A model generated the notes under the pieces. The model had not been told where the DNA came from and did not search any database. It worked only from the letters and a program-made list of their open reading frames with translations. From positions 372,001 to 436,000 of the forward strand of contig NZ_JACHEH010000002.1 in the NCBI RefSeq assembly GCF_014201415.1: 64,000 nucleotides of DNA. The letters run 5' to 3'. Positions 1 to 64,000 of this stretch are shown in pieces. The DNA comes from Chelatococcus composti. GTDB taxonomy: Bacteria > Pseudomonadota > Alphaproteobacteria > Rhizobiales > Beijerinckiaceae. The position numbers and the translations under genes are program-made. Each line of letters begins with the position of its first letter. The first letter of the stretch is position 1.

Positions 1-1797
1 CTGGGTGGCGATGGCCAGCCCCATGTCCGCGAGCGGCCGCGTCAGCTCCTCGGCCTCCAGCACCGCCCTGAGGAAGGGATTGCGGGCGAGGCGCCGCTCC
101 TCGAAGGTGTCGCCCACCGGCACGCCGAAGAGAATGTTCTCCGCCACCGTGCCGTGGCGGTTGTAGCGCTCGGCAGCAAAGGGATCGACAAGATCCTCGA
201 TGCCGGCGGAGGCGAGTTCCGTGCGCACGGCGCGGCGGGCGTCGGCGATGAACGGGGCGAGGCGTGCCGCCGCGTGGGTGCCCACTGCACCGTTGAGGCC
301 TAGGCTGTAGACCTCGGCGTCGACCCCCACGAGCTTGAGCGAGGCTATCAGCCGGTCATCCCAGGCCTCGCTGTCCCGCGTCAGCTCCGGCGGCGCGCCA
401 TAGGTGAGGTTTTCCCTCAGGCTGCCGTCGAGCATGACCGGCTCGGCACCGGCATAGGCGATGACGGACGCCCTGTAGTCGTCGGACATGTCGCGCAGGT
501 CGACGCCGTCCACGAGGACCCGCCCTGCCGCGGGATCAAGCGCCCCGGCGAGGACGGCGGCGAACACGTCCGTCCCCGACCCCGGCGGCCCGACGAGGGC
601 GATGTGCGCCGGCAGGTCGAGGGCGATGTCGACGCCTTCGAGCCTCTGGCCAGTATGCGCGTCGAAGGCCGCGAGCCCTTCGACGGAGATGCGCTGCGGC
701 GTGGACTGCGGAAGGCGCGCCGACCGCTCGCGCCGGTCGGCACGCGCGTTGAGGCTGCCGACAGCGCGGGCCATCTCCTCGAGCGCCGCCCGGCCGTCGT
801 ACTGCCCGGAGAGCCAGCGCATGACCGCGTCGACCGGCCGCAGCATCAGAAAGGCGGCGAAAAGTCCGGCCACGAAGGCGCCGGGAGTCAGGACGCGCTC
901 GGCGGCGAGATTGCCGGCGATGACGATGAAGAGCGCCGGCAGGCCGTAGCGCACGACGGCGACGAGCGCCTGCCGGGCGACATGACGCCGTGCCCCTGCC
1001 GCCAGCCGGCCGGACTGGCGCGCCAGCATGGCGTTGAAGGCGCCGAACTCCGCCTGCCCCGTGCCGTGGACGCGAATGGCCGGCAGCCGCCGGGCCGTTT
1101 CCTCGGCCATGCGCCCCGCCTCGCGGTTGTTCTCGCGTGCGACGAGGCCCGCGGCTGCCCGCGCCTCCTGGAGCGGCCGCATCAGCGCGGCCGCGGCAAT
1201 GGCCCCGCCGAGGAAGAGAAGCCCGATCCACAGATGCTGCACGAAGCCGAACACGTGGATGACGACGATTTCCGCACCGGCGGCGAGCGGCACGGCCAGC
1301 GCCTCGCCCAGTGCCGGGGCGAGGCGGCCGACCCCTTCGCCAATCTGCCGCGCCGCGGTCTCCGCCTCGTCCTGCGCCGAGGGCCGGGCCGTCACGATGC
1401 GCCTGAACATGTCCTGCCGCAGCCCGTTCGCGGCCCGGCGCGACACCGCCGCCGCCAGAAGGGCGACAAGCGCCCTCAGCGCCACCTGCAGGAGGATGAG
1501 GGCAAGGAGCGTGGCGACGGCAGCCGTCAGATAGAGATCACGGCCAAGAGGGATGCCCTCGGACAGGACGATACTGCCGCCGCCGAGGACTCGCGGCAGC
1601 CCGAAGGAAAGGCGCAGAAACGGCACTCGCGCATCAGCACCGGCGAAACGCCCGCCGATGACGACGTCGTCGATCAGGGTCGCCAGGACGAAAAGGAAGA
1701 GAAAGACCGCTCCCGCCAGAAGGAGACCGACAAAGGCGATCCCCAGGTTGGGGCCCCGGCTGCTGCGCCAGGAAAGTCTTATGGGATCGCGTTCCAT
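1..1797 (-). CDS. ABC exporter, fused permease and degenerate ATPase domain (3' end cut by window edge)
   Basis: 599 codons are present; the C-terminus lies left of the window. The start ATG at 1797 follows a GGAG Shine-Dalgarno. A hydrophobic segment opens the protein (about residues 16-40), followed by an ABC exporter membrane region to about residue 360 and a nucleotide-binding domain from about 375. The Walker A position (residues 403-411) reads GPPGSGTDV, so the catalytic lysine is replaced by threonine. The Q-loop glutamine is also lost (YAGAEP, residues 448-453). After the usual RENxxYG stretch (about 462-467) there is an insertion of some 80 residues before a second ENILFG motif (about 549). 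The domain therefore looks unable to hydrolyse ATP in the usual way. Related Hyphomicrobiales proteins seem to share this layout (recollection). Substrate unknown. A second, active ATPase domain could lie beyond the edge. Confidence 0.85.
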   Translation of the reverse strand, partial: MERDPIRLSWRSSRGPNLGIAFVGLLLAGAVFLFLFVLATLIDDVVIGGRFAGADARVPFLRLSFGLPRVLGGGSIVLSEGIPLGRDLYLTAAVATLLALILLQVALRALVALLAAAVSRRAANGLRQDMFRRIVTARPSAQDEAETAARQIGEGVGRLAPALGEALAVPLAAGAEIVVIHVFGFVQHLWIGLLFLGGAIAAAALMRPLQEARAAAGLVARENNREAGRMAEETARRLPAIRVHGTGQAEFGAFNAMLARQSGRLAAGARRHVARQALVAVVRYGLPALFIVIAGNLAAERVLTPGAFVAGLFAAFLMLRPVDAVMRWLSGQYDGRAALEEMARAVGSLNARADRRERSARLPQSTPQRISVEGLAAFDAHTGQRLEGVDIALDLPAHIALVGPPGSGTDVFAAVLAGALDPAAGRVLVDGVDLRDMSDDYRASVIAYAGAEPVMLDGSLRENLTYGAPPELTRDSEAWDDRLIASLKLVGVDAEVYSLGLNGAVGTHAAARLAPFIADARRAVRTELASAGIEDLVDPFAAERYNRHGTVAENILFGVPVGDTFEERRLARNPFLRAVLEAEELTRPLADMGLAIATQ

Positions 1798-2013
1798 GTT
1801 TCTCCGGCAGCCAGTGGCGGGCCCGGTACGGCAACCCGCAGACCGTACTGAGCTTTGCGGTCAGATTGAACCGCTTTTCCGTAAAGAAGTCGCTGCCATG
1901 GTTAGAACGACCAGGCAGTCCCGCCCAAAGCATCACCGCGCACGGCTTGCCATGGATCGCCGTGTTGTGTCCTCCTTCACGTCAAGAACGACCGGCCTTG
2001 GGGGGAGGAAAAC

Positions 2014-3642
2014 GTGGCACCTGCGAACGGTGAGGGGGAAACGTTCGACTATATCGTTGTGGGCGCCGGCTCGGCCGGCTGCGTGCTCGCCAACCGCCTG
2101 TCGGCCGATGCGAGGCGCACCGTCCTTGTGCTGGAGGCTGGCGGGCGCGACAACTGGGTGTGGTTCCACATCCCCGTCGGCTATCTCTTCGCCATCGGCA
2201 ATCCCCGTGCCGACTGGATGTTTCGCACGGAAGCCGAGGCGGGCCTCAACGGGCGCGAGCTCGCCTATCCGCGCGGCAAGGTCATCGGCGGCTGCTCGGC
2301 CATCAACGCCATGATCTACATGCGCGGCCAGGCGGCGGACTACGAGCGCTGGCGGCAGATGGGCCTTCCCGGCTGGGGCTGGGACGACGTGCTGCCCCAC
2401 TTCCTGGCCATGGAGAACCACGTCGCCCCGCCCAACGCGCTGCACCGCAGCGGCGGGGAGTGGTGTGTCGACTATCCGCGCGTGCGCTGGGAGCTGCTCG
2501 ATGCCGTGCAGGACGCGGCCGAGAGCCTCGGCATCCCCAAGGTGGCGGACTTCAACACCGGCGACAACTTCGGCTCGTCCTACTTCCAGGTGAACCAGAA
2601 GAACGGACGCCGCTGGAGCGCGGCGCGCGGCTTCCTGAAGCCGGCGCTCCGCCGCCCCAACCTCAGGCTCGAGACGGGCGTGCATGTGGAGCGCATCCTC
2701 GTCGAGGACGGCCGCGCCACGGGCATCGTCTTCTCCCGCGGCCGGGAGCGCTTCACGATGCGTGCACGCGGCGAGGTGGTGCTCGCCGCCGGCGCCATCG
2801 GCACGCCGCAGCTGCTCGAGCTGAGCGGCATCGGCGATGCGCGCCGGCTCGCCGGGCTCGGCATCGAGCCCGTGCGTGACCTGCCCGGCGTCGGCGAGAA
2901 CCTGCAGGATCACCTGCAGCTGCGCCCCATCTTCAAGGTCTCGGGCGTGCGCACCCTCAACGAGGACTACGGGCGCCTTGCGAGGCGCGTCGCCATGGCG
3001 CTCGAATATGCGCTCTTCCGGCGCGGGCCTCTCACCATGGCCCCCTCGCAGCTCGGCATCTTCACCCGTTCCTCGCCCGAGTACGAGACGCCCAACCTGC
3101 AGTTCCACATCCAGCCGCTGTCGCTCGACAAGTTCGGGGACAGGCTGCACCCCTTCCCCGCCTTCACCGCGAGCGTGTGCAACCTGCGCCCGACGAGCCA
3201 CGGCTCGGTCCACGCGAAGAGCCCGGACGCGCACGTGCCGCCGGCGATCGCGCCCAACTACCTCTCCACCGAGGAGGACAGGCGCGTCGCCGTCGACGCC
3301 ATCCGCCTCGCGCGCCGGCTGGCCGCCGCCCCGCCGCTCGCGCGCTTCTCGCCCGAGGAATTCCGGCCCGGCGCGCATCTGACGAGCGACGAGGAGCTGG
3401 TCCGCGCCGCCGGCGATCTCGGCACCACCATCTTCCACCCCGTCGGCACGGCGCGCATGGGCCGCGACGACGATCCGCTCGCCGTTGTCGACACGCGGCT
3501 CAGGGTGCGCGGCATCGCGGGACTGCGCGTTGCCGATGCCTCGGTGATGCCGACCATCACCTCCGGAAACACCAACTCGCCCACCATGATGATCGCCGAC
3601 AAGGCGGCCGCCATGATGGCCGAGGATGCGCGGAACGCCTGA
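2014..3642 (+). CDS. GMC family oxidoreductase (choline/alcohol dehydrogenase-like)
   Basis: This 542-residue flavoprotein of the glucose-methanol-choline family oxidises an alcohol with FAD. The GTG start at 2014 is preceded by GGGGGGAGG. The N-terminal dinucleotide fold shows VVGAGSAGCVLANRLS (about residues 15-30). The GMC signature region around residues 80-100 includes PRGKVIGGCSAINAMIYMRG. The C-terminal catalytic block shows FHPVGTARMG, with the conserved active-site histidine, followed by DASVMP and SGNTN. Length is normal for the family. It stands alone, divergent from the ABC exporter, and the neighbours do not show the substrate; a betA-like choline or other alcohol dehydrogenase role is possible. 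Family assignment is firm, substrate open. Confidence 0.93.
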   Translation: MAPANGEGETFDYIVVGAGSAGCVLANRLSADARRTVLVLEAGGRDNWVWFHIPVGYLFAIGNPRADWMFRTEAEAGLNGRELAYPRGKVIGGCSAINAMIYMRGQAADYERWRQMGLPGWGWDDVLPHFLAMENHVAPPNALHRSGGEWCVDYPRVRWELLDAVQDAAESLGIPKVADFNTGDNFGSSYFQVNQKNGRRWSAARGFLKPALRRPNLRLETGVHVERILVEDGRATGIVFSRGRERFTMRARGEVVLAAGAIGTPQLLELSGIGDARRLAGLGIEPVRDLPGVGENLQDHLQLRPIFKVSGVRTLNEDYGRLARRVAMALEYALFRRGPLTMAPSQLGIFTRSSPEYETPNLQFHIQPLSLDKFGDRLHPFPAFTASVCNLRPTSHGSVHAKSPDAHVPPAIAPNYLSTEEDRRVAVDAIRLARRLAAAPPLARFSPEEFRPGAHLTSDEELVRAAGDLGTTIFHPVGTARMGRDDDPLAVVDTRLRVRGIAGLRVADASVMPTITSGNTNSPTMMIADKAAAMMAEDARNA

Positions 3643-3737
3643 GGGACACTGCTGCAATCGGTTTCCGCGTCGCCTTTTCCGGCTTATGTTGCGTCGTTTC
3701 GCCGCGGCGGTGTCGCGGCTGCCAGGGGAGATGATTC

Positions 3738-4316
3738 ATGGGGCTGGTCGACAGGGCAAAGAACATCATCGTCACGCCGCGGACGGAGTGGTCTGTCATC
3801 GCGGCCGAGGGCGGCACCGTCGGCGACATCTACCGCAACTACGTCGTCCCGCTCGCCCTCATCCCGGCCATCTGCAGCTTCGTCGGCATGTCGGTGCTGG
3901 GTTTCAGCCTGGGCGCCGACCACATGCGCGTGCCCTTCTTCAGCGGCCTCATCATGGCCGCGCTGCAGTTCGGCCTCGGGCTGCTCATCGTCTATCTCGT
4001 CGCGCTCGTCATCGACGCGCTGGCGCCGCGCTTCGACGGGCGCAAGGGCATGCTCCCGGCCTTCAAGCTGGCGGCCTACTCCTACACGCCAGCCTGGCTG
4101 ACGGGCATCTTCCTCCTCGTGCCAGTGCTCGGCTTCCTCTCCATCCTCGGGCTCTATGGCATCTACCTGCTCTATGTCGGGGCGCCGCGGCTGATGGCAA
4201 TCCCGGAGGGCAAGGCCGGCCTCTTCACCACCGCTGTCGTCGTCATCGCGCTCATCATGAGCTTCGTCCTCTCACTCGTGCTCGCCGCCTTCATGCCCGT
4301 GCCCGCCATGATGTAG
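3738..4316 (+). CDS. Yip1 family integral membrane protein
   Basis: The 192-residue protein has about five predicted membrane segments (roughly residues 33-55, 66-95, 112-130, 135-150 and 163-185). Its overall pattern matches bacterial Yip1/YIPF domain proteins, including an N-terminal conserved stretch IVTPRTEWSVIA. The ATG at 3738 has an AGGGGAGA Shine-Dalgarno. Function in bacteria is poorly defined. It lies 58 nt upstream of the mmcB ATG and may be transcribed with it. Confidence 0.8.
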   Translation: MGLVDRAKNIIVTPRTEWSVIAAEGGTVGDIYRNYVVPLALIPAICSFVGMSVLGFSLGADHMRVPFFSGLIMAALQFGLGLLIVYLVALVIDALAPRFDGRKGMLPAFKLAAYSYTPAWLTGIFLLVPVLGFLSILGLYGIYLLYVGAPRLMAIPEGKAGLFTTAVVVIALIMSFVLSLVLAAFMPVPAMM

Positions 4317-4374
4317 AACCAAATCCGTGCGAATCCGGGCAGGAGAGCGACTGCCAAAGCCACGGGCAACGACG

Positions 4375-4869
4375 ATGGGTGATCTGGCCTACCGGGCTGA
4401 CAACGCGCTGGTGCTGCCGGAAGACGGGCGCCAGTCGCCGGTCGCGCTCGCCGTACAGCGCGGCGTGCGGCGCCTCTTCGCCAGCCTGGGCCAGGTGACG
4501 GTGACGGAACTCACCCTCGCCTCCGGACGCAGGGCTGATGTCGTGGCGCTCGCGCCCGACGGACGCATCACCGTCGTCGAGGTGAAGTCCTGCCTTGCGG
4601 ATTTCCGTGCCGACGGCAAGTGGCAGGACTACCGCGCCTTCTGCGACCGGCTGTTCTTCGCTGTCACCGAGGACTTTCCGCAGGAGGTGCTGCCCGAGGA
4701 GACGGGGCTTATCGTCGCCGACCAGTACGGCGCCGCCGTGTTGCGCGAGGCGCCCCTGCACCCGCTGCCCGGTGCCCGCCGCAAGGAGGTGACGCTGCGC
4801 TTCGCCCGCGCCGCCGCCTCGCGTCTCCATGCCGCCCTCGATCCCGAGGGCGCACGCGGCATCCTCTGA
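4375..4869 (+). CDS. mmcB: MmcB family DNA repair protein
   Basis: 164 residues from the ATG at 4375; a GTG at 4327 in the same frame would add 16 residues of unlikely composition, and neither start has a strong Shine-Dalgarno. The central region carries a PD-(D/E)xK-like nuclease signature: GRRADVVALAPDG followed by ITVVEVKS, with the D and ExK spaced as in restriction-type folds. MmcB was described in Caulobacter as a damage-inducible gene needed for mitomycin C resistance (family knowledge). I looked for the alphaproteobacterial LexA box GAAC-N7-GAAC directly upstream and do not see a good copy. Family assignment is strong, catalytic activity is inferred. Confidence 0.88.
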   Translation: MGDLAYRADNALVLPEDGRQSPVALAVQRGVRRLFASLGQVTVTELTLASGRRADVVALAPDGRITVVEVKSCLADFRADGKWQDYRAFCDRLFFAVTEDFPQEVLPEETGLIVADQYGAAVLREAPLHPLPGARRKEVTLRFARAAASRLHAALDPEGARGIL

Positions 4870-4987
4870 GCCCCGCCCCATCCGGCACGGGGCTTGCTCG
4901 ACACGCCCCGCAAGCAGGCGCATGCCAGCCGATAGCCCGGCCAGCGTCGCCTTGCGGGACAGGGCGTGCCAGAACGGAGCAGCCAGC

Positions 4988-6040
4988 ATGACCTCGCCTT
5001 TCTCGAGCGCCGAGCGCATCGCCTGGGTCGATGCCGCCAAGGGGATCTGCATCATCCTCGTGGTCATGATGCACGCGACCCTCGGCCTCGGCGAGGCGGT
5101 GGAGCGCGAGGGCTGGATGCATGTGGTGGTCGCCTTCGCCAAGCCCTTCCGCATGCCGGACTTCTTCCTCGTCTCGGGCCTGTTTCTCGGCCGGGCGATC
5201 ACGCGCGACTGGCGCACCTTCGCCGACCGGCGCATCGTGCATTTCCTCTATTTCTACGGCCTCTGGTACGTCATCCAATTCGCCCTGAAGGGCTGGAGCC
5301 TTGCCGGCGGTGACCCCGTGGAGTTCGTGCGCCTCTTCGCGCTCGGTTTCATCGAGCCGTTCGGCACGCTGTGGTTCATCTATATGCTCGCCGTCTATTC
5401 GGTGACGGTGAAGCTGCTGCAGCGGCTGCCGCCGTTGGTGCTCCTTGCCGGTGCCGCCGCGCTGCAGATCGCCCATGTCGAGAGCGGCTGGCTGGTGATC
5501 GACGCCTTTTGCGCCTACTTCGCCTACTTCGTTGCCGGCTACGTCTTCGCCCCGCGCGTCTTCGCCATCGCCGCCTGGGCGGGGCGCAATGCCCTGCCAG
5601 CCCTGGTGGGCCTCGCGTTCTGGGCCTTCGTCAACGGCTTTGCCGCCTTTGCGCCGAGCAGCTTCGCCGGACAGACCGTCGCCTCGCTGCCGGGCGTGAG
5701 CCTCATCCTGGGGCTTGCAGGGGCGGTCGCCATCACGACCGTCGCGGCGCTGCTCACGAGCCGCGGCTGGGCCGGCCCGCTGGCCTACTGCGGCGAACGC
5801 TCCCTCGTCGTCTATCTCGCCTTCTTCCTGCCGATGGCGGCGACGCGCGCCATCCTTGTCAAGACGGGCCTCGTCGATGCCGTCGGCGTCGGCTGGGGGG
5901 CCGCCCTCGTCACAGCCGCCGCCGTCGTCATCCCGCTTGTCTTCGAGCGGCTCGTGCGCGGCACGGTGCTCGACTTCCTCTTTGTGCGGCCCGGGGCCTG
6001 CCACATCGCCGCCCCGGCACGCCTCGCGCAGGCCGGCTGA
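4988..6040 (+). CDS. acyltransferase 3 family membrane protein
   Basis: This 350-residue polytopic protein resembles OpgC/acyltransferase 3 enzymes, which move acyl groups onto sugars or other envelope molecules. ATG 4988 is chosen because GGAG lies 9 nt upstream and the family match begins there (AERIAWVDAAKGICIILVV); the open frame extends upstream to 4829 but overlaps mmcB. The conserved N-terminal histidine lies in VVMMHATLG. About ten hydrophobic segments follow, ending near FLFVRPG. No glycan gene cluster adjoins it, so the acceptor is unknown. Confidence 0.85.
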   Translation: MTSPFSSAERIAWVDAAKGICIILVVMMHATLGLGEAVEREGWMHVVVAFAKPFRMPDFFLVSGLFLGRAITRDWRTFADRRIVHFLYFYGLWYVIQFALKGWSLAGGDPVEFVRLFALGFIEPFGTLWFIYMLAVYSVTVKLLQRLPPLVLLAGAAALQIAHVESGWLVIDAFCAYFAYFVAGYVFAPRVFAIAAWAGRNALPALVGLAFWAFVNGFAAFAPSSFAGQTVASLPGVSLILGLAGAVAITTVAALLTSRGWAGPLAYCGERSLVVYLAFFLPMAATRAILVKTGLVDAVGVGWGAALVTAAAVVIPLVFERLVRGTVLDFLFVRPGACHIAAPARLAQAG

Positions 6041-6146
6041 GGACGCGGTCCGGCGGGCGAGCGAAACGGATCGCGAACGCGGACGAGGCGTGGCATAGTC
6101 CCGCCCCGACCTTACCGGCGATTCCAGCGAAGTATCCGTCCGAGCC

Positions 6147-9100
6147 ATGACCGACCAAACCGCCCCCGCCGATGCCGTCCACGCCGCCCGCGCGCTGAAG
6201 CCGGGGGACCATGTCTTCCTCGTCGACGGCTCGTCCTTCGTCTTCCGGGCCTACTTCCAGTCCATGAACCAGGACCGGAAGTACAACTACCGTTCGGACG
6301 GCCTGCCCACGGGCGCCGTGCGCCTGTTCTGCACCAAGCTGTTCCAGTTCATCCGCGAGGGCGCGGTCGGCATCATGCCGACCCACCTCGCCATCATCTT
6401 CGACAAGTCGGAACAGTCGTTCCGCAAGGAGATCTACCCGCCCTACAAGGCGAACCGGCAGGAGCCGCCGGAGGATCTCGTCCCCCAGTTCCCCCTCATG
6501 CGCGAGGCGGTGCGCGCCTTCGGTCTCAAGCCCGTGGAGCAGGACCGCTACGAGGCGGACGACCTCATCGCCACCTATGCGCGCCAGGCGACGGAGGCCG
6601 GGGCCGACGTGCTCATCATCTCCGCCGACAAGGACCTGATGCAGCTCATCCGGCCGGGCGTTTCCATGTACGACCCCGCCTCCGGCACCCAGTCGAAGGG
6701 CAGCTACCGGCCCGAGCGGCGCATCGGCCGGGATGAGGTACTGGAATATTTTGGCGTCGAGCCGGAGAAGGTGGTGGACGTGCAATCGCTCGCCGGCGAT
6801 TCGACAGACAACGTGCCCGGAGCCCCCGGCATCGGCATCAAGACGGCCGCCCAGCTCATCAACGAATACGGCGACCTCGACACGCTCATCGCCCGCGCCG
6901 GCGAGATCAAGCAGCCGAAGCGCCGCGAGACGCTCACGAACCCGCAGATCGTCGAGCAGATCCTCATCTCCCGCCGGCTCGTCTCGCTGGTCGACGACGT
7001 GGCCGTCGAAACGCCGCTCGCCGATCTCGCGCTCGTGCCGCCCGATCCGCAGCGCCTCGTCGCCTTCCTGAAGGCGATGGAGTTCACCACCATCACCAAG
7101 CGCGTCGGCGAACTCTATGAGATCGATGTCTCGGCCGTGGAGCCGGACGCCCGCCTCGCCGCGCCGGGCGCGGGCCTCGGCTGGAGCCCCGCCGATCCCA
7201 CCGGAGACAGTACGCCCTCCGCCACGCCGCCGTCTGCCGCCACACCAACCGGACCGGGCGACGATCTCCTCGTCCCGGCGGCGCTCGTCGCGAGCCGCGC
7301 GGCCGAGGCAACCGCCACCCCGGTCGACCGCAGCACCTACGAAACGGTGACGAGCCTGGAACGCCTCGAGGCGTGGATCGCCGAGGCGCGCGAGCGTGGC
7401 TACGTGGCCGTCGATACGGAGACGAACTCCGTCGACGCCATGCAGGCCGAGCTCGTCGGCTTCTCTCTCGCCACGGCGCCCGGCAGGGCCTGTTATGTAC
7501 CCCTGCAGCACCGCGACGGGGACGACCTTTTCGGCAACGGCCTCGCGCCCGGCCAGATCCCCCTGCGCGAGGCGTTGGCGCTGCTGCAGCCGCTCCTCGA
7601 GGATCCGTCGGTGCTCAAGATCGGCCAGAACCTGAAGTTCGACTGGCTCATCTTCGCCCGGCACGGCATCACGCTGACGCCCTACGACGACACGATGCTG
7701 ATCTCCTATGTGCTCGATGCCGGCCGCAGTGCGCACGGCATGGACGCCCTGTCGGAGAGGCATCTTGGCCACACGCCCATCGCCTTCACGGAGGTCGCGG
7801 GCTCCGGCAAGGCGCAGGTCACCTTCGACAAGGTGGCGATCGACAAGGCCACTGCCTATGCGGCCGAGGATGCGGACGTCACCCTGCGCCTGTGGCTCGT
7901 GCTCAAGCCGCGCCTCGTGGCCGAGGGACTGACGAGCGTCTACGAGACCCTGGAGCGCCCGATGGTGGAGACGCTGGCGCGCATGGAGCGCCGGGGCATC
8001 GCCATCGACCGCACCATCCTCTCGCGCCTGTCCGGCGACTTCGCCCAGAAGCTCGCGGCCCTCGAGGAGGAGATCTACGCCCTCGCCGGCGAGCGCTTCA
8101 CCATCGGCAGCCCCAAGCAGCTCGGCGACATCCTCTTCGGCAAGATGGGCCTGCCCGGCGCCAAGAAAACGAAGACCGGCCAGTGGGCGACCGGCGCCGG
8201 CGTGCTCGAGGATCTCGCCGCCGAGGGCCATGCGCTGCCGGCGAAGATTCTCGACTGGCGCCAGCTCGCCAAGCTCAAGTCGACCTACACGGACGCCCTG
8301 CCAGGCTTCGTCAACCCCGAGACGCAGCGCGTGCATACCTGCTTCTCGCTCGCCGCGACCACGACGGGCCGGCTGTCGTCGTCGGAGCCGAACATCCAGA
8401 ACATCCCCGTGCGCACGGAGGAAGGCCGCAAGATCCGCACCGCCTTTGTCGCCGCGCCGGGCACCAAGCTCGTCTCGGCCGACTACAGCCAGATCGAGCT
8501 GCGCGTCCTCGCCCATATCGCGGAAATTCCGCAGCTCCGGCAGGCCTTCGCCGACGGCATCGACATCCACGCCATGACAGCCTCGGAGATGTTCGGCGTG
8601 CCGGTTCAGGGCATGGATCCCCTCGTGCGGCGGCGCGCCAAGGCCATCAATTTCGGCATCATCTACGGCATCTCGGCCTTCGGCCTCGCCAACCAGCTCG
8701 GCATTCCGCGCGAGGAGGCGTCGGCCTACATCCGCAAGTATTTCGAGCGCTTCCCCGGCATCCGCGACTACATGGAGGAGACCAAGCGCTTCTGCCGGGA
8801 ACACGGCTACGTGACGACGCTCTTCGGACGCGTCTGCCACTATCCGCAGATCAAGTCGTCCAACCCCTCCGAACGCGCCTTCGTGGAGCGTCAGGCGATC
8901 AACGCTCCTATCCAGGGCTCGGCCGCCGACATCATCCGCCGCGCCATGGTGCGCATGGACGAGGCGCTGGAGAGCGCCGGCCTCCACGCCCGCATGCTGC
9001 TGCAGGTGCATGACGAGCTCGTCTTCGAGGTGCCGGAGGAGGAGGTGGAGCGCGCGCTGCCGCTCATCACGCGCGTGATGCGCGAGGCGCCGAACCCTGC

Positions 9101-9167
9101 CGTCGCGCTCGCCGTGCCGCTCGAGGTCGAGGCGCGGGCCGCGGACAACTGGGAGGAGGCGCACTGA
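6147..9167 (+). CDS. polA: DNA polymerase I
   Basis: The 1006-residue full-length polymerase I acts in Okazaki fragment processing and excision repair. Three domains are visible. The 5'-3' exonuclease is residues about 20-310 (FLVDGSSFVFRAYF, DKDLMQLI, GIGIKTAAQL). The 3'-5' proofreading domain is about 395-590, with intact Exo I (VAVDTETNS), Exo II (GQNLKFDW) and Exo III (YAAEDAD) residues. The polymerase is about 640-1006, with motif A SADYSQIELRVLAHI, motif B RRAKAINFGIIYGIS and motif C QVHDELVF. A Pro/Ala/Thr-rich linker (about residues 345-385) separates the first two domains. All catalytic residues are present, so all three activities are expected. The ATG at 6147 has only a weak Shine-Dalgarno. 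Confidence 0.98.
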   Translation: MTDQTAPADAVHAARALKPGDHVFLVDGSSFVFRAYFQSMNQDRKYNYRSDGLPTGAVRLFCTKLFQFIREGAVGIMPTHLAIIFDKSEQSFRKEIYPPYKANRQEPPEDLVPQFPLMREAVRAFGLKPVEQDRYEADDLIATYARQATEAGADVLIISADKDLMQLIRPGVSMYDPASGTQSKGSYRPERRIGRDEVLEYFGVEPEKVVDVQSLAGDSTDNVPGAPGIGIKTAAQLINEYGDLDTLIARAGEIKQPKRRETLTNPQIVEQILISRRLVSLVDDVAVETPLADLALVPPDPQRLVAFLKAMEFTTITKRVGELYEIDVSAVEPDARLAAPGAGLGWSPADPTGDSTPSATPPSAATPTGPGDDLLVPAALVASRAAEATATPVDRSTYETVTSLERLEAWIAEARERGYVAVDTETNSVDAMQAELVGFSLATAPGRACYVPLQHRDGDDLFGNGLAPGQIPLREALALLQPLLEDPSVLKIGQNLKFDWLIFARHGITLTPYDDTMLISYVLDAGRSAHGMDALSERHLGHTPIAFTEVAGSGKAQVTFDKVAIDKATAYAAEDADVTLRLWLVLKPRLVAEGLTSVYETLERPMVETLARMERRGIAIDRTILSRLSGDFAQKLAALEEEIYALAGERFTIGSPKQLGDILFGKMGLPGAKKTKTGQWATGAGVLEDLAAEGHALPAKILDWRQLAKLKSTYTDALPGFVNPETQRVHTCFSLAATTTGRLSSSEPNIQNIPVRTEEGRKIRTAFVAAPGTKLVSADYSQIELRVLAHIAEIPQLRQAFADGIDIHAMTASEMFGVPVQGMDPLVRRRAKAINFGIIYGISAFGLANQLGIPREEASAYIRKYFERFPGIRDYMEETKRFCREHGYVTTLFGRVCHYPQIKSSNPSERAFVERQAINAPIQGSAADIIRRAMVRMDEALESAGLHARMLLQVHDELVFEVPEEEVERALPLITRVMREAPNPAVALAVPLEVEARAADNWEEAH

Positions 9168-9169
9168 CC

Positions 9170-9190
9170 GGCGGCGCGCCCCGCGCCGCC
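9170..9190. terminator. GC hairpin between convergent polA and pncA
   Basis: A perfect 8-bp inverted repeat (GGCGGCGC, loop GCCCC, GCGCCGCC) lies between the stop codons of polA and pncA. No T-run follows on either strand, so this may be a weak or Rho-assisted bidirectional terminator rather than a classical intrinsic one. Confidence 0.4.
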
Positions 9191-9210
9191 CGTCGGCCAG
9201 GCTGGGGCGC

Positions 9211-9846
9211 TCAGGCGATCTCCACCGCGCGAACCCGGGCGATGCCCCGGGCCGCGAAGGCAGCCTCGGCGGCGGCCAGCGAGCCGTCGAGGTCGATGGC
9301 GCGGCAGGCATCCTCGATGACCGTCACCGCAAAGCCGTGGCCGTGCGCATCCTCGGCCGAGTAGCGCACGCAGAAGTCGAGCGCGAGGCCGGCGAGGAAG
9401 ACACGTTCGAGGCCGCGCTCCTTGAGGTAGCCACCGAGCCCCGTGGGCGTCACACGGTCGTTCTCGTAGAAGGCGGAGTACGAATCGATCGCCGGGTCGA
9501 AGCCCTTGCGCAGGATGAGCTCGGCATGCGGCACGTCGAGAGCCGGATGGAAGGCGGCGCCGGGCGTGTTCTCGATGCAGTGGTCCGGCCACAATACCTG
9601 CGGCCCGTAAGGCATCTCCACGGTCTCGAAAGGCCTGCGTCCGGGATGGGCGGAGGCGAAGGACAGATGCCCCGGCTTGTGCCAGTCCTGCGTCAGGATG
9701 ACGTGGGTGAAGCGCCGCGCGAGCGCGTTGACCGTCGGCACGATGGCGTCGCCGCCGGCGACCGCCAGCGCCCCGCCGGGGCAGAAGTCGTTCTGCACGT
9801 CGACGACAAGCAGGACATCCCTCTCACCGATCCTGATCCCGGTCAT
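9211..9846 (-). CDS. pncA: nicotinamidase
   Basis: A 211-residue isochorismatase-fold amidase that converts nicotinamide to nicotinate and ammonia for NAD salvage. The catalytic triad is visible: Asp in VVDVQNDFCPGG, Lys in LILRKGFD and Cys in ALDFCVRYSA. The metal-binding cluster is DWHKPGHLSFASAHPG. The start ATG at 9846 is preferred because the family begins here and GGGGG lies upstream; an in-frame ATG at 9897 would add 17 residues. It is divergent from prfC. pncB, the next salvage enzyme, lies 1.8 kb away. Confidence 0.95.
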   Translation of the reverse strand: MTGIRIGERDVLLVVDVQNDFCPGGALAVAGGDAIVPTVNALARRFTHVILTQDWHKPGHLSFASAHPGRRPFETVEMPYGPQVLWPDHCIENTPGAAFHPALDVPHAELILRKGFDPAIDSYSAFYENDRVTPTGLGGYLKERGLERVFLAGLALDFCVRYSAEDAHGHGFAVTVIEDACRAIDLDGSLAAAEAAFAARGIARVRAVEIA

Positions 9847-10019
9847 GGCAGGCCCCCTTTCCGGCCGCAGGATCCGGAGTGTCCGCGGCTCCGTCAATGC
9901 GCGCCATTGACACGGCCGCCGATGGCTGGAAAGAACGCGCCGACCCTGTTCCCAGGCGCTGCCGGAGCGGATGAGGCCTCCTCCCTGCCGCTCGGCCGCC
10001 GCAAGTGTCTTGGCGCCCC

Positions 10020-11618
10020 ATGCAGAGCCCTCTCGTCAACGGCGGCCCCGCCGACCCCATCGCGCGGCGGCGCACCTTCGCCATCATCTCCCACCCGGAC
10101 GCGGGCAAGACGACGCTGACCGAGAAGCTGCTGCTTTTCGGCGGCGCCATCCAGCTCGCCGGCGAGGTCAAGGCCAAGCGCAACCGCGCCCAGACCCGCT
10201 CGGACTGGATGGGCATCGAGCGCGAGCGCGGCATCTCTGTCGTCACGTCGGTGATGACCTTCGAGTACGGCGGCTGCGTCTTCAACCTGCTCGACACGCC
10301 CGGCCACGAGGACTTCTCGGAGGATACCTACAGGACGCTCACTGCCGTCGATGCCGCCGTGATGGTCATCGACGCGGCCAAGGGCATCGAGGCGCGCACG
10401 CGCAAGCTCTTCGAGGTCTGCCGCCTGCGCGACATCCCCATCGTCACCTTCATCAACAAGCTCGACCGGGAGAGTCGCAACCCCTTCGACCTGCTCGACG
10501 AGATCGAGAAGACGCTGGCGCTCGACACCGCCCCGATCAACTGGCCCATCGGCGCCGGCAAGAGCTTTGCCGGCACCTACACCTTCGGCACGAAGATGGT
10601 GCGGCGTATCTCCGACGACGAGACCCTTACGGTGAGCGGCGCCGACGACCCGGTCCTCGCCGCGCTGCTGCCGGCGCACGAGGCCGCCACCTGGCAGGAG
10701 GAGGCGATGCTGGCCGAGGAGGCGCTGAAGCCCTTCGACCTTGGCGCCTTCCGCGAGGGGCACCTGACGCCCGTCTTCTTCGGCAGCGCCCTGCGCAACT
10801 TCGGCATCCGCGACCTCATCGACGCCATGGCCGCGTACGCTCCGTCGCCGCGCGGACAGGAGGCGGACAAGCGCATGGTCCAGGCCAACGAGCCGAAAAT
10901 GACCGGCTTCATCTTCAAGATCCAGGCCAACATGGACCCGAACCACCGCGACCGCATCGCCTTCATGCGCGTGTGCTCGGGCCGGCTGACGCGCGGCATG
11001 AAGGTGAAGCTCGTGCGCACCGGCAAGTCCATCAGCCTCAACGCGCCGCAGTTCTTCTTCGCACAGGATCGCACGGTGGCGGACGAAGCCTATGCGGGCG
11101 ACGTCGTCGGCATCCCCAACCACGGCACCCTGCGCATCGGCGACACGCTGACCGAAGGTGAAGACATCGTCTTTCGCGGCGTGCCGAGCTTCGCGCCGGA
11201 AATCCTGCGCCGCGTCTCCATCAAGGACGCGATGCGGGCCAAGAAACTGCGCGAGGCGCTGGAGCAGCTCGCCGAGGAGGGCGTGGTGCAGCTCTTCATC
11301 CCCAACGACGGCTCGGGTGCCATCGTCGGCGTCGTCGGCGCGCTGCAGCTCGACGTCCTCATCGAGCGGCTGAAGACCGAATATGGCCTCGAGGCCACCT
11401 ACGAGACGACGCGCTTCTCCGTCTGCCGCTGGGTGAGCGCCGACGACAGGGCCGAGCTCGACAGGTTCATCGCGGCCAACAACTCCGCCATGGCCACCGA
11501 CCTCGACGGGGCGCCCGTGTTCATGGCCTCGAGCCCATTCTCGCTGCGCTATGACGAGGAGCGGTGGCCGGCCATCCGCTTCTCGGACGTCAAGGACTAC
11601 CAGAAGAAGGCGGCCTGA
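10020..11618 (+). CDS. prfC: peptide chain release factor 3
   Basis: This 532-residue translational GTPase recycles RF1/RF2 after termination. G1 is SHPDAGKTT, G3 DTPGHEDF and G4 NKLD, followed by the domain II beta-barrel and an RF3 C-terminal domain ending WPAIRFSDVKDYQKK. ATG 10020 is preferred over an in-frame GTG at 10005 because RF3 proteins normally start a few residues before the RRRTFAIISHPDAGKTT block; neither start has a strong Shine-Dalgarno. Length fits the family (about 530). It converges on pncB with a 8-nt gap. Confidence 0.96.
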   Translation: MQSPLVNGGPADPIARRRTFAIISHPDAGKTTLTEKLLLFGGAIQLAGEVKAKRNRAQTRSDWMGIERERGISVVTSVMTFEYGGCVFNLLDTPGHEDFSEDTYRTLTAVDAAVMVIDAAKGIEARTRKLFEVCRLRDIPIVTFINKLDRESRNPFDLLDEIEKTLALDTAPINWPIGAGKSFAGTYTFGTKMVRRISDDETLTVSGADDPVLAALLPAHEAATWQEEAMLAEEALKPFDLGAFREGHLTPVFFGSALRNFGIRDLIDAMAAYAPSPRGQEADKRMVQANEPKMTGFIFKIQANMDPNHRDRIAFMRVCSGRLTRGMKVKLVRTGKSISLNAPQFFFAQDRTVADEAYAGDVVGIPNHGTLRIGDTLTEGEDIVFRGVPSFAPEILRRVSIKDAMRAKKLREALEQLAEEGVVQLFIPNDGSGAIVGVVGALQLDVLIERLKTEYGLEATYETTRFSVCRWVSADDRAELDRFIAANNSAMATDLDGAPVFMASSPFSLRYDEERWPAIRFSDVKDYQKKAA

Positions 11619-11626
11619 GCTGCCTG

Positions 11627-12919
11627 CTAGACGAGGACAGGCCGCTCGGCACGCTCCTCGAGTTCGAACACACGCTTGTAGCGTTCGATCTCGGCCGGCG
11701 GGCCCATGACCTTGGCCGGATTGTCGGAGAGCTTCACGGCCGGGCGGCCGTTGGCCGACACCACCTTGCAGACGATGGAGATGGGGTCGAGCGCGCCGTC
11801 CGGCACGAAGCCGCGGAAGTCGTTGGTGAGCAGCGTGCCCCAGCCGAAGCCGAAGCGCATGCGCCCGTTGAAATGATAATAGATGCGCTCGATGGCCGTG
11901 ACATCGAGTGCATCCGAGAAGATGGCGAGCTTCTTGCGCGGATCCTCGCCGCGCTCCTGCCACCAGCGGATGGCTTCCTCTCCGCCCTCGATGGGATCCT
12001 TGGAATCGATGCGAATGCCCGTCCAGCTCGACACCCAGCTCGGCGCCGCCGCCAGGAAATGGGTGGTGCCATATGTGTCGGGCAGTATGATCAGCAGGTT
12101 GCCCTCGTAGTCCTCCTGCCAGTCGCGCAGCACCTGGTAGGGCGCGGCGGCGAGCTCCTCGTCGCTGTTGGCAAGCGCCGCATAGACCATCGGCAGCTCG
12201 TGCGCGTTGGTACCGACGGCCTCAACCTCGCGCCGCATGGCGATGAGGCAGTTGGACGTGCCGGTGAAGGCGTCACCCAGCCCCTCCATCATCGCCTGCA
12301 CGCACCAGTCCTGCCACAGGAAGCCATGGCGGCGGCGCGTGCCGAAATCGGCAATCTGCAGGCCGGACAGGGCCTTGAGGCGCTGCACCTTCTCCCACAC
12401 CCGCGTCATGGCACGGGCATAGAGCACCTGCAGCTCGAACTTGCCCATGGTGGCGAGCACAGCGCGCGAGCGCAGCTCGTTCAGGATGGCGAGCGCCGGA
12501 ATTTCCCAGAAGGTCGTCTCCAGCCACGGCCCGTCGAACTCAAGCTCGTACTGGCCGTCGCGGACCCTGAGGTCATAGGGTGGCAGCTGGAAGCCCTCGA
12601 GCCATTCGATGAACTCCGGCGCGAACATCTGCCGCTTGCCGTAGAACATGTTGCCGCGCAGCCAGGTCGATTCGCCCCGAGTCAGCCGCAGGCTTCGGGC
12701 GTGGTCGAGCTGCTCGCGCAGGGCGCTCTCCTCGACGAGGTCCGCGAGGCGGACATCCTTCGAGCGGTTGAGGATCGAGAAGGTGACGCGCGTGTTGCGA
12801 TGGCGCCGGAAGATCGTCTGCGCCATCAGCAGCTTGTAGAAATCCGTGTCGAGCAGGGAGCGGACGATCGGATCGATCTTCCACTTGTGATTGTAGACAC
12901 GTGTGGCGATGTCCGTCAT
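11627..12919 (-). CDS. pncB: nicotinate phosphoribosyltransferase
   Basis: 430 residues; makes nicotinate mononucleotide from nicotinate and PRPP in NAD salvage. The family start is [26 protein letters not shown]-like (split across residues 8-34), and the diagnostic [10 protein letters not shown] and GTSNCLIA motifs are intact. The ATG at 12919 fits the family start; the open frame continues upstream for 116 codons with no family similarity and overlaps the LhgO-like gene. With pncA it gives the cell a route from nicotinamide to NAD, which competes for nicotinate with any catabolic pathway. Confidence 0.96.
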
Positions 12920-13028
12920 GCACCGGCTCCGTGGGCCCTTTCGGCGTTCTCCCGCGCCGAAACTAGGCGTTGGCCAGCGTCCGAGGCAAGAACGGCGAGC
13001 GCATGCCGGCGCCGCATCACGCCCGGGC

Positions 13029-14147
13029 CTACCCGTCGGCGAGGCGCGCCAGCACCTCGTCGGCGATGGCGAGTGAGGACGTGAGGCCCGGGCTCTCGAT
13101 GCCGAAGAGATTGACGAGGCCGGGCATTGCGTGGACCTGCGGCCCGTCAATGCGGAAATCGGCCGCCGGCTCGCCCTCGCCGACGATCTTGGGGCGGATG
13201 CCGCTGTAGCCGGGCGACAGGGCCTCTTCGTCGAGGCCGGGCCAATAGCGGCGGATCGCCGCGGCAAACGCCGCGCGCCGCGAGACGTCGACCTCGTAGC
13301 GGATCTCCTCGATCCATTCGGTATCGGGGCCGAAGCGCGCCTGCCCGCCGAGGTCGAGGGTCAGGTGCACACCCAGGCCGTGCGCGTGGGGCGCCGGATA
13401 GACCAGGCGCGAAAAGGGCGCCCGGCCGGCAAGGACGAAATAGTTGCCCTTGCAGAAACGCGTGCGCGGGACCGTTTCGGGCGGCAAGCCCGCGATACGG
13501 TCGGCCACGTCGGACGCGCAAAGGCCGGCGGCATTGACGAGCTCGCGGCAGGCGAGGCGCATGGGCTCGGCCCCGCCCGTGCGGACGAGAAAGCCGCCCG
13601 CCGTGGGCTCGGCCGCCTCGAAGGGCGTGTTGAAGGCAAAGACAGCGCCGGCGTTCTCGGCATCGCCCTGCAGCGCCAGCATGTAGGCGTGGCTGTCGAT
13701 GATGCCCGTTTGCGGCGACCACAGCGCCGCGACCGCCGCCAGCGCCGGCTCCATGCGCCGGGCCTCGGCGCCGGAAATCATGGTGAGCTCCTCGGCGCCG
13801 TTGGCCCGGCCGCGCTCGGCCAACGCCTCGACGCCGGCGATCTCGTCCTCGCTCGACGCGACCAGGAGCTTGCCGTAACGCCGGTGCGGCACGCCGCGTG
13901 CGGCGCAATAGGCATAGAGCGCGCGCCGCCCCTCGACGCACAGGCGCGCCTTCAGGCTGCCGGGAGGATAATAGAGCCCGGCATGGATCACCTCGCTGTT
14001 GCGCGAGGACGTGCCGGTGCCGATGGCCCCCTCGCTTTCGAGAACCACCACCGAGCGACCGGCGAGCGCAAGGGCCCGCGCGACGGCGAGGCCCACTACC
14101 CCGGCGCCGACGACAACCGCGTCGACGAAATCATCCGCCCCGCTCAT
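13029..14147 (-). CDS. FAD-dependent oxidoreductase, L-2-hydroxyglutarate oxidase-like (DAO family)
   Basis: The 372-residue D-amino-acid-oxidase-fold flavoprotein has an N-terminal FAD fold, [19 protein letters not shown], and the [20 protein letters not shown] block typical of LhgO/YgaF-type L-2-hydroxyacid oxidases and dehydrogenases. The C-terminus keeps [14 protein letters not shown]. It probably oxidises L-2-hydroxyglutarate or a related hydroxy acid and passes electrons to the quinone pool (family inference). AAGG immediately abuts the ATG at 14147, which is closer than usual. It lies 109 nt upstream of pncB on the same strand. Confidence 0.88.
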
Positions 14148-14249
14148 CCTTCGCCGAATCTCCCCGTCCGATGCGATCGCTGCGCGCGTATAGCGGCGGG
14201 CGACGCGCCATGAAAGGCGGTTGCTGCGCCATTCCGGCGCCGGCTTGCC

Positions 14250-14480
14250 ATGCGCCCCGCCTCGTCGGGCGTGGGGCAGCCGATCCCGCGGCTTGCGCTG
14301 TCGAACGGCATCCGCTCTGCGGCGGTGGGCCGGTCGACGACACTGGCGAACGAGGTAGCGGGTCAGGGGATCACGGTGAACGTGGCGCTGCCCGGCCGCA
14401 TCGAGACGGAGTGCGTGGCGGAGCCGGATGCGGCCAATGCGCAGCGCCAGGGCAAGCGGCCCGAGGCCCCGGACCCTGCG
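14250..14480 (+). pseudogene. remnant of a short-chain dehydrogenase/reductase gene
   Basis: In the 343-nt space between two real minus-strand genes, the plus strand encodes an SDR-like stretch. It reads [20 protein letters not shown], then [20 protein letters not shown] and [20 protein letters not shown]. This matches the middle to C-terminal part of 3-oxoacyl-ACP-reductase-like SDRs, where QPIPxLxLSN and GxTVNxxLPGRIxT are typical. There is no Rossmann N-terminus upstream and no C-terminus downstream; the frame then runs into sequence antisense to the next gene. It appears to be a decayed fragment of about 75 codons. Ends are approximate. Confidence 0.6.
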
Positions 14481-14490
14481 CAGCCGGACC

Positions 14491-15606
14491 TTACGCCGCG
14501 GCGCTGTAGGGCTGCGGCGCCGCCTGGCCGTAGACCCGGCCGAAGCGGTTGGCGAGGAACGTGTCGAGGGCGATGTCCTCCTGCCGCACGAAACCGCGCT
14601 GCGGCAGCTGGCCAGCCGCCAGCATGTCGAGCACCGCGCAGATGCCCGAGGCGGTGGTGATCTGGATAGCGCTGCGGGTGACGCCGTTCACACACGCGCT
14701 GTAGATCTTGTTGGCATAGGTTTCCTGCACCAGGCGGCCGCCGCGGTGCCCGCTCACCGTGACGAAGATGACGACCACGTCCTGCAGGGTCGTTGGCAGG
14801 GCGCTCTCGAGAATGTCCTTGAGCAGCGCGCGCCGGTGGCGCAGGCCGAGGTCGTTGAGCAGCGCCTTCATGATGGCGCAATGGCCAGGATAGCGGATGG
14901 TACGGTAGTTCAGCGTGCGCACCCTGCCCTTCAGCGTCTCGCACAGGGTGCCGAGACCGCCCGAGGTGTTGAACGCCTCGTAGGTGACGCCGTCGAGCGA
15001 GAACTCCTCGCGCTCCTCCAGCGCCGGCACCTCGACGAGCTCGCCGTCGACGATGGCCTCGCACGGCTCGCAATATTCGTTGATGACGCCGTCCGTGCTC
15101 CAGGTGAGGTTGTAGTTGAGGGCGTTGGACGGATATTGCGGCAGCGCGCCGACACGCATGCGCACGCTGTCGAGGGTCTCGAAGCGACGGGCGAGATCGT
15201 AGGCGACGATAGAAATGAAGCCCGGCGCGAGCCCGCACTGCGGAATGAAGGCGCTCGCCGCGCCAGCCGCGAGCTCCTTGACGCGCCGCGTGCTCGCAAC
15301 GTCCTCGGTGAGGTCGAGATAGTGCACGCCGGCGCGCGCCGCCGCCTCGGCAATACGCGTCGTCAGGTGGAAGGGCGCGGCGCTGAGCACGGCGAACTTC
15401 CTCGCCAGAACCCTGTCGAGTGCCCCGTCGTCGGTGATGTCGAGACGGATGCGCGCGACGGGTAGGGCGGCATCGAGCGCATCGAGCTGCGCCTGCTCGC
15501 GATCGACGACGGTCACCTCATAGTCGCCCGTGGCCGTCAGCAGGTCGGCGATGGTGGCGCCAATCTTGCCGGCACCGACAACGAGAACGGACTTGCGATC
15601 ACGCAT
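14491..15606 (-). CDS. saccharopine dehydrogenase family protein
   Basis: 371 residues. An N-terminal NAD(P) Rossmann fold ([18 protein letters not shown]) is followed by a saccharopine dehydrogenase-type C-terminal domain ([17 protein letters not shown], then [12 protein letters not shown]). The usual biochemical role of the family is oxidative cleavage of saccharopine or related lysine-derived adducts; the exact substrate here is not shown. ATG 15606 has a good AGGGGA Shine-Dalgarno. It is divergent from an Lrp/AsnC regulator, an arrangement common for amino-acid catabolic genes, so lysine or a related amino acid is a plausible inducer (inference). Confidence 0.88.
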
Positions 15607-15655
15607 GGCTTGATCCCCTGGTTGGCGATTTCCCCAAGGATCGCAGCCTGTCCGT

Positions 15656-15691
15656 CGAAATGAAGATTCCGCTTCGCCGAAATGCGAAGAT
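15656..15691. promoter_or_regulatory. direct repeat and inverted repeat in the Lrp divergent promoter region
   Basis: Two copies of CGAAATG-(CG)-AAGAT start 22 bp apart (15656 and 15678), about two helical turns. The second overlaps a perfect inverted repeat CTTCGC-N6-GCGAAG (15672-15689). Spacing and position between divergent genes fit binding of the adjacent Lrp-type regulator, but no binding data exist here. Confidence 0.4.
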
Positions 15692-15730
15692 GCCCTAGTG
15701 GAAATGACGATACATTTCTGCGAAACGACG

Positions 15731-16156
15731 ATGGACGACATCGACCGCCAGCTCATCGCCCTCCTGCGCGAGAATGCGCGCACGCCGACGGCGGACTTCG
15801 CGCGGCGGCTCAGGCTGTCGCGCACCACGGTGCAGAGCCGCATCGAGCGGCTGGAGCGGCGCGGGATCGTCGCCGGCTATACCGTGCGCCTGTCAGACGA
15901 CTACGAGAGCGGCCTCGTGCGCGCGCACGTGCTTATAAGGGCGCTGCCCAAGCTCGCCCGCAAGGTGGAGGAGGCGCTCGCCGGCATCGCTGAGGTGCGC
16001 ACCCTGCACTCCATCAGCGGCAGCTATGACATGATCGCCGTTGTCGCTGCGCCGTCGATCGCGGAGCTCGACCAGCTCATCGACCGCATCGGGGCGCTGG
16101 AGGGCGTGGAGCGCACCATGTCCTCCATCATCCTGTCCACGCGCATCAGCCGGTAG
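15731..16156 (+). CDS. Lrp/AsnC family transcriptional regulator
   Basis: 141 residues from the ATG at 15731. In-frame starts at 15698 (GTG) and 15704 (ATG) would add 9-11 residues ahead of the usual AsnC beginning (MDDIDRQLIALLRENART), and none has a clear Shine-Dalgarno. The winged HTH is at about residues 1-55 (LRLSRTTVQSRIERLERRGI). The RAM/effector domain follows, with the conserved SISGSYDMIAVV. It probably senses an amino acid and controls the divergent saccharopine-dehydrogenase-like gene. Confidence 0.9.
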   Translation: MDDIDRQLIALLRENARTPTADFARRLRLSRTTVQSRIERLERRGIVAGYTVRLSDDYESGLVRAHVLIRALPKLARKVEEALAGIAEVRTLHSISGSYDMIAVVAAPSIAELDQLIDRIGALEGVERTMSSIILSTRISR

Positions 16157-16162
16157 AACCTC

Positions 16163-17404
16163 ATGGCGGACAAGACCAGGACGGTGGCCGTGATCGGGGC
16201 CGGCCCGGCCGGGCTCATGGCGGCGGAGGAGCTGGCGCGATCCGGCTTCGCCGTCACCGTCTACGAGCGCATGCCCTCACCGGCGCGCAAGTTCCTCATG
16301 GCGGGACGCGGCGGCCTCAACCTGACGCACGGTGAGGCGCTCGAGACCTTCCTCTCCCGCTACGGCGCCGCGAGGCCATGGCTCGCGCCCATCATCGAGG
16401 CCTTTCCGCCGGCCGCACTGCGCGCATGGTGCGAAGGGCTCGGCGAAAGAACCTTCGTCGGCTCGAGCGGGCGCGTCTTTCCCGAGAGCTTCAAGGCCTC
16501 GCCTCTCCTGCGCGCCTGGCTGCGCCGCCTCGACGGGCTCGGCGTGAGGCTCCTGACGCGGCACCGCTGGCACGGCTGGGACGAGACAGGACGCCTCCTC
16601 GTCGAGACCGAGGGCGGCGAGCGCCTCACCCTCGCGCCCGACGCCACGCTGCTGGCACTCGGCGGCGCGAGCTGGCCGCGCCTCGGCTCTGACGGGGGAT
16701 GGACGGAGATTCTTTCCGCCAGAGGCGTGGCCATTGCTCCGCTCCTCCCGGCCAACTGCGGCTTCGAGCACCGTTGGTCGGACCATTTTGCCGGGCGATT
16801 CGCCGGCATGCCGCTGAAGCGCATCGCCCTCTCCTTCGACGGCCTGCGGGTCATGGGCGAGGCAGTTGTCACGCGCGAGGGGCTGGAGGGCGGCGTCGTC
16901 TATGCCCTCTCCGGCCGCCTGCGCGACGCCATCGCGGCGCACGGCCCGCAGACCGTGATTCTCGACCTCAGGCCCGATCTCAGCCCCTCGCACCTTGCCG
17001 CGCGCCTCGCGCGGCCGCGGGGCAAGCAGTCCACCGCCTCCTTCCTGCGTAAGGCCGGGGGCCTGATGCCGGTCGCCGTCAACCTGCTCAGAGAGGTGCT
17101 GGGCGCCCTGCCGGTCGAGCCCGAGGCCCTGGCGCAGGCGGTGAAGGCCCTGCCGCTCACCTTCACCGGACCACGACCGATCAGCCGCGCCATTTCCAGC
17201 GCCGGCGGCGTCCGCCGCGAGGCGCTCGACGACAACCTCATGCTCAAGGCGCTGCCCGGTGTCTTCGCCGCCGGCGAAATGCTGGACTGGGAAGCGCCAA
17301 CCGGCGGCTACCTGCTGCAGGCCACCTTCGCGACGGGAATCGCCGCCGCGCACGGCATCCGGCGCTGGCTCGGCGAAGCAAGCCCGCCGAAAGCCTCCGC
17401 ATAG
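16163..17404 (+). CDS. HI0933/YhiN-like flavoprotein (TIGR03862 type)
   Basis: The 413-residue NAD(P)/FAD-dependent oxidoreductase of the HI0933/BaiN-like superfamily starts with VAVIGAGPAGLMAAEELA, followed by KFLMAGRGGLNLTHGE, the second family signature. The C-terminal segment GEMLDWEAPTGGYLLQ is also diagnostic. Its cellular substrate is not known for this subgroup. It begins 6 nt after the Lrp gene and may be co-transcribed with it. Confidence 0.9.
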   Translation: MADKTRTVAVIGAGPAGLMAAEELARSGFAVTVYERMPSPARKFLMAGRGGLNLTHGEALETFLSRYGAARPWLAPIIEAFPPAALRAWCEGLGERTFVGSSGRVFPESFKASPLLRAWLRRLDGLGVRLLTRHRWHGWDETGRLLVETEGGERLTLAPDATLLALGGASWPRLGSDGGWTEILSARGVAIAPLLPANCGFEHRWSDHFAGRFAGMPLKRIALSFDGLRVMGEAVVTREGLEGGVVYALSGRLRDAIAAHGPQTVILDLRPDLSPSHLAARLARPRGKQSTASFLRKAGGLMPVAVNLLREVLGALPVEPEALAQAVKALPLTFTGPRPISRAISSAGGVRREALDDNLMLKALPGVFAAGEMLDWEAPTGGYLLQATFATGIAAAHGIRRWLGEASPPKASA

Positions 17405-17543
17405 ACCTTCGCGCCGCCGTCGGGCATCCTGTCATTTAGGGTCCCGGCGGCCCCGCGAGCCCTCCGAAGCCGCACCTGCCGCCGTTTGAGGCAGATGCCG
17501 CCGGACGCGCCTGACATTGCCCCCAAAACGGTCCGGGGGACGC

Positions 17544-17590
17544 TTGACAGCGCCGATCATCCAGTTGCAGATTATTTGTATACCAACAAA
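17544..17590 (+). promoter_or_regulatory. promoter and palindromic operator of the catabolic operon
   Basis: A perfect TTGACA (17544-17549) lies upstream of the near-palindrome TTATTTGTATACCAACAA (17572-17589) centred on GTATAC. On the reverse strand this reads TTGTTGGTATACAAATAA, which matches 16 of 18 positions of a second site at 31528-31545. The palindrome would cover or directly follow the -10 region (best -10 candidate GATTAT at 17570), as expected for a repressor. The MarR protein encoded at the end of this operon is the obvious candidate. The FAD subunit gene starts 59 nt further on. Confidence 0.65.
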
Positions 17591-17648
17591 AAACTGCTCG
17601 GCATCATCAATGCCGTCAGAGGGTGAACAACAGTTTCGGGAGGCGTCG

Positions 17649-18500
17649 ATGTACCTCCGTCCGCGTTCCCTCGACGAAGCGCTCGACGCGCTCGCGACAA
17701 CGGGCGCGCAGATCCTGGCTGGCGGCACCGATGTCTTCCCGGCCCTCGGCGACCGGCCACAGACCCGGCCCTTCCTCGACATCACGGCACTGCCCGAGCT
17801 GCGCGGCATCGGCCTGGAGCCGGACCACGTGCGTATCGGCGCCACCACCACGTGGACCGAGATTGCGCGTGCGGACCTGCCGAGCGGCTTCGACGCCCTG
17901 AGGGCCGCCGCCCGTGAAGTCGGCTCCCTGCAGATCCAGAACCGCGGCACCATCGCCGGCAATCTCTGCAATGCATCGCCGGCCGCCGACGGCGTGCCGC
18001 CGCTGCTTGCGCTCGAGGCGGAGGTCGAGCTCACCTCGCGCACCGGCCGGCGCCGCCTGCCCCTTCGCGAATTCATCTCCGGCTACCGCCGCACGGAGCG
18101 GCGCGAGGACGAGATCGTCACGGCCGTTTTCGTACCGCGCGCCATGACGGACGCCCGCTCCGCCTTCCTCAAGCTCGGCGCGCGACGCTATCTCGTCATC
18201 TCCATCGTCATGGTGGCGGCCATGCTGCGCACGGACGAGGCCGGCCGCATCGACGCCGCGCGCGTCGCCGTGGGCTCCTGCTCGGCCGTCGCCCAGCGCC
18301 TGCCGGCACTCGAGGCGGCGCTCGTCGGCCGGCCGGCCGCCCCAGGCATCGGCTCGGCCGTCACGGCCGCGCATCTCGCCCCCCTGTCACCCATCGACGA
18401 CGTGCGCGCCACCGGTGCCTACCGCGCAGACGCGGCGCAGACGCTCGTCGCACGCGCCCTCGAAGCCTGTGTGCACGAGCGAGCGAAGGAGGCCGCCTGA
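17649..18500 (+). CDS. molybdenum hydroxylase FAD subunit (xanthine dehydrogenase family, subunit M)
   Basis: This 283-residue FAD subunit passes electrons from the molybdenum and 2Fe-2S centres to the acceptor. FAD-contact motifs are AQILAGGTDVFPAL near residue 25 and QNRGTIAGNLCNASPAAD near 98-115. ATG 17649 has a strong GGGAGG Shine-Dalgarno; the frame is open to 17517, but that extension has no family similarity. Its stop codon is one nucleotide from the next start (TGACATG). It is the first gene of the operon and corresponds to the NdhF-type subunit of nicotinate dehydrogenase by context. Confidence 0.92.
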   Translation: MYLRPRSLDEALDALATTGAQILAGGTDVFPALGDRPQTRPFLDITALPELRGIGLEPDHVRIGATTTWTEIARADLPSGFDALRAAAREVGSLQIQNRGTIAGNLCNASPAADGVPPLLALEAEVELTSRTGRRRLPLREFISGYRRTERREDEIVTAVFVPRAMTDARSAFLKLGARRYLVISIVMVAAMLRTDEAGRIDAARVAVGSCSAVAQRLPALEAALVGRPAAPGIGSAVTAAHLAPLSPIDDVRATGAYRADAAQTLVARALEACVHERAKEAA

Positions 18501-18501
18501 C

Positions 18502-21279
18502 ATGCTCGACCGGGTTGCCACAACCGAGAGCCGCGCCGGCGTCGCCCTCACCGTCAACGGCCGGACCGTGGAGGTCCCCGCCTCGCCCGCGGCGCGCCTG
18601 TCCAAGGTGCTGCGCGACGATCTCGGCCTCACGGGCACCAAGGTCGGCTGCGACGCCGGCGACTGCGGCGCCTGCTCCGTCCTCGTCGACGGCGAGGCCG
18701 TCTGCTCCTGCCTCGTCGCCGCCGGTCAGGTCGAGGGCCGTCAGATCACGACAGTCGAGGGCCTGCCGGCCGGCCACCCCGTCGCCGCGCGCCTGCAGGA
18801 AGCCTTTCTGCGGCATGGCGCAGCCCAGTGCGGCATCTGTACGCCTGGCATGCTCGTGGCCGCCGTCGCGCTGCTCAGCCGCAACGAGCGGCCGAGCGAG
18901 ACCGAAGTGCTCGACGCCATCGGCGGCGTGCTCTGCCGCTGCACCGGCTACCGCAAGATCATCGCCGCCATTCTCGACGTGGCGAACGAGGCACAGCCGG
19001 AGGTGCTGCCAGAAGGCGGTGGGGCCATCGGCGCGCGCATCCGCCGCCTCGACGGGCTGAAGAAGGTGCGCGGCGCCGACATCTTCGGGGCCGACGAAGC
19101 ACCGGCCGATGCCCTCGTCCTCAAGGCCGTACGCAGCCCCTATCACCGGGCCGCCTTCACCTTTGGCGACATCGACGCCTTCCTCGCGCGTCACCCCGGC
19201 ATCGTGCGCGTCATCACGGCCAAGGACGTGCCGGGCGAGAACTGCTACGGCGTCATCCCGCCCTTCGCCGACCAGCCGGTCTTCGCCGAGAAGGAGACGC
19301 GCTTCCGCGGTGAGGCGGTGGCCGCCATCGTCGGCGAGGCCGCGGCCATGGCGGCGCTCGACCTGTCCGATTTCCCGGTCTCATGGCAGGAGCTGCCGGC
19401 CAACACGACCATCGATGCGGCCCTGGCAGACGGCGCGCCGCTGGTGCACGCGAACCGCCCCGGCAACATTCTCGTCGGCGGGCGCGTCGTCCGTGGCGAT
19501 GTCGATGCGGCGCTTGCGACGGCGGATGTGGTTGTCGAAGGGGAATTCGAGACCGGCTTCGTCGAGCACGCCTATATCGAGCCGGAAGCGGGCTTCGCCC
19601 GGCGCGTCGGCGACCGCATCGAGGTGCAGGCCTGCACCCAGGCGCCCTACATGGACCGCGACGACGTCGCCAGGGTACTCGGGATCGCGCCGGAGGCCGT
19701 GCGCATCATCCCGACCGCTGTCGGCGGCGGCTTCGGCTCCAAGCTCGACCTGTCCGTCCAGCCCTTCATCGCCATCGCCGCCTGGCTCCTCGACCGGCCG
19801 GTGCGCATGACCTACACGCGCCCCGAGTCGATCATGACGACCACCAAGCGCCACCCGGCGCGCATCCGGGCACGGGCGGGCGCGACACGCGACGGCAGGC
19901 TCGTCGGCTTTGACTTTTTCGGCGACTTCAACACCGGCGCGTATTCCTCTTGGGGTCCGACGGTGGCCAACCGCGTGCCGGTGCACGCCTCCGGCCCCTA
20001 CTACGTGCCCCACTACCGTGCCCTGACGCGGGCCGTACACACGCACCTCGTGCCCGCCGGTGCCTTCCGCGGCTTCGGCGTGCCGCAGGCAAGCATCGCC
20101 CAGGAGCAGCTCTACGACGAACTCGCCGACAGGATCGGCATGGACCGGCTGGAATTCCGCCTGCGCAACGCGCTGCGCGCGGACCAGCCGACCGTCACCG
20201 GCCAGGTGCTGGGCGAGGGCGTCGGCATCCGCGCCTGTTTCGAGGCCCTCGTGCCGCACTGGCAGCGGGCTCGCGCCGAAGCCGCCGCCTTCAACGCCGG
20301 GAGCCAGGGCCATCTGCGCCGCGGCGTCGGCGTGGCAGGCATGTGGTACGGCTGCGGCAATACCTCCCTGCCCAACCCGTCCACCATCCGCGTGGGGCTG
20401 AAGCGCGATGGGCGCATCGCCCTCCACCAGGGGGCGGTCGACATCGGCCAGGGCTCGAACACCGTCATCACGCAGATCTGCGCCGATGCGCTCGGCGCGC
20501 CGATTGCCCGCTTCGATCTTGTCTCGGCCGACACGGACCTGACACCCGACGCCGGCAAGACTTCCGCCTCGCGCCAGACCTTCGTCACCGGCAAGGCCGC
20601 CGAGCTGGCGGGCCGCGAGCTGCGCGCCGCCATCTTGCGCCTCGCCAATGCCGGCGAGGGAGCGACGGTTACGTTCGCGGACGGGGCGGTCGTCGTGCGC
20701 GACGGCGGGCACGAGCGCACCATCGCCCTCGCCGACCTGCCCACCGACGAGCACGGCTACGTGCTGACCGGCGAAGCTACCTTCGACCCGCCGACGAGCC
20801 CCCTCGATGCCGACGGCCAGGGCATTCCCTACGCCGTCTACGGCTTCGGCGCCCACATGGCGGAGGTCGTGGTCGATACCGAGCTCGGCACGGTGAAGGT
20901 CCTGAAGATCACCGCTGCGCACGACGTCGGCCGCGCCATCAACCCCACACTGGTCGAGGGCCAGATCGAGGGCGGCGCGGCACAGGGCCTCGGCCTCGCT
21001 CTGATGGAAGAGTTCTTCCCCGGCAAGGGCGAGAACCTGCACGACTATCTCATCCCCTCGGCGGGAGACATGCCGCCGGTCGAGTCAATCCTCGTCGAGG
21101 ATGCCTCGCCCGTCGGCCCCTTCGGCGCCAAGGGCATCGGCGAGCAGGCGCTGATCCCGACTGCCCCGGCTATCCTCAACGCCATCCATGACGCCACCGG
21201 TGTGCGCATCCGCCGCGTGCCGGCGACGCCCGACCGGGTCCGCGCCGCCCTTCTCGCCGCCACAAGCGCACGAGGCTGA
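18502..21279 (+). CDS. molybdenum hydroxylase, fused 2Fe-2S and molybdopterin subunit (nicotinate dehydrogenase-like)
   Basis: The 925-residue protein combines what are usually two subunits. Residues 1-165 hold both 2Fe-2S clusters: C50, C55, C58 and C70 (plant type), then C110, C113, C145 and C147 (helical type). From about 180 the xanthine dehydrogenase molybdopterin-binding domains follow, with TAVGGGFGSK, GAFRGFGVPQ and the active-site glutamate at E881 in KGIGEQ. Enzymes of this family add a water-derived hydroxyl next to a ring nitrogen. Together with the downstream ring reductase and enamidase this suggests C6 hydroxylation of nicotinate or a similar N-heteroaromatic; specificity is not provable from motifs. 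It starts at the GTC-free junction TGACATG after the FAD subunit, implying translational coupling. Confidence 0.92.
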   Translation: MLDRVATTESRAGVALTVNGRTVEVPASPAARLSKVLRDDLGLTGTKVGCDAGDCGACSVLVDGEAVCSCLVAAGQVEGRQITTVEGLPAGHPVAARLQEAFLRHGAAQCGICTPGMLVAAVALLSRNERPSETEVLDAIGGVLCRCTGYRKIIAAILDVANEAQPEVLPEGGGAIGARIRRLDGLKKVRGADIFGADEAPADALVLKAVRSPYHRAAFTFGDIDAFLARHPGIVRVITAKDVPGENCYGVIPPFADQPVFAEKETRFRGEAVAAIVGEAAAMAALDLSDFPVSWQELPANTTIDAALADGAPLVHANRPGNILVGGRVVRGDVDAALATADVVVEGEFETGFVEHAYIEPEAGFARRVGDRIEVQACTQAPYMDRDDVARVLGIAPEAVRIIPTAVGGGFGSKLDLSVQPFIAIAAWLLDRPVRMTYTRPESIMTTTKRHPARIRARAGATRDGRLVGFDFFGDFNTGAYSSWGPTVANRVPVHASGPYYVPHYRALTRAVHTHLVPAGAFRGFGVPQASIAQEQLYDELADRIGMDRLEFRLRNALRADQPTVTGQVLGEGVGIRACFEALVPHWQRARAEAAAFNAGSQGHLRRGVGVAGMWYGCGNTSLPNPSTIRVGLKRDGRIALHQGAVDIGQGSNTVITQICADALGAPIARFDLVSADTDLTPDAGKTSASRQTFVTGKAAELAGRELRAAILRLANAGEGATVTFADGAVVVRDGGHERTIALADLPTDEHGYVLTGEATFDPPTSPLDADGQGIPYAVYGFGAHMAEVVVDTELGTVKVLKITAAHDVGRAINPTLVEGQIEGGAAQGLGLALMEEFFPGKGENLHDYLIPSAGDMPPVESILVEDASPVGPFGAKGIGEQALIPTAPAILNAIHDATGVRIRRVPATPDRVRAALLAATSARG

Positions 21280-21280
21280 C

Positions 21281-22774
21281 ATGCAGAACGAACAGGCGGT
21301 CGCGCCCGGCGCGGCCAAGGACGACAAGATCCGCTGCGATGCCTGCCCGGTCATGTGTTACATCAAGCCGGGCATGACGGGCGCCTGCGACCGCTACGCC
21401 AACCACGACGGGGAGCTCGTCCGCGTTGACCCGCACGTGCTCCTCGAACGCACGCTCGCCCAGGGCGGCAACGTCGTTCCCTTCAACAAGGGCGAGTGGG
21501 ACGGCACCATCGTCCAGGGCTCCGAAACCTTCGTCACCGCCGTCGGCGCCGGCACCACCTATCCCGACTACAAGCCCGCTCCCTTCATCGTCTCGTCGCA
21601 GGTCGACGGGGTGGACATGGTGACCGTCGTCACCGAAGGCATCTTCAGCTACTGCGGCGTCAAGGTGAAGATCGACACCGACCGCCACCTCGGCCCGGAG
21701 CAGGCGACGGTGCGCGTGCAGGGCGAGGCCGTCGGCCACGTCACCACGGGCGAATACGGCTCCCAGATGCTCTCGCTTGGCGGCGTGCATCACCTCACGG
21801 GCGGCTCCAAGAAGGAAGGCCGCGTGACCTGCGACACGCTCTTGGCCCTGTGCAACGGCAAGGCCGTGGAGATGACCATCGACGACGGGGCCACGGTCGT
21901 CGTCCAGGCCGGCAAGCCGCCGATCGTCAACGGCGTCACCGAGGAGCGCATGCGCGTCGGCTGCGGCTCGGCCACCATCGGCATGTTCGCCAAGCAGTGG
22001 CATGGCAAGGTGGATGAGGTGGTGGTCGTCGACGACCACATCACCGGAGTCCTCTCCGAGCACCAGGCCGGCAAGCTGCTGGGCGTGCGCGAAACAGGCA
22101 TCAAGATGAAGGGCCGGCGCTCGACGCCGGGCCGCTACTTCCAGGTGGCGGAGCCGGGCACCGGCTGGGGCGGCACCAATATCTCCGATCCGCTGTCGAT
22201 CCTCGGGCCCTTCGACCCTAGGGTGGCGTGGCCGGGCCTGCGGCTGCTCATGGTCTCCACCACTGGCGAGCATCACGCCTATTACGAGCTCGACGAAACG
22301 CTGACGCCCGTCGAGCGCCAGCTGCCCGAGGCGCTGCGCCAGTCGGTGGATCGCATCAAGGAGAACTGCGAGCCTGCCCTGTGCACCGTGCTCTTTATGG
22401 GTGGGGCCGGTGGCTCCCTGCGCGCCGGCGTCACCGAGAACCCGGTGCGCCTCACCCGCTCCGTGAAGGACGCTCTCACCTATGTCACCTGCGGCGGCGC
22501 GCCGGTCTACGTCTGGCCCGGCGGGGGCATCACCTTCATGGTGGACGTGACGCGCGTGCCGGAAAACGCCTTCGGCTATGTGCCGACGCCGGCGCTCGTC
22601 GCGCCCATCGAGTTCACCATGCGGCTGAGCGACTACGAGGCGCTCGGCGGCCATATGAGCGAGGTCCGGCCAGTCTCGTCGCTGACGCCGGGCGAGGCGC
22701 GCCGCCAGCTGCCGCACCGCCTCGACAACCCCTGGCCGCTGTCGCCGCACGAGGCGCGGAGGTCGCACGGATGA
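21281..22774 (+). CDS. 6-hydroxynicotinate reductase homologue (iron-sulfur flavoprotein)
   Basis: The 497-residue protein has an N-terminal cysteine cluster (C19, C22, C26, C36; CDACPVMC then GAC) and eleven cysteines in all. I recognise the family as 6-hydroxynicotinate reductase (Hnr). In Eubacterium barkeri that enzyme reduces 6-hydroxynicotinate to 1,4,5,6-tetrahydro-6-oxonicotinate with ferredoxin-level electrons and contains iron-sulfur clusters and a covalently bound flavin (recalled literature). A DDGAT sequence (residues 201-205) resembles part of flavinylation motifs, but this is weak. The start is 1 nt after the molybdenum subunit stop; the stop overlaps the next gene start (ATGA). 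The proposed role is dearomatisation of the hydroxylated ring. Confidence 0.8.
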   Translation: MQNEQAVAPGAAKDDKIRCDACPVMCYIKPGMTGACDRYANHDGELVRVDPHVLLERTLAQGGNVVPFNKGEWDGTIVQGSETFVTAVGAGTTYPDYKPAPFIVSSQVDGVDMVTVVTEGIFSYCGVKVKIDTDRHLGPEQATVRVQGEAVGHVTTGEYGSQMLSLGGVHHLTGGSKKEGRVTCDTLLALCNGKAVEMTIDDGATVVVQAGKPPIVNGVTEERMRVGCGSATIGMFAKQWHGKVDEVVVVDDHITGVLSEHQAGKLLGVRETGIKMKGRRSTPGRYFQVAEPGTGWGGTNISDPLSILGPFDPRVAWPGLRLLMVSTTGEHHAYYELDETLTPVERQLPEALRQSVDRIKENCEPALCTVLFMGGAGGSLRAGVTENPVRLTRSVKDALTYVTCGGAPVYVWPGGGITFMVDVTRVPENAFGYVPTPALVAPIEFTMRLSDYEALGGHMSEVRPVSSLTPGEARRQLPHRLDNPWPLSPHEARRSHG

Positions 22775-23691
22775 GGGACGCGCCCTTCGCCCGCATGCTG
22801 CCCGACGGGCGCCGGCTGCACCTGCAGCACGGCCCGATCGACCTCGTCATTGAGGCCTGGGGCGCGACGGGCGAGGTGGCGCGCGCCTACGAGGCGGCGG
22901 CACGGCGCTTCGCGACACTGCTCGACGAGCTGTGTGCCGAGCTGCCGGCCCTCCGGCGCCAGGCACGCCCCGGCGAGCCGCCGCTCGCCGGCACCGTCGC
23001 GCGACGTATGCAGGAGGCGGTCCTGCCCTATGCGCACGACGCCTTCATCACGCCCATGGCGGCCGTCGCCGGCGCCGATGCGGACGAGATCCTCGCCGCC
23101 ATGCTGGCCGCAGCGCGGCTCGACAAGGCCTATGTCAACAACGGCGGCGACATCGCCCTGCACCTTGCGCCGGGCAGCACCTTTGCCATCGGCATGGTGG
23201 ACCGGCCGGACGCGCCCTGCCTGTTCGGCACGCTGCGCCTCTCCGCCGGCCAGGGAGTCGGGGGCATCGCGACGAGCGGACGCCACGGGCGCAGCTTCTC
23301 CCTCGGCATCGCCGATGCCGTCACGGTGCTGGCACGCGACGCCGCGGTGGCGGACGCGGCCGCGACGATGATCGCCAATGCCGTGGACCTGCCCGGCCAT
23401 CCCGCCGTGACGCGCGTGCCCGCCTCGGCGCTGGCGCCGGACAGCGACCTTGGCGACCGCCTCGTCACGCGCGCCGTGCGCCGCCTCGAGCCCGTGGACG
23501 TGGCGGCGGCGCTCGATGCCGGCTGCGCTTTCGCCCAGACGCTTCTCCACCGCGGGCTGATCATCGCCGCGGCATTGCATTTGCAAGGTCACACGCGAAC
23601 GGTAGGCTCGCTGCCGGGCGCACCCATCGCCGCAGCGCCCGTGCCGCTGCTGGCCGACACTCTTGGGGAGACGGGTCCGATCCATGCCTGA
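22771..23691 (+). CDS. UPF0280 family protein (ApbE-like)
   Basis: 306 residues of the UPF0280 family, related in fold to ApbE FMN transferases. Visible conserved parts are YVNNGGDIALHL (residues about 127-138), GGIATSGRHGRSFSLG and ADAVTVLARDAAVADAAATM, the last two resembling ApbE nucleotide-binding and metal-site blocks. No function has been proven for the family. It overlaps the 6-hydroxynicotinate reductase gene by 4 nt and the next gene by 8 nt. Because that reductase carries covalent flavin in its characterised homologue, a role as its flavin transferase is attractive but unproven. Confidence 0.85.
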   Translation: MRDAPFARMLPDGRRLHLQHGPIDLVIEAWGATGEVARAYEAAARRFATLLDELCAELPALRRQARPGEPPLAGTVARRMQEAVLPYAHDAFITPMAAVAGADADEILAAMLAAARLDKAYVNNGGDIALHLAPGSTFAIGMVDRPDAPCLFGTLRLSAGQGVGGIATSGRHGRSFSLGIADAVTVLARDAAVADAAATMIANAVDLPGHPAVTRVPASALAPDSDLGDRLVTRAVRRLEPVDVAAALDAGCAFAQTLLHRGLIIAAALHLQGHTRTVGSLPGAPIAAAPVPLLADTLGETGPIHA

Positions 23692-24268
23692 AGTCCAAGT
23701 CCGCAAGCGCCTCATCACGGTGGAGGAAATCTTTCACGAGGGCGGCCAGCCGGCTGAGAAACCGCTCAAGCGCGGCGCCATCGTCGCCGTGATCGCCAAC
23801 CCCTTCGCCGGCCGCTACGTGGAGGACATTGCCGGCTTCATGGATGACCTGAAGCCCCTCGGCCTCGCCATGGCGCGGGACCTGATCGCGGCGCTTGGCG
23901 GCGATCCGGCGGCCATCGAGGGTTACGGCAAGGGCGCCATTGTCGGCTCGGCGGGCGAGCTGGAGCACGGCGCGCTGTGGCATGTGCCCGGCGGCTATGC
24001 CATGCGCGAGGCCCTGGGCGGCGCCAAGGCCATCGTGCCCTCGACCAAGAAGGTCGGCGGGCCGGGCGCGCGCCTCGACGTGCCCGTCACCCACATCAAC
24101 GCCTCCTACGTGCGCAGCCATTTCGACGCCATGGAGGTTGGCATCCCCGATTCCCCGCGCGCCGACGAGATGGCGGTCATCCTCGTCATGACGACGGGGC
24201 CGCGCATCCATGCCCGCGTCGGTGGGCTGAAGGCGAGCGAGATCAAGGGAGAGGACGGCCTGAGATGA
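23684..24268 (+). CDS. amino acid synthesis family protein (PF06684), paralogue 1
   Basis: 194 residues. Core motifs are NPFAGRYVEDIAGFM, EGYGKGAIVG, GELEHGALWHVPGGYAMR, VPSTKKVGGPGA and SYVRSHFDAMEV. The family is named from early annotation; its reaction is not established. The ATG at 23684 lies inside the end of the UPF0280 gene (ATGCCTGA), and the stop overlaps the start of the paralogue by 4 nt. Both copies end in EIKGEDGLR, which points to tandem duplication. Position in the operon suggests a step after ring reduction or opening (inference). Confidence 0.88.
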   Translation: MPEVQVRKRLITVEEIFHEGGQPAEKPLKRGAIVAVIANPFAGRYVEDIAGFMDDLKPLGLAMARDLIAALGGDPAAIEGYGKGAIVGSAGELEHGALWHVPGGYAMREALGGAKAIVPSTKKVGGPGARLDVPVTHINASYVRSHFDAMEVGIPDSPRADEMAVILVMTTGPRIHARVGGLKASEIKGEDGLR

Positions 24269-24849
24269 AGGCGAAGATCCGCAAGATCGCGACATTCGTC
24301 GAGGAAACCCACACCGAGATGGGCCGGCCGGTAAGCCCGCCGACCCGCAAGGCCGCGGCCGTCGCCGTGATCGAGAACCCTTTTGCCGGGCGCTATGTCG
24401 AGGACCTCACCGAGCTGATGGAGATCGGCGAGGAGCTCGGCGGTCTCCTGGCGGAGAAGGCCGTCGCGGCGCTGGGCATCGAGGGGCCGGCGGCCGAGAG
24501 CTACGGCAAGGCAGCCCTCGTCGGCGAGAACGGGGAGCTGGAGCATGCCGCCGCCATCCTGCACCCGCGCATGGGCACGGCCGTGCGCAAGGTGCTGGGC
24601 AAGGGCGCGGCGCTCATCCCCTCCTCCAAGAAGCGCGGCGGGCCCGGCGCGGTGCTGGACATCCCGCTCGGCCACAAGGACGCGGCCTATGTGCGCAGCC
24701 ACTTCGACGGCATGGAGGTAAGCCTCAACGACGCGCCCCGGGCGGGCGAGATCATGGTGGCGGTCGCCGTCACCGATTCCGGCCGGCCGCTGCCGCGCGT
24801 CGGCGGGCTGACAAAACACGAAATCAAGGGTGAGGACGGTTTGCGCTGA
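24265..24849 (+). CDS. amino acid synthesis family protein (PF06684), paralogue 2
   Basis: 194 residues, the same length as the preceding gene and clearly its paralogue: NPFAGRYVEDLTELM, ESYGKAALVGENGELEHAAA, IPSSKKRGGPGAVLD and AYVRSHFDGMEVSLNDAPRAG. The differing central residues (for example HPRMGTAVRKV versus HVPGGYAMREA) suggest specialised subunits of a hetero-oligomer rather than redundancy. It starts within the stop of paralogue 1 (ATGA). Biochemical function unknown. Confidence 0.88.
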   Translation: MKAKIRKIATFVEETHTEMGRPVSPPTRKAAAVAVIENPFAGRYVEDLTELMEIGEELGGLLAEKAVAALGIEGPAAESYGKAALVGENGELEHAAAILHPRMGTAVRKVLGKGAALIPSSKKRGGPGAVLDIPLGHKDAAYVRSHFDGMEVSLNDAPRAGEIMVAVAVTDSGRPLPRVGGLTKHEIKGEDGLR

Positions 24850-24897
24850 CAGTCCAGACCAGAGGGGACCGGTGCGAACAATAACGGGAGAGAGAGC

Positions 24898-26103
24898 ATG
24901 CGGACGAGCTTGCGAAAATCGGTAGCCTTTGCAGCCCTGGCCCTTGTCACGGCCGGCAGCGTTGCCCGGGCCGAGGGCGAGATCAAGATCGGCGAGATCA
25001 ACAGCTATTCGGCCCTGCCGGCCTTCACCGAGCCCTACCGCAAGGGCTGGCAGCTCGCCATCGACGAGATCAACGCCGCCGGCGGCGTCAACGGCAAGAA
25101 GCTCGTCGTCATCTCCAAGGACGACGCCGGCAAGCCGGCCGAGGCCGTGACGGCCGCCAATGAACTCGTCTCGCGCGAGGGCGTGGCGCTCATCGCCGGC
25201 ACCTTCTTCTCCCACATCGGCCTCGCCGTGGCCGACTTCGCCAAGCAGAAGCAGGTGTTCTTCATGGCGGCAGAGCCGCTGACAGACGCCATGGTCTGGT
25301 CCAAGGGCAACGAGTACACCTTCCGCCTGCGGCCGTCGAACTACATGCAGGCGGCGATGCTGGCCGAGGAGGCAGCCAAGCTGCCGGCCAAGCGCTGGGC
25401 GACCGTGGCGCCCAACTACGAATACGGCCAGTCGGCCGTGGCCGTGTTCAAGGAGCTTCTCTCCAAGGCACGGCCCGATGTCGAATGGGTTGAGGAGCAG
25501 TGGCCCCCGCAGGGCAAGATCGACGCCGGCGCGGTGACCCAGGCATTGCTCGCGGCCAAGCCCGACGCCATCCTCAACGTCACCTTCGGCGCCGACCTCG
25601 TGAAATTCGTGCGCGAGGGCAACACCCGCGGCCTTTTCAAGGACCGCGCCGTCGTCAGCTTCCTCACCGGCGAGCCGGAGTATCTCGATCCGCTCAAGGA
25701 CGAAACGCCCAAGGGCTGGATCGTCACCGGCTATCCCTGGTACGATATCAAGACGCCGGAGCATGACGCCTTCCTCAAGGCCTACCAGGCGAAGTTCAAC
25801 GACTATCCGCGCCTCGGCTCCATCGTCGGCTACGGCACGATGAAGGCAATCGCGGCCATCCTCGCCAAGGCCGGCTCGACTGACACCGACAAGCTCATCG
25901 CCGCCGCGAAAGGCGTGGAGGTCGACACGCCCTTCGGCAAGATCGTCTTCCGTGCGACGGACCACCAGTCGACGCTCGGCGCCTTCGTCGGCAAGACCGA
26001 CGTGCGCGACGGCAAGGGCGTAATGGTCGATTCCGTCTATCGCGACGGCGCCGACTACCTGCCGTCCGAGGAGGAAGTGAAACACCTGCGGCCCCAGGGC
26101 TGA
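24898..26103 (+). CDS. branched-chain-type ABC transporter substrate-binding protein
   Basis: This 401-residue periplasmic receptor of the Liv/Leu-Ile-Val-binding fold has a signal peptide (residues 1-25, cleavage after SVARA). Mature sequence begins EGEIKIGEINSYSALPAF and contains GVNGKKLVVISKDDAG, typical of the family. The ATG has a GGGAGAGAG Shine-Dalgarno. These receptors often bind aromatic or carboxylate compounds rather than amino acids; with its neighbours it probably brings in the N-heterocyclic substrate. A strong hairpin follows the gene, which would favour receptor over permease expression. Confidence 0.92.
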   Translation: MRTSLRKSVAFAALALVTAGSVARAEGEIKIGEINSYSALPAFTEPYRKGWQLAIDEINAAGGVNGKKLVVISKDDAGKPAEAVTAANELVSREGVALIAGTFFSHIGLAVADFAKQKQVFFMAAEPLTDAMVWSKGNEYTFRLRPSNYMQAAMLAEEAAKLPAKRWATVAPNYEYGQSAVAVFKELLSKARPDVEWVEEQWPPQGKIDAGAVTQALLAAKPDAILNVTFGADLVKFVREGNTRGLFKDRAVVSFLTGEPEYLDPLKDETPKGWIVTGYPWYDIKTPEHDAFLKAYQAKFNDYPRLGSIVGYGTMKAIAAILAKAGSTDTDKLIAAAKGVEVDTPFGKIVFRATDHQSTLGAFVGKTDVRDGKGVMVDSVYRDGADYLPSEEEVKHLRPQG

Positions 26104-26150
26104 GGCGGGGACGCGGAGGCAGCGCCGCAAGGCGCAGCCTTCTTAATCCG

Positions 26151-26176
26151 CGAGGCCGGGCGCGGCCCGAGCCTCG
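26151..26176 (+). terminator. intra-operon hairpin after the substrate-binding protein gene
   Basis: CGAGGC-CGGG-cgcgg-CCCG-a-GCCTCG forms a 10-bp GC-rich stem with one bulge, followed by TTTC. It lies in the 255-nt gap between receptor and permease genes. Such elements commonly reduce read-through or protect the upstream mRNA 3' end. The rest of the gap contains further GC repeats (GTCGGG...CCCGAC at about 26220) but no gene. Confidence 0.45.
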
Positions 26177-26358
26177 TTTCCAGGGAGCCGGCCGGGGTGA
26201 CCCGACCGGCTCGGGAAGGGTCGGGGTCATGACGACCCGACGCTCCGCTGTCCGCGGGCCCTCCCGCTCCTCCCGTGGGGAGGCAACGAGCCAGCGTCGC
26301 TCATCCCGCGCACCCGGCGCAACGACGCCGGGCCTGACCGAACCAGAGGGTCGCGTCC

Positions 26359-28305
26359 GTGGAATTCTTCGTCGTCCAGTTTCTGACAGGCCTCGCCAGC
26401 GCGGCTTCCCTGTTTCTCGTCGCGTCCGGGCTGTCGATCATCTTCGGCGTCACGCGCATCGTGAACTTCGCCCATGGCGCCTTCTACATGCTCGGCGCCT
26501 ACGTGGCCTACACGCTCACCGAGCGGTTCGAGGGCTTCTTCGGCTTCTGGGGCGGCATCCTTCTCGCCGCGCTCGTGGTCGCGGCCATCGGTGCGCTGCT
26601 GGAGATCGTGCTGCTGCGCCGCATCTATCGCGCGCCGGAGCTGTTCCAGCTCCTCGCCACCTTCGGCGTGACGCTGATGGTGCAGGATCTCGTGGTGATG
26701 ATCTGGGGCCCGGAGGATCTCGTCGGCCCGCGCGCTCCCGGCCTGCGGGGTGCCGTTGACATCCTCGGCCTCGCCGTCCCGACCTACGACCTCTTTCTCA
26801 TCGTCCTCGGCCCGCTGGTGCTCGGCGCCCTCTGGATTCTCTTCCACCGCACGCGCTGGGGTGTGCTCGTGCGCGCCGCGACCCAGGACCGCGACATGGT
26901 GGCGGCGCTCGGCGTCAACCAGACGTGGCTGTTCACCTCGGTCTTCGCGCTCGGTATCTTTCTCGCCGGCCTCGGCGGCGCGCTGCAGATTCCGCGCAAC
27001 GCCGTGACCCACCTGATGGACCTGTCCATCATCGTCGAGGTCTTCGTTGTCGTCGTCATCGGCGGCCTCGGCAGCGTGCTCGGCGCCTTTATCGCCGCCG
27101 TGCTGGTCTCCGAGCTCAATGCCTTCGGCATCCTGGTCTTCCCCAAGATCTCGATTGTTCTCGTCTTCCTCGTCATGGCCTGCGTGCTGATCGTGCGGCC
27201 ATGGGGCCTGCTCGGGCGTCCGGAAGGGCCCGCGCGCCAGCCGGCCGGGCTCAGCATCCGTCCCTGGCACCCGATGAGTCCCAACCAGCGCCTGCTCATG
27301 CTCGCGCTCGTCGTCGTCGCGGGCTTCGTCCCCCTCGTCGCCGGCAACTACGTGCTGACGGTGCTGGCGGAGATCGCTGTCTTCGCCCTGTTCGCGGCGA
27401 GCCTGCACTTCCTCATGACGGTGGGCGGCCTCGCCTCCTTCGGCCATGCGGCCTACTTCGGCCTCGGGGCCTATGGTGCGGCCTTCGCCACCACCATGTT
27501 CGGCGCGCCGATGGTTGCCTCACTCCTGCTCGGGCCGCTGCTGGGGGTGGCCGGCGCCATCCTCTTCGGCTGGTTCTGCGTGCGGCTGTCCGGCGTCTAT
27601 TTCGCCATGCTGACGCTCGCCTTCGCGCAGATCGCCTGGTCCATCGCCTTCCAGTGGGTGGAGGTGACCGGCGGCGACAACGGCATCCTCGGCGTGTGGC
27701 CGGCGAGCTGGGCCTCGAGCCCCGCCGCCTTCTACTGGCTGGCACTCGCCGTCTCCGTCGCCGGCATCGCCGCGCTCAGGGTTCTCGTCTTCTCGCCCTT
27801 CGGCTATGCGCTCCGGGCGACACGCGACTCGGCCCTGCGTTCGGAGGCGATCGGCATTGACCGCGCCCGCGTGCAGTGGGCCGCATTCATCATCGCCGGC
27901 ACCTTCGCGGGCATCGCCGGGGCGCTCTTTGCCTTCCTGAAAGGCAGCGTCTTCCCGGACAACCTCGCCATTCCGATGTCGGTCGACGGCCTCGTCATGG
28001 TGCTGCTCGGCGGCATCGAGACAGTGTCGGGCGCCGTCGTCGGTGCGGTCGTCTACAAGGCGCTCGCCATCTGGCTTGTCAGCCAGACGGACCTGTCGAA
28101 GCTCGTGCTCGGCGCCGTCATCGTCCTGCTCGTCGTCGCCTTCCCCAAGGGCATCGTCGGCTTCGCCGAAGACCTCATGGCCCGTCGCCGCGCCAGGACC
28201 GACGACGGCGGCGCGGCGCTGGCCGCGCCGGCCAAGGCCGCCCCAGCGGCGCCCGGCAGCGGCGCCGCGCCCATCGCAGCTCCCAAGATGGAGGCCGCAC
28301 GATGA
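26359..28305 (+). CDS. fused LivH-LivM-type ABC transporter permease
   Basis: 648 residues joining both permeases of a branched-chain-type importer. Residues 1-290 are LivH-like (NFAHGAFYMLGAYVAY, VVIGGLGSVLGAF, WGLLGRPEG). Residues about 310-620 are LivM-like (GGLASFGHAAYFGLGAYGAA, GIDRARVQWAAFIIAGTFAG, LLGGIETVSGAVVGA). An Ala/Pro-rich tail follows (about 615-645). The start is GTG 26359 with GAGGG upstream. Fusion is a known but less common arrangement. Its stop overlaps the livG start (ATGA). Confidence 0.92.
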   Translation: MEFFVVQFLTGLASAASLFLVASGLSIIFGVTRIVNFAHGAFYMLGAYVAYTLTERFEGFFGFWGGILLAALVVAAIGALLEIVLLRRIYRAPELFQLLATFGVTLMVQDLVVMIWGPEDLVGPRAPGLRGAVDILGLAVPTYDLFLIVLGPLVLGALWILFHRTRWGVLVRAATQDRDMVAALGVNQTWLFTSVFALGIFLAGLGGALQIPRNAVTHLMDLSIIVEVFVVVVIGGLGSVLGAFIAAVLVSELNAFGILVFPKISIVLVFLVMACVLIVRPWGLLGRPEGPARQPAGLSIRPWHPMSPNQRLLMLALVVVAGFVPLVAGNYVLTVLAEIAVFALFAASLHFLMTVGGLASFGHAAYFGLGAYGAAFATTMFGAPMVASLLLGPLLGVAGAILFGWFCVRLSGVYFAMLTLAFAQIAWSIAFQWVEVTGGDNGILGVWPASWASSPAAFYWLALAVSVAGIAALRVLVFSPFGYALRATRDSALRSEAIGIDRARVQWAAFIIAGTFAGIAGALFAFLKGSVFPDNLAIPMSVDGLVMVLLGGIETVSGAVVGAVVYKALAIWLVSQTDLSKLVLGAVIVLLVVAFPKGIVGFAEDLMARRRARTDDGGAALAAPAKAAPAAPGSGAAPIAAPKMEAAR

Positions 28306-29072
28306 GCGAGCCCATCCTCGAGGTCGAGAACCTGTCGAAGTCCTACGGCGGCGTGCACGCAGTCAGAGGCGTGTCCTTCTCGCTGAGGGCTGGCGAGATC
28401 CTTGCCCTCATCGGCCCCAACGGCGCGGGCAAGAGCACCTGCTTCAACATGCTGAACGGCCAGATCAGCCGCGACAGCGGTTCGGTCCGCATCCTCGGCC
28501 GGGACACGGCCGGCATGCGCCCGCGCGAGATCTGGCGCCTCGGTGTCGGCCGCACCTTCCAGATCACCGCCACTTATCCCTCCATGACCGTGCGCGAGAA
28601 CGTGCAGGTGGCGATCCTCTCCCACCACCGCGAGCTCGGCCGCCTCTTCGGCTTCGCCGGCGCGCGCCACCGCACCGAGGCGGACCGGCTGCTCGGCCTC
28701 GTCGGCATGCAGGAGCTTGCGGCGCGGCCGTGCGGCGAGCTCGCCTACGGCGACCTGAAGCGCCTCGAGCTCGCCATCGCTCTCGTCAACGAGCCGAGGC
28801 TCCTCCTGATGGACGAGCCCACCGCCGGCATGGCGCCCAAGGAGCGCGTCGACCTGATGCGCCTTACCGCAAGCATCGCGCGGGAGCAGTCCATCGGCGT
28901 GCTGTTCACCGAGCACGACATGGACGTCGTCTTCGAACACGCGGACCGGATCATGGTGCTGAACCGGGGCCAGCTCATCGCCAGCGGTACGCCAGGCGAG
29001 GTGCGCAACAACCCGGACGTCAAGGCCGTCTACCTCGGCGAAGGCAGCGTCTACGGCGGAGAGGCGGCATGA
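28302..29072 (+). CDS. ABC transporter ATP-binding protein, LivG type
   Basis: 256-residue ATPase energising the Liv-type importer. Walker A is GPNGAGKS (about residues 36-43), the signature region is the LivG variant ELAYGDLKRLELAIAL, Walker B is LLLMDEPTAGM, and the switch histidine lies in FTEHDMD. The C-terminus VKAVYLGEGSVYGG fits LivG. Overlaps of 4 nt at both ends indicate tight coupling with the permease and LivF genes. Confidence 0.94.
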   Translation: MSEPILEVENLSKSYGGVHAVRGVSFSLRAGEILALIGPNGAGKSTCFNMLNGQISRDSGSVRILGRDTAGMRPREIWRLGVGRTFQITATYPSMTVRENVQVAILSHHRELGRLFGFAGARHRTEADRLLGLVGMQELAARPCGELAYGDLKRLELAIALVNEPRLLLMDEPTAGMAPKERVDLMRLTASIAREQSIGVLFTEHDMDVVFEHADRIMVLNRGQLIASGTPGEVRNNPDVKAVYLGEGSVYGGEAA

Positions 29073-29773
29073 AACTCGAAATCCACAAGCTCAACAGCTA
29101 TTACGGGCCGGCCCACATCCTCTTCGACGTCGACATCAGCGTCGGCACCGGCGAGGTCGTCGCCCTGCTCGGCCGCAACGGTGCCGGCAAGTCCACCACC
29201 TTCCGCTCCATCGTCGGGCTCGTGGCGCGGCGCGAGGGCCGCATCGTCTTCGACGGCGAGGACATCACCAACCGCCCGACGCACGAGATCGTGCGCCGCG
29301 GCCTCGGCTACGTGCCGGAGGACCGGCGCATCTTCACGGAGCTGACGGTGGAGGAGAACCTGATGGTCGGCGCGCAGCCCGCGCGGGACGGCGCCCCGTG
29401 CTGGACGCCCGAGAAGCTCTATACGCTCTTTCCCAACCTCGGCGAGATGCGCGGGCGCCTCGGCGGGCGCATGAGTGGCGGCGAGCAGCAGATGCTCACC
29501 ATCGCGCGTACGCTGATGGGCAATCCCTCCCTTGTCCTGCTCGACGAGCCCTCGGAGGGCCTCGCCCCCAAGATCGTCGAGGAGATGGCGAACGCCATCC
29601 TCGCCATGAAGAACGAGGGGCTCAGCATCGTTCTTTCGGAGCAGAACCTGCATTTCGCGCGGCTGATCTCGGACAGGGCCTATATCATCGAAAGCGGACG
29701 TATCCGCTTCGGCGGCACAATTCGCGAGCTCGAGGAGAGCCCAGAGATTCGTGACGCTTATCTCGCAGTGTGA
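29069..29773 (+). CDS. ABC transporter ATP-binding protein, LivF type
   Basis: 234-residue partner ATPase. Walker A is GRNGAGKST, LivF-type GYVPEDRRIFTELTVEENL is present, the signature is MSGGEQQML, Walker B is LVLLDEPSEGLAPK, and the H-loop position shows LSEQN. It completes the importer: one receptor, one fused permease and two ATPases. The stop lies 36 nt before the MarR gene. Confidence 0.94.
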   Translation: MKLEIHKLNSYYGPAHILFDVDISVGTGEVVALLGRNGAGKSTTFRSIVGLVARREGRIVFDGEDITNRPTHEIVRRGLGYVPEDRRIFTELTVEENLMVGAQPARDGAPCWTPEKLYTLFPNLGEMRGRLGGRMSGGEQQMLTIARTLMGNPSLVLLDEPSEGLAPKIVEEMANAILAMKNEGLSIVLSEQNLHFARLISDRAYIIESGRIRFGGTIRELEESPEIRDAYLAV

Positions 29774-29809
29774 TAGGCCGCGGCAACGACCGCCCCAACC
29801 GGAGTTTCG

Positions 29810-30241
29810 ATGACTTCAGCCGCCTCGACACCCGCCTATGTGCTCGACGAGCAGATCGGCTTCATCCTGCGCCAGGTCAGCCAGCGCCACACGACCATCT
29901 TCATGACGCTGATGGGCGAGGATTTGACGCCGACACAGTGGGCCGCCCTCGCCAAGCTCCACCAGCTGGGACCGCTGTCCCAGAACCTGCTCGGCCGGCA
30001 TACGGCCATGGACGCCGCCACCATCAAGGGTGTCGTCGACCGGCTGACGAAACGCGGGCTGACCGCGACGAGCCCCGATCCCGACGACGGCCGCCGCCTG
30101 CTCGTGGCACTGACGCCAGAGGGTGAGGCGATGGTCGAGCGTTGCCTGCCGCGGGCCATCGCCATCACCGAGGAGACGCTGAAGGAGCTGAGCGCCGCGG
30201 AACGCGCGACGCTCACCGCCCTGTTGCAGAAGATGCTCTGA
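29810..30241 (+). CDS. MarR family transcriptional regulator of the catabolic operon
   Basis: 143 residues with the MarR winged helix: LTPTQWAALAKLHQLGPLSQNLLG, recognition helix DAATIKGVVDRLTKRGL and wing DPDDGRRLLVALTPEG. The ATG at 29810 has CGGAG upstream. It is the last gene of the operon and converges on the enamidase gene with only 4 nt between stops. It is the natural candidate for binding the TTGTT-R-GTATAC palindromes at 17572 and 31528, with an aromatic acid as ligand. In Pseudomonas putida the aerobic nicotinate genes are also under a MarR protein (NicR), which fits but does not prove the role. Confidence 0.92.
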   Translation: MTSAASTPAYVLDEQIGFILRQVSQRHTTIFMTLMGEDLTPTQWAALAKLHQLGPLSQNLLGRHTAMDAATIKGVVDRLTKRGLTATSPDPDDGRRLLVALTPEGEAMVERCLPRAIAITEETLKELSAAERATLTALLQKML

Positions 30242-30245
30242 GCCC

Positions 30246-31442
30246 TCAGTGGGCCACGATCTCCGGCACCCGCGTGGCCGGGGGCGTGTTCCGGCTGCGC
30301 TGGGTGCGCACGACACCGTCGATAATGGTCATGCCGATGCCCGGAAGGTCGCCGAGGCGGACGGAATCGAGCAGGTCCTTGCCGGCAGAATGCTGGGCCT
30401 TGTCCATCAGCACGAAATCGGCCGCCCGACCCGCCTCGATGAGACCGCAGTCGAGCTGGCGCATGCGCGCCGTGTTGCCCGTCGCGAAGCAGAAGGCAAC
30501 TTCCGCCGGCACGTCGCCAAGCGAGGACAGGAGCGAGATCATGCGCAGGATGCCCAGCGGCTGCACGCCCGACCCTGCCGGCGCATCCGTGCCGAGGATG
30601 ACGCGGTTGAGCTCGCCCATCTCCCGGGCGATGCGCAGGGTGTAGAGGGCTGCCCGCTCGTTGCCGTTGTGCACCAGCTCGAGACCCCGCTTGCAGCCCT
30701 CGCAGATGCAGCGGATCTGGTCGTCCGGCAGGGCCGTGTGGCCGCCGTTGATGTGGCCGACGACATCCGTGTCCGCCTCGAGCACCACATCCTTGTCGAT
30801 GAGGCCTGAGCCGGGAATGGACGGCCCGCCGGTATGGATGGTCGACTGGATGCCGTACTTGCGCGCCCAGGCCACCATCTTGCGCGCCGTCGGCCCGTCC
30901 TTGACGCCACCGAGGCCGACCTCGCCGAGCAGCTTCACGCCGGCATCGGCCAGATCCTTGAAATCCTGCTCCGTCATGTCCGGCTCGATGCAGGGAGCAC
31001 CGGCATGGATCTTCACGCCGCTCGGGCGGAAGGCGGAAAAGGTACGCTGGGCGTAGATTGCCATAGCCTTGAGGCCGACGACGTCGCGCGGCCGGCCGGG
31101 CGTATGCACCTCGCCCGCCGAGATCATGGTGGTGACGCCGCCGTGCAGGTTGCTCTCGATCCAGTTGAGCTGCTGCTGGCGCGGCGTCCAGTCGCCGGCG
31201 ACGGGGTGGACGTGGCTGTCGATGAGGCCGGGCGTCAGCACCGTGCCGTTGGCGTCGATCACCTGGCTCGCGCCCTCGGTATCGACATCCTTCTCATACC
31301 CGACGGCAGCAATCCGCCCGTCGACCGCGACCACCGTGTCGCCATCGAGGATCGGCCGCTCGAGATCGCCGCTCAGGATCAGGCCGATGTTGCGGATGAC
31401 GAGCTTGCCCTTTCCACCCTGCTGTACCGCGTCGTGCGCCAT
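30246..31442 (-). CDS. enamidase homologue (amidohydrolase superfamily)
   Basis: This 398-residue metal-dependent amidohydrolase resembles, from memory of its sequence, enamidase (Ena) of Eubacterium barkeri, which hydrolyses tetrahydro-6-oxonicotinate to 2-formylglutarate and ammonia. Shared-looking segments are HGGVTTMISAGEVHTPGRP, HTGGPSIPGSG, GHINGG, TDAPAGSG and the C-terminal SRNTPPA. Metal-binding DSHVHP is intact. ATG 31442 follows GAGAGGGA; the frame is open to 31541 but that extension covers the operator. It is transcribed toward the operon from the same promoter region as fdxA. Confidence 0.82.
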   Translation of the reverse strand: MAHDAVQQGGKGKLVIRNIGLILSGDLERPILDGDTVVAVDGRIAAVGYEKDVDTEGASQVIDANGTVLTPGLIDSHVHPVAGDWTPRQQQLNWIESNLHGGVTTMISAGEVHTPGRPRDVVGLKAMAIYAQRTFSAFRPSGVKIHAGAPCIEPDMTEQDFKDLADAGVKLLGEVGLGGVKDGPTARKMVAWARKYGIQSTIHTGGPSIPGSGLIDKDVVLEADTDVVGHINGGHTALPDDQIRCICEGCKRGLELVHNGNERAALYTLRIAREMGELNRVILGTDAPAGSGVQPLGILRMISLLSSLGDVPAEVAFCFATGNTARMRQLDCGLIEAGRAADFVLMDKAQHSAGKDLLDSVRLGDLPGIGMTIIDGVVRTQRSRNTPPATRVPEIVAH

Positions 31443-31500
31443 GGTTCCCTCTCTCTCCGTGTGCCTCGGCCGACCCCTCACGGCCTGTGCCGCGACCCGA

Positions 31501-31545
31501 TTGACAAGCCGGATCAGCCGCATTAATTTGTTAGTATACAAACAA
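31501..31545. promoter_or_regulatory. divergent promoter region with palindromic operator (enamidase / fdxA)
   Basis: The palindrome TTGTTAGTATACAAACAA (31528-31545) has matching half-sites except one base and is 16/18 identical to the site at 17572 read on the other strand. On the plus strand a perfect TTGACA (31501-31506) with a possible -10 TAATTT (31524-31529, 17-nt spacing) points toward fdxA, 34 nt downstream of the operator. On the minus strand the enamidase start lies 85 nt away. The TTGACA-to-palindrome distance (27 nt) nearly equals that at the operon promoter (28 nt). Confidence 0.62.
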
Positions 31546-31579
31546 TTATGAGGCGAGCAAGAGCCCTCCGGAGGTTCGC

Positions 31580-31909
31580 ATGCCCTATGTCGTGACCGAT
31601 GGCTGCATCCGTTGCAAGTACCAGGATTGCGTCGAGGTGTGCCCGGTCGATTGCTTCTACGAAGGGGAGACGATGCTCGTCATCCATCCCGACGAATGCA
31701 TCGACTGCGGCGTGTGCGAACCGGAATGCCCGGCCGAAGCCATCGTCCCCGATACGGACCCGCGTGCCGAGCGGTGGGCACCGATCAATGCCAAGTATGC
31801 CGCGATCTGGCCCAATATCACCGATAAGGGCCCGGTGCCGGACGACGCCGACGCCTGGAAGGGCGTTCCCGACAAGGAGAAATTCCTGTTTAGTGCGGAG
31901 GAAATGTAA
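31580..31909 (+). CDS. fdxA: 7Fe ferredoxin FdxA
   Basis: A 109-residue ferredoxin with one 3Fe-4S and one 4Fe-4S cluster: N-terminal [18 protein letters not shown] and second cluster [12 protein letters not shown]. The C-terminal extension (about residues 60-109, ending [11 protein letters not shown]) is typical of the alphaproteobacterial FdxA family. ATG 31580 has CCGGAGG upstream. FdxA is widespread and usually not tied to one pathway. Here its promoter region shares the operator of the N-heterocycle operon, which raises the possibility that it donates electrons to the 6-hydroxynicotinate-reductase homologue. Confidence 0.95.
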
Positions 31910-32052
31910 AATCTTGCAATTCCGCGAGCGATTGCGCAAATAGAGGCTGTGACCCCTTTTCCCTCGTGCGGCGCCCCGTTATGGAAGGCGCGGCCCTTAA
32001 CCCCGCGGCACCGACCGCAACGAAGATCCCCCGGGAGCATGGACGAGAAGCC

Positions 32053-32826
32053 ATGAGCAACTTCAACCAAGAGCGCGTCCTCAGCGTGCATCACTGGACG
32101 GACACGCTGTTCTCCTTCACGACGACGCGCGATCCCGGCTTCCGCTTCAAGAACGGCCAGTTCACGATGATCGGCATCGAAGTGGACGGGAAGCCGCTCC
32201 TCAGGGCCTACAGTGTCGTCAGCCCGAACTACGACGAGAAGCTGGAGTTCTTCTCCATCAAGGTGCCAGACGGGCCGCTGACCTCGCGCCTCCAGCACCT
32301 CAAGGAGGGCGATCCCATCATCGTTGGCCGCAAGGCCACCGGCACCCTGGTGCTGGACAACCTGATGCACGGCCGCAACCTCTACCTGCTCGGCACCGGC
32401 ACCGGCCTTGCCCCCTTCCTCAGCCTCATCCGCGACCCGGAGACCTACGAGCGCTTCGAGAAGGTCATTCTCCTGCACGGCTGCCGCCAGGTGGCGGAGC
32501 TGGCCTATGGCGAGCTCATCACGCGCGACCTGCCGCAGGACGAGTACCTCGGCGAGGAGGTCCGCCAGAAGCTCATCTACTATCCGACCGTGACGCGCGA
32601 GCCCTTCCGCAACCGCGGCCGCATCACCGACCTCATCACGACCAAAAAGCTCTTCAACGACATCGGCCTGCCGCCGCTCGACACCGAGAACGACCGGCTC
32701 ATGCTCTGCGGCAGCCCGCAGATGATCCGCGACCTCAAGAACATCCTTGAGGAGCGCGGCTTCATCGAGGGCAACCACGGCGAGCCGGGCCATTTCGTCA
32801 TCGAGAAGGCCTTCGTCGAGCGCTGA
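32053..32826 (+). CDS. fpr: ferredoxin-NADP+ reductase
   Basis: 257-residue FAD enzyme moving electrons between NADPH and ferredoxin. The FAD motif is LRAYSVVSPNYDE, the NADP-binding loop GTGTGLAPFLSLIRDPE, and the C-terminus EKAFVER is like that of alphaproteobacterial Fpr. ATG 32053 is chosen because the family starts SNFNQERVLSVHHW; the frame opens earlier at 31966. It follows fdxA by 143 nt on the same strand. A terminator-like hairpin follows the gene. With FdxA it forms a plausible NADPH-to-ferredoxin chain. Confidence 0.95.
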   Translation: MSNFNQERVLSVHHWTDTLFSFTTTRDPGFRFKNGQFTMIGIEVDGKPLLRAYSVVSPNYDEKLEFFSIKVPDGPLTSRLQHLKEGDPIIVGRKATGTLVLDNLMHGRNLYLLGTGTGLAPFLSLIRDPETYERFEKVILLHGCRQVAELAYGELITRDLPQDEYLGEEVRQKLIYYPTVTREPFRNRGRITDLITTKKLFNDIGLPPLDTENDRLMLCGSPQMIRDLKNILEERGFIEGNHGEPGHFVIEKAFVER

Positions 32827-32863
32827 GCCCCCTGTTCCGCACGAACTCTTCCTCCCACCCTTC

Positions 32864-32900
32864 AGACGCGACAGGTGAACCCCTGCCGCGTCTTTTCTTT
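32864..32900 (+). terminator. intrinsic terminator after fpr
   Basis: AGACGCG-a-CAGG-tgaacc-CCTG-c-CGCGTCT forms an 11-bp stem with one mismatch, followed by TTTTCTTT. It separates the fdxA-fpr unit from argH. Confidence 0.75.
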
Positions 32901-32991
32901 CGCCCCAGCCACCGCGCCTTGCTCCCCGCGCCCTGCTGCCCTATGACGCGCCAGTGGCGTGAACGCTGGAAAAAGAGCAAGCGAGGCGACA

Positions 32992-34401
32992 GTGAGCGGC
33001 AAGCCGACGAACGGGCAGAACAAGAACGCCAACGCGATGTGGGGCGGGCGCTTCGCCTCCTCGCCGAGCGCACTCATGGAGGCCATCAACGTCTCCATCG
33101 GTTTCGACAAGCGCCTCGCCGCGCAGGACATCCGCGGCTCCATCGCCCACTCCGACATGCTGGCCAAGCAGGGCATCATCACGGAGGAGGACCGCGACGC
33201 CATCCACGACGGGCTGAAGCGCATCCTCGAGGAAATCGAGAGCGGCCAGTTCACCTTCTCGACGGCCCTCGAAGACATCCACATGAACGTCGAGGGCCGT
33301 CTGCGCGACCTCATCGGGCCGGCCGCCGGCCGCCTGCACACGGCCCGCAGCCGCAACGACCAGGTGGCGACCGACGTGCGCCTGTGGGTGCGCGAGGCGC
33401 ACGACCGGGCCGACGCGCAGATCACCAACCTGATGGACACCCTGCTGACCCAGGCGGAGGCCCATGCCGACACGGTGATGCCCGGTTTCACCCACCTGCA
33501 GAGCGCCCAGCCCGTCACCTTCGGCCACCATCTCATGGCCTACGTCGAGATGCTGGGGCGCGACCGCTCGCGCATCCGCGACTCGCGCAAGCGCCTCAAC
33601 GAGTGCCCGCTCGGCGCCGCTGCCCTCGCCGGCACCTCCTTCCCCATCGACAGGCATGCGACGGCCGAGGCGCTGGGCTTCGACGGGCCGACCCGCAACT
33701 CGCTCGATTCCGTCTCCGATCGCGACTTCATCCTCGAATATTTGTCGATCGCCGCGATCTCGGCCGTGCACCTGTCGCGCCTCGCGGAAGAGATCGTTAT
33801 CTGGATGACGCCGCAGTTCGGCTTCGTGCGCCTGTCGGACCAGTGGACGACCGGCTCCAGCATCATGCCGCAGAAGAAGAACCCCGACGCGGCCGAGCTG
33901 GTGCGCGCCAAGACCGGACGCGTCATCGGTTCGCTGGTAGCGCTGCTGACGGTGATGAAGGGCCTGCCGCTCGCCTATTCCAAGGACATGCAGGAGGACA
34001 AGGAACGCCTCTTCGACGCCGCCGACACCTACGAGCTCGTTCTTGCCGCCGTCTCGGGCATGATCGCAGATATGAAGCCCGTGCCGGAGCGCATGGCCGC
34101 GGCCGCGGGCGCCGGCTTTGCCACGGCGACCGATCTCGCGGACTGGCTGGTGCGCTCGCTCGGCATGCCCTTCCGCGACGCGCACCACGTCACCGGCCGC
34201 CTCGTCGCCGAGGCGGAGCAGCGCGGTTGCGGCCTGGAGGACCTGCCGCTCGATGTGATGCAGGCGGTCGAGCCGCGCATTACGGACGCGGTCTACGGCG
34301 TGCTCGGCGTGGAGAACTCCGTCCGTTCGCGCACGAGCTTCGGCGGCACGGCGCCGGACAACGTACGCGCCCAGGTCGCCTGGTGGCGCGCCCGGCTCTG
34401 A
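32992..34401 (+). CDS. argH: argininosuccinate lyase
   Basis: 469 residues; splits argininosuccinate into arginine and fumarate, the last step of arginine synthesis. The fumarase/ASL signature [12 protein letters not shown] is intact, as are WGGRF at the N-terminus, [12 protein letters not shown], and [20 protein letters not shown] 32992 is preferred because GAGG lies 5-8 nt upstream; an in-frame GTG at 32959 would add 11 residues. The alphaproteobacterial partner lysA is not next to it here. Confidence 0.96.
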
Positions 34402-34448
34402 AGCGCGCCGGACGGCCCTGAACCCTTTGGCCGCATGGCGCGAGGGCC

Positions 34449-34484
34449 CCGCTTCATGCTTTGTTGTGGTGAAGCATGAAGCGG
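34449..34484 (+). promoter_or_regulatory. 13-bp perfect stem-loop upstream of the M50 protease gene
   Basis: CCGCTTCATGCTT (34449-34461) pairs perfectly with AAGCATGAAGCGG (34472-34484) around a 10-nt loop. Its 3' arm ends in the first bases of the Shine-Dalgarno GGAGG (34483-34487) of the protease gene. No T-run follows. It could be an argH 3' end structure, a protein-binding palindrome or a translational control element. Confidence 0.55.
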
Positions 34485-34497
34485 AGGTCCCATCCCC

Positions 34498-35604
34498 ATG
34501 CCCTGGTCGATTCACGTCGGCACGATTGCTGGAACCGCGGTTCGCATCCACGTCACCTTCCTTCTCTTCCTGGCGTGGATCGGCTTCGCGCAATGGCGCA
34601 TCGGCGGGCCCGCGGCGGCGGCCGACAGCGTCCTCTTCATCGCGCTGCTGTTCCTTTGCGTGCTGGCGCACGAGTTCGGCCACGTCCTCGCCGCCCGGCG
34701 CTACGGCGTGCGCACACCGCACATCACGCTCTTTCCCATCGGCGGTGTGGCGAGCCTCGAGCGCATCCCGGAGAAGCCGCGCGAGGAGCTGATCGTCGCC
34801 GTGGCGGGCCCGGCGGTCAATGTCGTCATCGCCCTCGTCCTCATCGTCCTCCTCGGTGCGACCGTCGACGTCACGGACATGACGCGGCTCGAGGACCCGC
34901 GCGTCAGCCTGATCGCCCGCCTCGCCGGTGCCAACGTCGTCCTTGTCCTCTTCAACCTCATTCCCGCCTTCCCCATGGACGGCGGGCGGGTGCTGCGGGC
35001 GATCCTCGCCATGCGCCTCGGCTTCTCGCGCGCGACGCAGCTCGCCGCAACGATCGGCCAGGGCTTCGCCTTCCTGCTCGGATTTGCGGGGCTGTTCCTC
35101 AACCCGCTGCTGATCTTCATCGCCATCTTCGTCTATCTGGCCGCCTCCTCCGAGGCCGAGCACGTCGCCTTCCGCGACGTCACCCGCGGCCTGCCCGTCG
35201 GGGAGGCGATGATGACGCAGTTCGAGGTTCTCGGTCCGCAGAGCTCACTCGATGATGCCGTCGAGACGATGATCCGCACGGCGCAGAAAGAATTTCCGGT
35301 CGTCGACGGCGCCGGGCGGCTGCGCGGTATCCTCACGCGCGATGCGCTCGTCATGGCGCTCCGAAACCATGGCGCCGCCGCGCCCGTCATCGAGGTGATG
35401 AACACGGATGTGCCGACGATCCACTATCGCCAGCCGCTCGAGGCCGCCTTCCGCAAGCTCAACGAAGCCAAGGCCCCGGCGCTCGGCGTGCTCGACAGCA
35501 GCGACAGGCTCGTCGGCCTGCTCACGGCCGAGAACATCGGCGAGATGATGCTGGTGCGCGCCGTGCAGCCGCAATGGCGTTTCGGCGCCCGCCGGCGCGC
35601 CTGA
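34498..35604 (+). CDS. site-2 protease family membrane metalloprotease with CBS domains (M50)
   Basis: The 368-residue inner-membrane zinc protease carries the zinc motif HEFGH at residues 58-62 and the third ligand in NLIPAFPMDGGR (D161). About six membrane segments occupy residues 15-215. A CBS-domain pair follows (about 235-355: FPVVDGAGRLRGILTRDAL and APALGVLDSSDRLVGLL). CBS domains usually sense adenine nucleotides. Family members (SpoIVFB-like) cleave membrane-bound factors; the substrate is unknown. The perfect stem-loop just upstream may affect its translation. Confidence 0.93.
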   Translation: MPWSIHVGTIAGTAVRIHVTFLLFLAWIGFAQWRIGGPAAAADSVLFIALLFLCVLAHEFGHVLAARRYGVRTPHITLFPIGGVASLERIPEKPREELIVAVAGPAVNVVIALVLIVLLGATVDVTDMTRLEDPRVSLIARLAGANVVLVLFNLIPAFPMDGGRVLRAILAMRLGFSRATQLAATIGQGFAFLLGFAGLFLNPLLIFIAIFVYLAASSEAEHVAFRDVTRGLPVGEAMMTQFEVLGPQSSLDDAVETMIRTAQKEFPVVDGAGRLRGILTRDALVMALRNHGAAAPVIEVMNTDVPTIHYRQPLEAAFRKLNEAKAPALGVLDSSDRLVGLLTAENIGEMMLVRAVQPQWRFGARRRA

Positions 35605-35608
35605 GGCG

Positions 35609-36916
35609 TCAGCCGCGGGCCTCGTCCCGCAGCGTCGCCTCCTCGGCATTGCTGCCGACGACGGCGGCCGGTTCAGCCGCCGCCCTGGCGTTCCCCGCCG
35701 CGGGCGTGGCAGCGCGCAACGGGCGCGGCGCCAGCCCCGCATGGACGGCCACGGCGCCGATGGCCATGAGGGGCAGGACGGTCGTCATGGCGACGAAGGG
35801 ATCACTGAAGAACGCGGCCCCGACGGCAGAGCCGACGAGCCCGCCGCCGATCTGCATGAAGCCCGTCATGGCAGCGGCAGCTCCGGCGATATGCGGGAAG
35901 CCGGCGAGCGCGTTGGTCGTGACGCCGGGCATGACGAGCGCGATACCGAAGGCCCACAACGCCACCGGCGTCATGACGGTGGCGAAGCTGGGCGGATAAA
36001 GCCTCAGCACCACGCCGAACCCCACGGCGGCGCAGATCGAGAAGACGAGGCCGACCGCGATGAGGCGGCTCGCCTCAAACCGCCGCAGCAGCCGCCCGAC
36101 GATCACCGTGCCGAGCGTATAGGCCCCCGTCTGGCACAGCATGGACAGGCCGAACATCGTCGGCGTCAGGCCCACGCGGTCGATCATGACGAAGGGCAGC
36201 ATGGAGGCGAGGGTGTAGAGCCCGCCGGTGACAAGGCCGAGCACGAGGCCCGCGCGCAGGAACCGCCGGTCGCGCAGCAGCGTGCCGTAGCTTCTGAGCA
36301 TGCGCGAGGGGTGCGCCAGCGCCCTGTCGGGGGAAAGGTTCGTCTCGCGTGTCGCCAGCATCAGCGTGACAACCACGGCGATGCCGTAGACGACCATGAT
36401 GACGAAGAGGGCATGCCAGCCGAAGGCGCTTGCCGTCAGGCCGCCAAGCGTCGGCGACACGGCCGGACCGACGGCAAGCATAAGGCCGATGAGGTTCAGG
36501 ATGCGAGCCGAGGTCTGGCCCGTGAACTGGTCGCGCACCATGGCGCGCGAGATGGCTACGCCCGCCGCCACGCCGACGCCCTGCAGCGCCCGGCCGACGA
36601 GCAGCCAGCCGATGCTCGGCGACCAGGCGGCCACGAGGCTGCCGGTCAGGTAGACGGAAAAGAAACCGATCGCGACCGGGCGCCGCCCGTATGCATCCGA
36701 CAGCGGCCCGCAGACGAGCTGCGCGAAAGCGAAGCCGAAGAAATAGACCGTCAGCGTCAGGTTGACCGCCGCCGGCGTCGTGTCGAAGGCACTGACCAGT
36801 GCCGGCATGGCCGGCGTGTAGAGCGCCAGGCTGACCGGCCCGAGCGCCACGATGAAGGCGCCGATGACGGCCGTGCGCATCTCGCTCATCAGCGGCGTGG
36901 CGGTCGCCGGCCTCAT
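35609..36916 (-). CDS. Bcr/CflA family multidrug efflux MFS transporter
   Basis: The 435-residue major facilitator has 12 predicted membrane segments. Motif A region FAQLVCGPLSDAYGRRPV lies between segments 2 and 3, and GRALQGVGVAAGVAISRAMVRDQF is typical of the Bcr/CflA drug:proton antiporters. The tail (about 395-435) is Ala-rich and dispensable-looking. Its ATG overlaps the stop of the upstream MarR gene by 4 nt (ATGA), making a classic regulator-pump operon. It probably exports a toxic amphipathic compound. Confidence 0.92.
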   Translation of the reverse strand: MRPATATPLMSEMRTAVIGAFIVALGPVSLALYTPAMPALVSAFDTTPAAVNLTLTVYFFGFAFAQLVCGPLSDAYGRRPVAIGFFSVYLTGSLVAAWSPSIGWLLVGRALQGVGVAAGVAISRAMVRDQFTGQTSARILNLIGLMLAVGPAVSPTLGGLTASAFGWHALFVIMVVYGIAVVVTLMLATRETNLSPDRALAHPSRMLRSYGTLLRDRRFLRAGLVLGLVTGGLYTLASMLPFVMIDRVGLTPTMFGLSMLCQTGAYTLGTVIVGRLLRRFEASRLIAVGLVFSICAAVGFGVVLRLYPPSFATVMTPVALWAFGIALVMPGVTTNALAGFPHIAGAAAAMTGFMQIGGGLVGSAVGAAFFSDPFVAMTTVLPLMAIGAVAVHAGLAPRPLRAATPAAGNARAAAEPAAVVGSNAEEATLRDEARG

Positions 36917-37362
36917 ACCTCTTCCCCGCTGCGAATGGACAGATTGCTGCGCATGCGGTCGAGCAGCCGGCGCATCGTCTCGATCTCCTCCGGCGTGAAG
37001 TTGCGCGTTGCCTCCTCGCGCGTGCGCGTCAGCACGACCTTGATCTCCTCGACGAGCGGCTGCGCTGCCGGCGTGAGCCGCACCGTCTTGGCGCGCCTGT
37101 CTTCGGGGTCGGCCTCGCGCACCACGAGCCCGCGCCCCTCCAGCCGATCGATGAAGCCGACGAGCGTCATGGGCTCCACGCTCATGCGCTCGGCAAGCTG
37201 GCTCTGGCGGATGGGCCCGAAATGGCTGACGAAGACGAGCGCCCGCGCCTCGCCGGGCGTCAGGCCGAGGCCCGCCTCCTCAAGCGCGCGGTCGACGCGC
37301 GCGCGCAGAAGGCGCGCCGCATCCGTCAGAAGGAAGCCGAAGGTCGAAGGGCCGCTTTTCAT
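36913..37362 (-). CDS. MarR family regulator of the efflux pump
   Basis: 149 residues. Winged-helix segments are GLTPGEARALVFVSHFGP, QSQLAERMSVEPMTLVGFID and the wing READPEDRRAKTVRLTPAA. It is the first gene of a two-gene unit with the efflux transporter. The inverted repeat 8 nt upstream of its start is the expected site of autorepression. Confidence 0.92.
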   Translation of the reverse strand: MKSGPSTFGFLLTDAARLLRARVDRALEEAGLGLTPGEARALVFVSHFGPIRQSQLAERMSVEPMTLVGFIDRLEGRGLVVREADPEDRRAKTVRLTPAAQPLVEEIKVVLTRTREEATRNFTPEEIETMRRLLDRMRSNLSIRSGEEV

Positions 37363-37370
37363 GGATCCCC

Positions 37371-37393
37371 TTAATATAAGGGCGCCTTATTAA
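37371..37393. promoter_or_regulatory. inverted repeat, likely MarR operator
   Basis: TTAATATAAGG and CCTTATTAA flank a GCG centre, giving an imperfect AT-rich palindrome with a 2-nt asymmetry. It sits 8 nt before the MarR start, where bound repressor would block both transcription and ribosome access. Confidence 0.55.
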
Positions 37394-37442
37394 AACGCCC
37401 ATGTTTGAGCGTCAAGGCTGTTGCGCTGCAACAGACTTTCCG

Positions 37443-37471
37443 TTGCCGTCAGACGCACATGGCATTATAGG
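37443..37471 (+). promoter_or_regulatory. sigma70-like promoter of typA
   Basis: TTGCCG (37443-37448), a 17-nt spacer and TATAGG (37466-37471) lie 98 nt upstream of the typA start. A perfect 7-bp inverted repeat CTGTTGC-GCT-GCAACAG (37418-37434) lies just before it and may be regulatory. Confidence 0.45.
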
Positions 37472-37568
37472 AACCGCGTGCCAACGCGCGTAGGCAGCGC
37501 GCGCTGTCTCATCCGCTTCGCAATTTCGTGTCATGAGCCGGGCCCCATCCGCCGCGGCAGGAGTTTTC

Positions 37569-39398
<1,830 letters not shown>

Positions 39399-39410
39399 CG
39401 CCGGACAGCG

Positions 39411-39437
39411 AAAAGGGCGCCTCAGGCGCCCTTTTTT
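39411..39437. terminator. bidirectional intrinsic terminator of typA
   Basis: AAAAGGGCGCC-TCA-GGCGCCCTTTTTT forms a GC stem with an A-run on one side and a T-run on the other, so it can end transcription from typA and from the small minus-strand gene at 39457-39618. Confidence 0.93.
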
Positions 39438-39456
39438 GTGGCCCGGCGGTCTTGCC

Positions 39457-39618
39457 TCACATCTCCGGGCCGATGCTCGCTTCCGGCCCCGGGATGACCG
39501 CGACATGCTCGCTGGCACCGCGCAGCAGCTTCACCGCCGAACGGGGCATCCGGTCCTGCGTCGCATAGGCCGCGGCGAAGAAGACGAACATCGAGAGGAG
39601 GGCGAGGCGGCGGTACAT
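39457..39618 (-). CDS. small exported or membrane-anchored peptide, 53 residues
   Basis: An open frame too short for most gene finders. It starts MYRRLALLSMFVFFAAAYAT, a signal-peptide or anchor-like segment with positive N-terminus, and continues with a charged tail ending PGPEASIGPEM. A GGGAG Shine-Dalgarno lies 8-12 nt before the ATG at 39618, and the bidirectional typA terminator lies just downstream of its stop. These features together support a real gene, but no homologue is recognised. Function unknown. Confidence 0.5.
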   Translation of the reverse strand: MYRRLALLSMFVFFAAAYATQDRMPRSAVKLLRGASEHVAVIPGPEASIGPEM

Positions 39619-39797
39619 CGTTCGGCTCCCGGTGCCCGGCGCCGCATCGGCGCTTCAGGCCGGGATAATCTGCGCCGGGCCGGATTTGGCCGGCGTGCGC
39701 CCCCGCACGTGGCGGACAGCCGGAGCCGAGAAATGAAAAGTGCGGCCACATGGGCCGCCCCCGCTCTTGCCATTCCCCCACGGGCAAATGAGCCGCC

Positions 39798-40784
39798 TCA
39801 CAGCCCCTCGAACAGCGCCGTCGACAGATAGCGCTCGGCGAATGAGGGGATGATGATGACGATGTTCTTGCCGGCGCTCTCCGGACGGGCTGCGATCTCG
39901 AGCGCCGCGGCCACCGCCGCGCCGGAGGAGATGCCGACCGGGATGCCTTCGAGCCGGGCCACGAGGCGCGCCGTGTCGAAGGCCGTCTGGTTGCCGACCG
40001 TCACCACCTCGTCGATCACCGAGCGGTCGAGCACCTGCGGCACGAAGCCCGCGCCGATGCCCTGGATCTTGTGCGGGCCGGGCTGGCCGCCGGACAGCAC
40101 GGGCGAATCCTCGGGCTCCACCGCCACGACGCGCAGCGAAGGCTTGCGCGGCTTCAGCACCTGGCCAACGCCCGTGATGGTGCCGCCGGTGCCGACGCCG
40201 GCGACGAAGATGTCCACCTCGCCGTTGGTGTCGTTCCAGATCTCCTCGGCGGTGGTGCGCCGGTGGATCCCCGGGTTGGCCGGGTTGGCAAACTGCTGCG
40301 GAATGATGGCGCCGGGGATCTCGTTCTTCAGCTCCTCAGCGCGGTTGACGGCGCCGCGCATGCCCTGTGGACCAGGCGTGAGCACGAGCTCGGCTCCCAG
40401 CAGCGCGAGCATCTTGCGCCGCTCGATCGACATCGTCTCCGGCATGACGAGGATAAGGCGGTAGCCGCGCGCGGCCGCCACGAAGGCCAGCGCGATGCCC
40501 GTGTTCCCCGACGTCGGCTCGATCAGCGTCGCGCCCGGCTTGATGATGCCGCGCTGCTCGAGATCGTCGATCATGCTGACGCCGATGCGATCCTTCACGC
40601 TCGCGATCGGGTTGAAGAACTCCAGCTTGGCGAGGAGGTTGGCCTTGACGCCCTTCTCCCTGGCCAGGCGGTCGAGCCGCACCAGGGGCGTGTCACCGAT
40701 CGTCTCAGTGATGGAATTGTAGATGCGCCCGCGGCCGGGCACGCGCTGCGTGTCGGCGGCGGATTTGGCGGCTGGTTCGGCCAT
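39798..40784 (-). CDS. cysK: cysteine synthase A (O-acetylserine sulfhydrylase)
   Basis: 328 residues; makes cysteine from O-acetylserine and sulfide with PLP. The PLP lysine lies in [10 protein letters not shown], the substrate loop is TSGNTG, and the phosphate cradle is [10 protein letters not shown]. An N-terminal extension of about 20 residues precedes the usual start. It follows an Rrf2 regulator gene on the same strand; two direct repeats in the gap suggest direct control by that regulator. Confidence 0.96.
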
Positions 40785-40857
40785 GGTCTCGACTCCACCC
40801 TTGTGCCGGCCTGCCGCGAAACCAGGGGCAGGCCCGACGATTGAACCTCAGCCCCGA

Positions 40858-40901
40858 TAGCATATTTACAAAAAGATTGTCGATATATTAGTATATTTAC
40901 A
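40858..40901 (-). promoter_or_regulatory. two direct repeats upstream of cysK, likely Rrf2 operator
   Basis: On the coding strand of cysK, TGTAAATATACTA (40901-40889) and TGTAAATATGCTA (40870-40858) are identical in 12 of 13 positions. They start 31 nt apart, about three helical turns. The stretch is strikingly AT-rich for this genome. It lies between the rrf2 stop and cysK start. Confidence 0.6.
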
Positions 40902-40903
40902 TT

Positions 40904-41356
40904 CTATATTGTGAAATCGACCGACGACGGCACCTGCCCGAAAACCTTCGCCTCCTCGGCGCGACGGCACAGGTCCTCCACCGTCGAATTGTCCAGAACC
41001 TCGAGAAAGGCCTCGCCCGCCTTGCGCACCACCGGCCCGACCACCAGGTCGACGAGGGCCGAGTCCGGCACAGGCGGCATCGATTCCTCGGACGACGTCG
41101 CCATGGCCGCCCGCACGATCTCACCGGCCGTGATGCGGCGGCGCTCGCGCGCAAGCTCGTAACCGCCGCGCGGTCCCCGCACCCCCTTGAGGATGCCGGC
41201 CCGCACCAGCTGCTGCAGCACCGTCTCAAGATGGCGGGGCGGCAGGTTGTGACGGGCCGCGAGCAGCTTCGCCGCAACCGGGCTCGGCCGGGCGTGGATG
41301 GCCACGTCCACCACGGCGGCAATGGCGAGCAAGCTGCGCCGGGACAGCAGGATCAT
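40904..41356 (-). CDS. Rrf2 family transcriptional regulator (CymR/IscR-like)
   Basis: 150 residues with an Rrf2 winged helix: LLAIAAVVDVAIHARPSPVAA, recognition region LPPRHLETVLQQLVRAGIL and the GVRGPRGGYELARERR wing. The only cysteine is near residue 129 and the IscR Fe-S cysteine trio is absent. It therefore resembles CymR-type cysteine regulators more than IscR. The gene order dut-rrf2-cysK and the repeats in front of cysK support control of cysteine synthesis, possibly through CysK-OAS interaction as known for CymR (inference). Confidence 0.9.
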   Translation of the reverse strand: MILLSRRSLLAIAAVVDVAIHARPSPVAAKLLAARHNLPPRHLETVLQQLVRAGILKGVRGPRGGYELARERRRITAGEIVRAAMATSSEESMPPVPDSALVDLVVGPVVRKAGEAFLEVLDNSTVEDLCRRAEEAKVFGQVPSSVDFTI

Positions 41357-41389
41357 TGTCGTCGTTCCTCTTCGTCTGCCTCTCGCGGG

Positions 41390-41866
41390 TCACACACCCG
41401 TCGATCCAAACCCGCCGGCACCACGCTCCGTAGCGCCGAGCCGGTCGACCTCCACGAGCAAAGCCTGCCGCACGGGGGCGACGACCAGCTGTGCGATGCG
41501 CATCCCGCGAGCAACCACAAAATCGGCTGAACCTGTGTTGATCAGAATAACACCTATTTCGCCGCGGTAATCCGCGTCGATGGTCCCCGGCGCGTTGAGA
41601 ACGGTCACGCCGTGCTTCAGTGCGAGGCCCGAGCGCGGCCGCACCTGCGCCTCGTATCCGGGGGGCAGAGCCATGGCGAAGCCGGTCGGCACGAGCGCGC
41701 GGCTGCCGGGTCGCAGGGTGATCGGAGCGTCGGCCGGTACAGCCGCCATGAGGTCGAGCCCCGCGGCCTGGCTCGTCTCGTAGCGCGGCAGGGGCAGGTC
41801 TCCGGCATGCGGCAGGCGGACGATCTCCACGATGGGATCGGCAGGTGACATCGATGTCATCGTCAT
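41390..41866 (-). CDS. dut: dUTP diphosphatase
   Basis: 158-residue trimeric dUTPase, hydrolysing dUTP to keep uracil out of DNA. Conserved motifs in order: AAGLDLMA (1), [11 protein letters not shown] (2), [18 protein letters not shown] (3), [10 protein letters not shown] (4) and the C-terminal [11 protein letters not shown] (5). Its ATG at 41866 overlaps the coaBC stop (ATGA); in-frame ATGs at 41860 and 41851 are alternatives. The coaBC-dut pairing is common in Alphaproteobacteria. Confidence 0.97.
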
Positions 41867-43065
41867 CCCTTCGGCAAGGCAGCGGCGATGCGCGCCACCA
41901 GCCGGCGCGCCACCTCGTCCTTGTCCATGGTCGGCCAGTCCTCGACCCCCTCGGCGGTGACGAGATGCACCGTGTTGTGCCGACCGCCCATCACCCCCGT
42001 TCCGGGGCGAACGTCGTTGGCGACGATCCAGTCGCAGCCCTTGCGCAGGCGCTTCTGGCGGGCATGCTCCACCACGTTCTCCGTCTCAGCTGCAAAGCCG
42101 ACGACGAGCTGCGGCCGCCCGTCAGTCCGCTGCGCGATCGTGGCGAGGATGTCGGGGTTCTCGACAAGGGCGAGCTGGGGAACGCCCTTGCCCGTCTTCT
42201 TCATCTTCTGGGTGGCTTCGCCGGCCGTGCGCCAGTCCGCCACCGCAGCGGCGAAGACGGCGGCATCGGCCGGCAGCGCCGCCTCGACCGCGGCCAACAT
42301 CTCCCGCGCGGTCTCGACGGCCACCGTGGTCACGCCAGCCGGAGGAGCAATAGAGACAGGGCCGGACACGAGCGTCACCCGCGCGCCGGCAGCCGCGGCA
42401 GCGGCAGCGATGGCATGCCCCTGCCGCCCCGAGGACCGGTTGGCGATGTAACGCACTGGGTCAATCGGCTCGTGCGTCGGCCCGGAGGTCACGAGGACAT
42501 GGCGGCCGGCAAGCGGCAGATCCCGGCCGCCGAGCAGCCGCTCGATGGCGGCAACAATCTCCAGCGGCTCGGCCATGCGACCGGGCCCGAACTCACCGCG
42601 CTCGGCCATCGCCCCCTCGTTCGGCCCGACCACGGCGACGCCATCAGCCTCGAGAAGGGCCATGTTGCGGCGCGTCGCCGGGTGCTGCCACATCCGCGGG
42701 TTCATCGCCGGGGCGACGAGAACAGGCTTGTCGGTGGCCAACAGCGCTGTGGAGGCGAGATCGTCGGCATGGCCACCGGCCATTTTGGCAAGAAGGTCGG
42801 CCGTTGCCGGCGCAACGACGACGAGATCGGCCGAGCGCGACAGTTCGATGTGGCCGATGTCCGCCTCGTCGGTCAGCGAGAACAGATCGGTGAAGACGCG
42901 TTCGCGCGACAGGGCGGAGACTGACAGCGGCGTGATGAACTCGGCGCCGGCCGTGGTCAGGATCGCGCGCACACCGTAACCACGCTCCTTCAGGCGGCGG
43001 ATGAGGTCCAGCGACTTGTAGGCCGCGATGCCGCCTCCGATGATAAGAAGGATCCGCTTGCTCAC
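41863..43065 (-). CDS. coaBC: bifunctional phosphopantothenoylcysteine decarboxylase/phosphopantothenate-cysteine ligase
   Basis: 400 residues, two steps of coenzyme A synthesis. The N-terminal CoaC flavoprotein (about 1-180) has [14 protein letters not shown], the [13 protein letters not shown] region with its active-site histidine and PAMNPRMW. The C-terminal CoaB domain (about 190-400) has [20 protein letters not shown] and the cap motif [10 protein letters not shown] 43065 has GGGAG upstream and marks the usual family start; the open frame extends to 43137 without similarity. The 171 nt between it and ubiB hold no gene. Confidence 0.96.
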
Positions 43066-43236
43066 GCGCCGCTCCCGTCGAGGATCGCTCCGGCGCCGGG
43101 CGCTTCGGCGAGCAAGGCCGGCGCGGCGCGACCGCAAACTAGCGCGTCGTGCATCGTACGCAAACGATTCAGCGCCGCAGGGGGCCCCCCGGAACGGAAA
43201 TGGAGTATCAACCTTAACGTGCAGGCCGGCAAGAAT

Positions 43237-44805
43237 TCAGCCACCGAGCCACATCGCCGCCAGGATGGCGGCGATAACCCAGAGCGCGAGATTGCCCCAG
43301 CGGGCGCGGCGGGCCTCGGCGCGACCGATATCCGCCACGCTCTCCGGCGCGAGCAGGAAGCCGCGTTCACTCGCGATCTCGAGCTGCTCGAAGATGCGCT
43401 CGCCGCGGTTGAGGATCGACGGCAGATGGGCGGCGAAACCGGCGAGCGAGACGGCGCCGCGGCCGGCCTCCTCCAGGCGGCCGACAGGGCCGAGGTTGCG
43501 CTCGATCCATTCGCGCACGACAGGATCGGCTGTCGACCACATGTCGAGCCGCGGGTCGAGCGAGCGCGCCACACCCTCGACCACCACCATGGTCTTCTGC
43601 AGCATGACGAGCTCGGTGCGCGTGTTCATGTCGAACAGCGCCGTGATCTCGAAGAGCAGCGTCAGGAGCTTCGCCATCGAGATCTCGTCGGCGCGCCGGT
43701 CGTGGATCGGCTCGCCGATCGCCCGGATGGCCTGGGCAAAGTCCGCCACGCTGTGGTGCCGCGGCACGTAGCCTGCCTCGAAATGCACCTCGGCCACGCG
43801 GCGGTAGTTGCGCGTGATGAATCCGAGCAGGATCTCGGCGAGGAAGCGCCGCTCCTTGTGGCCGAGCCGGCCCATGATGCCGCAGTCGACCGCGACAAGG
43901 CGCCCCTGCGCATCGACAAAGAGGTTGCCGGGGTGCATGTCGGCGTGGAAGAAGCCGTCGCGCAAGGCCTGGCGCAGGAAGGACTGGATGACCGTGCGCG
44001 CCAGCGCCTCGCGGTCGTGGCCGGCGGCGACGAGCGCCGCCATGTCCGACAGCGGCGTGCCGTCCACCCACTCGCTCGTCATGACGTCGCGGGCGGTGAG
44101 ATCCCATTTCACTTCCGGCACGCGGAAGTCGGCGTCATCGCGCGTGTTCTCGCCAAGCTCGGACAGCGCCGCCGCCTCCAGCCTGAGATCCATCTCCATG
44201 GCGACGGACCGCGCCAGCGTCTCCACCACCTCGATGGGCCGCAGGCGACGCATGGCGGGAAACAGACGCTCGGCCATGGCGGCGGCGAAACGCATGGAGG
44301 CAAGATCACGCGCGAAACGCTCACGCACACCGGGCCGCAACACCTTGACCGCCACCGTCTGCGCATTTTCGCCCTCGCCAATGCGCGCCTTGTGCACCTG
44401 CGCGATCGAGGCGGCGGCGATCGCCGGACCGAACTCGCTGAACAGCTTGTCGATCGGCATGTCGAAGGAGGCCTCGATGGTGCGCACGGCCTCCTCGCGC
44501 GGAAAGGGCGGCAGCCGGTCCTGCAGGGTCTCGAGATCCGCCGCGGCGCGGACGCCGACGACGTCGGGGCGCGTCGCCAGGAACTGGCCGAACTTGACGT
44601 AGGACGGCCCGAGCCGCGTCATCGCCGCCGCCAGGCGCGAGCCGCTCTCGCGCGCGCCGCGCCGCTCGATGGTGCGGGCGAGGGTGATCAGGAGGCGGAT
44701 CGCCGGCGGCAGCGGGGCGACGTCGGCGAGGGAGAGCGCCCCCTCGCGCGCCAGCACGAAGCCGACGCGGGCGAGCCTGAAGCAGTGGACGAGCGCAGAG
44801 ATCAC
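43237..44805 (-). CDS. ubiB: ubiquinone biosynthesis protein UbiB (ABC1/ADCK kinase-like)
   Basis: 522-residue atypical kinase/ATPase required for ubiquinone synthesis. Family hallmarks are the KxGQ motif YVKFGQFLATRPD, the Ala-rich loop AAASIAQVHKA that replaces the Gly-loop, VAVKVLRPG, the catalytic HADMHPGN and AVDCGIMG. Two C-terminal hydrophobic segments (after about 495) anchor it in the membrane. It starts at GTG 44805, 7 nt after the ubiE stop, so the two are co-transcribed. Confidence 0.95.
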   Translation of the reverse strand: MISALVHCFRLARVGFVLAREGALSLADVAPLPPAIRLLITLARTIERRGARESGSRLAAAMTRLGPSYVKFGQFLATRPDVVGVRAAADLETLQDRLPPFPREEAVRTIEASFDMPIDKLFSEFGPAIAAASIAQVHKARIGEGENAQTVAVKVLRPGVRERFARDLASMRFAAAMAERLFPAMRRLRPIEVVETLARSVAMEMDLRLEAAALSELGENTRDDADFRVPEVKWDLTARDVMTSEWVDGTPLSDMAALVAAGHDREALARTVIQSFLRQALRDGFFHADMHPGNLFVDAQGRLVAVDCGIMGRLGHKERRFLAEILLGFITRNYRRVAEVHFEAGYVPRHHSVADFAQAIRAIGEPIHDRRADEISMAKLLTLLFEITALFDMNTRTELVMLQKTMVVVEGVARSLDPRLDMWSTADPVVREWIERNLGPVGRLEEAGRGAVSLAGFAAHLPSILNRGERIFEQLEIASERGFLLAPESVADIGRAEARRARWGNLALWVIAAILAAMWLGG

Positions 44806-44812
44806 GACCGCC

Positions 44813-45574
44813 TCAGATCTTCCAGCCGGAATGCAGGGCGACGATGCCGCCCGTCATCGGCCGGGCCGTGACACGGGCGAAGCCCGCCTTCTCGATCATG
44901 CCTGCGAAAACGCGGGCATTGGGGAACTTGCGGATCGATTCGACGAGATAGCGATAGGGTTCGCCATCCCCTGTCACCACGCGGCCCATTGCCGGAATGA
45001 CGTTGAATGAATAGGCGTCGTAGATTGCGTCGAGCACGGGCACGTCGACGCGGCTGAACTCGAGGCAGAGAAAGCGGCCGCCGCGCCTGAGCACACGATA
45101 GGCCTCCGCGAGGGCGAGTTCGATGCGCGGCACGTTGCGAATGCCGAAGGCGATCGTGTAGGCGTCGAAGCTGCCGTCCGGAAAGGGCAGGCTCTCGGCA
45201 TTGCCTTGGACGAACTCGATCTCGCCCTTGTTGCGGCGCGCCGCAGCCCGGTCGCGCCCCACGGCGAGCATGTCGCCGTTGATGTCGAGCACGGTGACCT
45301 TGGTCTGCGGCCCGCCGGCGTCACTGACGCGGAAGGCGACGTCGCCCGTGCCGCCAGCCACGTCGAGATGACGAAAGGGCCGGTGCCACGGCGGACGCAG
45401 CATGGAGACGAGTGCATCCTTCCACGCCCGGTGCAGGCCGACCGACATGAGGTCGTTCATCAGGTCGTAGCGGCTGGCGACCTTGTGAAAGACATCATCG
45501 ACGAGGCGCTGCTTGTCCGCCAGGCGGACATTGGTGAAACCGAAATGCGTGTTGTCGTCTGGCGCTGCCGTCAT
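44813..45574 (-). CDS. ubiE: ubiquinone/menaquinone methyltransferase
   Basis: 253-residue SAM-dependent C-methyltransferase of ubiquinone synthesis. The SAM site is [14 protein letters not shown], the UbiE signature 1 region is [23 protein letters not shown], and the second signature is [27 protein letters not shown] 45574 is chosen by the GGGA Shine-Dalgarno and family start; an in-frame start at 45628 adds 18 basic residues. First gene of the ubiE-ubiB pair. Confidence 0.95.
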
Positions 45575-45686
45575 CGTCCCACCCCTTCGAACGCCGGGAC
45601 CATAGCCCGGCCGGCGCGGACGCGCCATGGCACGACGCGTCGCGCCCCCGGACCGTCACCCGAAAACGACCCGCGCCGTGGCCGGC

Positions 45687-47390
45687 TCAGCGCGCCGCCA
45701 GGAAGGCCTCGTGCTCGGCCTGAAGCGCGCCGGACAGCGCCTTCCCGATCAGCGCCCGCGTCTCCTTGACGCCGTAGAGGGCGATGAAGGAGCCAAAGCG
45801 CGGCCCCCGCTCCTCGCCGAGCAGCACCTGGTAGATGCTGGAGAACCACTGCTGCGAGACGCCAGGGCGCCCGTCGGGGCTCTTCGTCTTGCCGCTGAGG
45901 TCCGGGAAGTGCCGGCGGCCAACCTCGTAGACCATTGCCTGCAGCGCGTCGGCATCGGTCGAGCCTTCGAGGGGCGCGAGCTCGTTGTCGAGATCGAGGA
46001 GCGCCGCGCGCTCCGCCTCGGTCGGCGGGCGGAAGGTCTTGGCCGGCCGGACGAAGTCGCGGAAATAGTTGATGGCGTAGCCGACGAGCTTGTCGAGCCG
46101 CGGATGCGTCTCGGGCGAGGCAGCCGGCGCATAGCGGCGGATGAAGCCCCACAGCACCGCCGGATCCTCAGAATTGGCCACGCCTGCGAGGTTGAGCAGC
46201 ATGCCGAAGGTGAGCTGCGTCGGCGCTCCAGTGGCACCGGCCGCCTCGACCGTCTCCGGGGGCGGCGGGTTACCGGCATGGATGTGCCAGACCGGATTGC
46301 CCAGCCGGTGCTTCCACTCCTGCCGGCCGTATGCGTTGAGGAAACCGAGATAGTCGTCGACGTGACGCGGAATGACGTCGAAGAACAGGCGCTTGGCTTC
46401 GCGCGGCTTGTTGTACATGAACAAGGCGAGGCTCTCAGGCGTGCCGTAGCGCAGCCACTCCTCGATGGTGAGGCCGTTGCCCTTGGACTTGGAGATCTTC
46501 TGGCCGTTCTCGTCGAGAAAGAGCTCGTAGTTGAAGCCCTCGGGCGGGGTGGCGCCGAGCGCACGGGCAATCTGTCCCGACAGGCGCACGGAATCGATGA
46601 GATCCTTGCCCGCCATCTCGTAGTCGACGCCGAGTGCCACCCAGCGCATGGCCCAGTCCGGCTTCCACTGCAGCTTGGCGTGCCCGCCCGTCACCGGCGT
46701 CTCGAAACGCTCGCCCGTCTCGGGATCGCGCCAGACGATGGTGGCGCTGTCCTTCTTCACCTCCTCGATCGGCACCTGCATGACGACGCCGGTCTTCGGG
46801 TGAATGGGCAGGAAGGGCGAATAGCTCTGCGCCCGCTCCGCCCGCAGACTCGGCAGCATGATCGCCATCACCTCCTCGTAGCGTTCGGCGACCAGGCGCA
46901 GCGTGTCATCGAAGCGGCCGGAGGTGTAGCAGTCGGTCGCCGACATGAAGGTGTAGTCAAAGCCGAAGGCGTCGAGGAAGGCGCGCAGGCGCGCATTGTT
47001 GTGGTGGCCGAAGCTCTCGTGCGTGCCGAAGGGATCGGGCACCCGCGTCAGCGGCTTGCCGAGATGCTCCTTCAGCATGTCGCGGTTCGGCACGTTGTCC
47101 GGCACCTTGCGCAGGCCATCCATGTCGTCGGAGAAGGCGACGAGCCGCGTCGGGATGCGGTCTTCGGTCAGCACGCGGAACGCATGGCGCACCATGGAGG
47201 TGCGCGCCACCTCGCCGAAAGTGCCGATGTGCGGCAGGCCGGAGGGGCCGTATCCGGTCTCGAACAGCGCCTCCTTCTTGCCCGAACGCTCCAGCCGCAC
47301 GACGAGTTTGCGCGCTTCCTCGAACGGCCAGGCAGCCGAGGCTCGGGCAGCCTCGACAAGCGCGGGATCGAGCTGGAGCGGTTGTGTCAT
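45687..47390 (-). CDS. lysK: lysyl-tRNA synthetase, class I
   Basis: 567-residue class I (archaeal-type) LysRS that charges tRNA-Lys. The HIGH-like motif is [13 protein letters not shown] and the KMSKS-like motif [11 protein letters not shown]. Alphaproteobacteria are one of the few bacterial groups that use this form instead of LysS. ATG 47390 is preferred; ATG 47399 and the frame to 47459 add residues without similarity. It is the upstream neighbour of ubiE on the same strand, 112 nt away. Confidence 0.95.
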
Positions 47391-47514
47391 GTCACACATC
47401 TCTTCAAGAATGAGGGGCACCGGCCGGCGATAACGTTCCGGGGGCGAGGCGGCGGACACTAGGTAGGGCCCCCCGCTGCGTCAACGCGGCATTTCCCGCC
47501 AAATCGCGGAAAGG

Positions 47515-48357
47515 TCAATAGAAGCCCACCGGGAAATAGCGCAGGTAGAGCTCGGCGTAGGTGCCGTTGTCCCACAGACGCTGCAGCGCGTAGTCGAAGG
47601 CGCGTCTGAGCACCTTGTCGTCCTTCCGGAACACGAAGCCGACGCCCTCGCCGAAATAGCGGCTCTCCAGATAGGGGCCGCCGACGAAGCGGCAGCAATC
47701 GGCGGCCACGCGCCCGTTGAGCCACAGGGCGAGGCTCATCCCGTCCCCGAACAGATAGTCGACCTCACCGGCACGGAGCGCTTCGCGCGCGGCGATGAGA
47801 TTGGCGTAGGGCTTTGCCTCCGCCTCGGGGAAATGGGTCTTCAGGAAGGCCTCATGCGCCGTTCCCGCAATGACCGCGACCGTGCGTCCGGCGAGAACCT
47901 CGGGCCTGAACCGGTCCGGCGCCCTCTCGCGCCGGGCGACGAAGCGGGCCGGCATGCGGTGAAAGGGCGCGGTGACGGCAAAGCCCTCCCGGAGCGATGC
48001 GGTGATGGGGATGCCGGCAGCCACCACGTCGCCGTGGCCGGCCTCGAGCGCCGGCAACAGCGTGTCGAAGCGCCGCGCCTGGATGGTGCAGGCAACCGCC
48101 AGCACCTCGCAAGCGGCACGCGCGAGCTCGACGGCAAAGCCGGTCGGCACACCGTCGGGACCAGCGAAGTGCAGCGGCGGAAACTCGTCGTCCGTCATGA
48201 TCCGCACGACCCGCACCCAGGACAGATCCGGCTTCTCGATGCGGGTACGGGTATCCCAGAAATTGGGCACGACCGGACCGGTCCCCCCGGCCGCGACGGC
48301 CGGGCCGCCGAGGAAGGGACAGAGGACGAGCAAGCGAAAGAGCAATCCCCGGAACAC
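47515..48357 (-). CDS. SBP_bac_3-type solute-binding protein
   Basis: 280 residues from GTG 48357, which follows GGGGGAAG and begins a signal peptide (RGLLFRLLVLCPFLGGPAVAA). Lobe motifs of the amino-acid-binding type are FPPLHFAGPDGVPTGFAVELARA, GHGDVVAAGIPIT, GRTVAVIAGTAHEAFLK and DYLFGDG. No transporter genes adjoin it, so it may be an orphan receptor. It is divergent from the glycosyltransferase gene at 48526. Ligand unknown. Confidence 0.85.
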   Translation of the reverse strand: MFRGLLFRLLVLCPFLGGPAVAAGGTGPVVPNFWDTRTRIEKPDLSWVRVVRIMTDDEFPPLHFAGPDGVPTGFAVELARAACEVLAVACTIQARRFDTLLPALEAGHGDVVAAGIPITASLREGFAVTAPFHRMPARFVARRERAPDRFRPEVLAGRTVAVIAGTAHEAFLKTHFPEAEAKPYANLIAAREALRAGEVDYLFGDGMSLALWLNGRVAADCCRFVGGPYLESRYFGEGVGFVFRKDDKVLRRAFDYALQRLWDNGTYAELYLRYFPVGFY

Positions 48358-48525
48358 CCGGCTTCCCCCGGAACCTGTCGCCGATTTTGGTAGTTGTGCG
48401 CCAGCCACCCCCTCCCGGCAAGAGGGTGTCGCCGCTTTGCGCGCGCACACGCACTCACCCCACGGGCCAATTTACAAATCAAGAACTGTCGATAATCTTT
48501 CCACAGGGGTTGCAGGGAGTAATAG

Positions 48526-50691
48526 ATGATGAATGATGCTATCGCTCCCGACGCCAGCGGGGGAAAACGGAATTTTTTTAAGAACGTCAATCAAGATGTC
48601 TGTTTGAACTATACAAGTCTGGACGACGCGGCGGGCACGGACGAATTCGTCTTCCTGCTGCAGTATGGCGTGTCGGCACACGCTCTCACGGAGGCACGTC
48701 GCCAGGCATACCGGTGGAACGTATCACCCTTCGAGGCGCTTCTCGCCTCGGGCGCGATCGACGAGGAACGGCTCTATGCCGCCGTCGCCGAGACGATGGG
48801 CCTGCCCTTCCTGCACCGCGGCGTGCGCATCGGCGCTGACGCCCGCTTTCCCGAATGTCTGACGGCCGGCATCGTGCCCCTGCGCCCGGACGGGCGGGGT
48901 CCGCGCTTTCTCGTCGCCCCGGGCGTGCCGCATCTCGGCCGATTCATGAAGCAGTACGCGCGTTGGCAGAACGCCGGCGTGGCGCTCACGACGCCACGCC
49001 TTTTGACCAGACTGGTGATGCGAACCTACCCGCGGCAGATCGCCCATCTCGCCGCCAACGGTCTCGCCGATGCTGCCGCCGCCCTGTCGTATCGAGGGCA
49101 GATGAACGGCTTCCAGATCGGCATACTCGCGCTCGCCGCGGGGGTTACGAGTTTTCTCCTCGTCCGGGCACCGACGGCGGCCTTCGGCCTGTTCGCAGCG
49201 CTCTGCAGCCTCGTCTTCATAGCCATGGTCATGGTGCGCCTCGCCTGCTGCATGGAGCGGCCGCGACGCCCCCCGGCCCGTATGCCCGCCGACCACGAGC
49301 TGCCGATCTATACTGTCATCGTGCCGTTGCACCGGGAGGCGCGGGTCGTGCCGCAGCTTCTCACCGCGCTCATGAGCCTCGACTATCCACCCGCCAAACT
49401 CGACATCAAGCTGGTGATCGAGAGCGACGATGCAACGACGGCCGAAGCCCTGCGCGCCCAGACACTGCCACCCTGGTTCGAGATCGTGGTTGCGCCACCC
49501 GGCCTGCCGCGGACCAAGCCGCGCGCGCTCAACCTGGCCCTGCAGCTGGCGCGGGGCGAATACACGGTCGTCTACGACGCCGAGGACGTGCCCGAGCCGA
49601 AGCAGCTCCGCCTGGCGGCAGCAAGCCTTGCAGCCGCGCCGGAACGTATCGCGTGCCTGCAGGCTCACCTCGCCATCGACAACGTGGATGACAGCCTGCT
49701 GACGCGCCTGTTCGCGATCGAGTATGCTGCGCTGTTCGATGTCATCAATCCGGGCCTCGCCGCCTTCAGCCTTCCGGTGCCACTCGGCGGCACGTCCAAC
49801 CATTTCCGCACGGCGGTGCTGCGCCGTATCCACGCCTGGGATGCATGGAACGTGACCGAGGATGCCGACCTCGGCCTCAGGCTGGCACGCCTCGGATATG
49901 CCGTGGCGGATCTGCCGTCGACCACCCACGAGGAGGCCCCCGCCCGCCTGCGCGCCTGGCTCGCCCAGCGGGCGCGGTGGATGAAGGGCTGGATGCAGGT
50001 CTGTATCACACACACGCGCGAGCCCCTGACCGCGCTGCGCCAGCTCGGCGCCGACGGCATGCTGGGCGTCACCGCGACGCTGGCTGGCACCGTACTGACA
50101 GCGCTCTTCTTCCCCTTATTCCTGATCGCATCGGTACTCTCCCTCACCGATGGCAGCCTGTTCATTGCGGACGGGCTCTTAGGCCGCGCCTTTGCCGCCA
50201 TCGGCCTCACCCTCTTCATTGCGGGCTGCCTCGCCATGCTCCTGCCCGCGCTCATCGGCCTGAAGCGTCGCAAGCTGCTCCGGCTGGCGCCTTATGCCGC
50301 GCTCATGCCACTGTATTTCACGCTGATTTCCGTCGCCACATGGCTGGGCGTGGTCGAACTCGTCCGCAGCCCCTTCCGCTGGAACAAGACGGAGCATGGG
50401 CTCGCCCGCACGTCCGAGGCGGCGAGACGCCGATCACATGGCCCGGATACCGTTGCTCCCGCCTCAGAAGCAGCCGGCAATGGCCGTGAGCAGCCAGTCC
50501 GCGAAGACGGCCTGAGAAGAATGACTCCAGAAGAAGACCCCTGCCGCCAGGAGCCCGACGCAGAGGCCCGCCGAAACAGTCAGGAGCAGACGCCGCTGCC
50601 CGCCGGTCAGCGAGACCTCGTCCGACGCACCCATTCCGCCGTTGAGCCTCGTGCCTTCCACAGCGCTCCTCATCTGCAGCAAACGAGATAG
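48526..50691 (+). CDS. family 2 glycosyltransferase with N-terminal GspE-N-like domain
   Basis: 721 residues as an open frame. Residues about 40-165 resemble the N-terminal domain of type II secretion ATPases (SPFEALLASGAIDEERLYAAVAE). Two membrane helices follow (about 195-245), then a processive GT2 domain (about 260-510) with IVPLHREARVV, YDAEDVPEP, TEDADLGLRLARLGY and the QRARWMKGWM motif of cellulose-synthase-like enzymes. Further helices run to about 610. After NKTEHGLAR (about 619-628), where related proteins end, about 90 polar residues with poor GC3 continue, antisense to a small ORF, so the functional end may be earlier. It probably builds an exopolysaccharide. Confidence 0.88.
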   Translation: MMNDAIAPDASGGKRNFFKNVNQDVCLNYTSLDDAAGTDEFVFLLQYGVSAHALTEARRQAYRWNVSPFEALLASGAIDEERLYAAVAETMGLPFLHRGVRIGADARFPECLTAGIVPLRPDGRGPRFLVAPGVPHLGRFMKQYARWQNAGVALTTPRLLTRLVMRTYPRQIAHLAANGLADAAAALSYRGQMNGFQIGILALAAGVTSFLLVRAPTAAFGLFAALCSLVFIAMVMVRLACCMERPRRPPARMPADHELPIYTVIVPLHREARVVPQLLTALMSLDYPPAKLDIKLVIESDDATTAEALRAQTLPPWFEIVVAPPGLPRTKPRALNLALQLARGEYTVVYDAEDVPEPKQLRLAAASLAAAPERIACLQAHLAIDNVDDSLLTRLFAIEYAALFDVINPGLAAFSLPVPLGGTSNHFRTAVLRRIHAWDAWNVTEDADLGLRLARLGYAVADLPSTTHEEAPARLRAWLAQRARWMKGWMQVCITHTREPLTALRQLGADGMLGVTATLAGTVLTALFFPLFLIASVLSLTDGSLFIADGLLGRAFAAIGLTLFIAGCLAMLLPALIGLKRRKLLRLAPYAALMPLYFTLISVATWLGVVELVRSPFRWNKTEHGLARTSEAARRRSHGPDTVAPASEAAGNGREQPVREDGLRRMTPEEDPCRQEPDAEARRNSQEQTPLPAGQRDLVRRTHSAVEPRAFHSAPHLQQTR
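50464..50673 (-). CDS. small membrane protein, 69 residues, antisense to the GT2 tail
   Basis: The frame encodes a polar N-terminus, then a convincing membrane helix (RRLLLTVSAGLCVGLLAAGV, about residues 28-47), and ends near ADWLLTAIAGCF. Third codon positions are clearly GC-rich in this frame, while the overlapping plus-strand tail of the glycosyltransferase frame has many A/T third positions. That contrast favours this frame as the coding one. A TTG at 50682 is an alternative start. It lies downstream of the disrupted glycosyltransferase gene on the same strand. No homologue recognised. Confidence 0.45.
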   Translation of the reverse strand: MRSAVEGTRLNGGMGASDEVSLTGGQRRLLLTVSAGLCVGLLAAGVFFWSHSSQAVFADWLLTAIAGCF

Positions 50692-50754
50692 TCAGGATAG
50701 CAGGTCGTGCCCCAATGCCCAACCGGGCCAGTGCCCGGGCGCCGTCCGGCTGCG

Positions 50755-53525
50755 CTAGGGCAGAAGCTCGAGGATTGCGTTGTTGATCTTCCAGCCGTTG
50801 TAATGCAGCGGAATGAGCTTGTGGCCTGGCAGCCCGCGGATCCGGCGTGCGGCGGCACCGATATCGAACACGACAATCGGGCGCGCCGACCTTAAAGCCA
50901 GCGAGAGCGTATAGGAATACGTCTCCGGCCAGACGGACGGCAGGAAGATGACGTCGATATCGAGGGAATCGATGGTGTCGAGGACGGTGGCGTTGTCATA
51001 GGGGCCCGTCACCATGATCCCTGCTTCCACCGCCCTCTCGTCGTTTTCCGTGTAGCCAATGACGACGAACTCGAGGGGCAGGCGGCGCAGCCGGGCATCG
51101 GTCGCGCAGTCGAGAAGCTTTTCGAACCCCTTGATCGCGGAGATCGCGCCGAGGACGCCGACACGCAACACGCGGGAACCGGGCCGCGGCCGCTTGAGCA
51201 GCGGCATGGGCTCGACATCGTCGTGCGGCCGGATCTGAAAGACGATATCGGGAAAATATCCTCGTCCGGCACGATCACAGACGCCGCCCCCGCCAAAAGC
51301 TTGTGATAATCCGCCCGCCACGTCTGGATGTCGGGCACGCCGAACTCCGTTGGATTGGCCTGCAGGCAGGCCTGGCAGGCCCGCTTTCCGGGCTCGCCGC
51401 AATAGATTCCCTTCGTGTCTACGAGGTTCACGCGCGGACAGATGCCGAAATAGTCATGCACCACCACCTTCCACGGCCGTTGCAGATGGTTGAGCAGATT
51501 GAGCACGCCGATGGCGGGACGCGAACCGAAATCCATGATGTGATGGACGTGAACCTCGGCGATCGCGAGGTCCTCCGCAACACGCTGGAGACGCTGCGGA
51601 TCGCTGGCGATGCGGATCGCCGACAGCGTCGACGTCCTCGCCGCATGCGTTGCGACGATGTCGAAGCGGTCGTGGACACGCGGATCAGCGACCGCGCGGA
51701 AGACGCCGTAGCCCGCGGCCTCCAGGCGCTGGATCTCCTCGCGCACGTGCTGTTCCGTGCCACCGCCGCGCAGATGGCTGATGATCAGCACGTTCCTTTC
51801 GAAAGATGCGCGCCTGAGGCGCTCGCGATCGATCCGCTCGCGCGCGGGGCGCATCGGATCGGCTTGGAGAAAGGACTGCACCTGCGTTTGGTAATGCGGA
51901 TGCCTCTCGTTGATGACCCGCATGGCGCGTTCGACCCGCTCCCGCCGTTGATCCTGGAACGACGTCGCGCCCAGATGGCGGACGAAGACATTGGCGGCAG
52001 CGACATTCTTCCATCCGGCATCGATGGCGCGCAGGGAGAAGTCGTTCTCCTCGCCGTAGCCTGTCCCGAAAGCCTCGGCGTCGAACTCGCCGATCTGGTC
52101 GATGAGCTTTCGCCTGATGTACATGCAGAAGCCGACGGCGGTCGGCAGCTCGATGACGACCCCCGCGTTCACCGAGGAGGCGATTCGGTCGAGCTCCGCA
52201 TAGGGCACCTCAAGCGGCCGGTGATTGTCCTCGTTAAAGAAGGGGTAGGAGCAGACCGTCCCGTTGTTCGTCAGGGGCGTCACCGTGCCGGTGCTCTCAT
52301 CCGCCAACGCGACCTGGCGCAGGCGGTCGATCCAGTTGCCGAACACCTCCGTGTCCGAGTTCAACAGGATGACATCGCGGGTCTGGTGAAGCCTCATCCC
52401 CTTGTTGACGGATTTGACGAAGCCTTCGTTCTGCTCGTTCCTGATCAGCCGGATGTAGCCCTTCTTGGCCAGCAGCCGGAGAATGTCCGACAGGTCCGCT
52501 TCCGGGGAGCAGTCGTCGATAACGACCACGCGAAAGGACGTTTCATTCTGCGCCGAAAGTACACGGTAGAGGCAGGTGACAGTTTCGCGCTTGCCCCGGT
52601 AGACGGGAATGATGACATCGACCGTCTTGCGCGAGGCCCACCTCAGGAGCTGCTGCATCGTGCCCGGCCGCGGCAGGGCCAGGATTTTTCGCAGATCGTG
52701 ATCGGCATCGTGATCGTCGTCGGGGAAGCGGGTCTCCTCAGGCCGGGGCGGAAGCGGCACACCGCGCCGGCGCTCGGCCTCACCGAAGCGCACGAAATGC
52801 TCCAGCGCCGGCATGTTGCTTGCTGCCACATCCGGATTGGCGGCGAGGTAACTGCCTGGGTCGAACATGTCGCTGGCGCTGCGCCCCTCCTGCAGCCCGA
52901 AGGCGACGAAATGCCGGAAAGGCTCGCCTCCCCAGTCTGCAATGTCCGGGTTTCTCTTGAGGTAGACGGGATAAGAGAACCAGGGTGTCGGGTTCAGCTG
53001 TCGCCAGCGGCCGACGAGCAGGAAATGCAGGAGCGCTTCCGCAACGGCGAGGGAACGCCCCGGAAAATGTCGCTGGTAATAGGCCGGATCGAAAAAGAGG
53101 ATCGGGGTCACGGTCAGGTTGCCACCAAGCAGATCCCGCCATCCGAGAGCCTGCCCAGTCCGGTCGGGCGACCGATGGAAATGGACGCTGCACAACCAGC
53201 CGGCATATTTCTTCAGGATCAGCCCGCTGAGCGAGATGGCGATACCGTGTCCGACAAGCGGCACGTGGTGCAGGAGATTGATCGACAGGAAAACGCCATA
53301 TCCGACCGCGCCGACGAGCCTGCGGCGGACAAGAAAATAGGTCGATTTCACGTCATGCTCCGCGACGCGGTAGCAGAGAACCTGAAAGGCCTGTGTCAGA
53401 AGGCGCCATGCCGCGGCGATCCCTGTCACACAGGCGAAGAAGATGCTGTCGAGATTCGTGAGAAGTTCGTTCCTGTCCGAGTGTCGGCGAATGCCATGTG
53501 CCAGCCTGGAAACGATCTGCTGCAT
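50755..53525 (-). pseudogene. large two-domain glycosyltransferase gene with a frameshift
   Basis: From ATG 53525 the reading frame encodes a hydrophobic N-terminus and repeated FDPGSYLAANPDVA-type motifs (DPAYYQRHFPG, YPVYLKRNPDIA; about residues 115-245). A GT2 domain follows (VDVIIPVYRGKRETVTCLYR, LLNSDTEVFGNW), then the start of a GT-B domain (HVHHIMDFGSRPAIGVLNLL, VIVPDEDI). At about 51250 the similarity moves to the -1 frame, which continues FPDIVFQIRPHDDVEP, RVGVLGAISAIKGFEKLL and FLPSVWPETYSYTLSLAL to the stop at 50755. The original frame ends at 51009. The junction is TTTCCCG (51255-51249), a slippery-type heptamer in the right phase. Mutation, sequencing indel or recoding are all possible. 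It would make a surface glycan. Confidence 0.75.
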
Positions 53526-53889
53526 CTGAAAAATTCCGCAGTGATGAAATAAAAACCGCGCAACGAACGAAGAAACGAAGTCGCCTGACCCGCAGGGAAA
53601 CATCCCCGGGATCGCTCTCCTCGACCCGACTGACAAACGACGCAACTGCACCTTCACCGGAAGCCCGACGGATGCGCCTGCCTGCGCTGTGACGGTCGAA
53701 GCGCTCTGATGGTATTCGCACCGTCGACAAATTTGACTGGATAGTGGATAGCAAACTACGCCAAGAGACTGCCAAATAACGCAGAGGCACCGGCGGCCGC
53801 TGCCCGGAACGGGAAGGTGGTGCTTGCGCGGCCGCCGCTGTGGCGCATGATGCCCGCTGAACGGACGCGTCTGCGATGGAGGCACGACG
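53526..53889. other. 364-nt intergenic region with no gene, divergent promoter area
   Basis: This stretch is lower in GC than its surroundings and separates the disrupted glycosyltransferase (minus) from the HTH-like gene (plus). A TTGACT at 53733-53738 may serve as a -35 element, but no good -10 lies at 17 nt. I see no RNA gene, repeat or protein-like frame; the short open frames have low-complexity Arg/Ser composition. Confidence 0.4.
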
Positions 53890-54246
53890 ATGGCGCCACG
53901 CCTGCCGGACCTTGCCAAGCGATCGCTGAAAACGGCGCTCGACGATCTCGGCCATGTCATGGAGCGCGTCCATACCCACGCGCTCAAGGAGCGGATGAGC
54001 CCGGACGCCTTCCGCGCCACCGTGGCCGGCCTCGGCTTTTCGTCCATGCGCGAGTTCTGCGACCGCACCGGCCTGCCGGAGAGCACCATCGAGAGCTGGC
54101 TGCGCTTCGGCCTTTCCCACGATGCGGCCCAGCTGCTGAATGCGCTGATGAGCTACCGCAACCGCGTCAAGGAGGCGATCGAGGCCGCCGACCGCGCCAC
54201 GAACGCCGGCGTCGCCGACTTCTTCGAGGAGCGGCAGCTGCCCTAA
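53890..54246 (+). CDS. 118-residue hypothetical protein with HTH-like segment
   Basis: Start ATG 53890 has a strong GGAGG Shine-Dalgarno (ATGGAGGCACGACG before it). The protein is helical; LGFSSMREFCDRTGLPESTIESWLRFG (split here as residues about 47-73) reads like a helix-turn-helix, with the turn at RTGLP. A helical charged C-terminus follows. I do not recognise the family. It stands 294 nt upstream of the mrp operon; that gap holds no supported gene, only an AT-rich patch (54247-54270). Confidence 0.7.
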   Translation: MAPRLPDLAKRSLKTALDDLGHVMERVHTHALKERMSPDAFRATVAGLGFSSMREFCDRTGLPESTIESWLRFGLSHDAAQLLNALMSYRNRVKEAIEAADRATNAGVADFFEERQLP

Positions 54247-54540
54247 ATTCTTGCTGCGCCGCAAAAAACGACGCCGGGCCATGTTGAAGGCTTGACCCGT
54301 GCGCAACTGGAATGGCACATCCCCTCTCCGGCATCTTTCCGTGGATTTTCGGCAGGATGACGGCCAGGCTGGAAGTGGCGGGCACTCGCCGGCGAAGCGA
54401 TTGTCGCGCCTGCCATCGTCCGGCACCGGACGTGCCGTCCATGTCGGAGGGCGCTCACGGCCCGGGGCGAGGCCGGCGGCGCCGGCCCGCAGCGCGGGGA
54501 TCCGGATGCGGTCAATCGAAGGTGGGAACGACGCACTCGC

Positions 54541-57411
54541 ATGAAACTGGCGCTGATCACCCTGCTACCGTTTCTCGGAGCCGTCTTCCCCGTCTTTTCC
54601 ATCCGATACGGCCGCAATGCCTGCGCTGCCCTGGCGGGGGCGTTCACGCTCGCCGCACTCGTGCTGCTCCTCGGTGAAGCGCCGGCCGTCTACCGGGGTG
54701 AGGTGCCGGCCTGGGGCGTTGACTGGCTCGCGCCGGTCGGCCTGCGCTTCTCCTTCTTCCTCGACGGGCTGGGCCTGTTCTTCGCAACGCTCATCCTCGG
54801 CATCGGCCTGCTCATCATCCTCTATGCCCGCTTCTATCTCGACAGCAGGAATCCGATGGGGGTGTTCTACACCTACCTCCTGCTGTTCCAGGGCGCCATG
54901 GTCGGCATCGCGCTGTCGAACAACGTCCTGATGATGCTGGTTTTCTGGGAGCTGACCTCGCTCTCGTCCTTCCTGCTCATCGGCTATTGGCGGCACCTGC
55001 CCGAGGCGCGCCAGGGCGCACGCATGGCGCTGGCGGTGACCGGTGGCGGCGGGCTCTGCCTCATCGCCGGCATGCTGCTGCTGGGCCACATCGCCGGCAG
55101 CTATGAACTCGGCGAGATCCTCGCACGCGGCGAGGTCGTCAAGGCCTCGCCGCTCTACGCGCCGGCGCTGGTGCTGATCCTTCTTGGGGCCTTCACGAAG
55201 TCCGCGCAGTTCCCCTTCCACTTCTGGCTGCCGCACGCCATGGCGGCGCCGACGCCCGTGTCGGCCTACCTGCACTCGGCCACCATGGTGAAGGCTGGTG
55301 TTTTCCTGCTGGCGCGGCTGTGGCCCGTCCTCGCCGGCACGGACATGTGGTTCATGGTCGTCACCCCGGCTGGCCTCGTGACGATGCTGGTCGGGGCCTG
55401 GATCGCGATCTTCAAGGACGATCTCAAGGCCCTGCTCGCCTTCTCCACCGTCAGCCACCTCGGCCTCATGGTGATGCTGCTCGGCTTCGGCACTCACATG
55501 GCGGCCGTCGCCTGCGCTTTCCACATCCTCAACCATGCCACCTTCAAGGCCCCGCTCTTCATGAGCGCCGGCATCGTCGACCACGAGGCGCACACCCGCG
55601 ACATCCGCCGCCTCGGCGGGCTCGTGACGCTGATGCCGATCACGGCGACACTGGCCCTCATCGCCGCCGCCTCCATGGCAGGCATCCCGCTCCTCAACGG
55701 CTTCCTCTCGAAGGAGATGATGCTCGAGGAAGCGTCGCACACCGTCTTCGCCGGCACGACCTGGCTGGTGCCGGTGCTCGCGACGCTCGGCGCCCTCCTC
55801 TCCGTTGCCTATTCGGCGCGCTTTGCCGTGCGAACCTTCCTCGGCCCCGTGCGGCACGACTATCCGCATCACCCGCACGATCCGCCCTTTGGCATGTGGC
55901 TGCCGGTCGCGGTCCTCGTCGTTCCGGTGATCGCCATCGGCATCCTGCCGATGCTCGCCGAGCCGGTCATCACCCGCACGGCGATGGCGATCGTCGGCGG
56001 GCCGCTGCCGGAATTCCACCTCGCCCTCTGGCACGGCCTGACGCCCGCTCTTTTTATGAGCCTCGTGGCGATCGCGGGCGGCGCCGCGCTCTTTGCGGCC
56101 TTCGATCCGGCCGACCGGCTGCGCCGCTCCCTGCCGCGGCCGGAAGCCAAGCGCCTGTTCGACAGCGTGATCGACGCACTCGTTGCGGTCTGCCGCCGCT
56201 TCATCGACGCGTCGCACACCGGCTCGCTGCAGGCCTATGCGGGTGCCACCATCGCAGCGGTCGTCACCGTCGGCCTCGTCGCCTTCTTCGACGCGCCGCA
56301 CGCGGCGGGCGAGCGGACGCCCATGCCGGTCAACGCGACGGCCATCCTGGCGTGGATCCTCGTGCTCGGCGCGACGCTCGCCGTCATCACCTGCCACGCC
56401 AACCGCCTTCTGGCGCTGGTCCTGACGAGCGTCATCGGCCTTGTCGTCTCGCTTTCCTTCCTGACGCTGTCGGCGCCGGATCTCGCCCTGACGCAGATCT
56501 CCGTCGAGGTGGTGACGACCATCCTGCTGCTGCTCGCGCTCAACCTCCTGCCGAAGCAGACGGCGCCCGAGAAGGGGCTCGGCATCCACCTGCGCGACGG
56601 CGCGGTCGCAATCGTGGCTGGCCTCGGCATCGCCGGCATCGCCTATGCGGTGATGACGCGCGATTTCTCCACCATCTCGGACTTCCACATCGCCCAGTCG
56701 AAGCCCGGCGGCGGCGGCACCAACGTGGTGAACGTCACGCTGGTGGACTTCCGCGGCTACGACACCTTCGGCGAGATCATCGTGCTCGGCATCGCCGCCC
56801 TCACCATCTTCGCCTTGCTCGACAACGCGCTGCGGGGAGCGGCGGCGCGCCGGCTCGACGCGATGCGCCAGGGCGAGGAGGCGAAGGACGCCCATCCGCT
56901 CATCCTCGTCGTCGCCACCCGCGTGCTGCTGCCGCTCGCCCTCACGGTCGCCGTCTACATCTTCCTGCGCGGCCACAACCAGCCGGGCGGCGGCTTCATC
57001 GCCGGGCTCATCGTCTCCATCGCTTTCATCATGCAGTACATCGCCAGCGGCTATGCCTTCGCCGCCGAGCGCGCCCGGGTGAATGCCCAGGCGCTGATCG
57101 GCGCCGGCGTCATCATCGCGGGCCTCACTGGCATCGGTTCCTGGTTCTTCGACGCCCCGTTCCTGACGAGCACATTCGGTCACCTCCACCTGCCCGTCAT
57201 CGGCGACGTGGAGCTGGCCTCGGCCATGGGTTTCGACACCGGGGTCTTCCTCACCGTCATCGGCGCCGTGATGCTGTCGCTGTCGCAGATCGCCCGCGTC
57301 GAGCAGCGGGCCGAACGCGAGCCCGTGCCGGAGGGCCCGATGGACAACAGGCCGCAGCCCGTGGGCGGCGATGCGCCGGCCCTCACCGCAACCCAGGGAG
57401 CGGCCAAATGA
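54541..57411 (+). CDS. mrpA: Na+/H+ antiporter Mrp subunit A fused to B
   Basis: 956 residues, largest subunit of the multisubunit monovalent cation/proton antiporter (pha/mrp). About residues 1-760 are the NuoL-like MrpA, with the key glutamate in FWELTSLSSFLLIGYW and the lysine in KSAQFPFHFWLPHAMAAPTPVSAYLHSATMVKAG (split across residues 220-253). Residues about 795-935 are an MrpB domain (NQPGGGFIAGLIVSIAF). Fusion of A and B is the rhizobial type. It opens a six-gene operon with 4-nt overlaps between several genes and supports pH and sodium homeostasis. The Shine-Dalgarno is weak. Confidence 0.95.
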   Translation: MKLALITLLPFLGAVFPVFSIRYGRNACAALAGAFTLAALVLLLGEAPAVYRGEVPAWGVDWLAPVGLRFSFFLDGLGLFFATLILGIGLLIILYARFYLDSRNPMGVFYTYLLLFQGAMVGIALSNNVLMMLVFWELTSLSSFLLIGYWRHLPEARQGARMALAVTGGGGLCLIAGMLLLGHIAGSYELGEILARGEVVKASPLYAPALVLILLGAFTKSAQFPFHFWLPHAMAAPTPVSAYLHSATMVKAGVFLLARLWPVLAGTDMWFMVVTPAGLVTMLVGAWIAIFKDDLKALLAFSTVSHLGLMVMLLGFGTHMAAVACAFHILNHATFKAPLFMSAGIVDHEAHTRDIRRLGGLVTLMPITATLALIAAASMAGIPLLNGFLSKEMMLEEASHTVFAGTTWLVPVLATLGALLSVAYSARFAVRTFLGPVRHDYPHHPHDPPFGMWLPVAVLVVPVIAIGILPMLAEPVITRTAMAIVGGPLPEFHLALWHGLTPALFMSLVAIAGGAALFAAFDPADRLRRSLPRPEAKRLFDSVIDALVAVCRRFIDASHTGSLQAYAGATIAAVVTVGLVAFFDAPHAAGERTPMPVNATAILAWILVLGATLAVITCHANRLLALVLTSVIGLVVSLSFLTLSAPDLALTQISVEVVTTILLLLALNLLPKQTAPEKGLGIHLRDGAVAIVAGLGIAGIAYAVMTRDFSTISDFHIAQSKPGGGGTNVVNVTLVDFRGYDTFGEIIVLGIAALTIFALLDNALRGAAARRLDAMRQGEEAKDAHPLILVVATRVLLPLALTVAVYIFLRGHNQPGGGFIAGLIVSIAFIMQYIASGYAFAAERARVNAQALIGAGVIIAGLTGIGSWFFDAPFLTSTFGHLHLPVIGDVELASAMGFDTGVFLTVIGAVMLSLSQIARVEQRAEREPVPEGPMDNRPQPVGGDAPALTATQGAAK

Positions 57412-57782
57412 GCATGGAGTTTCTGCTGGCCAGCGCCATCGGCGCCCTCACGGCGGGCGGCATCTACATGACGCTGCGGGCCCGCACCTTCCCGGTCATC
57501 ATCGGGCTGGCGCTGCTGTCCTACGCCGTCAACCTCTTCCTCTTCTCCATGGGCCGCCTGACCATCGACAAGCCACCGATCATCGATCCGTCGGCGACAG
57601 ACTACACGGACCCGCTGCCGCAGGCCCTGGTGCTGACGGCCATCGTCATCTCCTTCGGCATGACGGCGCTCATCGTCGTCCTCGCTCTGCGCAGCTTCCT
57701 CGAAACTGGATCGGATGGCGTCGCCATGGACGACGTCGGCGAGGACGGCCTCGAGGCCCGTGACGGGAAGGCACGCCAATGA
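57408..57782 (+). CDS. mrpC: Na+/H+ antiporter Mrp subunit C
   Basis: 124-residue NuoK-like subunit with three membrane helices: LASAIGALTAGGIYMTLRA, IIGLALLSYAVNLFLFSMG and LTAIVISFGMTALIVVLALR. The conserved DPLPQALVLTAIVI motif is intact. Start and stop each overlap the neighbouring gene by 4 nt (ATGA). Confidence 0.95.
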   Translation: MSMEFLLASAIGALTAGGIYMTLRARTFPVIIGLALLSYAVNLFLFSMGRLTIDKPPIIDPSATDYTDPLPQALVLTAIVISFGMTALIVVLALRSFLETGSDGVAMDDVGEDGLEARDGKARQ

Positions 57783-59314
57783 GCCACTGGATTGTCGTCC
57801 CCACGGTGCTGCCGGCGCTGACCGCCGCCTGCCTCGTGCTCTTCGCCCGCGACAACCTCTTCCTGCAGCGGGTCATCTCCGTCGTCGCGACGGTGGCGCT
57901 CGTCGTCCTGACCCTTGGGCTCTACCGGCTCGCGGACGATGGAGAACTGCGCGTCTATCTCCTCAGCAACTGGCCGGCCCCCTTCGGCATCCTGCAGGTG
58001 CTCGACCGACTTTCGGCCACCATGCTGCTGCTGACGGCATGCCTTGCCCTCGTCGTCATCGTCTACGCCATCAACGGCTGGGACAGGCGCGGCCGGCACT
58101 TTCACCCGCTGTTCCAGTTCCAGCTCCTCGGGCTCAACGGCGCCTTTCTGACCGGCGATTTCTTCAATCTCTTCGTGTTCTTCGAGGTGATGCTGATCGC
58201 CTCCTACGGCCTCATGCTGCACGGGGGCGGGCCACGCCGGCTCAAGGCAGGCTTCCAGTACGTCACCATCAACCTCATCGGCTCGACGCTGTTCCTCATC
58301 GCCGTCGGCATCATCTACGCCGTCACCGGCACGCTCAACATGGCAGACCTCGCGGTGAAGGCCTCTCAGGTCGCGACGGGTGACGTCGCCCTCCTGCGCA
58401 CCGGCGCGCTCCTTCTCTTCATGGTCTTCGCACTGAAGGCCGCCATGGTGCCGCTGCACTGGTGGCTGCCCACCACCTATGCCGCCGCCTCGGCGCCGGT
58501 CGCCGCGCTCTTTGCCATCATGACCAAGGTCGGCGCCTACTGCATCCTGCGCATGTACGGCCTCGTCTTCGGCCCGGACGCCGGCCCGCTGGCCCTCGTC
58601 GCGGAGCCGTGGGTCATCCCGGCCGCCATGGTCACCCTCGCCATTGGCGCCATCGGCGTCCTCGCGAGCCGCAGGCTGCTCGACCTCGCCTGCTTCGCCG
58701 CCGTCGCCTCGATGGGAACGCTGCTCATCGCCATCGGCCTGTTCGACGAAGTGGGCGTCACCGCGGCGCTCTACTATCTGGTGCACAGCACCGTGGCCGG
58801 GGCCGCGCTCTTCCTGCTGGTGGATCTGATCGCCATCCGGCGCGGCAAGGCGCGCGACACGCTGAGCGCCGCTGCCCCCTTCCCGCGCGACTACGTCTAC
58901 GGCGCCCTGTTCTTCCTCGCCGCCATCGCCACGGTCGGCCTGCCGCCCCTGTCGGGCTTCCTCGGCAAACTGCTCCTCCTCGACGCCACGATGACGACTC
59001 CGCACGCCGCCGCCATCTGGACCGTCGTGCTCGGCTCGAGCTTCCTCATGCTCGTCGGCTTCTCACGGGCGGGCAGCGTCCTCTTCTGGAAGAGCGCCGC
59101 CCAGCCGGCGCCGGCCGCGCAGGAGGACGTCCGGCGCCGCGCGGTGCCGACGCTGGCCGCCGCCACGCTCATCGGCGCGACGGTCCTGCTGTCGGTCCTC
59201 GCGGCGCCCGTCTCCCGCGCCCTCGGCGAAACGGCGCACCAGGCGCTCGACACGCGCGGGTACGTCGAAGCCGTGATCGGCACCATCAAGACGGCCAGCG
59301 TGACGGGACTGTGA
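57779..59314 (+). CDS. mrpD: Na+/H+ antiporter Mrp subunit D
   Basis: 511-residue NuoN/M-like subunit with about 14 membrane segments. Conserved glutamate in FNLFVFFEVMLIASYGL and lysine in LKAAMVPLHWWLPTTYAAAS are in place, as are PVAALFAIMTKVGAY and GLPPLSGFLGKL. With MrpA it forms the proton path. It overlaps mrpC by 4 nt and ends 3 nt before mrpE. Confidence 0.95.
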   Translation: MSHWIVVPTVLPALTAACLVLFARDNLFLQRVISVVATVALVVLTLGLYRLADDGELRVYLLSNWPAPFGILQVLDRLSATMLLLTACLALVVIVYAINGWDRRGRHFHPLFQFQLLGLNGAFLTGDFFNLFVFFEVMLIASYGLMLHGGGPRRLKAGFQYVTINLIGSTLFLIAVGIIYAVTGTLNMADLAVKASQVATGDVALLRTGALLLFMVFALKAAMVPLHWWLPTTYAAASAPVAALFAIMTKVGAYCILRMYGLVFGPDAGPLALVAEPWVIPAAMVTLAIGAIGVLASRRLLDLACFAAVASMGTLLIAIGLFDEVGVTAALYYLVHSTVAGAALFLLVDLIAIRRGKARDTLSAAAPFPRDYVYGALFFLAAIATVGLPPLSGFLGKLLLLDATMTTPHAAAIWTVVLGSSFLMLVGFSRAGSVLFWKSAAQPAPAAQEDVRRRAVPTLAAATLIGATVLLSVLAAPVSRALGETAHQALDTRGYVEAVIGTIKTASVTGL

Positions 59315-59317
59315 GCC

Positions 59318-59806
59318 ATGCGCAAGATCGTCCCCCACCCCATCCTGACGCTGTTTATCACCTTCGTCTGGTTGCTGCTGGCGAACGACGTATCGGCCGG
59401 CCATATCGTGCTCGGCCTTGCCCTCGGCATTCTCATCCCCCTCCTCACCAGCGCCTACTGGCCCGATCGGCCCAGGATCAGGGCGCCGCTCGCCATCGTC
59501 GAATACGGCCTCGTGGTGCTGTGGGACATCATCGTCTCGAACGTGATGGTGGCGCGCCTCGTCCTCTTCCGCCGCGGGGACAGCCTAAAGTCGACCTTCG
59601 TCACCGTGCCGCTCGACATCACCTCGCCCGAGGCCATCACGGCTCTTGCCGGCACCATCACCATGACGCCAGGCACGGTGAGCTGCGACCTGTCCGCCGA
59701 CGGGCGGGCGCTGCTCGTTCACTGCCTCAACAGCGACGATCCAGCCGCGGACGTCGCGCAGATCAAGACCCGCTACGAGGCTCGGCTGAAGAGGATCTTC
59801 GGATGA
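59318..59806 (+). CDS. mrpE: Na+/H+ antiporter Mrp subunit E
   Basis: 162 residues. Two to three N-terminal helices (about 10-45) are followed by a cytoplasmic domain with SNVMVARLVLFRR and the family motif ITMTPGTVSCDLSADGRALLVHCL. It overlaps mrpF by 4 nt. Essential for assembly of the antiporter in characterised systems. Confidence 0.94.
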   Translation: MRKIVPHPILTLFITFVWLLLANDVSAGHIVLGLALGILIPLLTSAYWPDRPRIRAPLAIVEYGLVVLWDIIVSNVMVARLVLFRRGDSLKSTFVTVPLDITSPEAITALAGTITMTPGTVSCDLSADGRALLVHCLNSDDPAADVAQIKTRYEARLKRIFG

Positions 59807-60072
59807 TCACGCTCGCCTGCCAGATCGCGATCGGAGTCATCGGCCTGTCGCTGCTGTTCAACGTCTACCGCCTCGTCGCGGGACCGGATGTGCTCGACCG
59901 TATCCTTGCCCTCGATACCATGACGGTGAACGCCATCGCGCTCATCGTCGTCGTCGCCATGTTCTTCGAGGCGCCGGTCTATTTCGAGGCCGCCCTGCTC
60001 TTTGCCATGGTCGGCTTCCTCACAACGGTGTCATTCTGCAAGTACCTGCTGCGCGGCAACGTGATCGAATGA
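59803..60072 (+). CDS. mrpF: Na+/H+ antiporter Mrp subunit F
   Basis: The 89-residue subunit has three helices; RLVAGPDVLDRILALDTMTVNAI is the family signature (split across residues 23-45). Starts inside the mrpE stop (ATGA). Small size is normal for MrpF. Confidence 0.94.
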   Translation: MITLACQIAIGVIGLSLLFNVYRLVAGPDVLDRILALDTMTVNAIALIVVVAMFFEAPVYFEAALLFAMVGFLTTVSFCKYLLRGNVIE

Positions 60073-60093
60073 AACCCCGCACCGGACGGACCG

Positions 60094-60486
60094 ATGGCCA
60101 TCGTCGCTGAATTCCTCATCGCCGCCCTCATCCTCGTCGGGGCGTTCTTCCTGCTGGTCGGGTCCTTCGCGCTCGCCAAGCTGCCGGACATGATGCGCCG
60201 CCTGCACGGCCCGACCAAGTCGACCACCCTGGGCATCGGCTCCATCCTCATCGCGTCGATGATCTTTGCGGTGGCCGTGCGCGGCAGCCTCTCCCTCCAC
60301 GAGCTGCTCATCACGCTTTTCATCTTCCTGACGGCACCGGTGACGGCTTTCATGATCTCCAAGGCCCACATCCTGCGCGACAAGCGCGAGCGCGCGAACC
60401 TGCCGCCCACCGGCACGACGAATGGCTGGGCGACCCTCGACGCTCCCACCCCGACGGAAGAGCCGGCCCGCGCCGAGTCCAGGTGA
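60094..60486 (+). CDS. mrpG: Na+/H+ antiporter Mrp subunit G
   Basis: 130 residues. Three helices with LAKLPDMMRRLHGPTKSTTLG, the MrpG signature (split after residue 36), and FLTAPVTAFMISKAH. The polar C-terminal tail is of variable type. It is the last gene of the operon; a small hairpin AACCAT-N8-ATGGTT (60541-60560) lies downstream. Confidence 0.93.
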   Translation: MAIVAEFLIAALILVGAFFLLVGSFALAKLPDMMRRLHGPTKSTTLGIGSILIASMIFAVAVRGSLSLHELLITLFIFLTAPVTAFMISKAHILRDKRERANLPPTGTTNGWATLDAPTPTEEPARAESR

Positions 60487-60521
60487 CGCGCCAGTGATGC
60501 GGGCCTGCCATCTCCATAAGA

Positions 60522-60560
60522 GATGATTGTCATCATCGAAAACCATTTTTCCTGATGGTT
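60522..60560. promoter_or_regulatory. two short inverted repeats before the flavin oxidoreductase gene
   Basis: GATGAT-TGTC-ATCATC (60522-60537) and AACCAT-N8-ATGGTT (60541-60560) follow each other in an AT-richer patch between mrpG and the next gene. They could be regulator sites or a weak 3' end structure of the mrp mRNA. Confidence 0.3.
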
Positions 60561-60606
60561 CGTCCGGCGCTATCGTTCGTCCGCCCTGAACGAGCGGACT
60601 GACCCC

Positions 60607-61662
60607 ATGCAGCGCCTCGACCTCGTCCATCCCGTCATCCAGGCCCCCATGGCCGGCAGCGATACGCCTGCCCTCGTCGCGGCCGTAAGCGAGGCCGGCG
60701 GCCTCGGCGTCATCGGCGCCGCCTATCTGTCGCCGCAGCAGATTCGGGAGGCGGCTGCCGCCGTGCGGGCCACAACGGCCCGCCCCTTCGGCATCAACCT
60801 CTTCGCCCCCCTGCCGGCACCGGAGCCTCCAGCCGATGCCAACGCCGCGCTCGATGCCGTCGCACCCTTCTGCGAGGAGCTGGCCCTGCCCCGACCGCAG
60901 ATGCCGGCAGCGCCGGCCGATACTTTCGCCGCGCAGGTGGAGGCGGTGCTGGAGAGCGGCGCCAGCCTCTTCAGCGTTACCTTCGGCCTGCCGGGGCCGG
61001 ACGTCGTGGCGGCCGTCAAGGCGAAGGGCATGCTGTTCGCTGCGACGGCGACGACCGTGGAGGAAGCAAAGGCCGTGGAAGCGGCCGGCGCCGATCTGGT
61101 CGTGGCCCAGGGCAGCGAGGCCGGCGGCCATCGCGGCACCTTCGCCGTGCCCTTCGAGCGCGCCATGATCGGCACAATGGCACTGGTGCCGCAGGTGGTG
61201 GACGCCGTTTCGATTCCCGTCGTCGCCTCCGGCGGCATCATGGACGGGCGCGGCATCGCGGCAGCGCTCGCGCTCGGCGCCAGCGCGGTTCAGATGGGGA
61301 CCGCCTTCCTCGCCTGTGCCGAGGCCGGGATTCCTGAAGCTTACCGCGCGGCCCTGCTGGCGGCGAGGGAAGACGAGACGCAGGTGACACGCGCCTTCTC
61401 CGGCCGGCCGGCGCGTGGCATCGCCAACCGCTTCATGACGGCGGTGGAGGCCGGGGGCGCCATTCTCCCCTTCCCGCTGCAGAACGCCCTGACACGGCCG
61501 ATCCGCACCGCCGCCGCCAGGGCCGGGCGGGCCGATTACCTGTCGCTCTGGGCCGGGCAGGGCGTGCGCCTCGCACGCCGCCAAAGTGCGGCGGAACTCA
61601 TGGCGCGGCTCGCGGCCGAGACGGCCGAAGCCGTCGCGCAGCTCGCGACACGCAAGGTGTGA
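60607..61662 (+). CDS. NAD(P)H-dependent flavin oxidoreductase (nitronate monooxygenase family)
   Basis: The 351-residue TIM-barrel FMN enzyme has conserved parts QAPMAGSDTPALVAAVSEAGG at the N-terminus (family start), DLVVAQGSEAGGHRG with the FMN-near histidine, and VVASGGIMDGRG then GASAVQMGTAFLACAE binding the FMN phosphate. Class I nitronate monooxygenases oxidise propionate-3-nitronate and similar toxins; many relatives have unknown substrates. Length is normal. It converges on guaD with a 12-nt gap. Confidence 0.9.
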   Translation: MQRLDLVHPVIQAPMAGSDTPALVAAVSEAGGLGVIGAAYLSPQQIREAAAAVRATTARPFGINLFAPLPAPEPPADANAALDAVAPFCEELALPRPQMPAAPADTFAAQVEAVLESGASLFSVTFGLPGPDVVAAVKAKGMLFAATATTVEEAKAVEAAGADLVVAQGSEAGGHRGTFAVPFERAMIGTMALVPQVVDAVSIPVVASGGIMDGRGIAAALALGASAVQMGTAFLACAEAGIPEAYRAALLAAREDETQVTRAFSGRPARGIANRFMTAVEAGGAILPFPLQNALTRPIRTAAARAGRADYLSLWAGQGVRLARRQSAAELMARLAAETAEAVAQLATRKV

Positions 61663-61674
61663 CCGGACGGGCGC

Positions 61675-62994
61675 TCAGCTCCTGGCATGAACGAGCCGGC
61701 CGGCGGCATAGGTGGCGCGCACGGCCCGGTCGTCGCCGAGCGTCATGAGCACGAACAGCTCCGCCTCGAGGTCGCCGTCGATCCGCGCCATGCGGTTGGC
61801 CATGACCGGCGTTGCCCGCGCATCAAGCACGACGAGGTCGGCGAAGGCACCGGGCTCCAGCGTGCCGATCTCGCCCGCAAGGCCGAGGGCCGCGGCATTG
61901 CCAGCGGTGGCGAGGTAGAAGGCCTCAAGCGCGCTCCAGTTGTAGCCGAGAAGCTGCTGCACCTTGTAGCCCTCCGCGAGGGTGCGCAGCATCGAGAAGC
62001 TCGTGCCGCCGCCGACATCCGTCGCCACCGCGACGCGCATGGCCGGCGTCTCGCTGACGGCCTTCCTCATGTCGAAGAGACCGCTGCCGATAAAAAGGTT
62101 GGACGTGGGACAGAAGACGGCGACCGAACCCGTCTCTGCCATGCGGCGGCGCTCGGCCTCGGTGAGGTGGATGCAATGGCCGAAGAGGCTGCGCTCGCCG
62201 GTGAGGCCGAACCGGTCGTAGACGTCGAGATAGCCGTCCGCCTCGGGAAAGAGCCGGCGCACCGTCTCGATCTCGGCGCAGTTCTCCGACAGGTGCGTCT
62301 GCACGAGAAGGTCTGGATGCTCCCGCCTGAGCGCCCCTGCAGCCGCGAGCTGCCCGGCCGTCGAGGTGATGGCGAAGCGTGGCGTGATGGCGACGCGCTG
62401 GCGCCCACGCCCGTGCCAGCGGACGATCAGCGCCTTCGTCTCGTCATAGCCGCGCTGCGCCGTATCCGTGAGGGCCGGCGGCGCGTTTCGGTCCATCATC
62501 ACCTTGCCGCCGAGCATGCCCATGCCGCGGCGCTCGGCCTCCGCGAAATAGGCGTCGACCGAGACGGGATGGACCGAGCAGAAGGCGAGCGCCGTCGTCG
62601 TCCCATTGCGGGCAAGCTCGTCGAAGAAGAATACCGCCTGCTCGGCCGCGTGGGCTGGATCGGCGAAGCGCTGCTCCTCGACAAAAGTATATTTCTCGAG
62701 CCATTCGAGCAGCTGCGTCCCATAGGAAGCGATGACCTGTGTCTGCGGGAAATGGATGTGCGGATCGATGAATCCCGGCAGGATGAGCGCATCGGGGTAG
62801 TGATCGACTGGCGTGCCGGGCGGCAGGGTCGCGAGCAGCGGGGCCGCCTCGCCGACCGCTGCGATGCGGCCGTCCCGCACCACCACGAGGCCGTCGACGA
62901 AATAGCGATAGCTCGCCTCGTCCCCCGCCCCTTGCGGCGGCGCAAGAAAGGTGAGCACGCGGCCGCGCACGGAGCGGAAGGCAGGATCAGCCAT
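61675..62994 (-). CDS. guaD: guanine deaminase
   Basis: 439-residue zinc amidohydrolase converting guanine to xanthine. GuaD hallmarks are PGFIDPHIHFPQTQVI, QTHLSENCAEI, LFGHCIHL, FCPTSNLFIGSGLF and DVGGGTSFSML. ATG 62994 is preferred because GGAG lies upstream within range; ATG 63009 is in frame but lacks a ribosome site. The product xanthine would feed purine catabolism; no purine operon is seen next to it. Confidence 0.93.
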   Translation of the reverse strand: MADPAFRSVRGRVLTFLAPPQGAGDEASYRYFVDGLVVVRDGRIAAVGEAAPLLATLPPGTPVDHYPDALILPGFIDPHIHFPQTQVIASYGTQLLEWLEKYTFVEEQRFADPAHAAEQAVFFFDELARNGTTTALAFCSVHPVSVDAYFAEAERRGMGMLGGKVMMDRNAPPALTDTAQRGYDETKALIVRWHGRGRQRVAITPRFAITSTAGQLAAAGALRREHPDLLVQTHLSENCAEIETVRRLFPEADGYLDVYDRFGLTGERSLFGHCIHLTEAERRRMAETGSVAVFCPTSNLFIGSGLFDMRKAVSETPAMRVAVATDVGGGTSFSMLRTLAEGYKVQQLLGYNWSALEAFYLATAGNAAALGLAGEIGTLEPGAFADLVVLDARATPVMANRMARIDGDLEAELFVLMTLGDDRAVRATYAAGRLVHARS

Positions 62995-63068
62995 GGCTGG
63001 AAGCTCCATTGTCGTCGCCGCCCAGATTGATGCCAGCGGACACCGGCGTCAAAGCCGCTCGCAGGGGT

Positions 63069-63536
63069 TCAGTTGCCCTCTTCCGGCAGGCGCGGCAGCG
63101 GCAGAACCTCGATGCCCTCCTCGTGCAGGGCACGCACCTCCTCGAGCGAAGCGCCGCCGTAAATGGCGCGCTCCTCCGTCTCGCCCGCATGCATGCGCCG
63201 GGCCTCCTCGGGGAAGCGGTCGCCCACATTCTCGGCGTTCTCCAGGACATGACGGCGCACGGCGCGCAGGAAAGCGCGTATCTGCCGATCCTTTTCGGAG
63301 AGGAGGGCTACAGGACCGGACTCGGCGGGCGCGCCCGCCGGCGCGGACGGAAGCGCCGGCTGGTCCCTGTCCGTCCGTTTCACGGCCGGGGCCATGATGG
63401 CCTTCGAGACCCGGGCGGAGCCGCAGTGGGGACAGGTGACGAGCCCGCCGGCCGAAAGCTTCTCGTAGGCCGCGCTGTCGGTGAACCAGCTGTCGAATGT
63501 ATGGTTCTTGTCGCAGACGAGATCGTAGCGGATCAT
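63069..63536 (-). CDS. DUF1178 family protein
   Basis: 155 residues. N-terminal zinc-ribbon-like part: YDLVCDKNHTFDSWF with the first Cys/His and CPHCGSARVSKAIMAP with the CxxC. A Pro/Ala-rich linker (about 52-75) and a conserved C-terminal helical part with GDRFPEEARRMHAGE and AIYGGAS follow, typical of DUF1178. Function unknown. It is often found beside glutaredoxin and comF in Alphaproteobacteria, as here, 27 nt after grxC. Confidence 0.93.
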   Translation of the reverse strand: MIRYDLVCDKNHTFDSWFTDSAAYEKLSAGGLVTCPHCGSARVSKAIMAPAVKRTDRDQPALPSAPAGAPAESGPVALLSEKDRQIRAFLRAVRRHVLENAENVGDRFPEEARRMHAGETEERAIYGGASLEEVRALHEEGIEVLPLPRLPEEGN

Positions 63537-63563
63537 CTCTCGGTCACTCCGGCGCCCGGAGCC

Positions 63564-63821
63564 TCAAGCCGCGAGCAACGCGTCGAGCTCGCCGCGGGAA
63601 TCGAGCGCATAGAGATCGTCGCAGCCGCCGACATGCCGCTCGCCGATGAAGATCTGCGGCACGGTGGTGCGTCCGGCCGCCCGCTCGATCATCTCGTCGC
63701 GCAGGTCGCTGCGGCCGGTGATCTCGATTTCCTGGAACGCGACACCCTTGCGCTGCAGCAGATCCTTGGCAGCGCTGCAGTAGGGGCACCAGGACTTGGT
63801 ATAGATGACGACGGAGGCCAT
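63564..63821 (-). CDS. grxC: glutaredoxin 3
   Basis: 85-residue dithiol glutaredoxin reducing disulfides with glutathione. The active site is KSWCPYC, the cis-proline loop is TTVPQIFI, and GGCDDL binds glutathione. Size and motifs are standard for GrxC. It lies between comF and the DUF1178 gene on one strand. Confidence 0.95.
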   Translation of the reverse strand: MASVVIYTKSWCPYCSAAKDLLQRKGVAFQEIEITGRSDLRDEMIERAAGRTTVPQIFIGERHVGGCDDLYALDSRGELDALLAA

Positions 63822-63879
63822 CCTTCTCCTGCCTTGTCTTGTGGCGCCGGCTCACGGCGCCCTTGCTGTCATATAGGCG

Positions 63880-64000
63880 TCAATCCCCGCCGACGACAAC
63901 TCGCGCGAAGGCGAGGACGTCCACTTGCTGTGCGCCGGCGCGCAGCAGCGCACGGCTGGCAGCATTGGCGGTCGCGCCGGTGGTCAGCACGTCGTCGACG
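63880..64000 (-). CDS. comF: ComF family phosphoribosyltransferase-like protein (C-terminal part only)
   Basis: Forty C-terminal codons are inside the window; the rest lies to the right. They contain the PRPP-binding loop VDDVLTTGATANAA followed by ASRALLRAGAQQVDVLAFAR and the stop TGA at 63882-63880. ComF proteins are linked to DNA uptake and processing in competent species. The comF-grxC-DUF1178 order supports the call. Confidence 0.85.
   Translation of the reverse strand, partial: VDDVLTTGATANAASRALLRAGAQQVDVLAFARVVVGGD

Follow-up and report, generated by a model that had tools for sequence, protein, structure and literature searches.

A predicted regulon for aerobic reductive nicotinate catabolism in Chelatococcus composti and its association with UPF0280

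The presence of a molybdenum hydroxylase, a homologue of 6-hydroxynicotinate reductase (Hnr) and an enamidase homologue (Ena) in a single locus of Chelatococcus composti raises the question of which compound this organism might degrade with them, and of what the accompanying genes contribute. We examined a 64-kb stretch of DNA, hereafter the window, by ORF calling and Pfam and NCBIfam searches, and found all genes of the locus present, open and in the order given below. The gene calls thereby confirm the list in an earlier note on this DNA: a molybdenum hydroxylase, an Hnr homologue, UPF0280, two PF06684 proteins, a Liv-type importer, MarR, a convergent enamidase gene and fdxA-fpr. That note overrated the novelty of the cluster, since the same type was published in 2012, together with growth of strain SG-6C on nicotinate and 6-hydroxynicotinate; it is described from Azorhizobium caulinodans ORS571, Bradyrhizobium japonicum USDA110, Rhodopseudomonas palustris HaA2 and SG-6C, and pairs an Hnr homologue with genes for the first three steps and for ABC import (PMC3511419). 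What is new here is the occurrence of two hydroxylase types, never found at one locus, with the same Hnr core, the modeled fold and co-occurrence of UPF0280, the operator, and the genomes that have Hnr without enamidase. We consider it quite likely that these genes form a regulon for reductive nicotinate catabolism in an aerobe, the substrate, the individual reactions and cofactor use being inferred.

Genes of the locus and the conserved Hnr core

All genes of the locus except ena lie on the forward strand. The hydroxylase consists of an Ndh-type FAD subunit (17,649-18,500; FAD_binding_5, PF00941, 1.4e-45; CO_deh_flav_C, PF03450, 1.2e-14) and a fused [2Fe-2S]/Mo chain of 925 aa (18,502-21,279; Pfam Fer2, Fer2_2 and Mo-binding domains) equivalent to NdhS-NdhL-NdhM. 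The FAD, two [2Fe-2S] and Mo domains of an Ndh-type enzyme were all detected by Pfam, the Mo regions also by comparison with 3hrd. The closest solved relative, region by region over the two Mo regions compared, is the Eubacterium barkeri nicotinate dehydrogenase (3hrd_A, E = 3.6e-74; 3hrd_B, E = 9.3e-70); the best whole-chain PDB score is that of the aldehyde oxidoreductase 1sij (412 bits), with 3hrd, which is split in chains, leading only by region. The GEQAL motif of the Mo chain aligns to GEPAL of 3hrd_B, and its glutamate is presumably the catalytic residue. Identity as a xanthine dehydrogenase or aldehyde oxidoreductase was rejected: the listed NCBIfam equivalog scores all fall below their cut-offs, and the best solved relative by region is the nicotinate dehydrogenase.

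Across the order, a survey of 297 genomes recovered Hnr homologues in 74, the window's own included, and parts of the window neighborhood recur in 110 loci fetched around such homologues, so the gene set is not a chance assembly. Bradyrhizobium and Afipia loci share Hnr, UPF0280, PF06684, Liv and MarR genes, and many also have Ena and Fpr. Gene counts in these loci were made by tblastn, and 80 of the loci (L061-L140) are the best of at least 595 and so lean to close relatives. Among the 110 loci, 50 code for a NicB-like hydroxylase carrying Cytochrom_C domains (Pfam), 42 for the FAD-containing Ndh type of the window, 18 for neither and none for both, with two loci entered twice (L034/L062 and L041/L123) in this tally and in the operator tally below. 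The window locus has the Ndh type and lacks a cytochrome-c-linked hydroxylase. On a quick Hnr tree (109 rows, two rows dropped) the hydroxylase label changes at least five times with the 'other' rows left out, and the binding protein of the window is 78-79% identical to those of two NicB-type loci (L036 and L037). The Hnr core is constant while the hydroxylase is swapped between loci. Weighing against the regulon reading, much of the window gene set varies among Ndh-type loci: of 29 distinct ones of at least 18 kb, 7 have Fpr, 14 have Ena and 10 have a window-like binding protein.

The Hnr homologue itself (21,281-22,774; 497 aa), identified by homologue searches and alignment, is 81-82% identical to Afipia homologues. 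In characterized Hnr the flavin is covalently bound and accompanied by one [2Fe-2S] and two [4Fe-4S] clusters; among the homologues aligned here, eight cysteines are kept in at least 48 of 49 rows, a number that suffices for two clusters and falls short of three. At a threshold of 0.001 the protein has no Pfam match (GCV_T_C, at 0.0096, lies below cut-off), and the PDB search recovered no solved relative. As its structure model is weak (pLDDT 69) and a fold search gave no match, we claim none for it. The link to the anaerobe is a published one, an SG-6C homologue being 42% identical to E. barkeri Hnr (PMC3511419).

The enamidase gene (30,246-31,442, reverse strand) converges on the operon, and its product has E. 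barkeri enamidase as closest solved relative (PDB 2vun, E = 2.9e-111 over 383 residues); the HxH, Glu, His, His and Asp that we take to form the metal site are all present in the alignment. With hydroxylase and enamidase thus compared to characterized Ndh and Ena, as the earlier note had proposed, and both found nearest to E. barkeri nicotinate-pathway enzymes, its reading of an Ndh/Hnr/Ena-type locus appears largely right. Enamidase is missing from 15 of 46 Hnr-positive genomes, and HyuA/HyuB genes are frequent in Hnr loci without it (28 fetched loci from genomes scored for Ena, in stretches of about 20 kb). The importer comprises a Liv-type periplasmic binding protein (24,898-26,103; PF13458, 1.8e-70; PDB 3i45, 6.1e-159), whose relative 3i45 was reportedly solved with nicotinate bound, a point that plays no part in the substrate assignment, a permease in which LivH and LivM form one fused chain (26,359-28,305; two stretches of BPD_transp_2, PF02653), and the ATPases LivG (28,302-29,072; PF00005 and PF12399) and LivF (29,069-29,773; PF00005 and NCBIfam), both scored on longer ORFs. 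A MarR-family regulator follows (29,810-30,241; PF01047, 6.5e-13). Beyond ena lie an fdxA ferredoxin paralogue (31,580-31,909; Pfam), whose product is 71% identical to another FdxA encoded at a different place in this genome, and fpr for a ferredoxin-NADP reductase (32,053-32,826; PF00175, PF00970), for which a genome-wide search at E 0.001 gave no other match. Directly downstream of fpr is argH (32,959-34,401), for which the nucleotide stretch matches only in Chelatococcus loci and which we left out of the system. The window contains no tRNA genes and no Rfam families at gathering score.

UPF0280 as a putative maturation factor for Hnr

UPF0280 (22,771-23,691) scores 400 bits with NF003322 against a cut-off of 290, measured on a longer ORF (22,228-23,691), and matches PDB 2o34 with E = 5.4e-9. 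It is followed by two PF06684 paralogues (23,684-24,268, 8.8e-74; and 24,265-24,849, close to SPO0826, PDB 2qtp, 8.6e-93), members of a family known mainly from structures. UPF0280 is named in no paper of the literature searched. Its structure model (pLDDT 88.4) matches the fold of the ApbE/FmnB/Ftp flavin transferases in Foldseek, with modest TM-scores of 0.3-0.5. It was found in all 12 of the Hnr-positive genomes scored for it and in 0 of 40 Hnr-negative ones; it tracks Hnr and not the ring opener, because it is kept in four enamidase-less genomes (G132, G136, G155 and G218).

UPF0280 is probably a maturation factor for Hnr, the ApbE fold and the co-occurrence together suggesting a role in flavin attachment. 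It resembles the flavin transferases in the modeled fold and in the positions of NGGD, ATSG and D..T, including Asp182 (32 of 36 rows) and Thr185 (36 of 36), which we take to be the ApbE metal-ligand positions. It differs from them in its Pfam ApbE score of 22 bits, below the cut-off of 25.6, and in having Gly179, with the register set by eye, in all 36 rows at the place of the histidine that presumably precedes DPxTG in ApbE and is catalytic there. Further, Hnr has no conserved canonical target motif: the sole candidate, PGMTGAC at residue 30, was discarded, its threonine being variable among relatives. These differences would also fit a catalytic pathway enzyme that is ApbE-like by descent only, a reading that we hold to be somewhat doubtful; against it stand the retained metal-ligand positions and the co-occurrence with Hnr, enamidase-less genomes included. 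Taking UPF0280 as a maturation factor, we tentatively propose, at somewhat less than even confidence, that UPF0280 (DUF375) might form a class of its own among flavin-attaching proteins, one that lacks the His and serves Hnr specifically, and that Hnr-UPF0280 might be a portable ring-reduction module combined with at least two hydroxylases and two ring openers (enamidase or HyuAB).

A palindromic operator shared by the operons

A palindrome, TTATTTGTATACCAACAA, lies upstream of the hydroxylase operon (17,572-17,589) and recurs in homologous loci; a second copy stands between ena and fdxA (31,528-31,545), a position that would suit both. In the genome TTGTATACNAACAA is exact at three places, with one further place at one mismatch. 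The operator precedes the hydroxylase operon, falls between ena and fdxA-fpr, and also precedes the gene for ETF-ubiquinone oxidoreductase (ETF-QO). At up to two mismatches, 49 matches were recovered in 35 of the 110 loci, versus one and one for two scrambled palindromes, and the other 75 loci have none. As many as 41 of the 49 lie within 350 bases upstream of a cluster-gene match, distances being measured to tblastn match ends and not to start codons. At up to one mismatch the palindrome occurs in 12 of 40 Hnr-positive genomes (it was not found in the other 28) versus 0 of 40 Hnr-negative ones. A control with a CTATAG core gave seven matches, all adjoining cluster genes, which we took for true sites read with mismatches, and one with the TGTT/AACA arms around a GTATAC core gave none. 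A scan of both operator regions for sigma-70 promoters found none. The MarR protein encoded in the locus may well be the regulator acting on this operator.

Predicted pathway and its relation to known systems

According to the scheme that we propose, the Liv-type ABC system would import nicotinate, and the Ndh-type FAD-containing hydroxylase would convert it to 6-hydroxynicotinate, its electrons probably passing to NAD(P)+. NADPH would then deliver two electrons through Fpr and FdxA to Hnr, matured with the help of UPF0280 and most likely by flavin attachment, for reduction of the ring to tetrahydro-6-oxonicotinate; as hydroxylation would yield electrons to NAD(P)+ and reduction would draw on NADPH, the first two steps would be roughly redox-neutral. 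Enamidase would open the ring with release of ammonium, giving 2-formylglutarate, which could be decarboxylated and oxidized to glutarate and converted to glutaryl-CoA, whose dehydrogenase would feed ETF and ETF-QO. Repression by MarR would act on the operons at the TTGTTNGTATACNAACAA palindrome and be lifted once the protein binds a pathway metabolite. The earlier note had held that the later route must differ from that of E. barkeri, and this fits both the glutaryl-CoA dehydrogenase encoded in the window's genome and the glutarate route cited for Azorhizobium (PMC3511419). No enzyme was identified for the decarboxylation or for the oxidation of glutarate semialdehyde.

Two parts of this scheme have competing explanations. 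The locus might degrade another N-heteroaromatic acid, such as isonicotinate, picolinate or a substituted nicotinate, by the same logic of hydroxylation, reduction and hydrolysis: substrate specificity is unreadable from sequence, and the two main hydroxylase types and the Ena-less genomes indicate that Hnr is built into varied contexts. We regard this as rather improbable, given that the hydroxylase and the ring opener are nearest to nicotinate-pathway enzymes, and that the Afipia clusters and the two NicB-type loci, to which Hnr and the binding protein respectively show the identities given above, are of the published nicotinate type. It is likewise unlikely, if less so, that some other regulator acts on the palindrome in front of the ETF-QO gene, which would place ETF-QO outside the regulon. 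The site was seen in three Chelatococcus genomes only, and outlying palindromes in other genomes precede fpr homologues or further genes. Yet in each of the three species it is found ahead of the ETF-QO gene, matching fully or at all but one of 18 positions, C. sambhunathii and C. caeni having all three sites as well, and the window's genome has no other exact copy beyond the locus.

The predicted nicotinate regulon combines features of several known systems. With the aerobic Azorhizobium-type clusters, judged by the Bradyrhizobium and Afipia loci, it shares the conserved core and the ABC importer; it differs in the hydroxylase, which in the NicB-type loci bears cytochrome c and in the window is of the fused FAD-containing Ndh type. 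The nicotinate route of Azorhizobium was reportedly described by Kitts in 1992, and we take its hydroxylase to be cytochrome-c-linked. The fermentation cluster of E. barkeri (ndhFSLM, hnr, ena) resembles the locus in hydroxylase type and enamidase and, by the published link, in the reductase, but its subunits S, L and M are separate where the window has one chain. The window also adds ABC import, MarR, fdxA-fpr, UPF0280 and PF06684 to the contents of the E. barkeri cluster, and a glutarate route is predicted in place of the methyleneglutarate route of that organism. The Pseudomonas putida nic system likewise has a Mo hydroxylase and 6-hydroxynicotinate as first product; it cleaves the ring oxidatively, whereas no ring-cleaving dioxygenase is among the genes annotated in the window locus. 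Homarine breakdown was considered as a pathway relative and dropped, no paper having been found.

If this reading is true, an aerobe would attack the ring reductively, a strategy familiar chiefly from an anaerobe, and a small regulon would couple electron supply to the ring reductase. UPF0280 would gain a testable role and PF06684 a context, and there would be fewer places to look for the later, still missing steps by which aerobes degrade nicotinate. The system may also be relevant to the chloronicotinate residues of neonicotinoid insecticides, which SG-6C mineralizes by such a cluster.

Composition of the locus and exchange of its hydroxylase

The genes named in the earlier note are all present and open in the window, with LivH and LivM fused into one gene. 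The Mo hydroxylase is a single 925-residue chain containing two FeS domains and the Mo-binding domains; the FAD subunit is separate (Pfam). Region by region, PDB comparisons place the chain closest to Eubacterium barkeri nicotinate dehydrogenase (Ndh): the first Mo region recovers the large subunit of that enzyme (3hrd_A, 3.6e-74) as its sole solved relative below 1e-60, and the second recovers 3hrd_B (9.3e-70) well above 4-hydroxybenzoyl-CoA reductase (1.3e-42). The whole chain scores best against the aldehyde oxidoreductase 1sij (412 bits), which is likewise one chain. The 6-hydroxynicotinate reductase homologue (Hnr) gave no Pfam match at 0.001 and has no solved relative.

Many Bradyrhizobium and Afipia loci encode an alternative, NicB-like enzyme, roughly 1187 residues long, that combines Mo with cytochrome c domains (representative stretch L107). 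Typing of 110 loci around Hnr homologues by tblastn with set thresholds yielded 50 with the NicB-like enzyme, 42 with the window's type, 18 with neither and none with both. On the Hnr tree (109 rows) the NicB and Ndh labels require at least five changes with the 'other' rows omitted, and beyond the two Chelatococcus rows the window's nearest rows are one NicB-type and two 'other'. Thus, the hydroxylase appears to have been exchanged with the remainder of the cluster retained, a pattern that would argue for one substrate. A third type, seen in stretches L043, L046 and L139, pairs an FeS protein resembling NicA with a Mo subunit (about 719 residues) that lacks cytochrome domains (domain test on L139), and adjoins Hnr and Fpr; tblastn did not find UPF0280 in these three loci.

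Among distinct loci of at least 18 kb (42 NicB-type, 29 Ndh-type, 10 other), UPF0280 is encoded in 42/42, 29/29 and 6/10 respectively, PF06684 (one query) in 41/42, 26/29 and 6/10, and MarR in 40/42, 23/29 and 7/10. The corresponding values are 33/42, 14/29 and 0/10 for enamidase (Ena), 28/42, 7/29 and 4/10 for Fpr, and 37/42, 10/29 and 0/10 for the window's Liv binding protein. As to the neighborhood conservation that the earlier note had proposed to examine, UPF0280 and PF06684 are thus Hnr's steady companions, which cannot be said of Ena, Fpr or the importer. For the second PF06684 paralogue, the nearest solved relative is SPO0826 (2qtp), whose neighborhood may be a locus of the same kind.

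Hnr homologues occur in all four genomes of the genus examined, the source genome included, in 74 of 297 genomes of the order, and in at least 595 stretches of a named genome collection, the best 80 of which include Acidobacteriota MAGs. They are also found on 26 plasmid records (H1-H26), 12 of them from Sulfitobacter and one conjugative by prediction. The nearest named loci among the matches listed are those of Chelatococcus sambhunathii and C. caeni, each 94% identical in Hnr; judging from its genus, the source organism is presumably aerobic. Immediately upstream of the operon lies an HI0933-like flavoprotein gene (window 16163-17404), by gene order common only to the window and these two loci. 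Within the operon, a 255-base gap (26104-26358) separates the binding-protein gene from the fused permease and by eye abounds in short G+C repeats. Elsewhere, window 54541-57411 encodes a fused Mrp-antiporter-like protein of 956 residues (Proton_antipo_M, MbhD, MbhE and MnhB domains).

A shared operator and electron supply

The palindrome TTGTATACNAACAA occurs exactly at three places in the source genome (G000; 24 contigs totalling 3.7 Mb): upstream of the FAD subunit, in the ena-fdxA gap, and on contig 4 (L151:8231-9960, near G000:C4 380142), upstream of an ETF-ubiquinone oxidoreductase (ETF-QO) gene (PF05187, 3.8e-48; PF21162, 3.5e-43). The single additional operator-like match in the genome, with 1 mismatch, is at G000:C1:434983-434996. 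C. sambhunathii and C. caeni each have the site at three places (at most 1 mismatch), ahead of the hydroxylase operon, ena/fdxA and ETF-QO. Across the 110 loci, allowing up to 2 mismatches, 35 loci contain 49 matches in total, whereas two scrambled forms gave one match each; 41 of the 49 are no more than 350 bases upstream of an hnr, nicA, FAD, ena, fdxA, fpr, marR or binding-protein match, and eight do not. At up to 1 mismatch the operator is present in 12 of 40 Hnr-positive vs none of 40 Hnr-negative genomes. In four of these 12 (G010, G058, G143 and G288) the site is distant from Hnr or on a different contig, and two of the four distant sites (stretches L161 and L155, the others being L160 and L163) precede an fpr homologue. 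The G079 site is some 10 kb away from Hnr, adjoining a different transporter binding-protein gene. The palindrome is probably bound by MarR. Since fdxA-fpr and the system have the operator in common, fdxA and fpr are tied to it by a shared site, beyond position alone. The source genome encodes a second FdxA elsewhere (71% identical) and yields a single Fpr match.

UPF0280 and the ring-opening step

The flavin of E. barkeri Hnr is covalently bound. The UPF0280 structural model (pLDDT 88.4) first matched its own family (2o34, 8.2e-12), and ranks 3 (7esb, 1.1e-5) to 40 were solely ApbE, Ftp and FmnB flavin transferases, with modest TM-scores. All 12 of the Hnr-positive genomes tested encode a UPF0280 homologue, whereas none of 40 Hnr-negative ones does; in G208 the two genes are on different contigs. 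The simplest reading is that UPF0280 is probably a maturation protein attaching or inserting the Hnr flavin. However, the catalytic histidine of the ApbE motif is replaced by glycine in 36 of 36 UPF0280 rows, the Pfam ApbE match is below cut-off, and the Hnr alignment has no conserved canonical flavinylation target motif, all of which count against this reading.

Of 46 Hnr-positive genomes, 31 encode an enamidase (E 1e-30 or better), which is divergent (42-43%) in two; the other 15, all rated 96-100% complete, lack one. Hydantoinase/oxoprolinase genes (HyuA PF01968, 5.9e-87; HyuB PF02538, 3.2e-164) accompany Hnr in some of the loci without enamidase. Such genes occur in 5/7 Ena-less loci, one of which (L047) has just a HyuA piece at the stretch end, vs 1/19 with an enamidase of at least 67% identity (Fisher p 0.0018; p 0.009 when the two loci with divergent enamidases, each of which also has Hyu genes, are classed as enamidase-positive). 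L050 and L059 have neither enamidase nor Hyu genes. The pattern suggests that an ATP-dependent lactam hydrolase replaces enamidase in part of the Hnr family. The source genome of the window is among those encoding enamidase. HyuA and/or HyuB were seen near Hnr, often in Ena-less genomes, in L047, L049, L051, L053-L057 and L136.

Downstream steps and the published route

One of 11 acyl-CoA dehydrogenase-like genes in the source genome, on the window's contig more than 100 kb distant, encodes a glutaryl-CoA dehydrogenase by PDB matches: the top match, 4w9u (2.5e-230), is titled just acyl-CoA dehydrogenase, and the next nine, from 3e-193, are named glutaryl-CoA dehydrogenase (one putative). This gene and the ETF-QO operator fit a glutarate route. 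Solely as the leftover gene, PF06684 is a candidate for 2-formylglutarate decarboxylation or glutarate semialdehyde oxidation. In Kaistia dalseonensis, a methylmalonyl-CoA mutase gene (L062:7193-9352; NF006944, 1225 bits) precedes Hnr, with one small gene in between.

PMC3511419 describes such clusters in A. caulinodans ORS571, B. japonicum USDA110, R. palustris HaA2 and strain SG-6C. They encode an Hnr homologue with 42% identity to the E. barkeri enzyme, together with an ABC transporter and two conserved proteins of unknown function, and the paper reports that SG-6C grows on nicotinate, 6-hydroxynicotinate and 6-chloronicotinate. PMC9304392 gives the tetrahydro-oxonicotinate route as common to E. 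barkeri and Azorhizobium; the passages covered of a nicotinate dehydrogenase review (PMC10331938) contain neither 'hydroxynicotinate reductase' nor 'Azorhizobium'. Literature searches (full-text for UPF0280), with most subscription journals outside them, found neither a naming of UPF0280 nor a description of an aerobic cluster of this kind with an Ndh-type hydroxylase. The observation and interpretation in the earlier note are real and sound, with the route itself already in print. We consider it likely that the window's locus is the reductive nicotinate breakdown regulon of this published route, our confidence being slightly lowered because the link to the published strains' clusters runs through their relatives. 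What is new here is a hydroxylase variant that is, as far as we found, undescribed, and there are strong leads concerning UPF0280, electron supply and the regulon.
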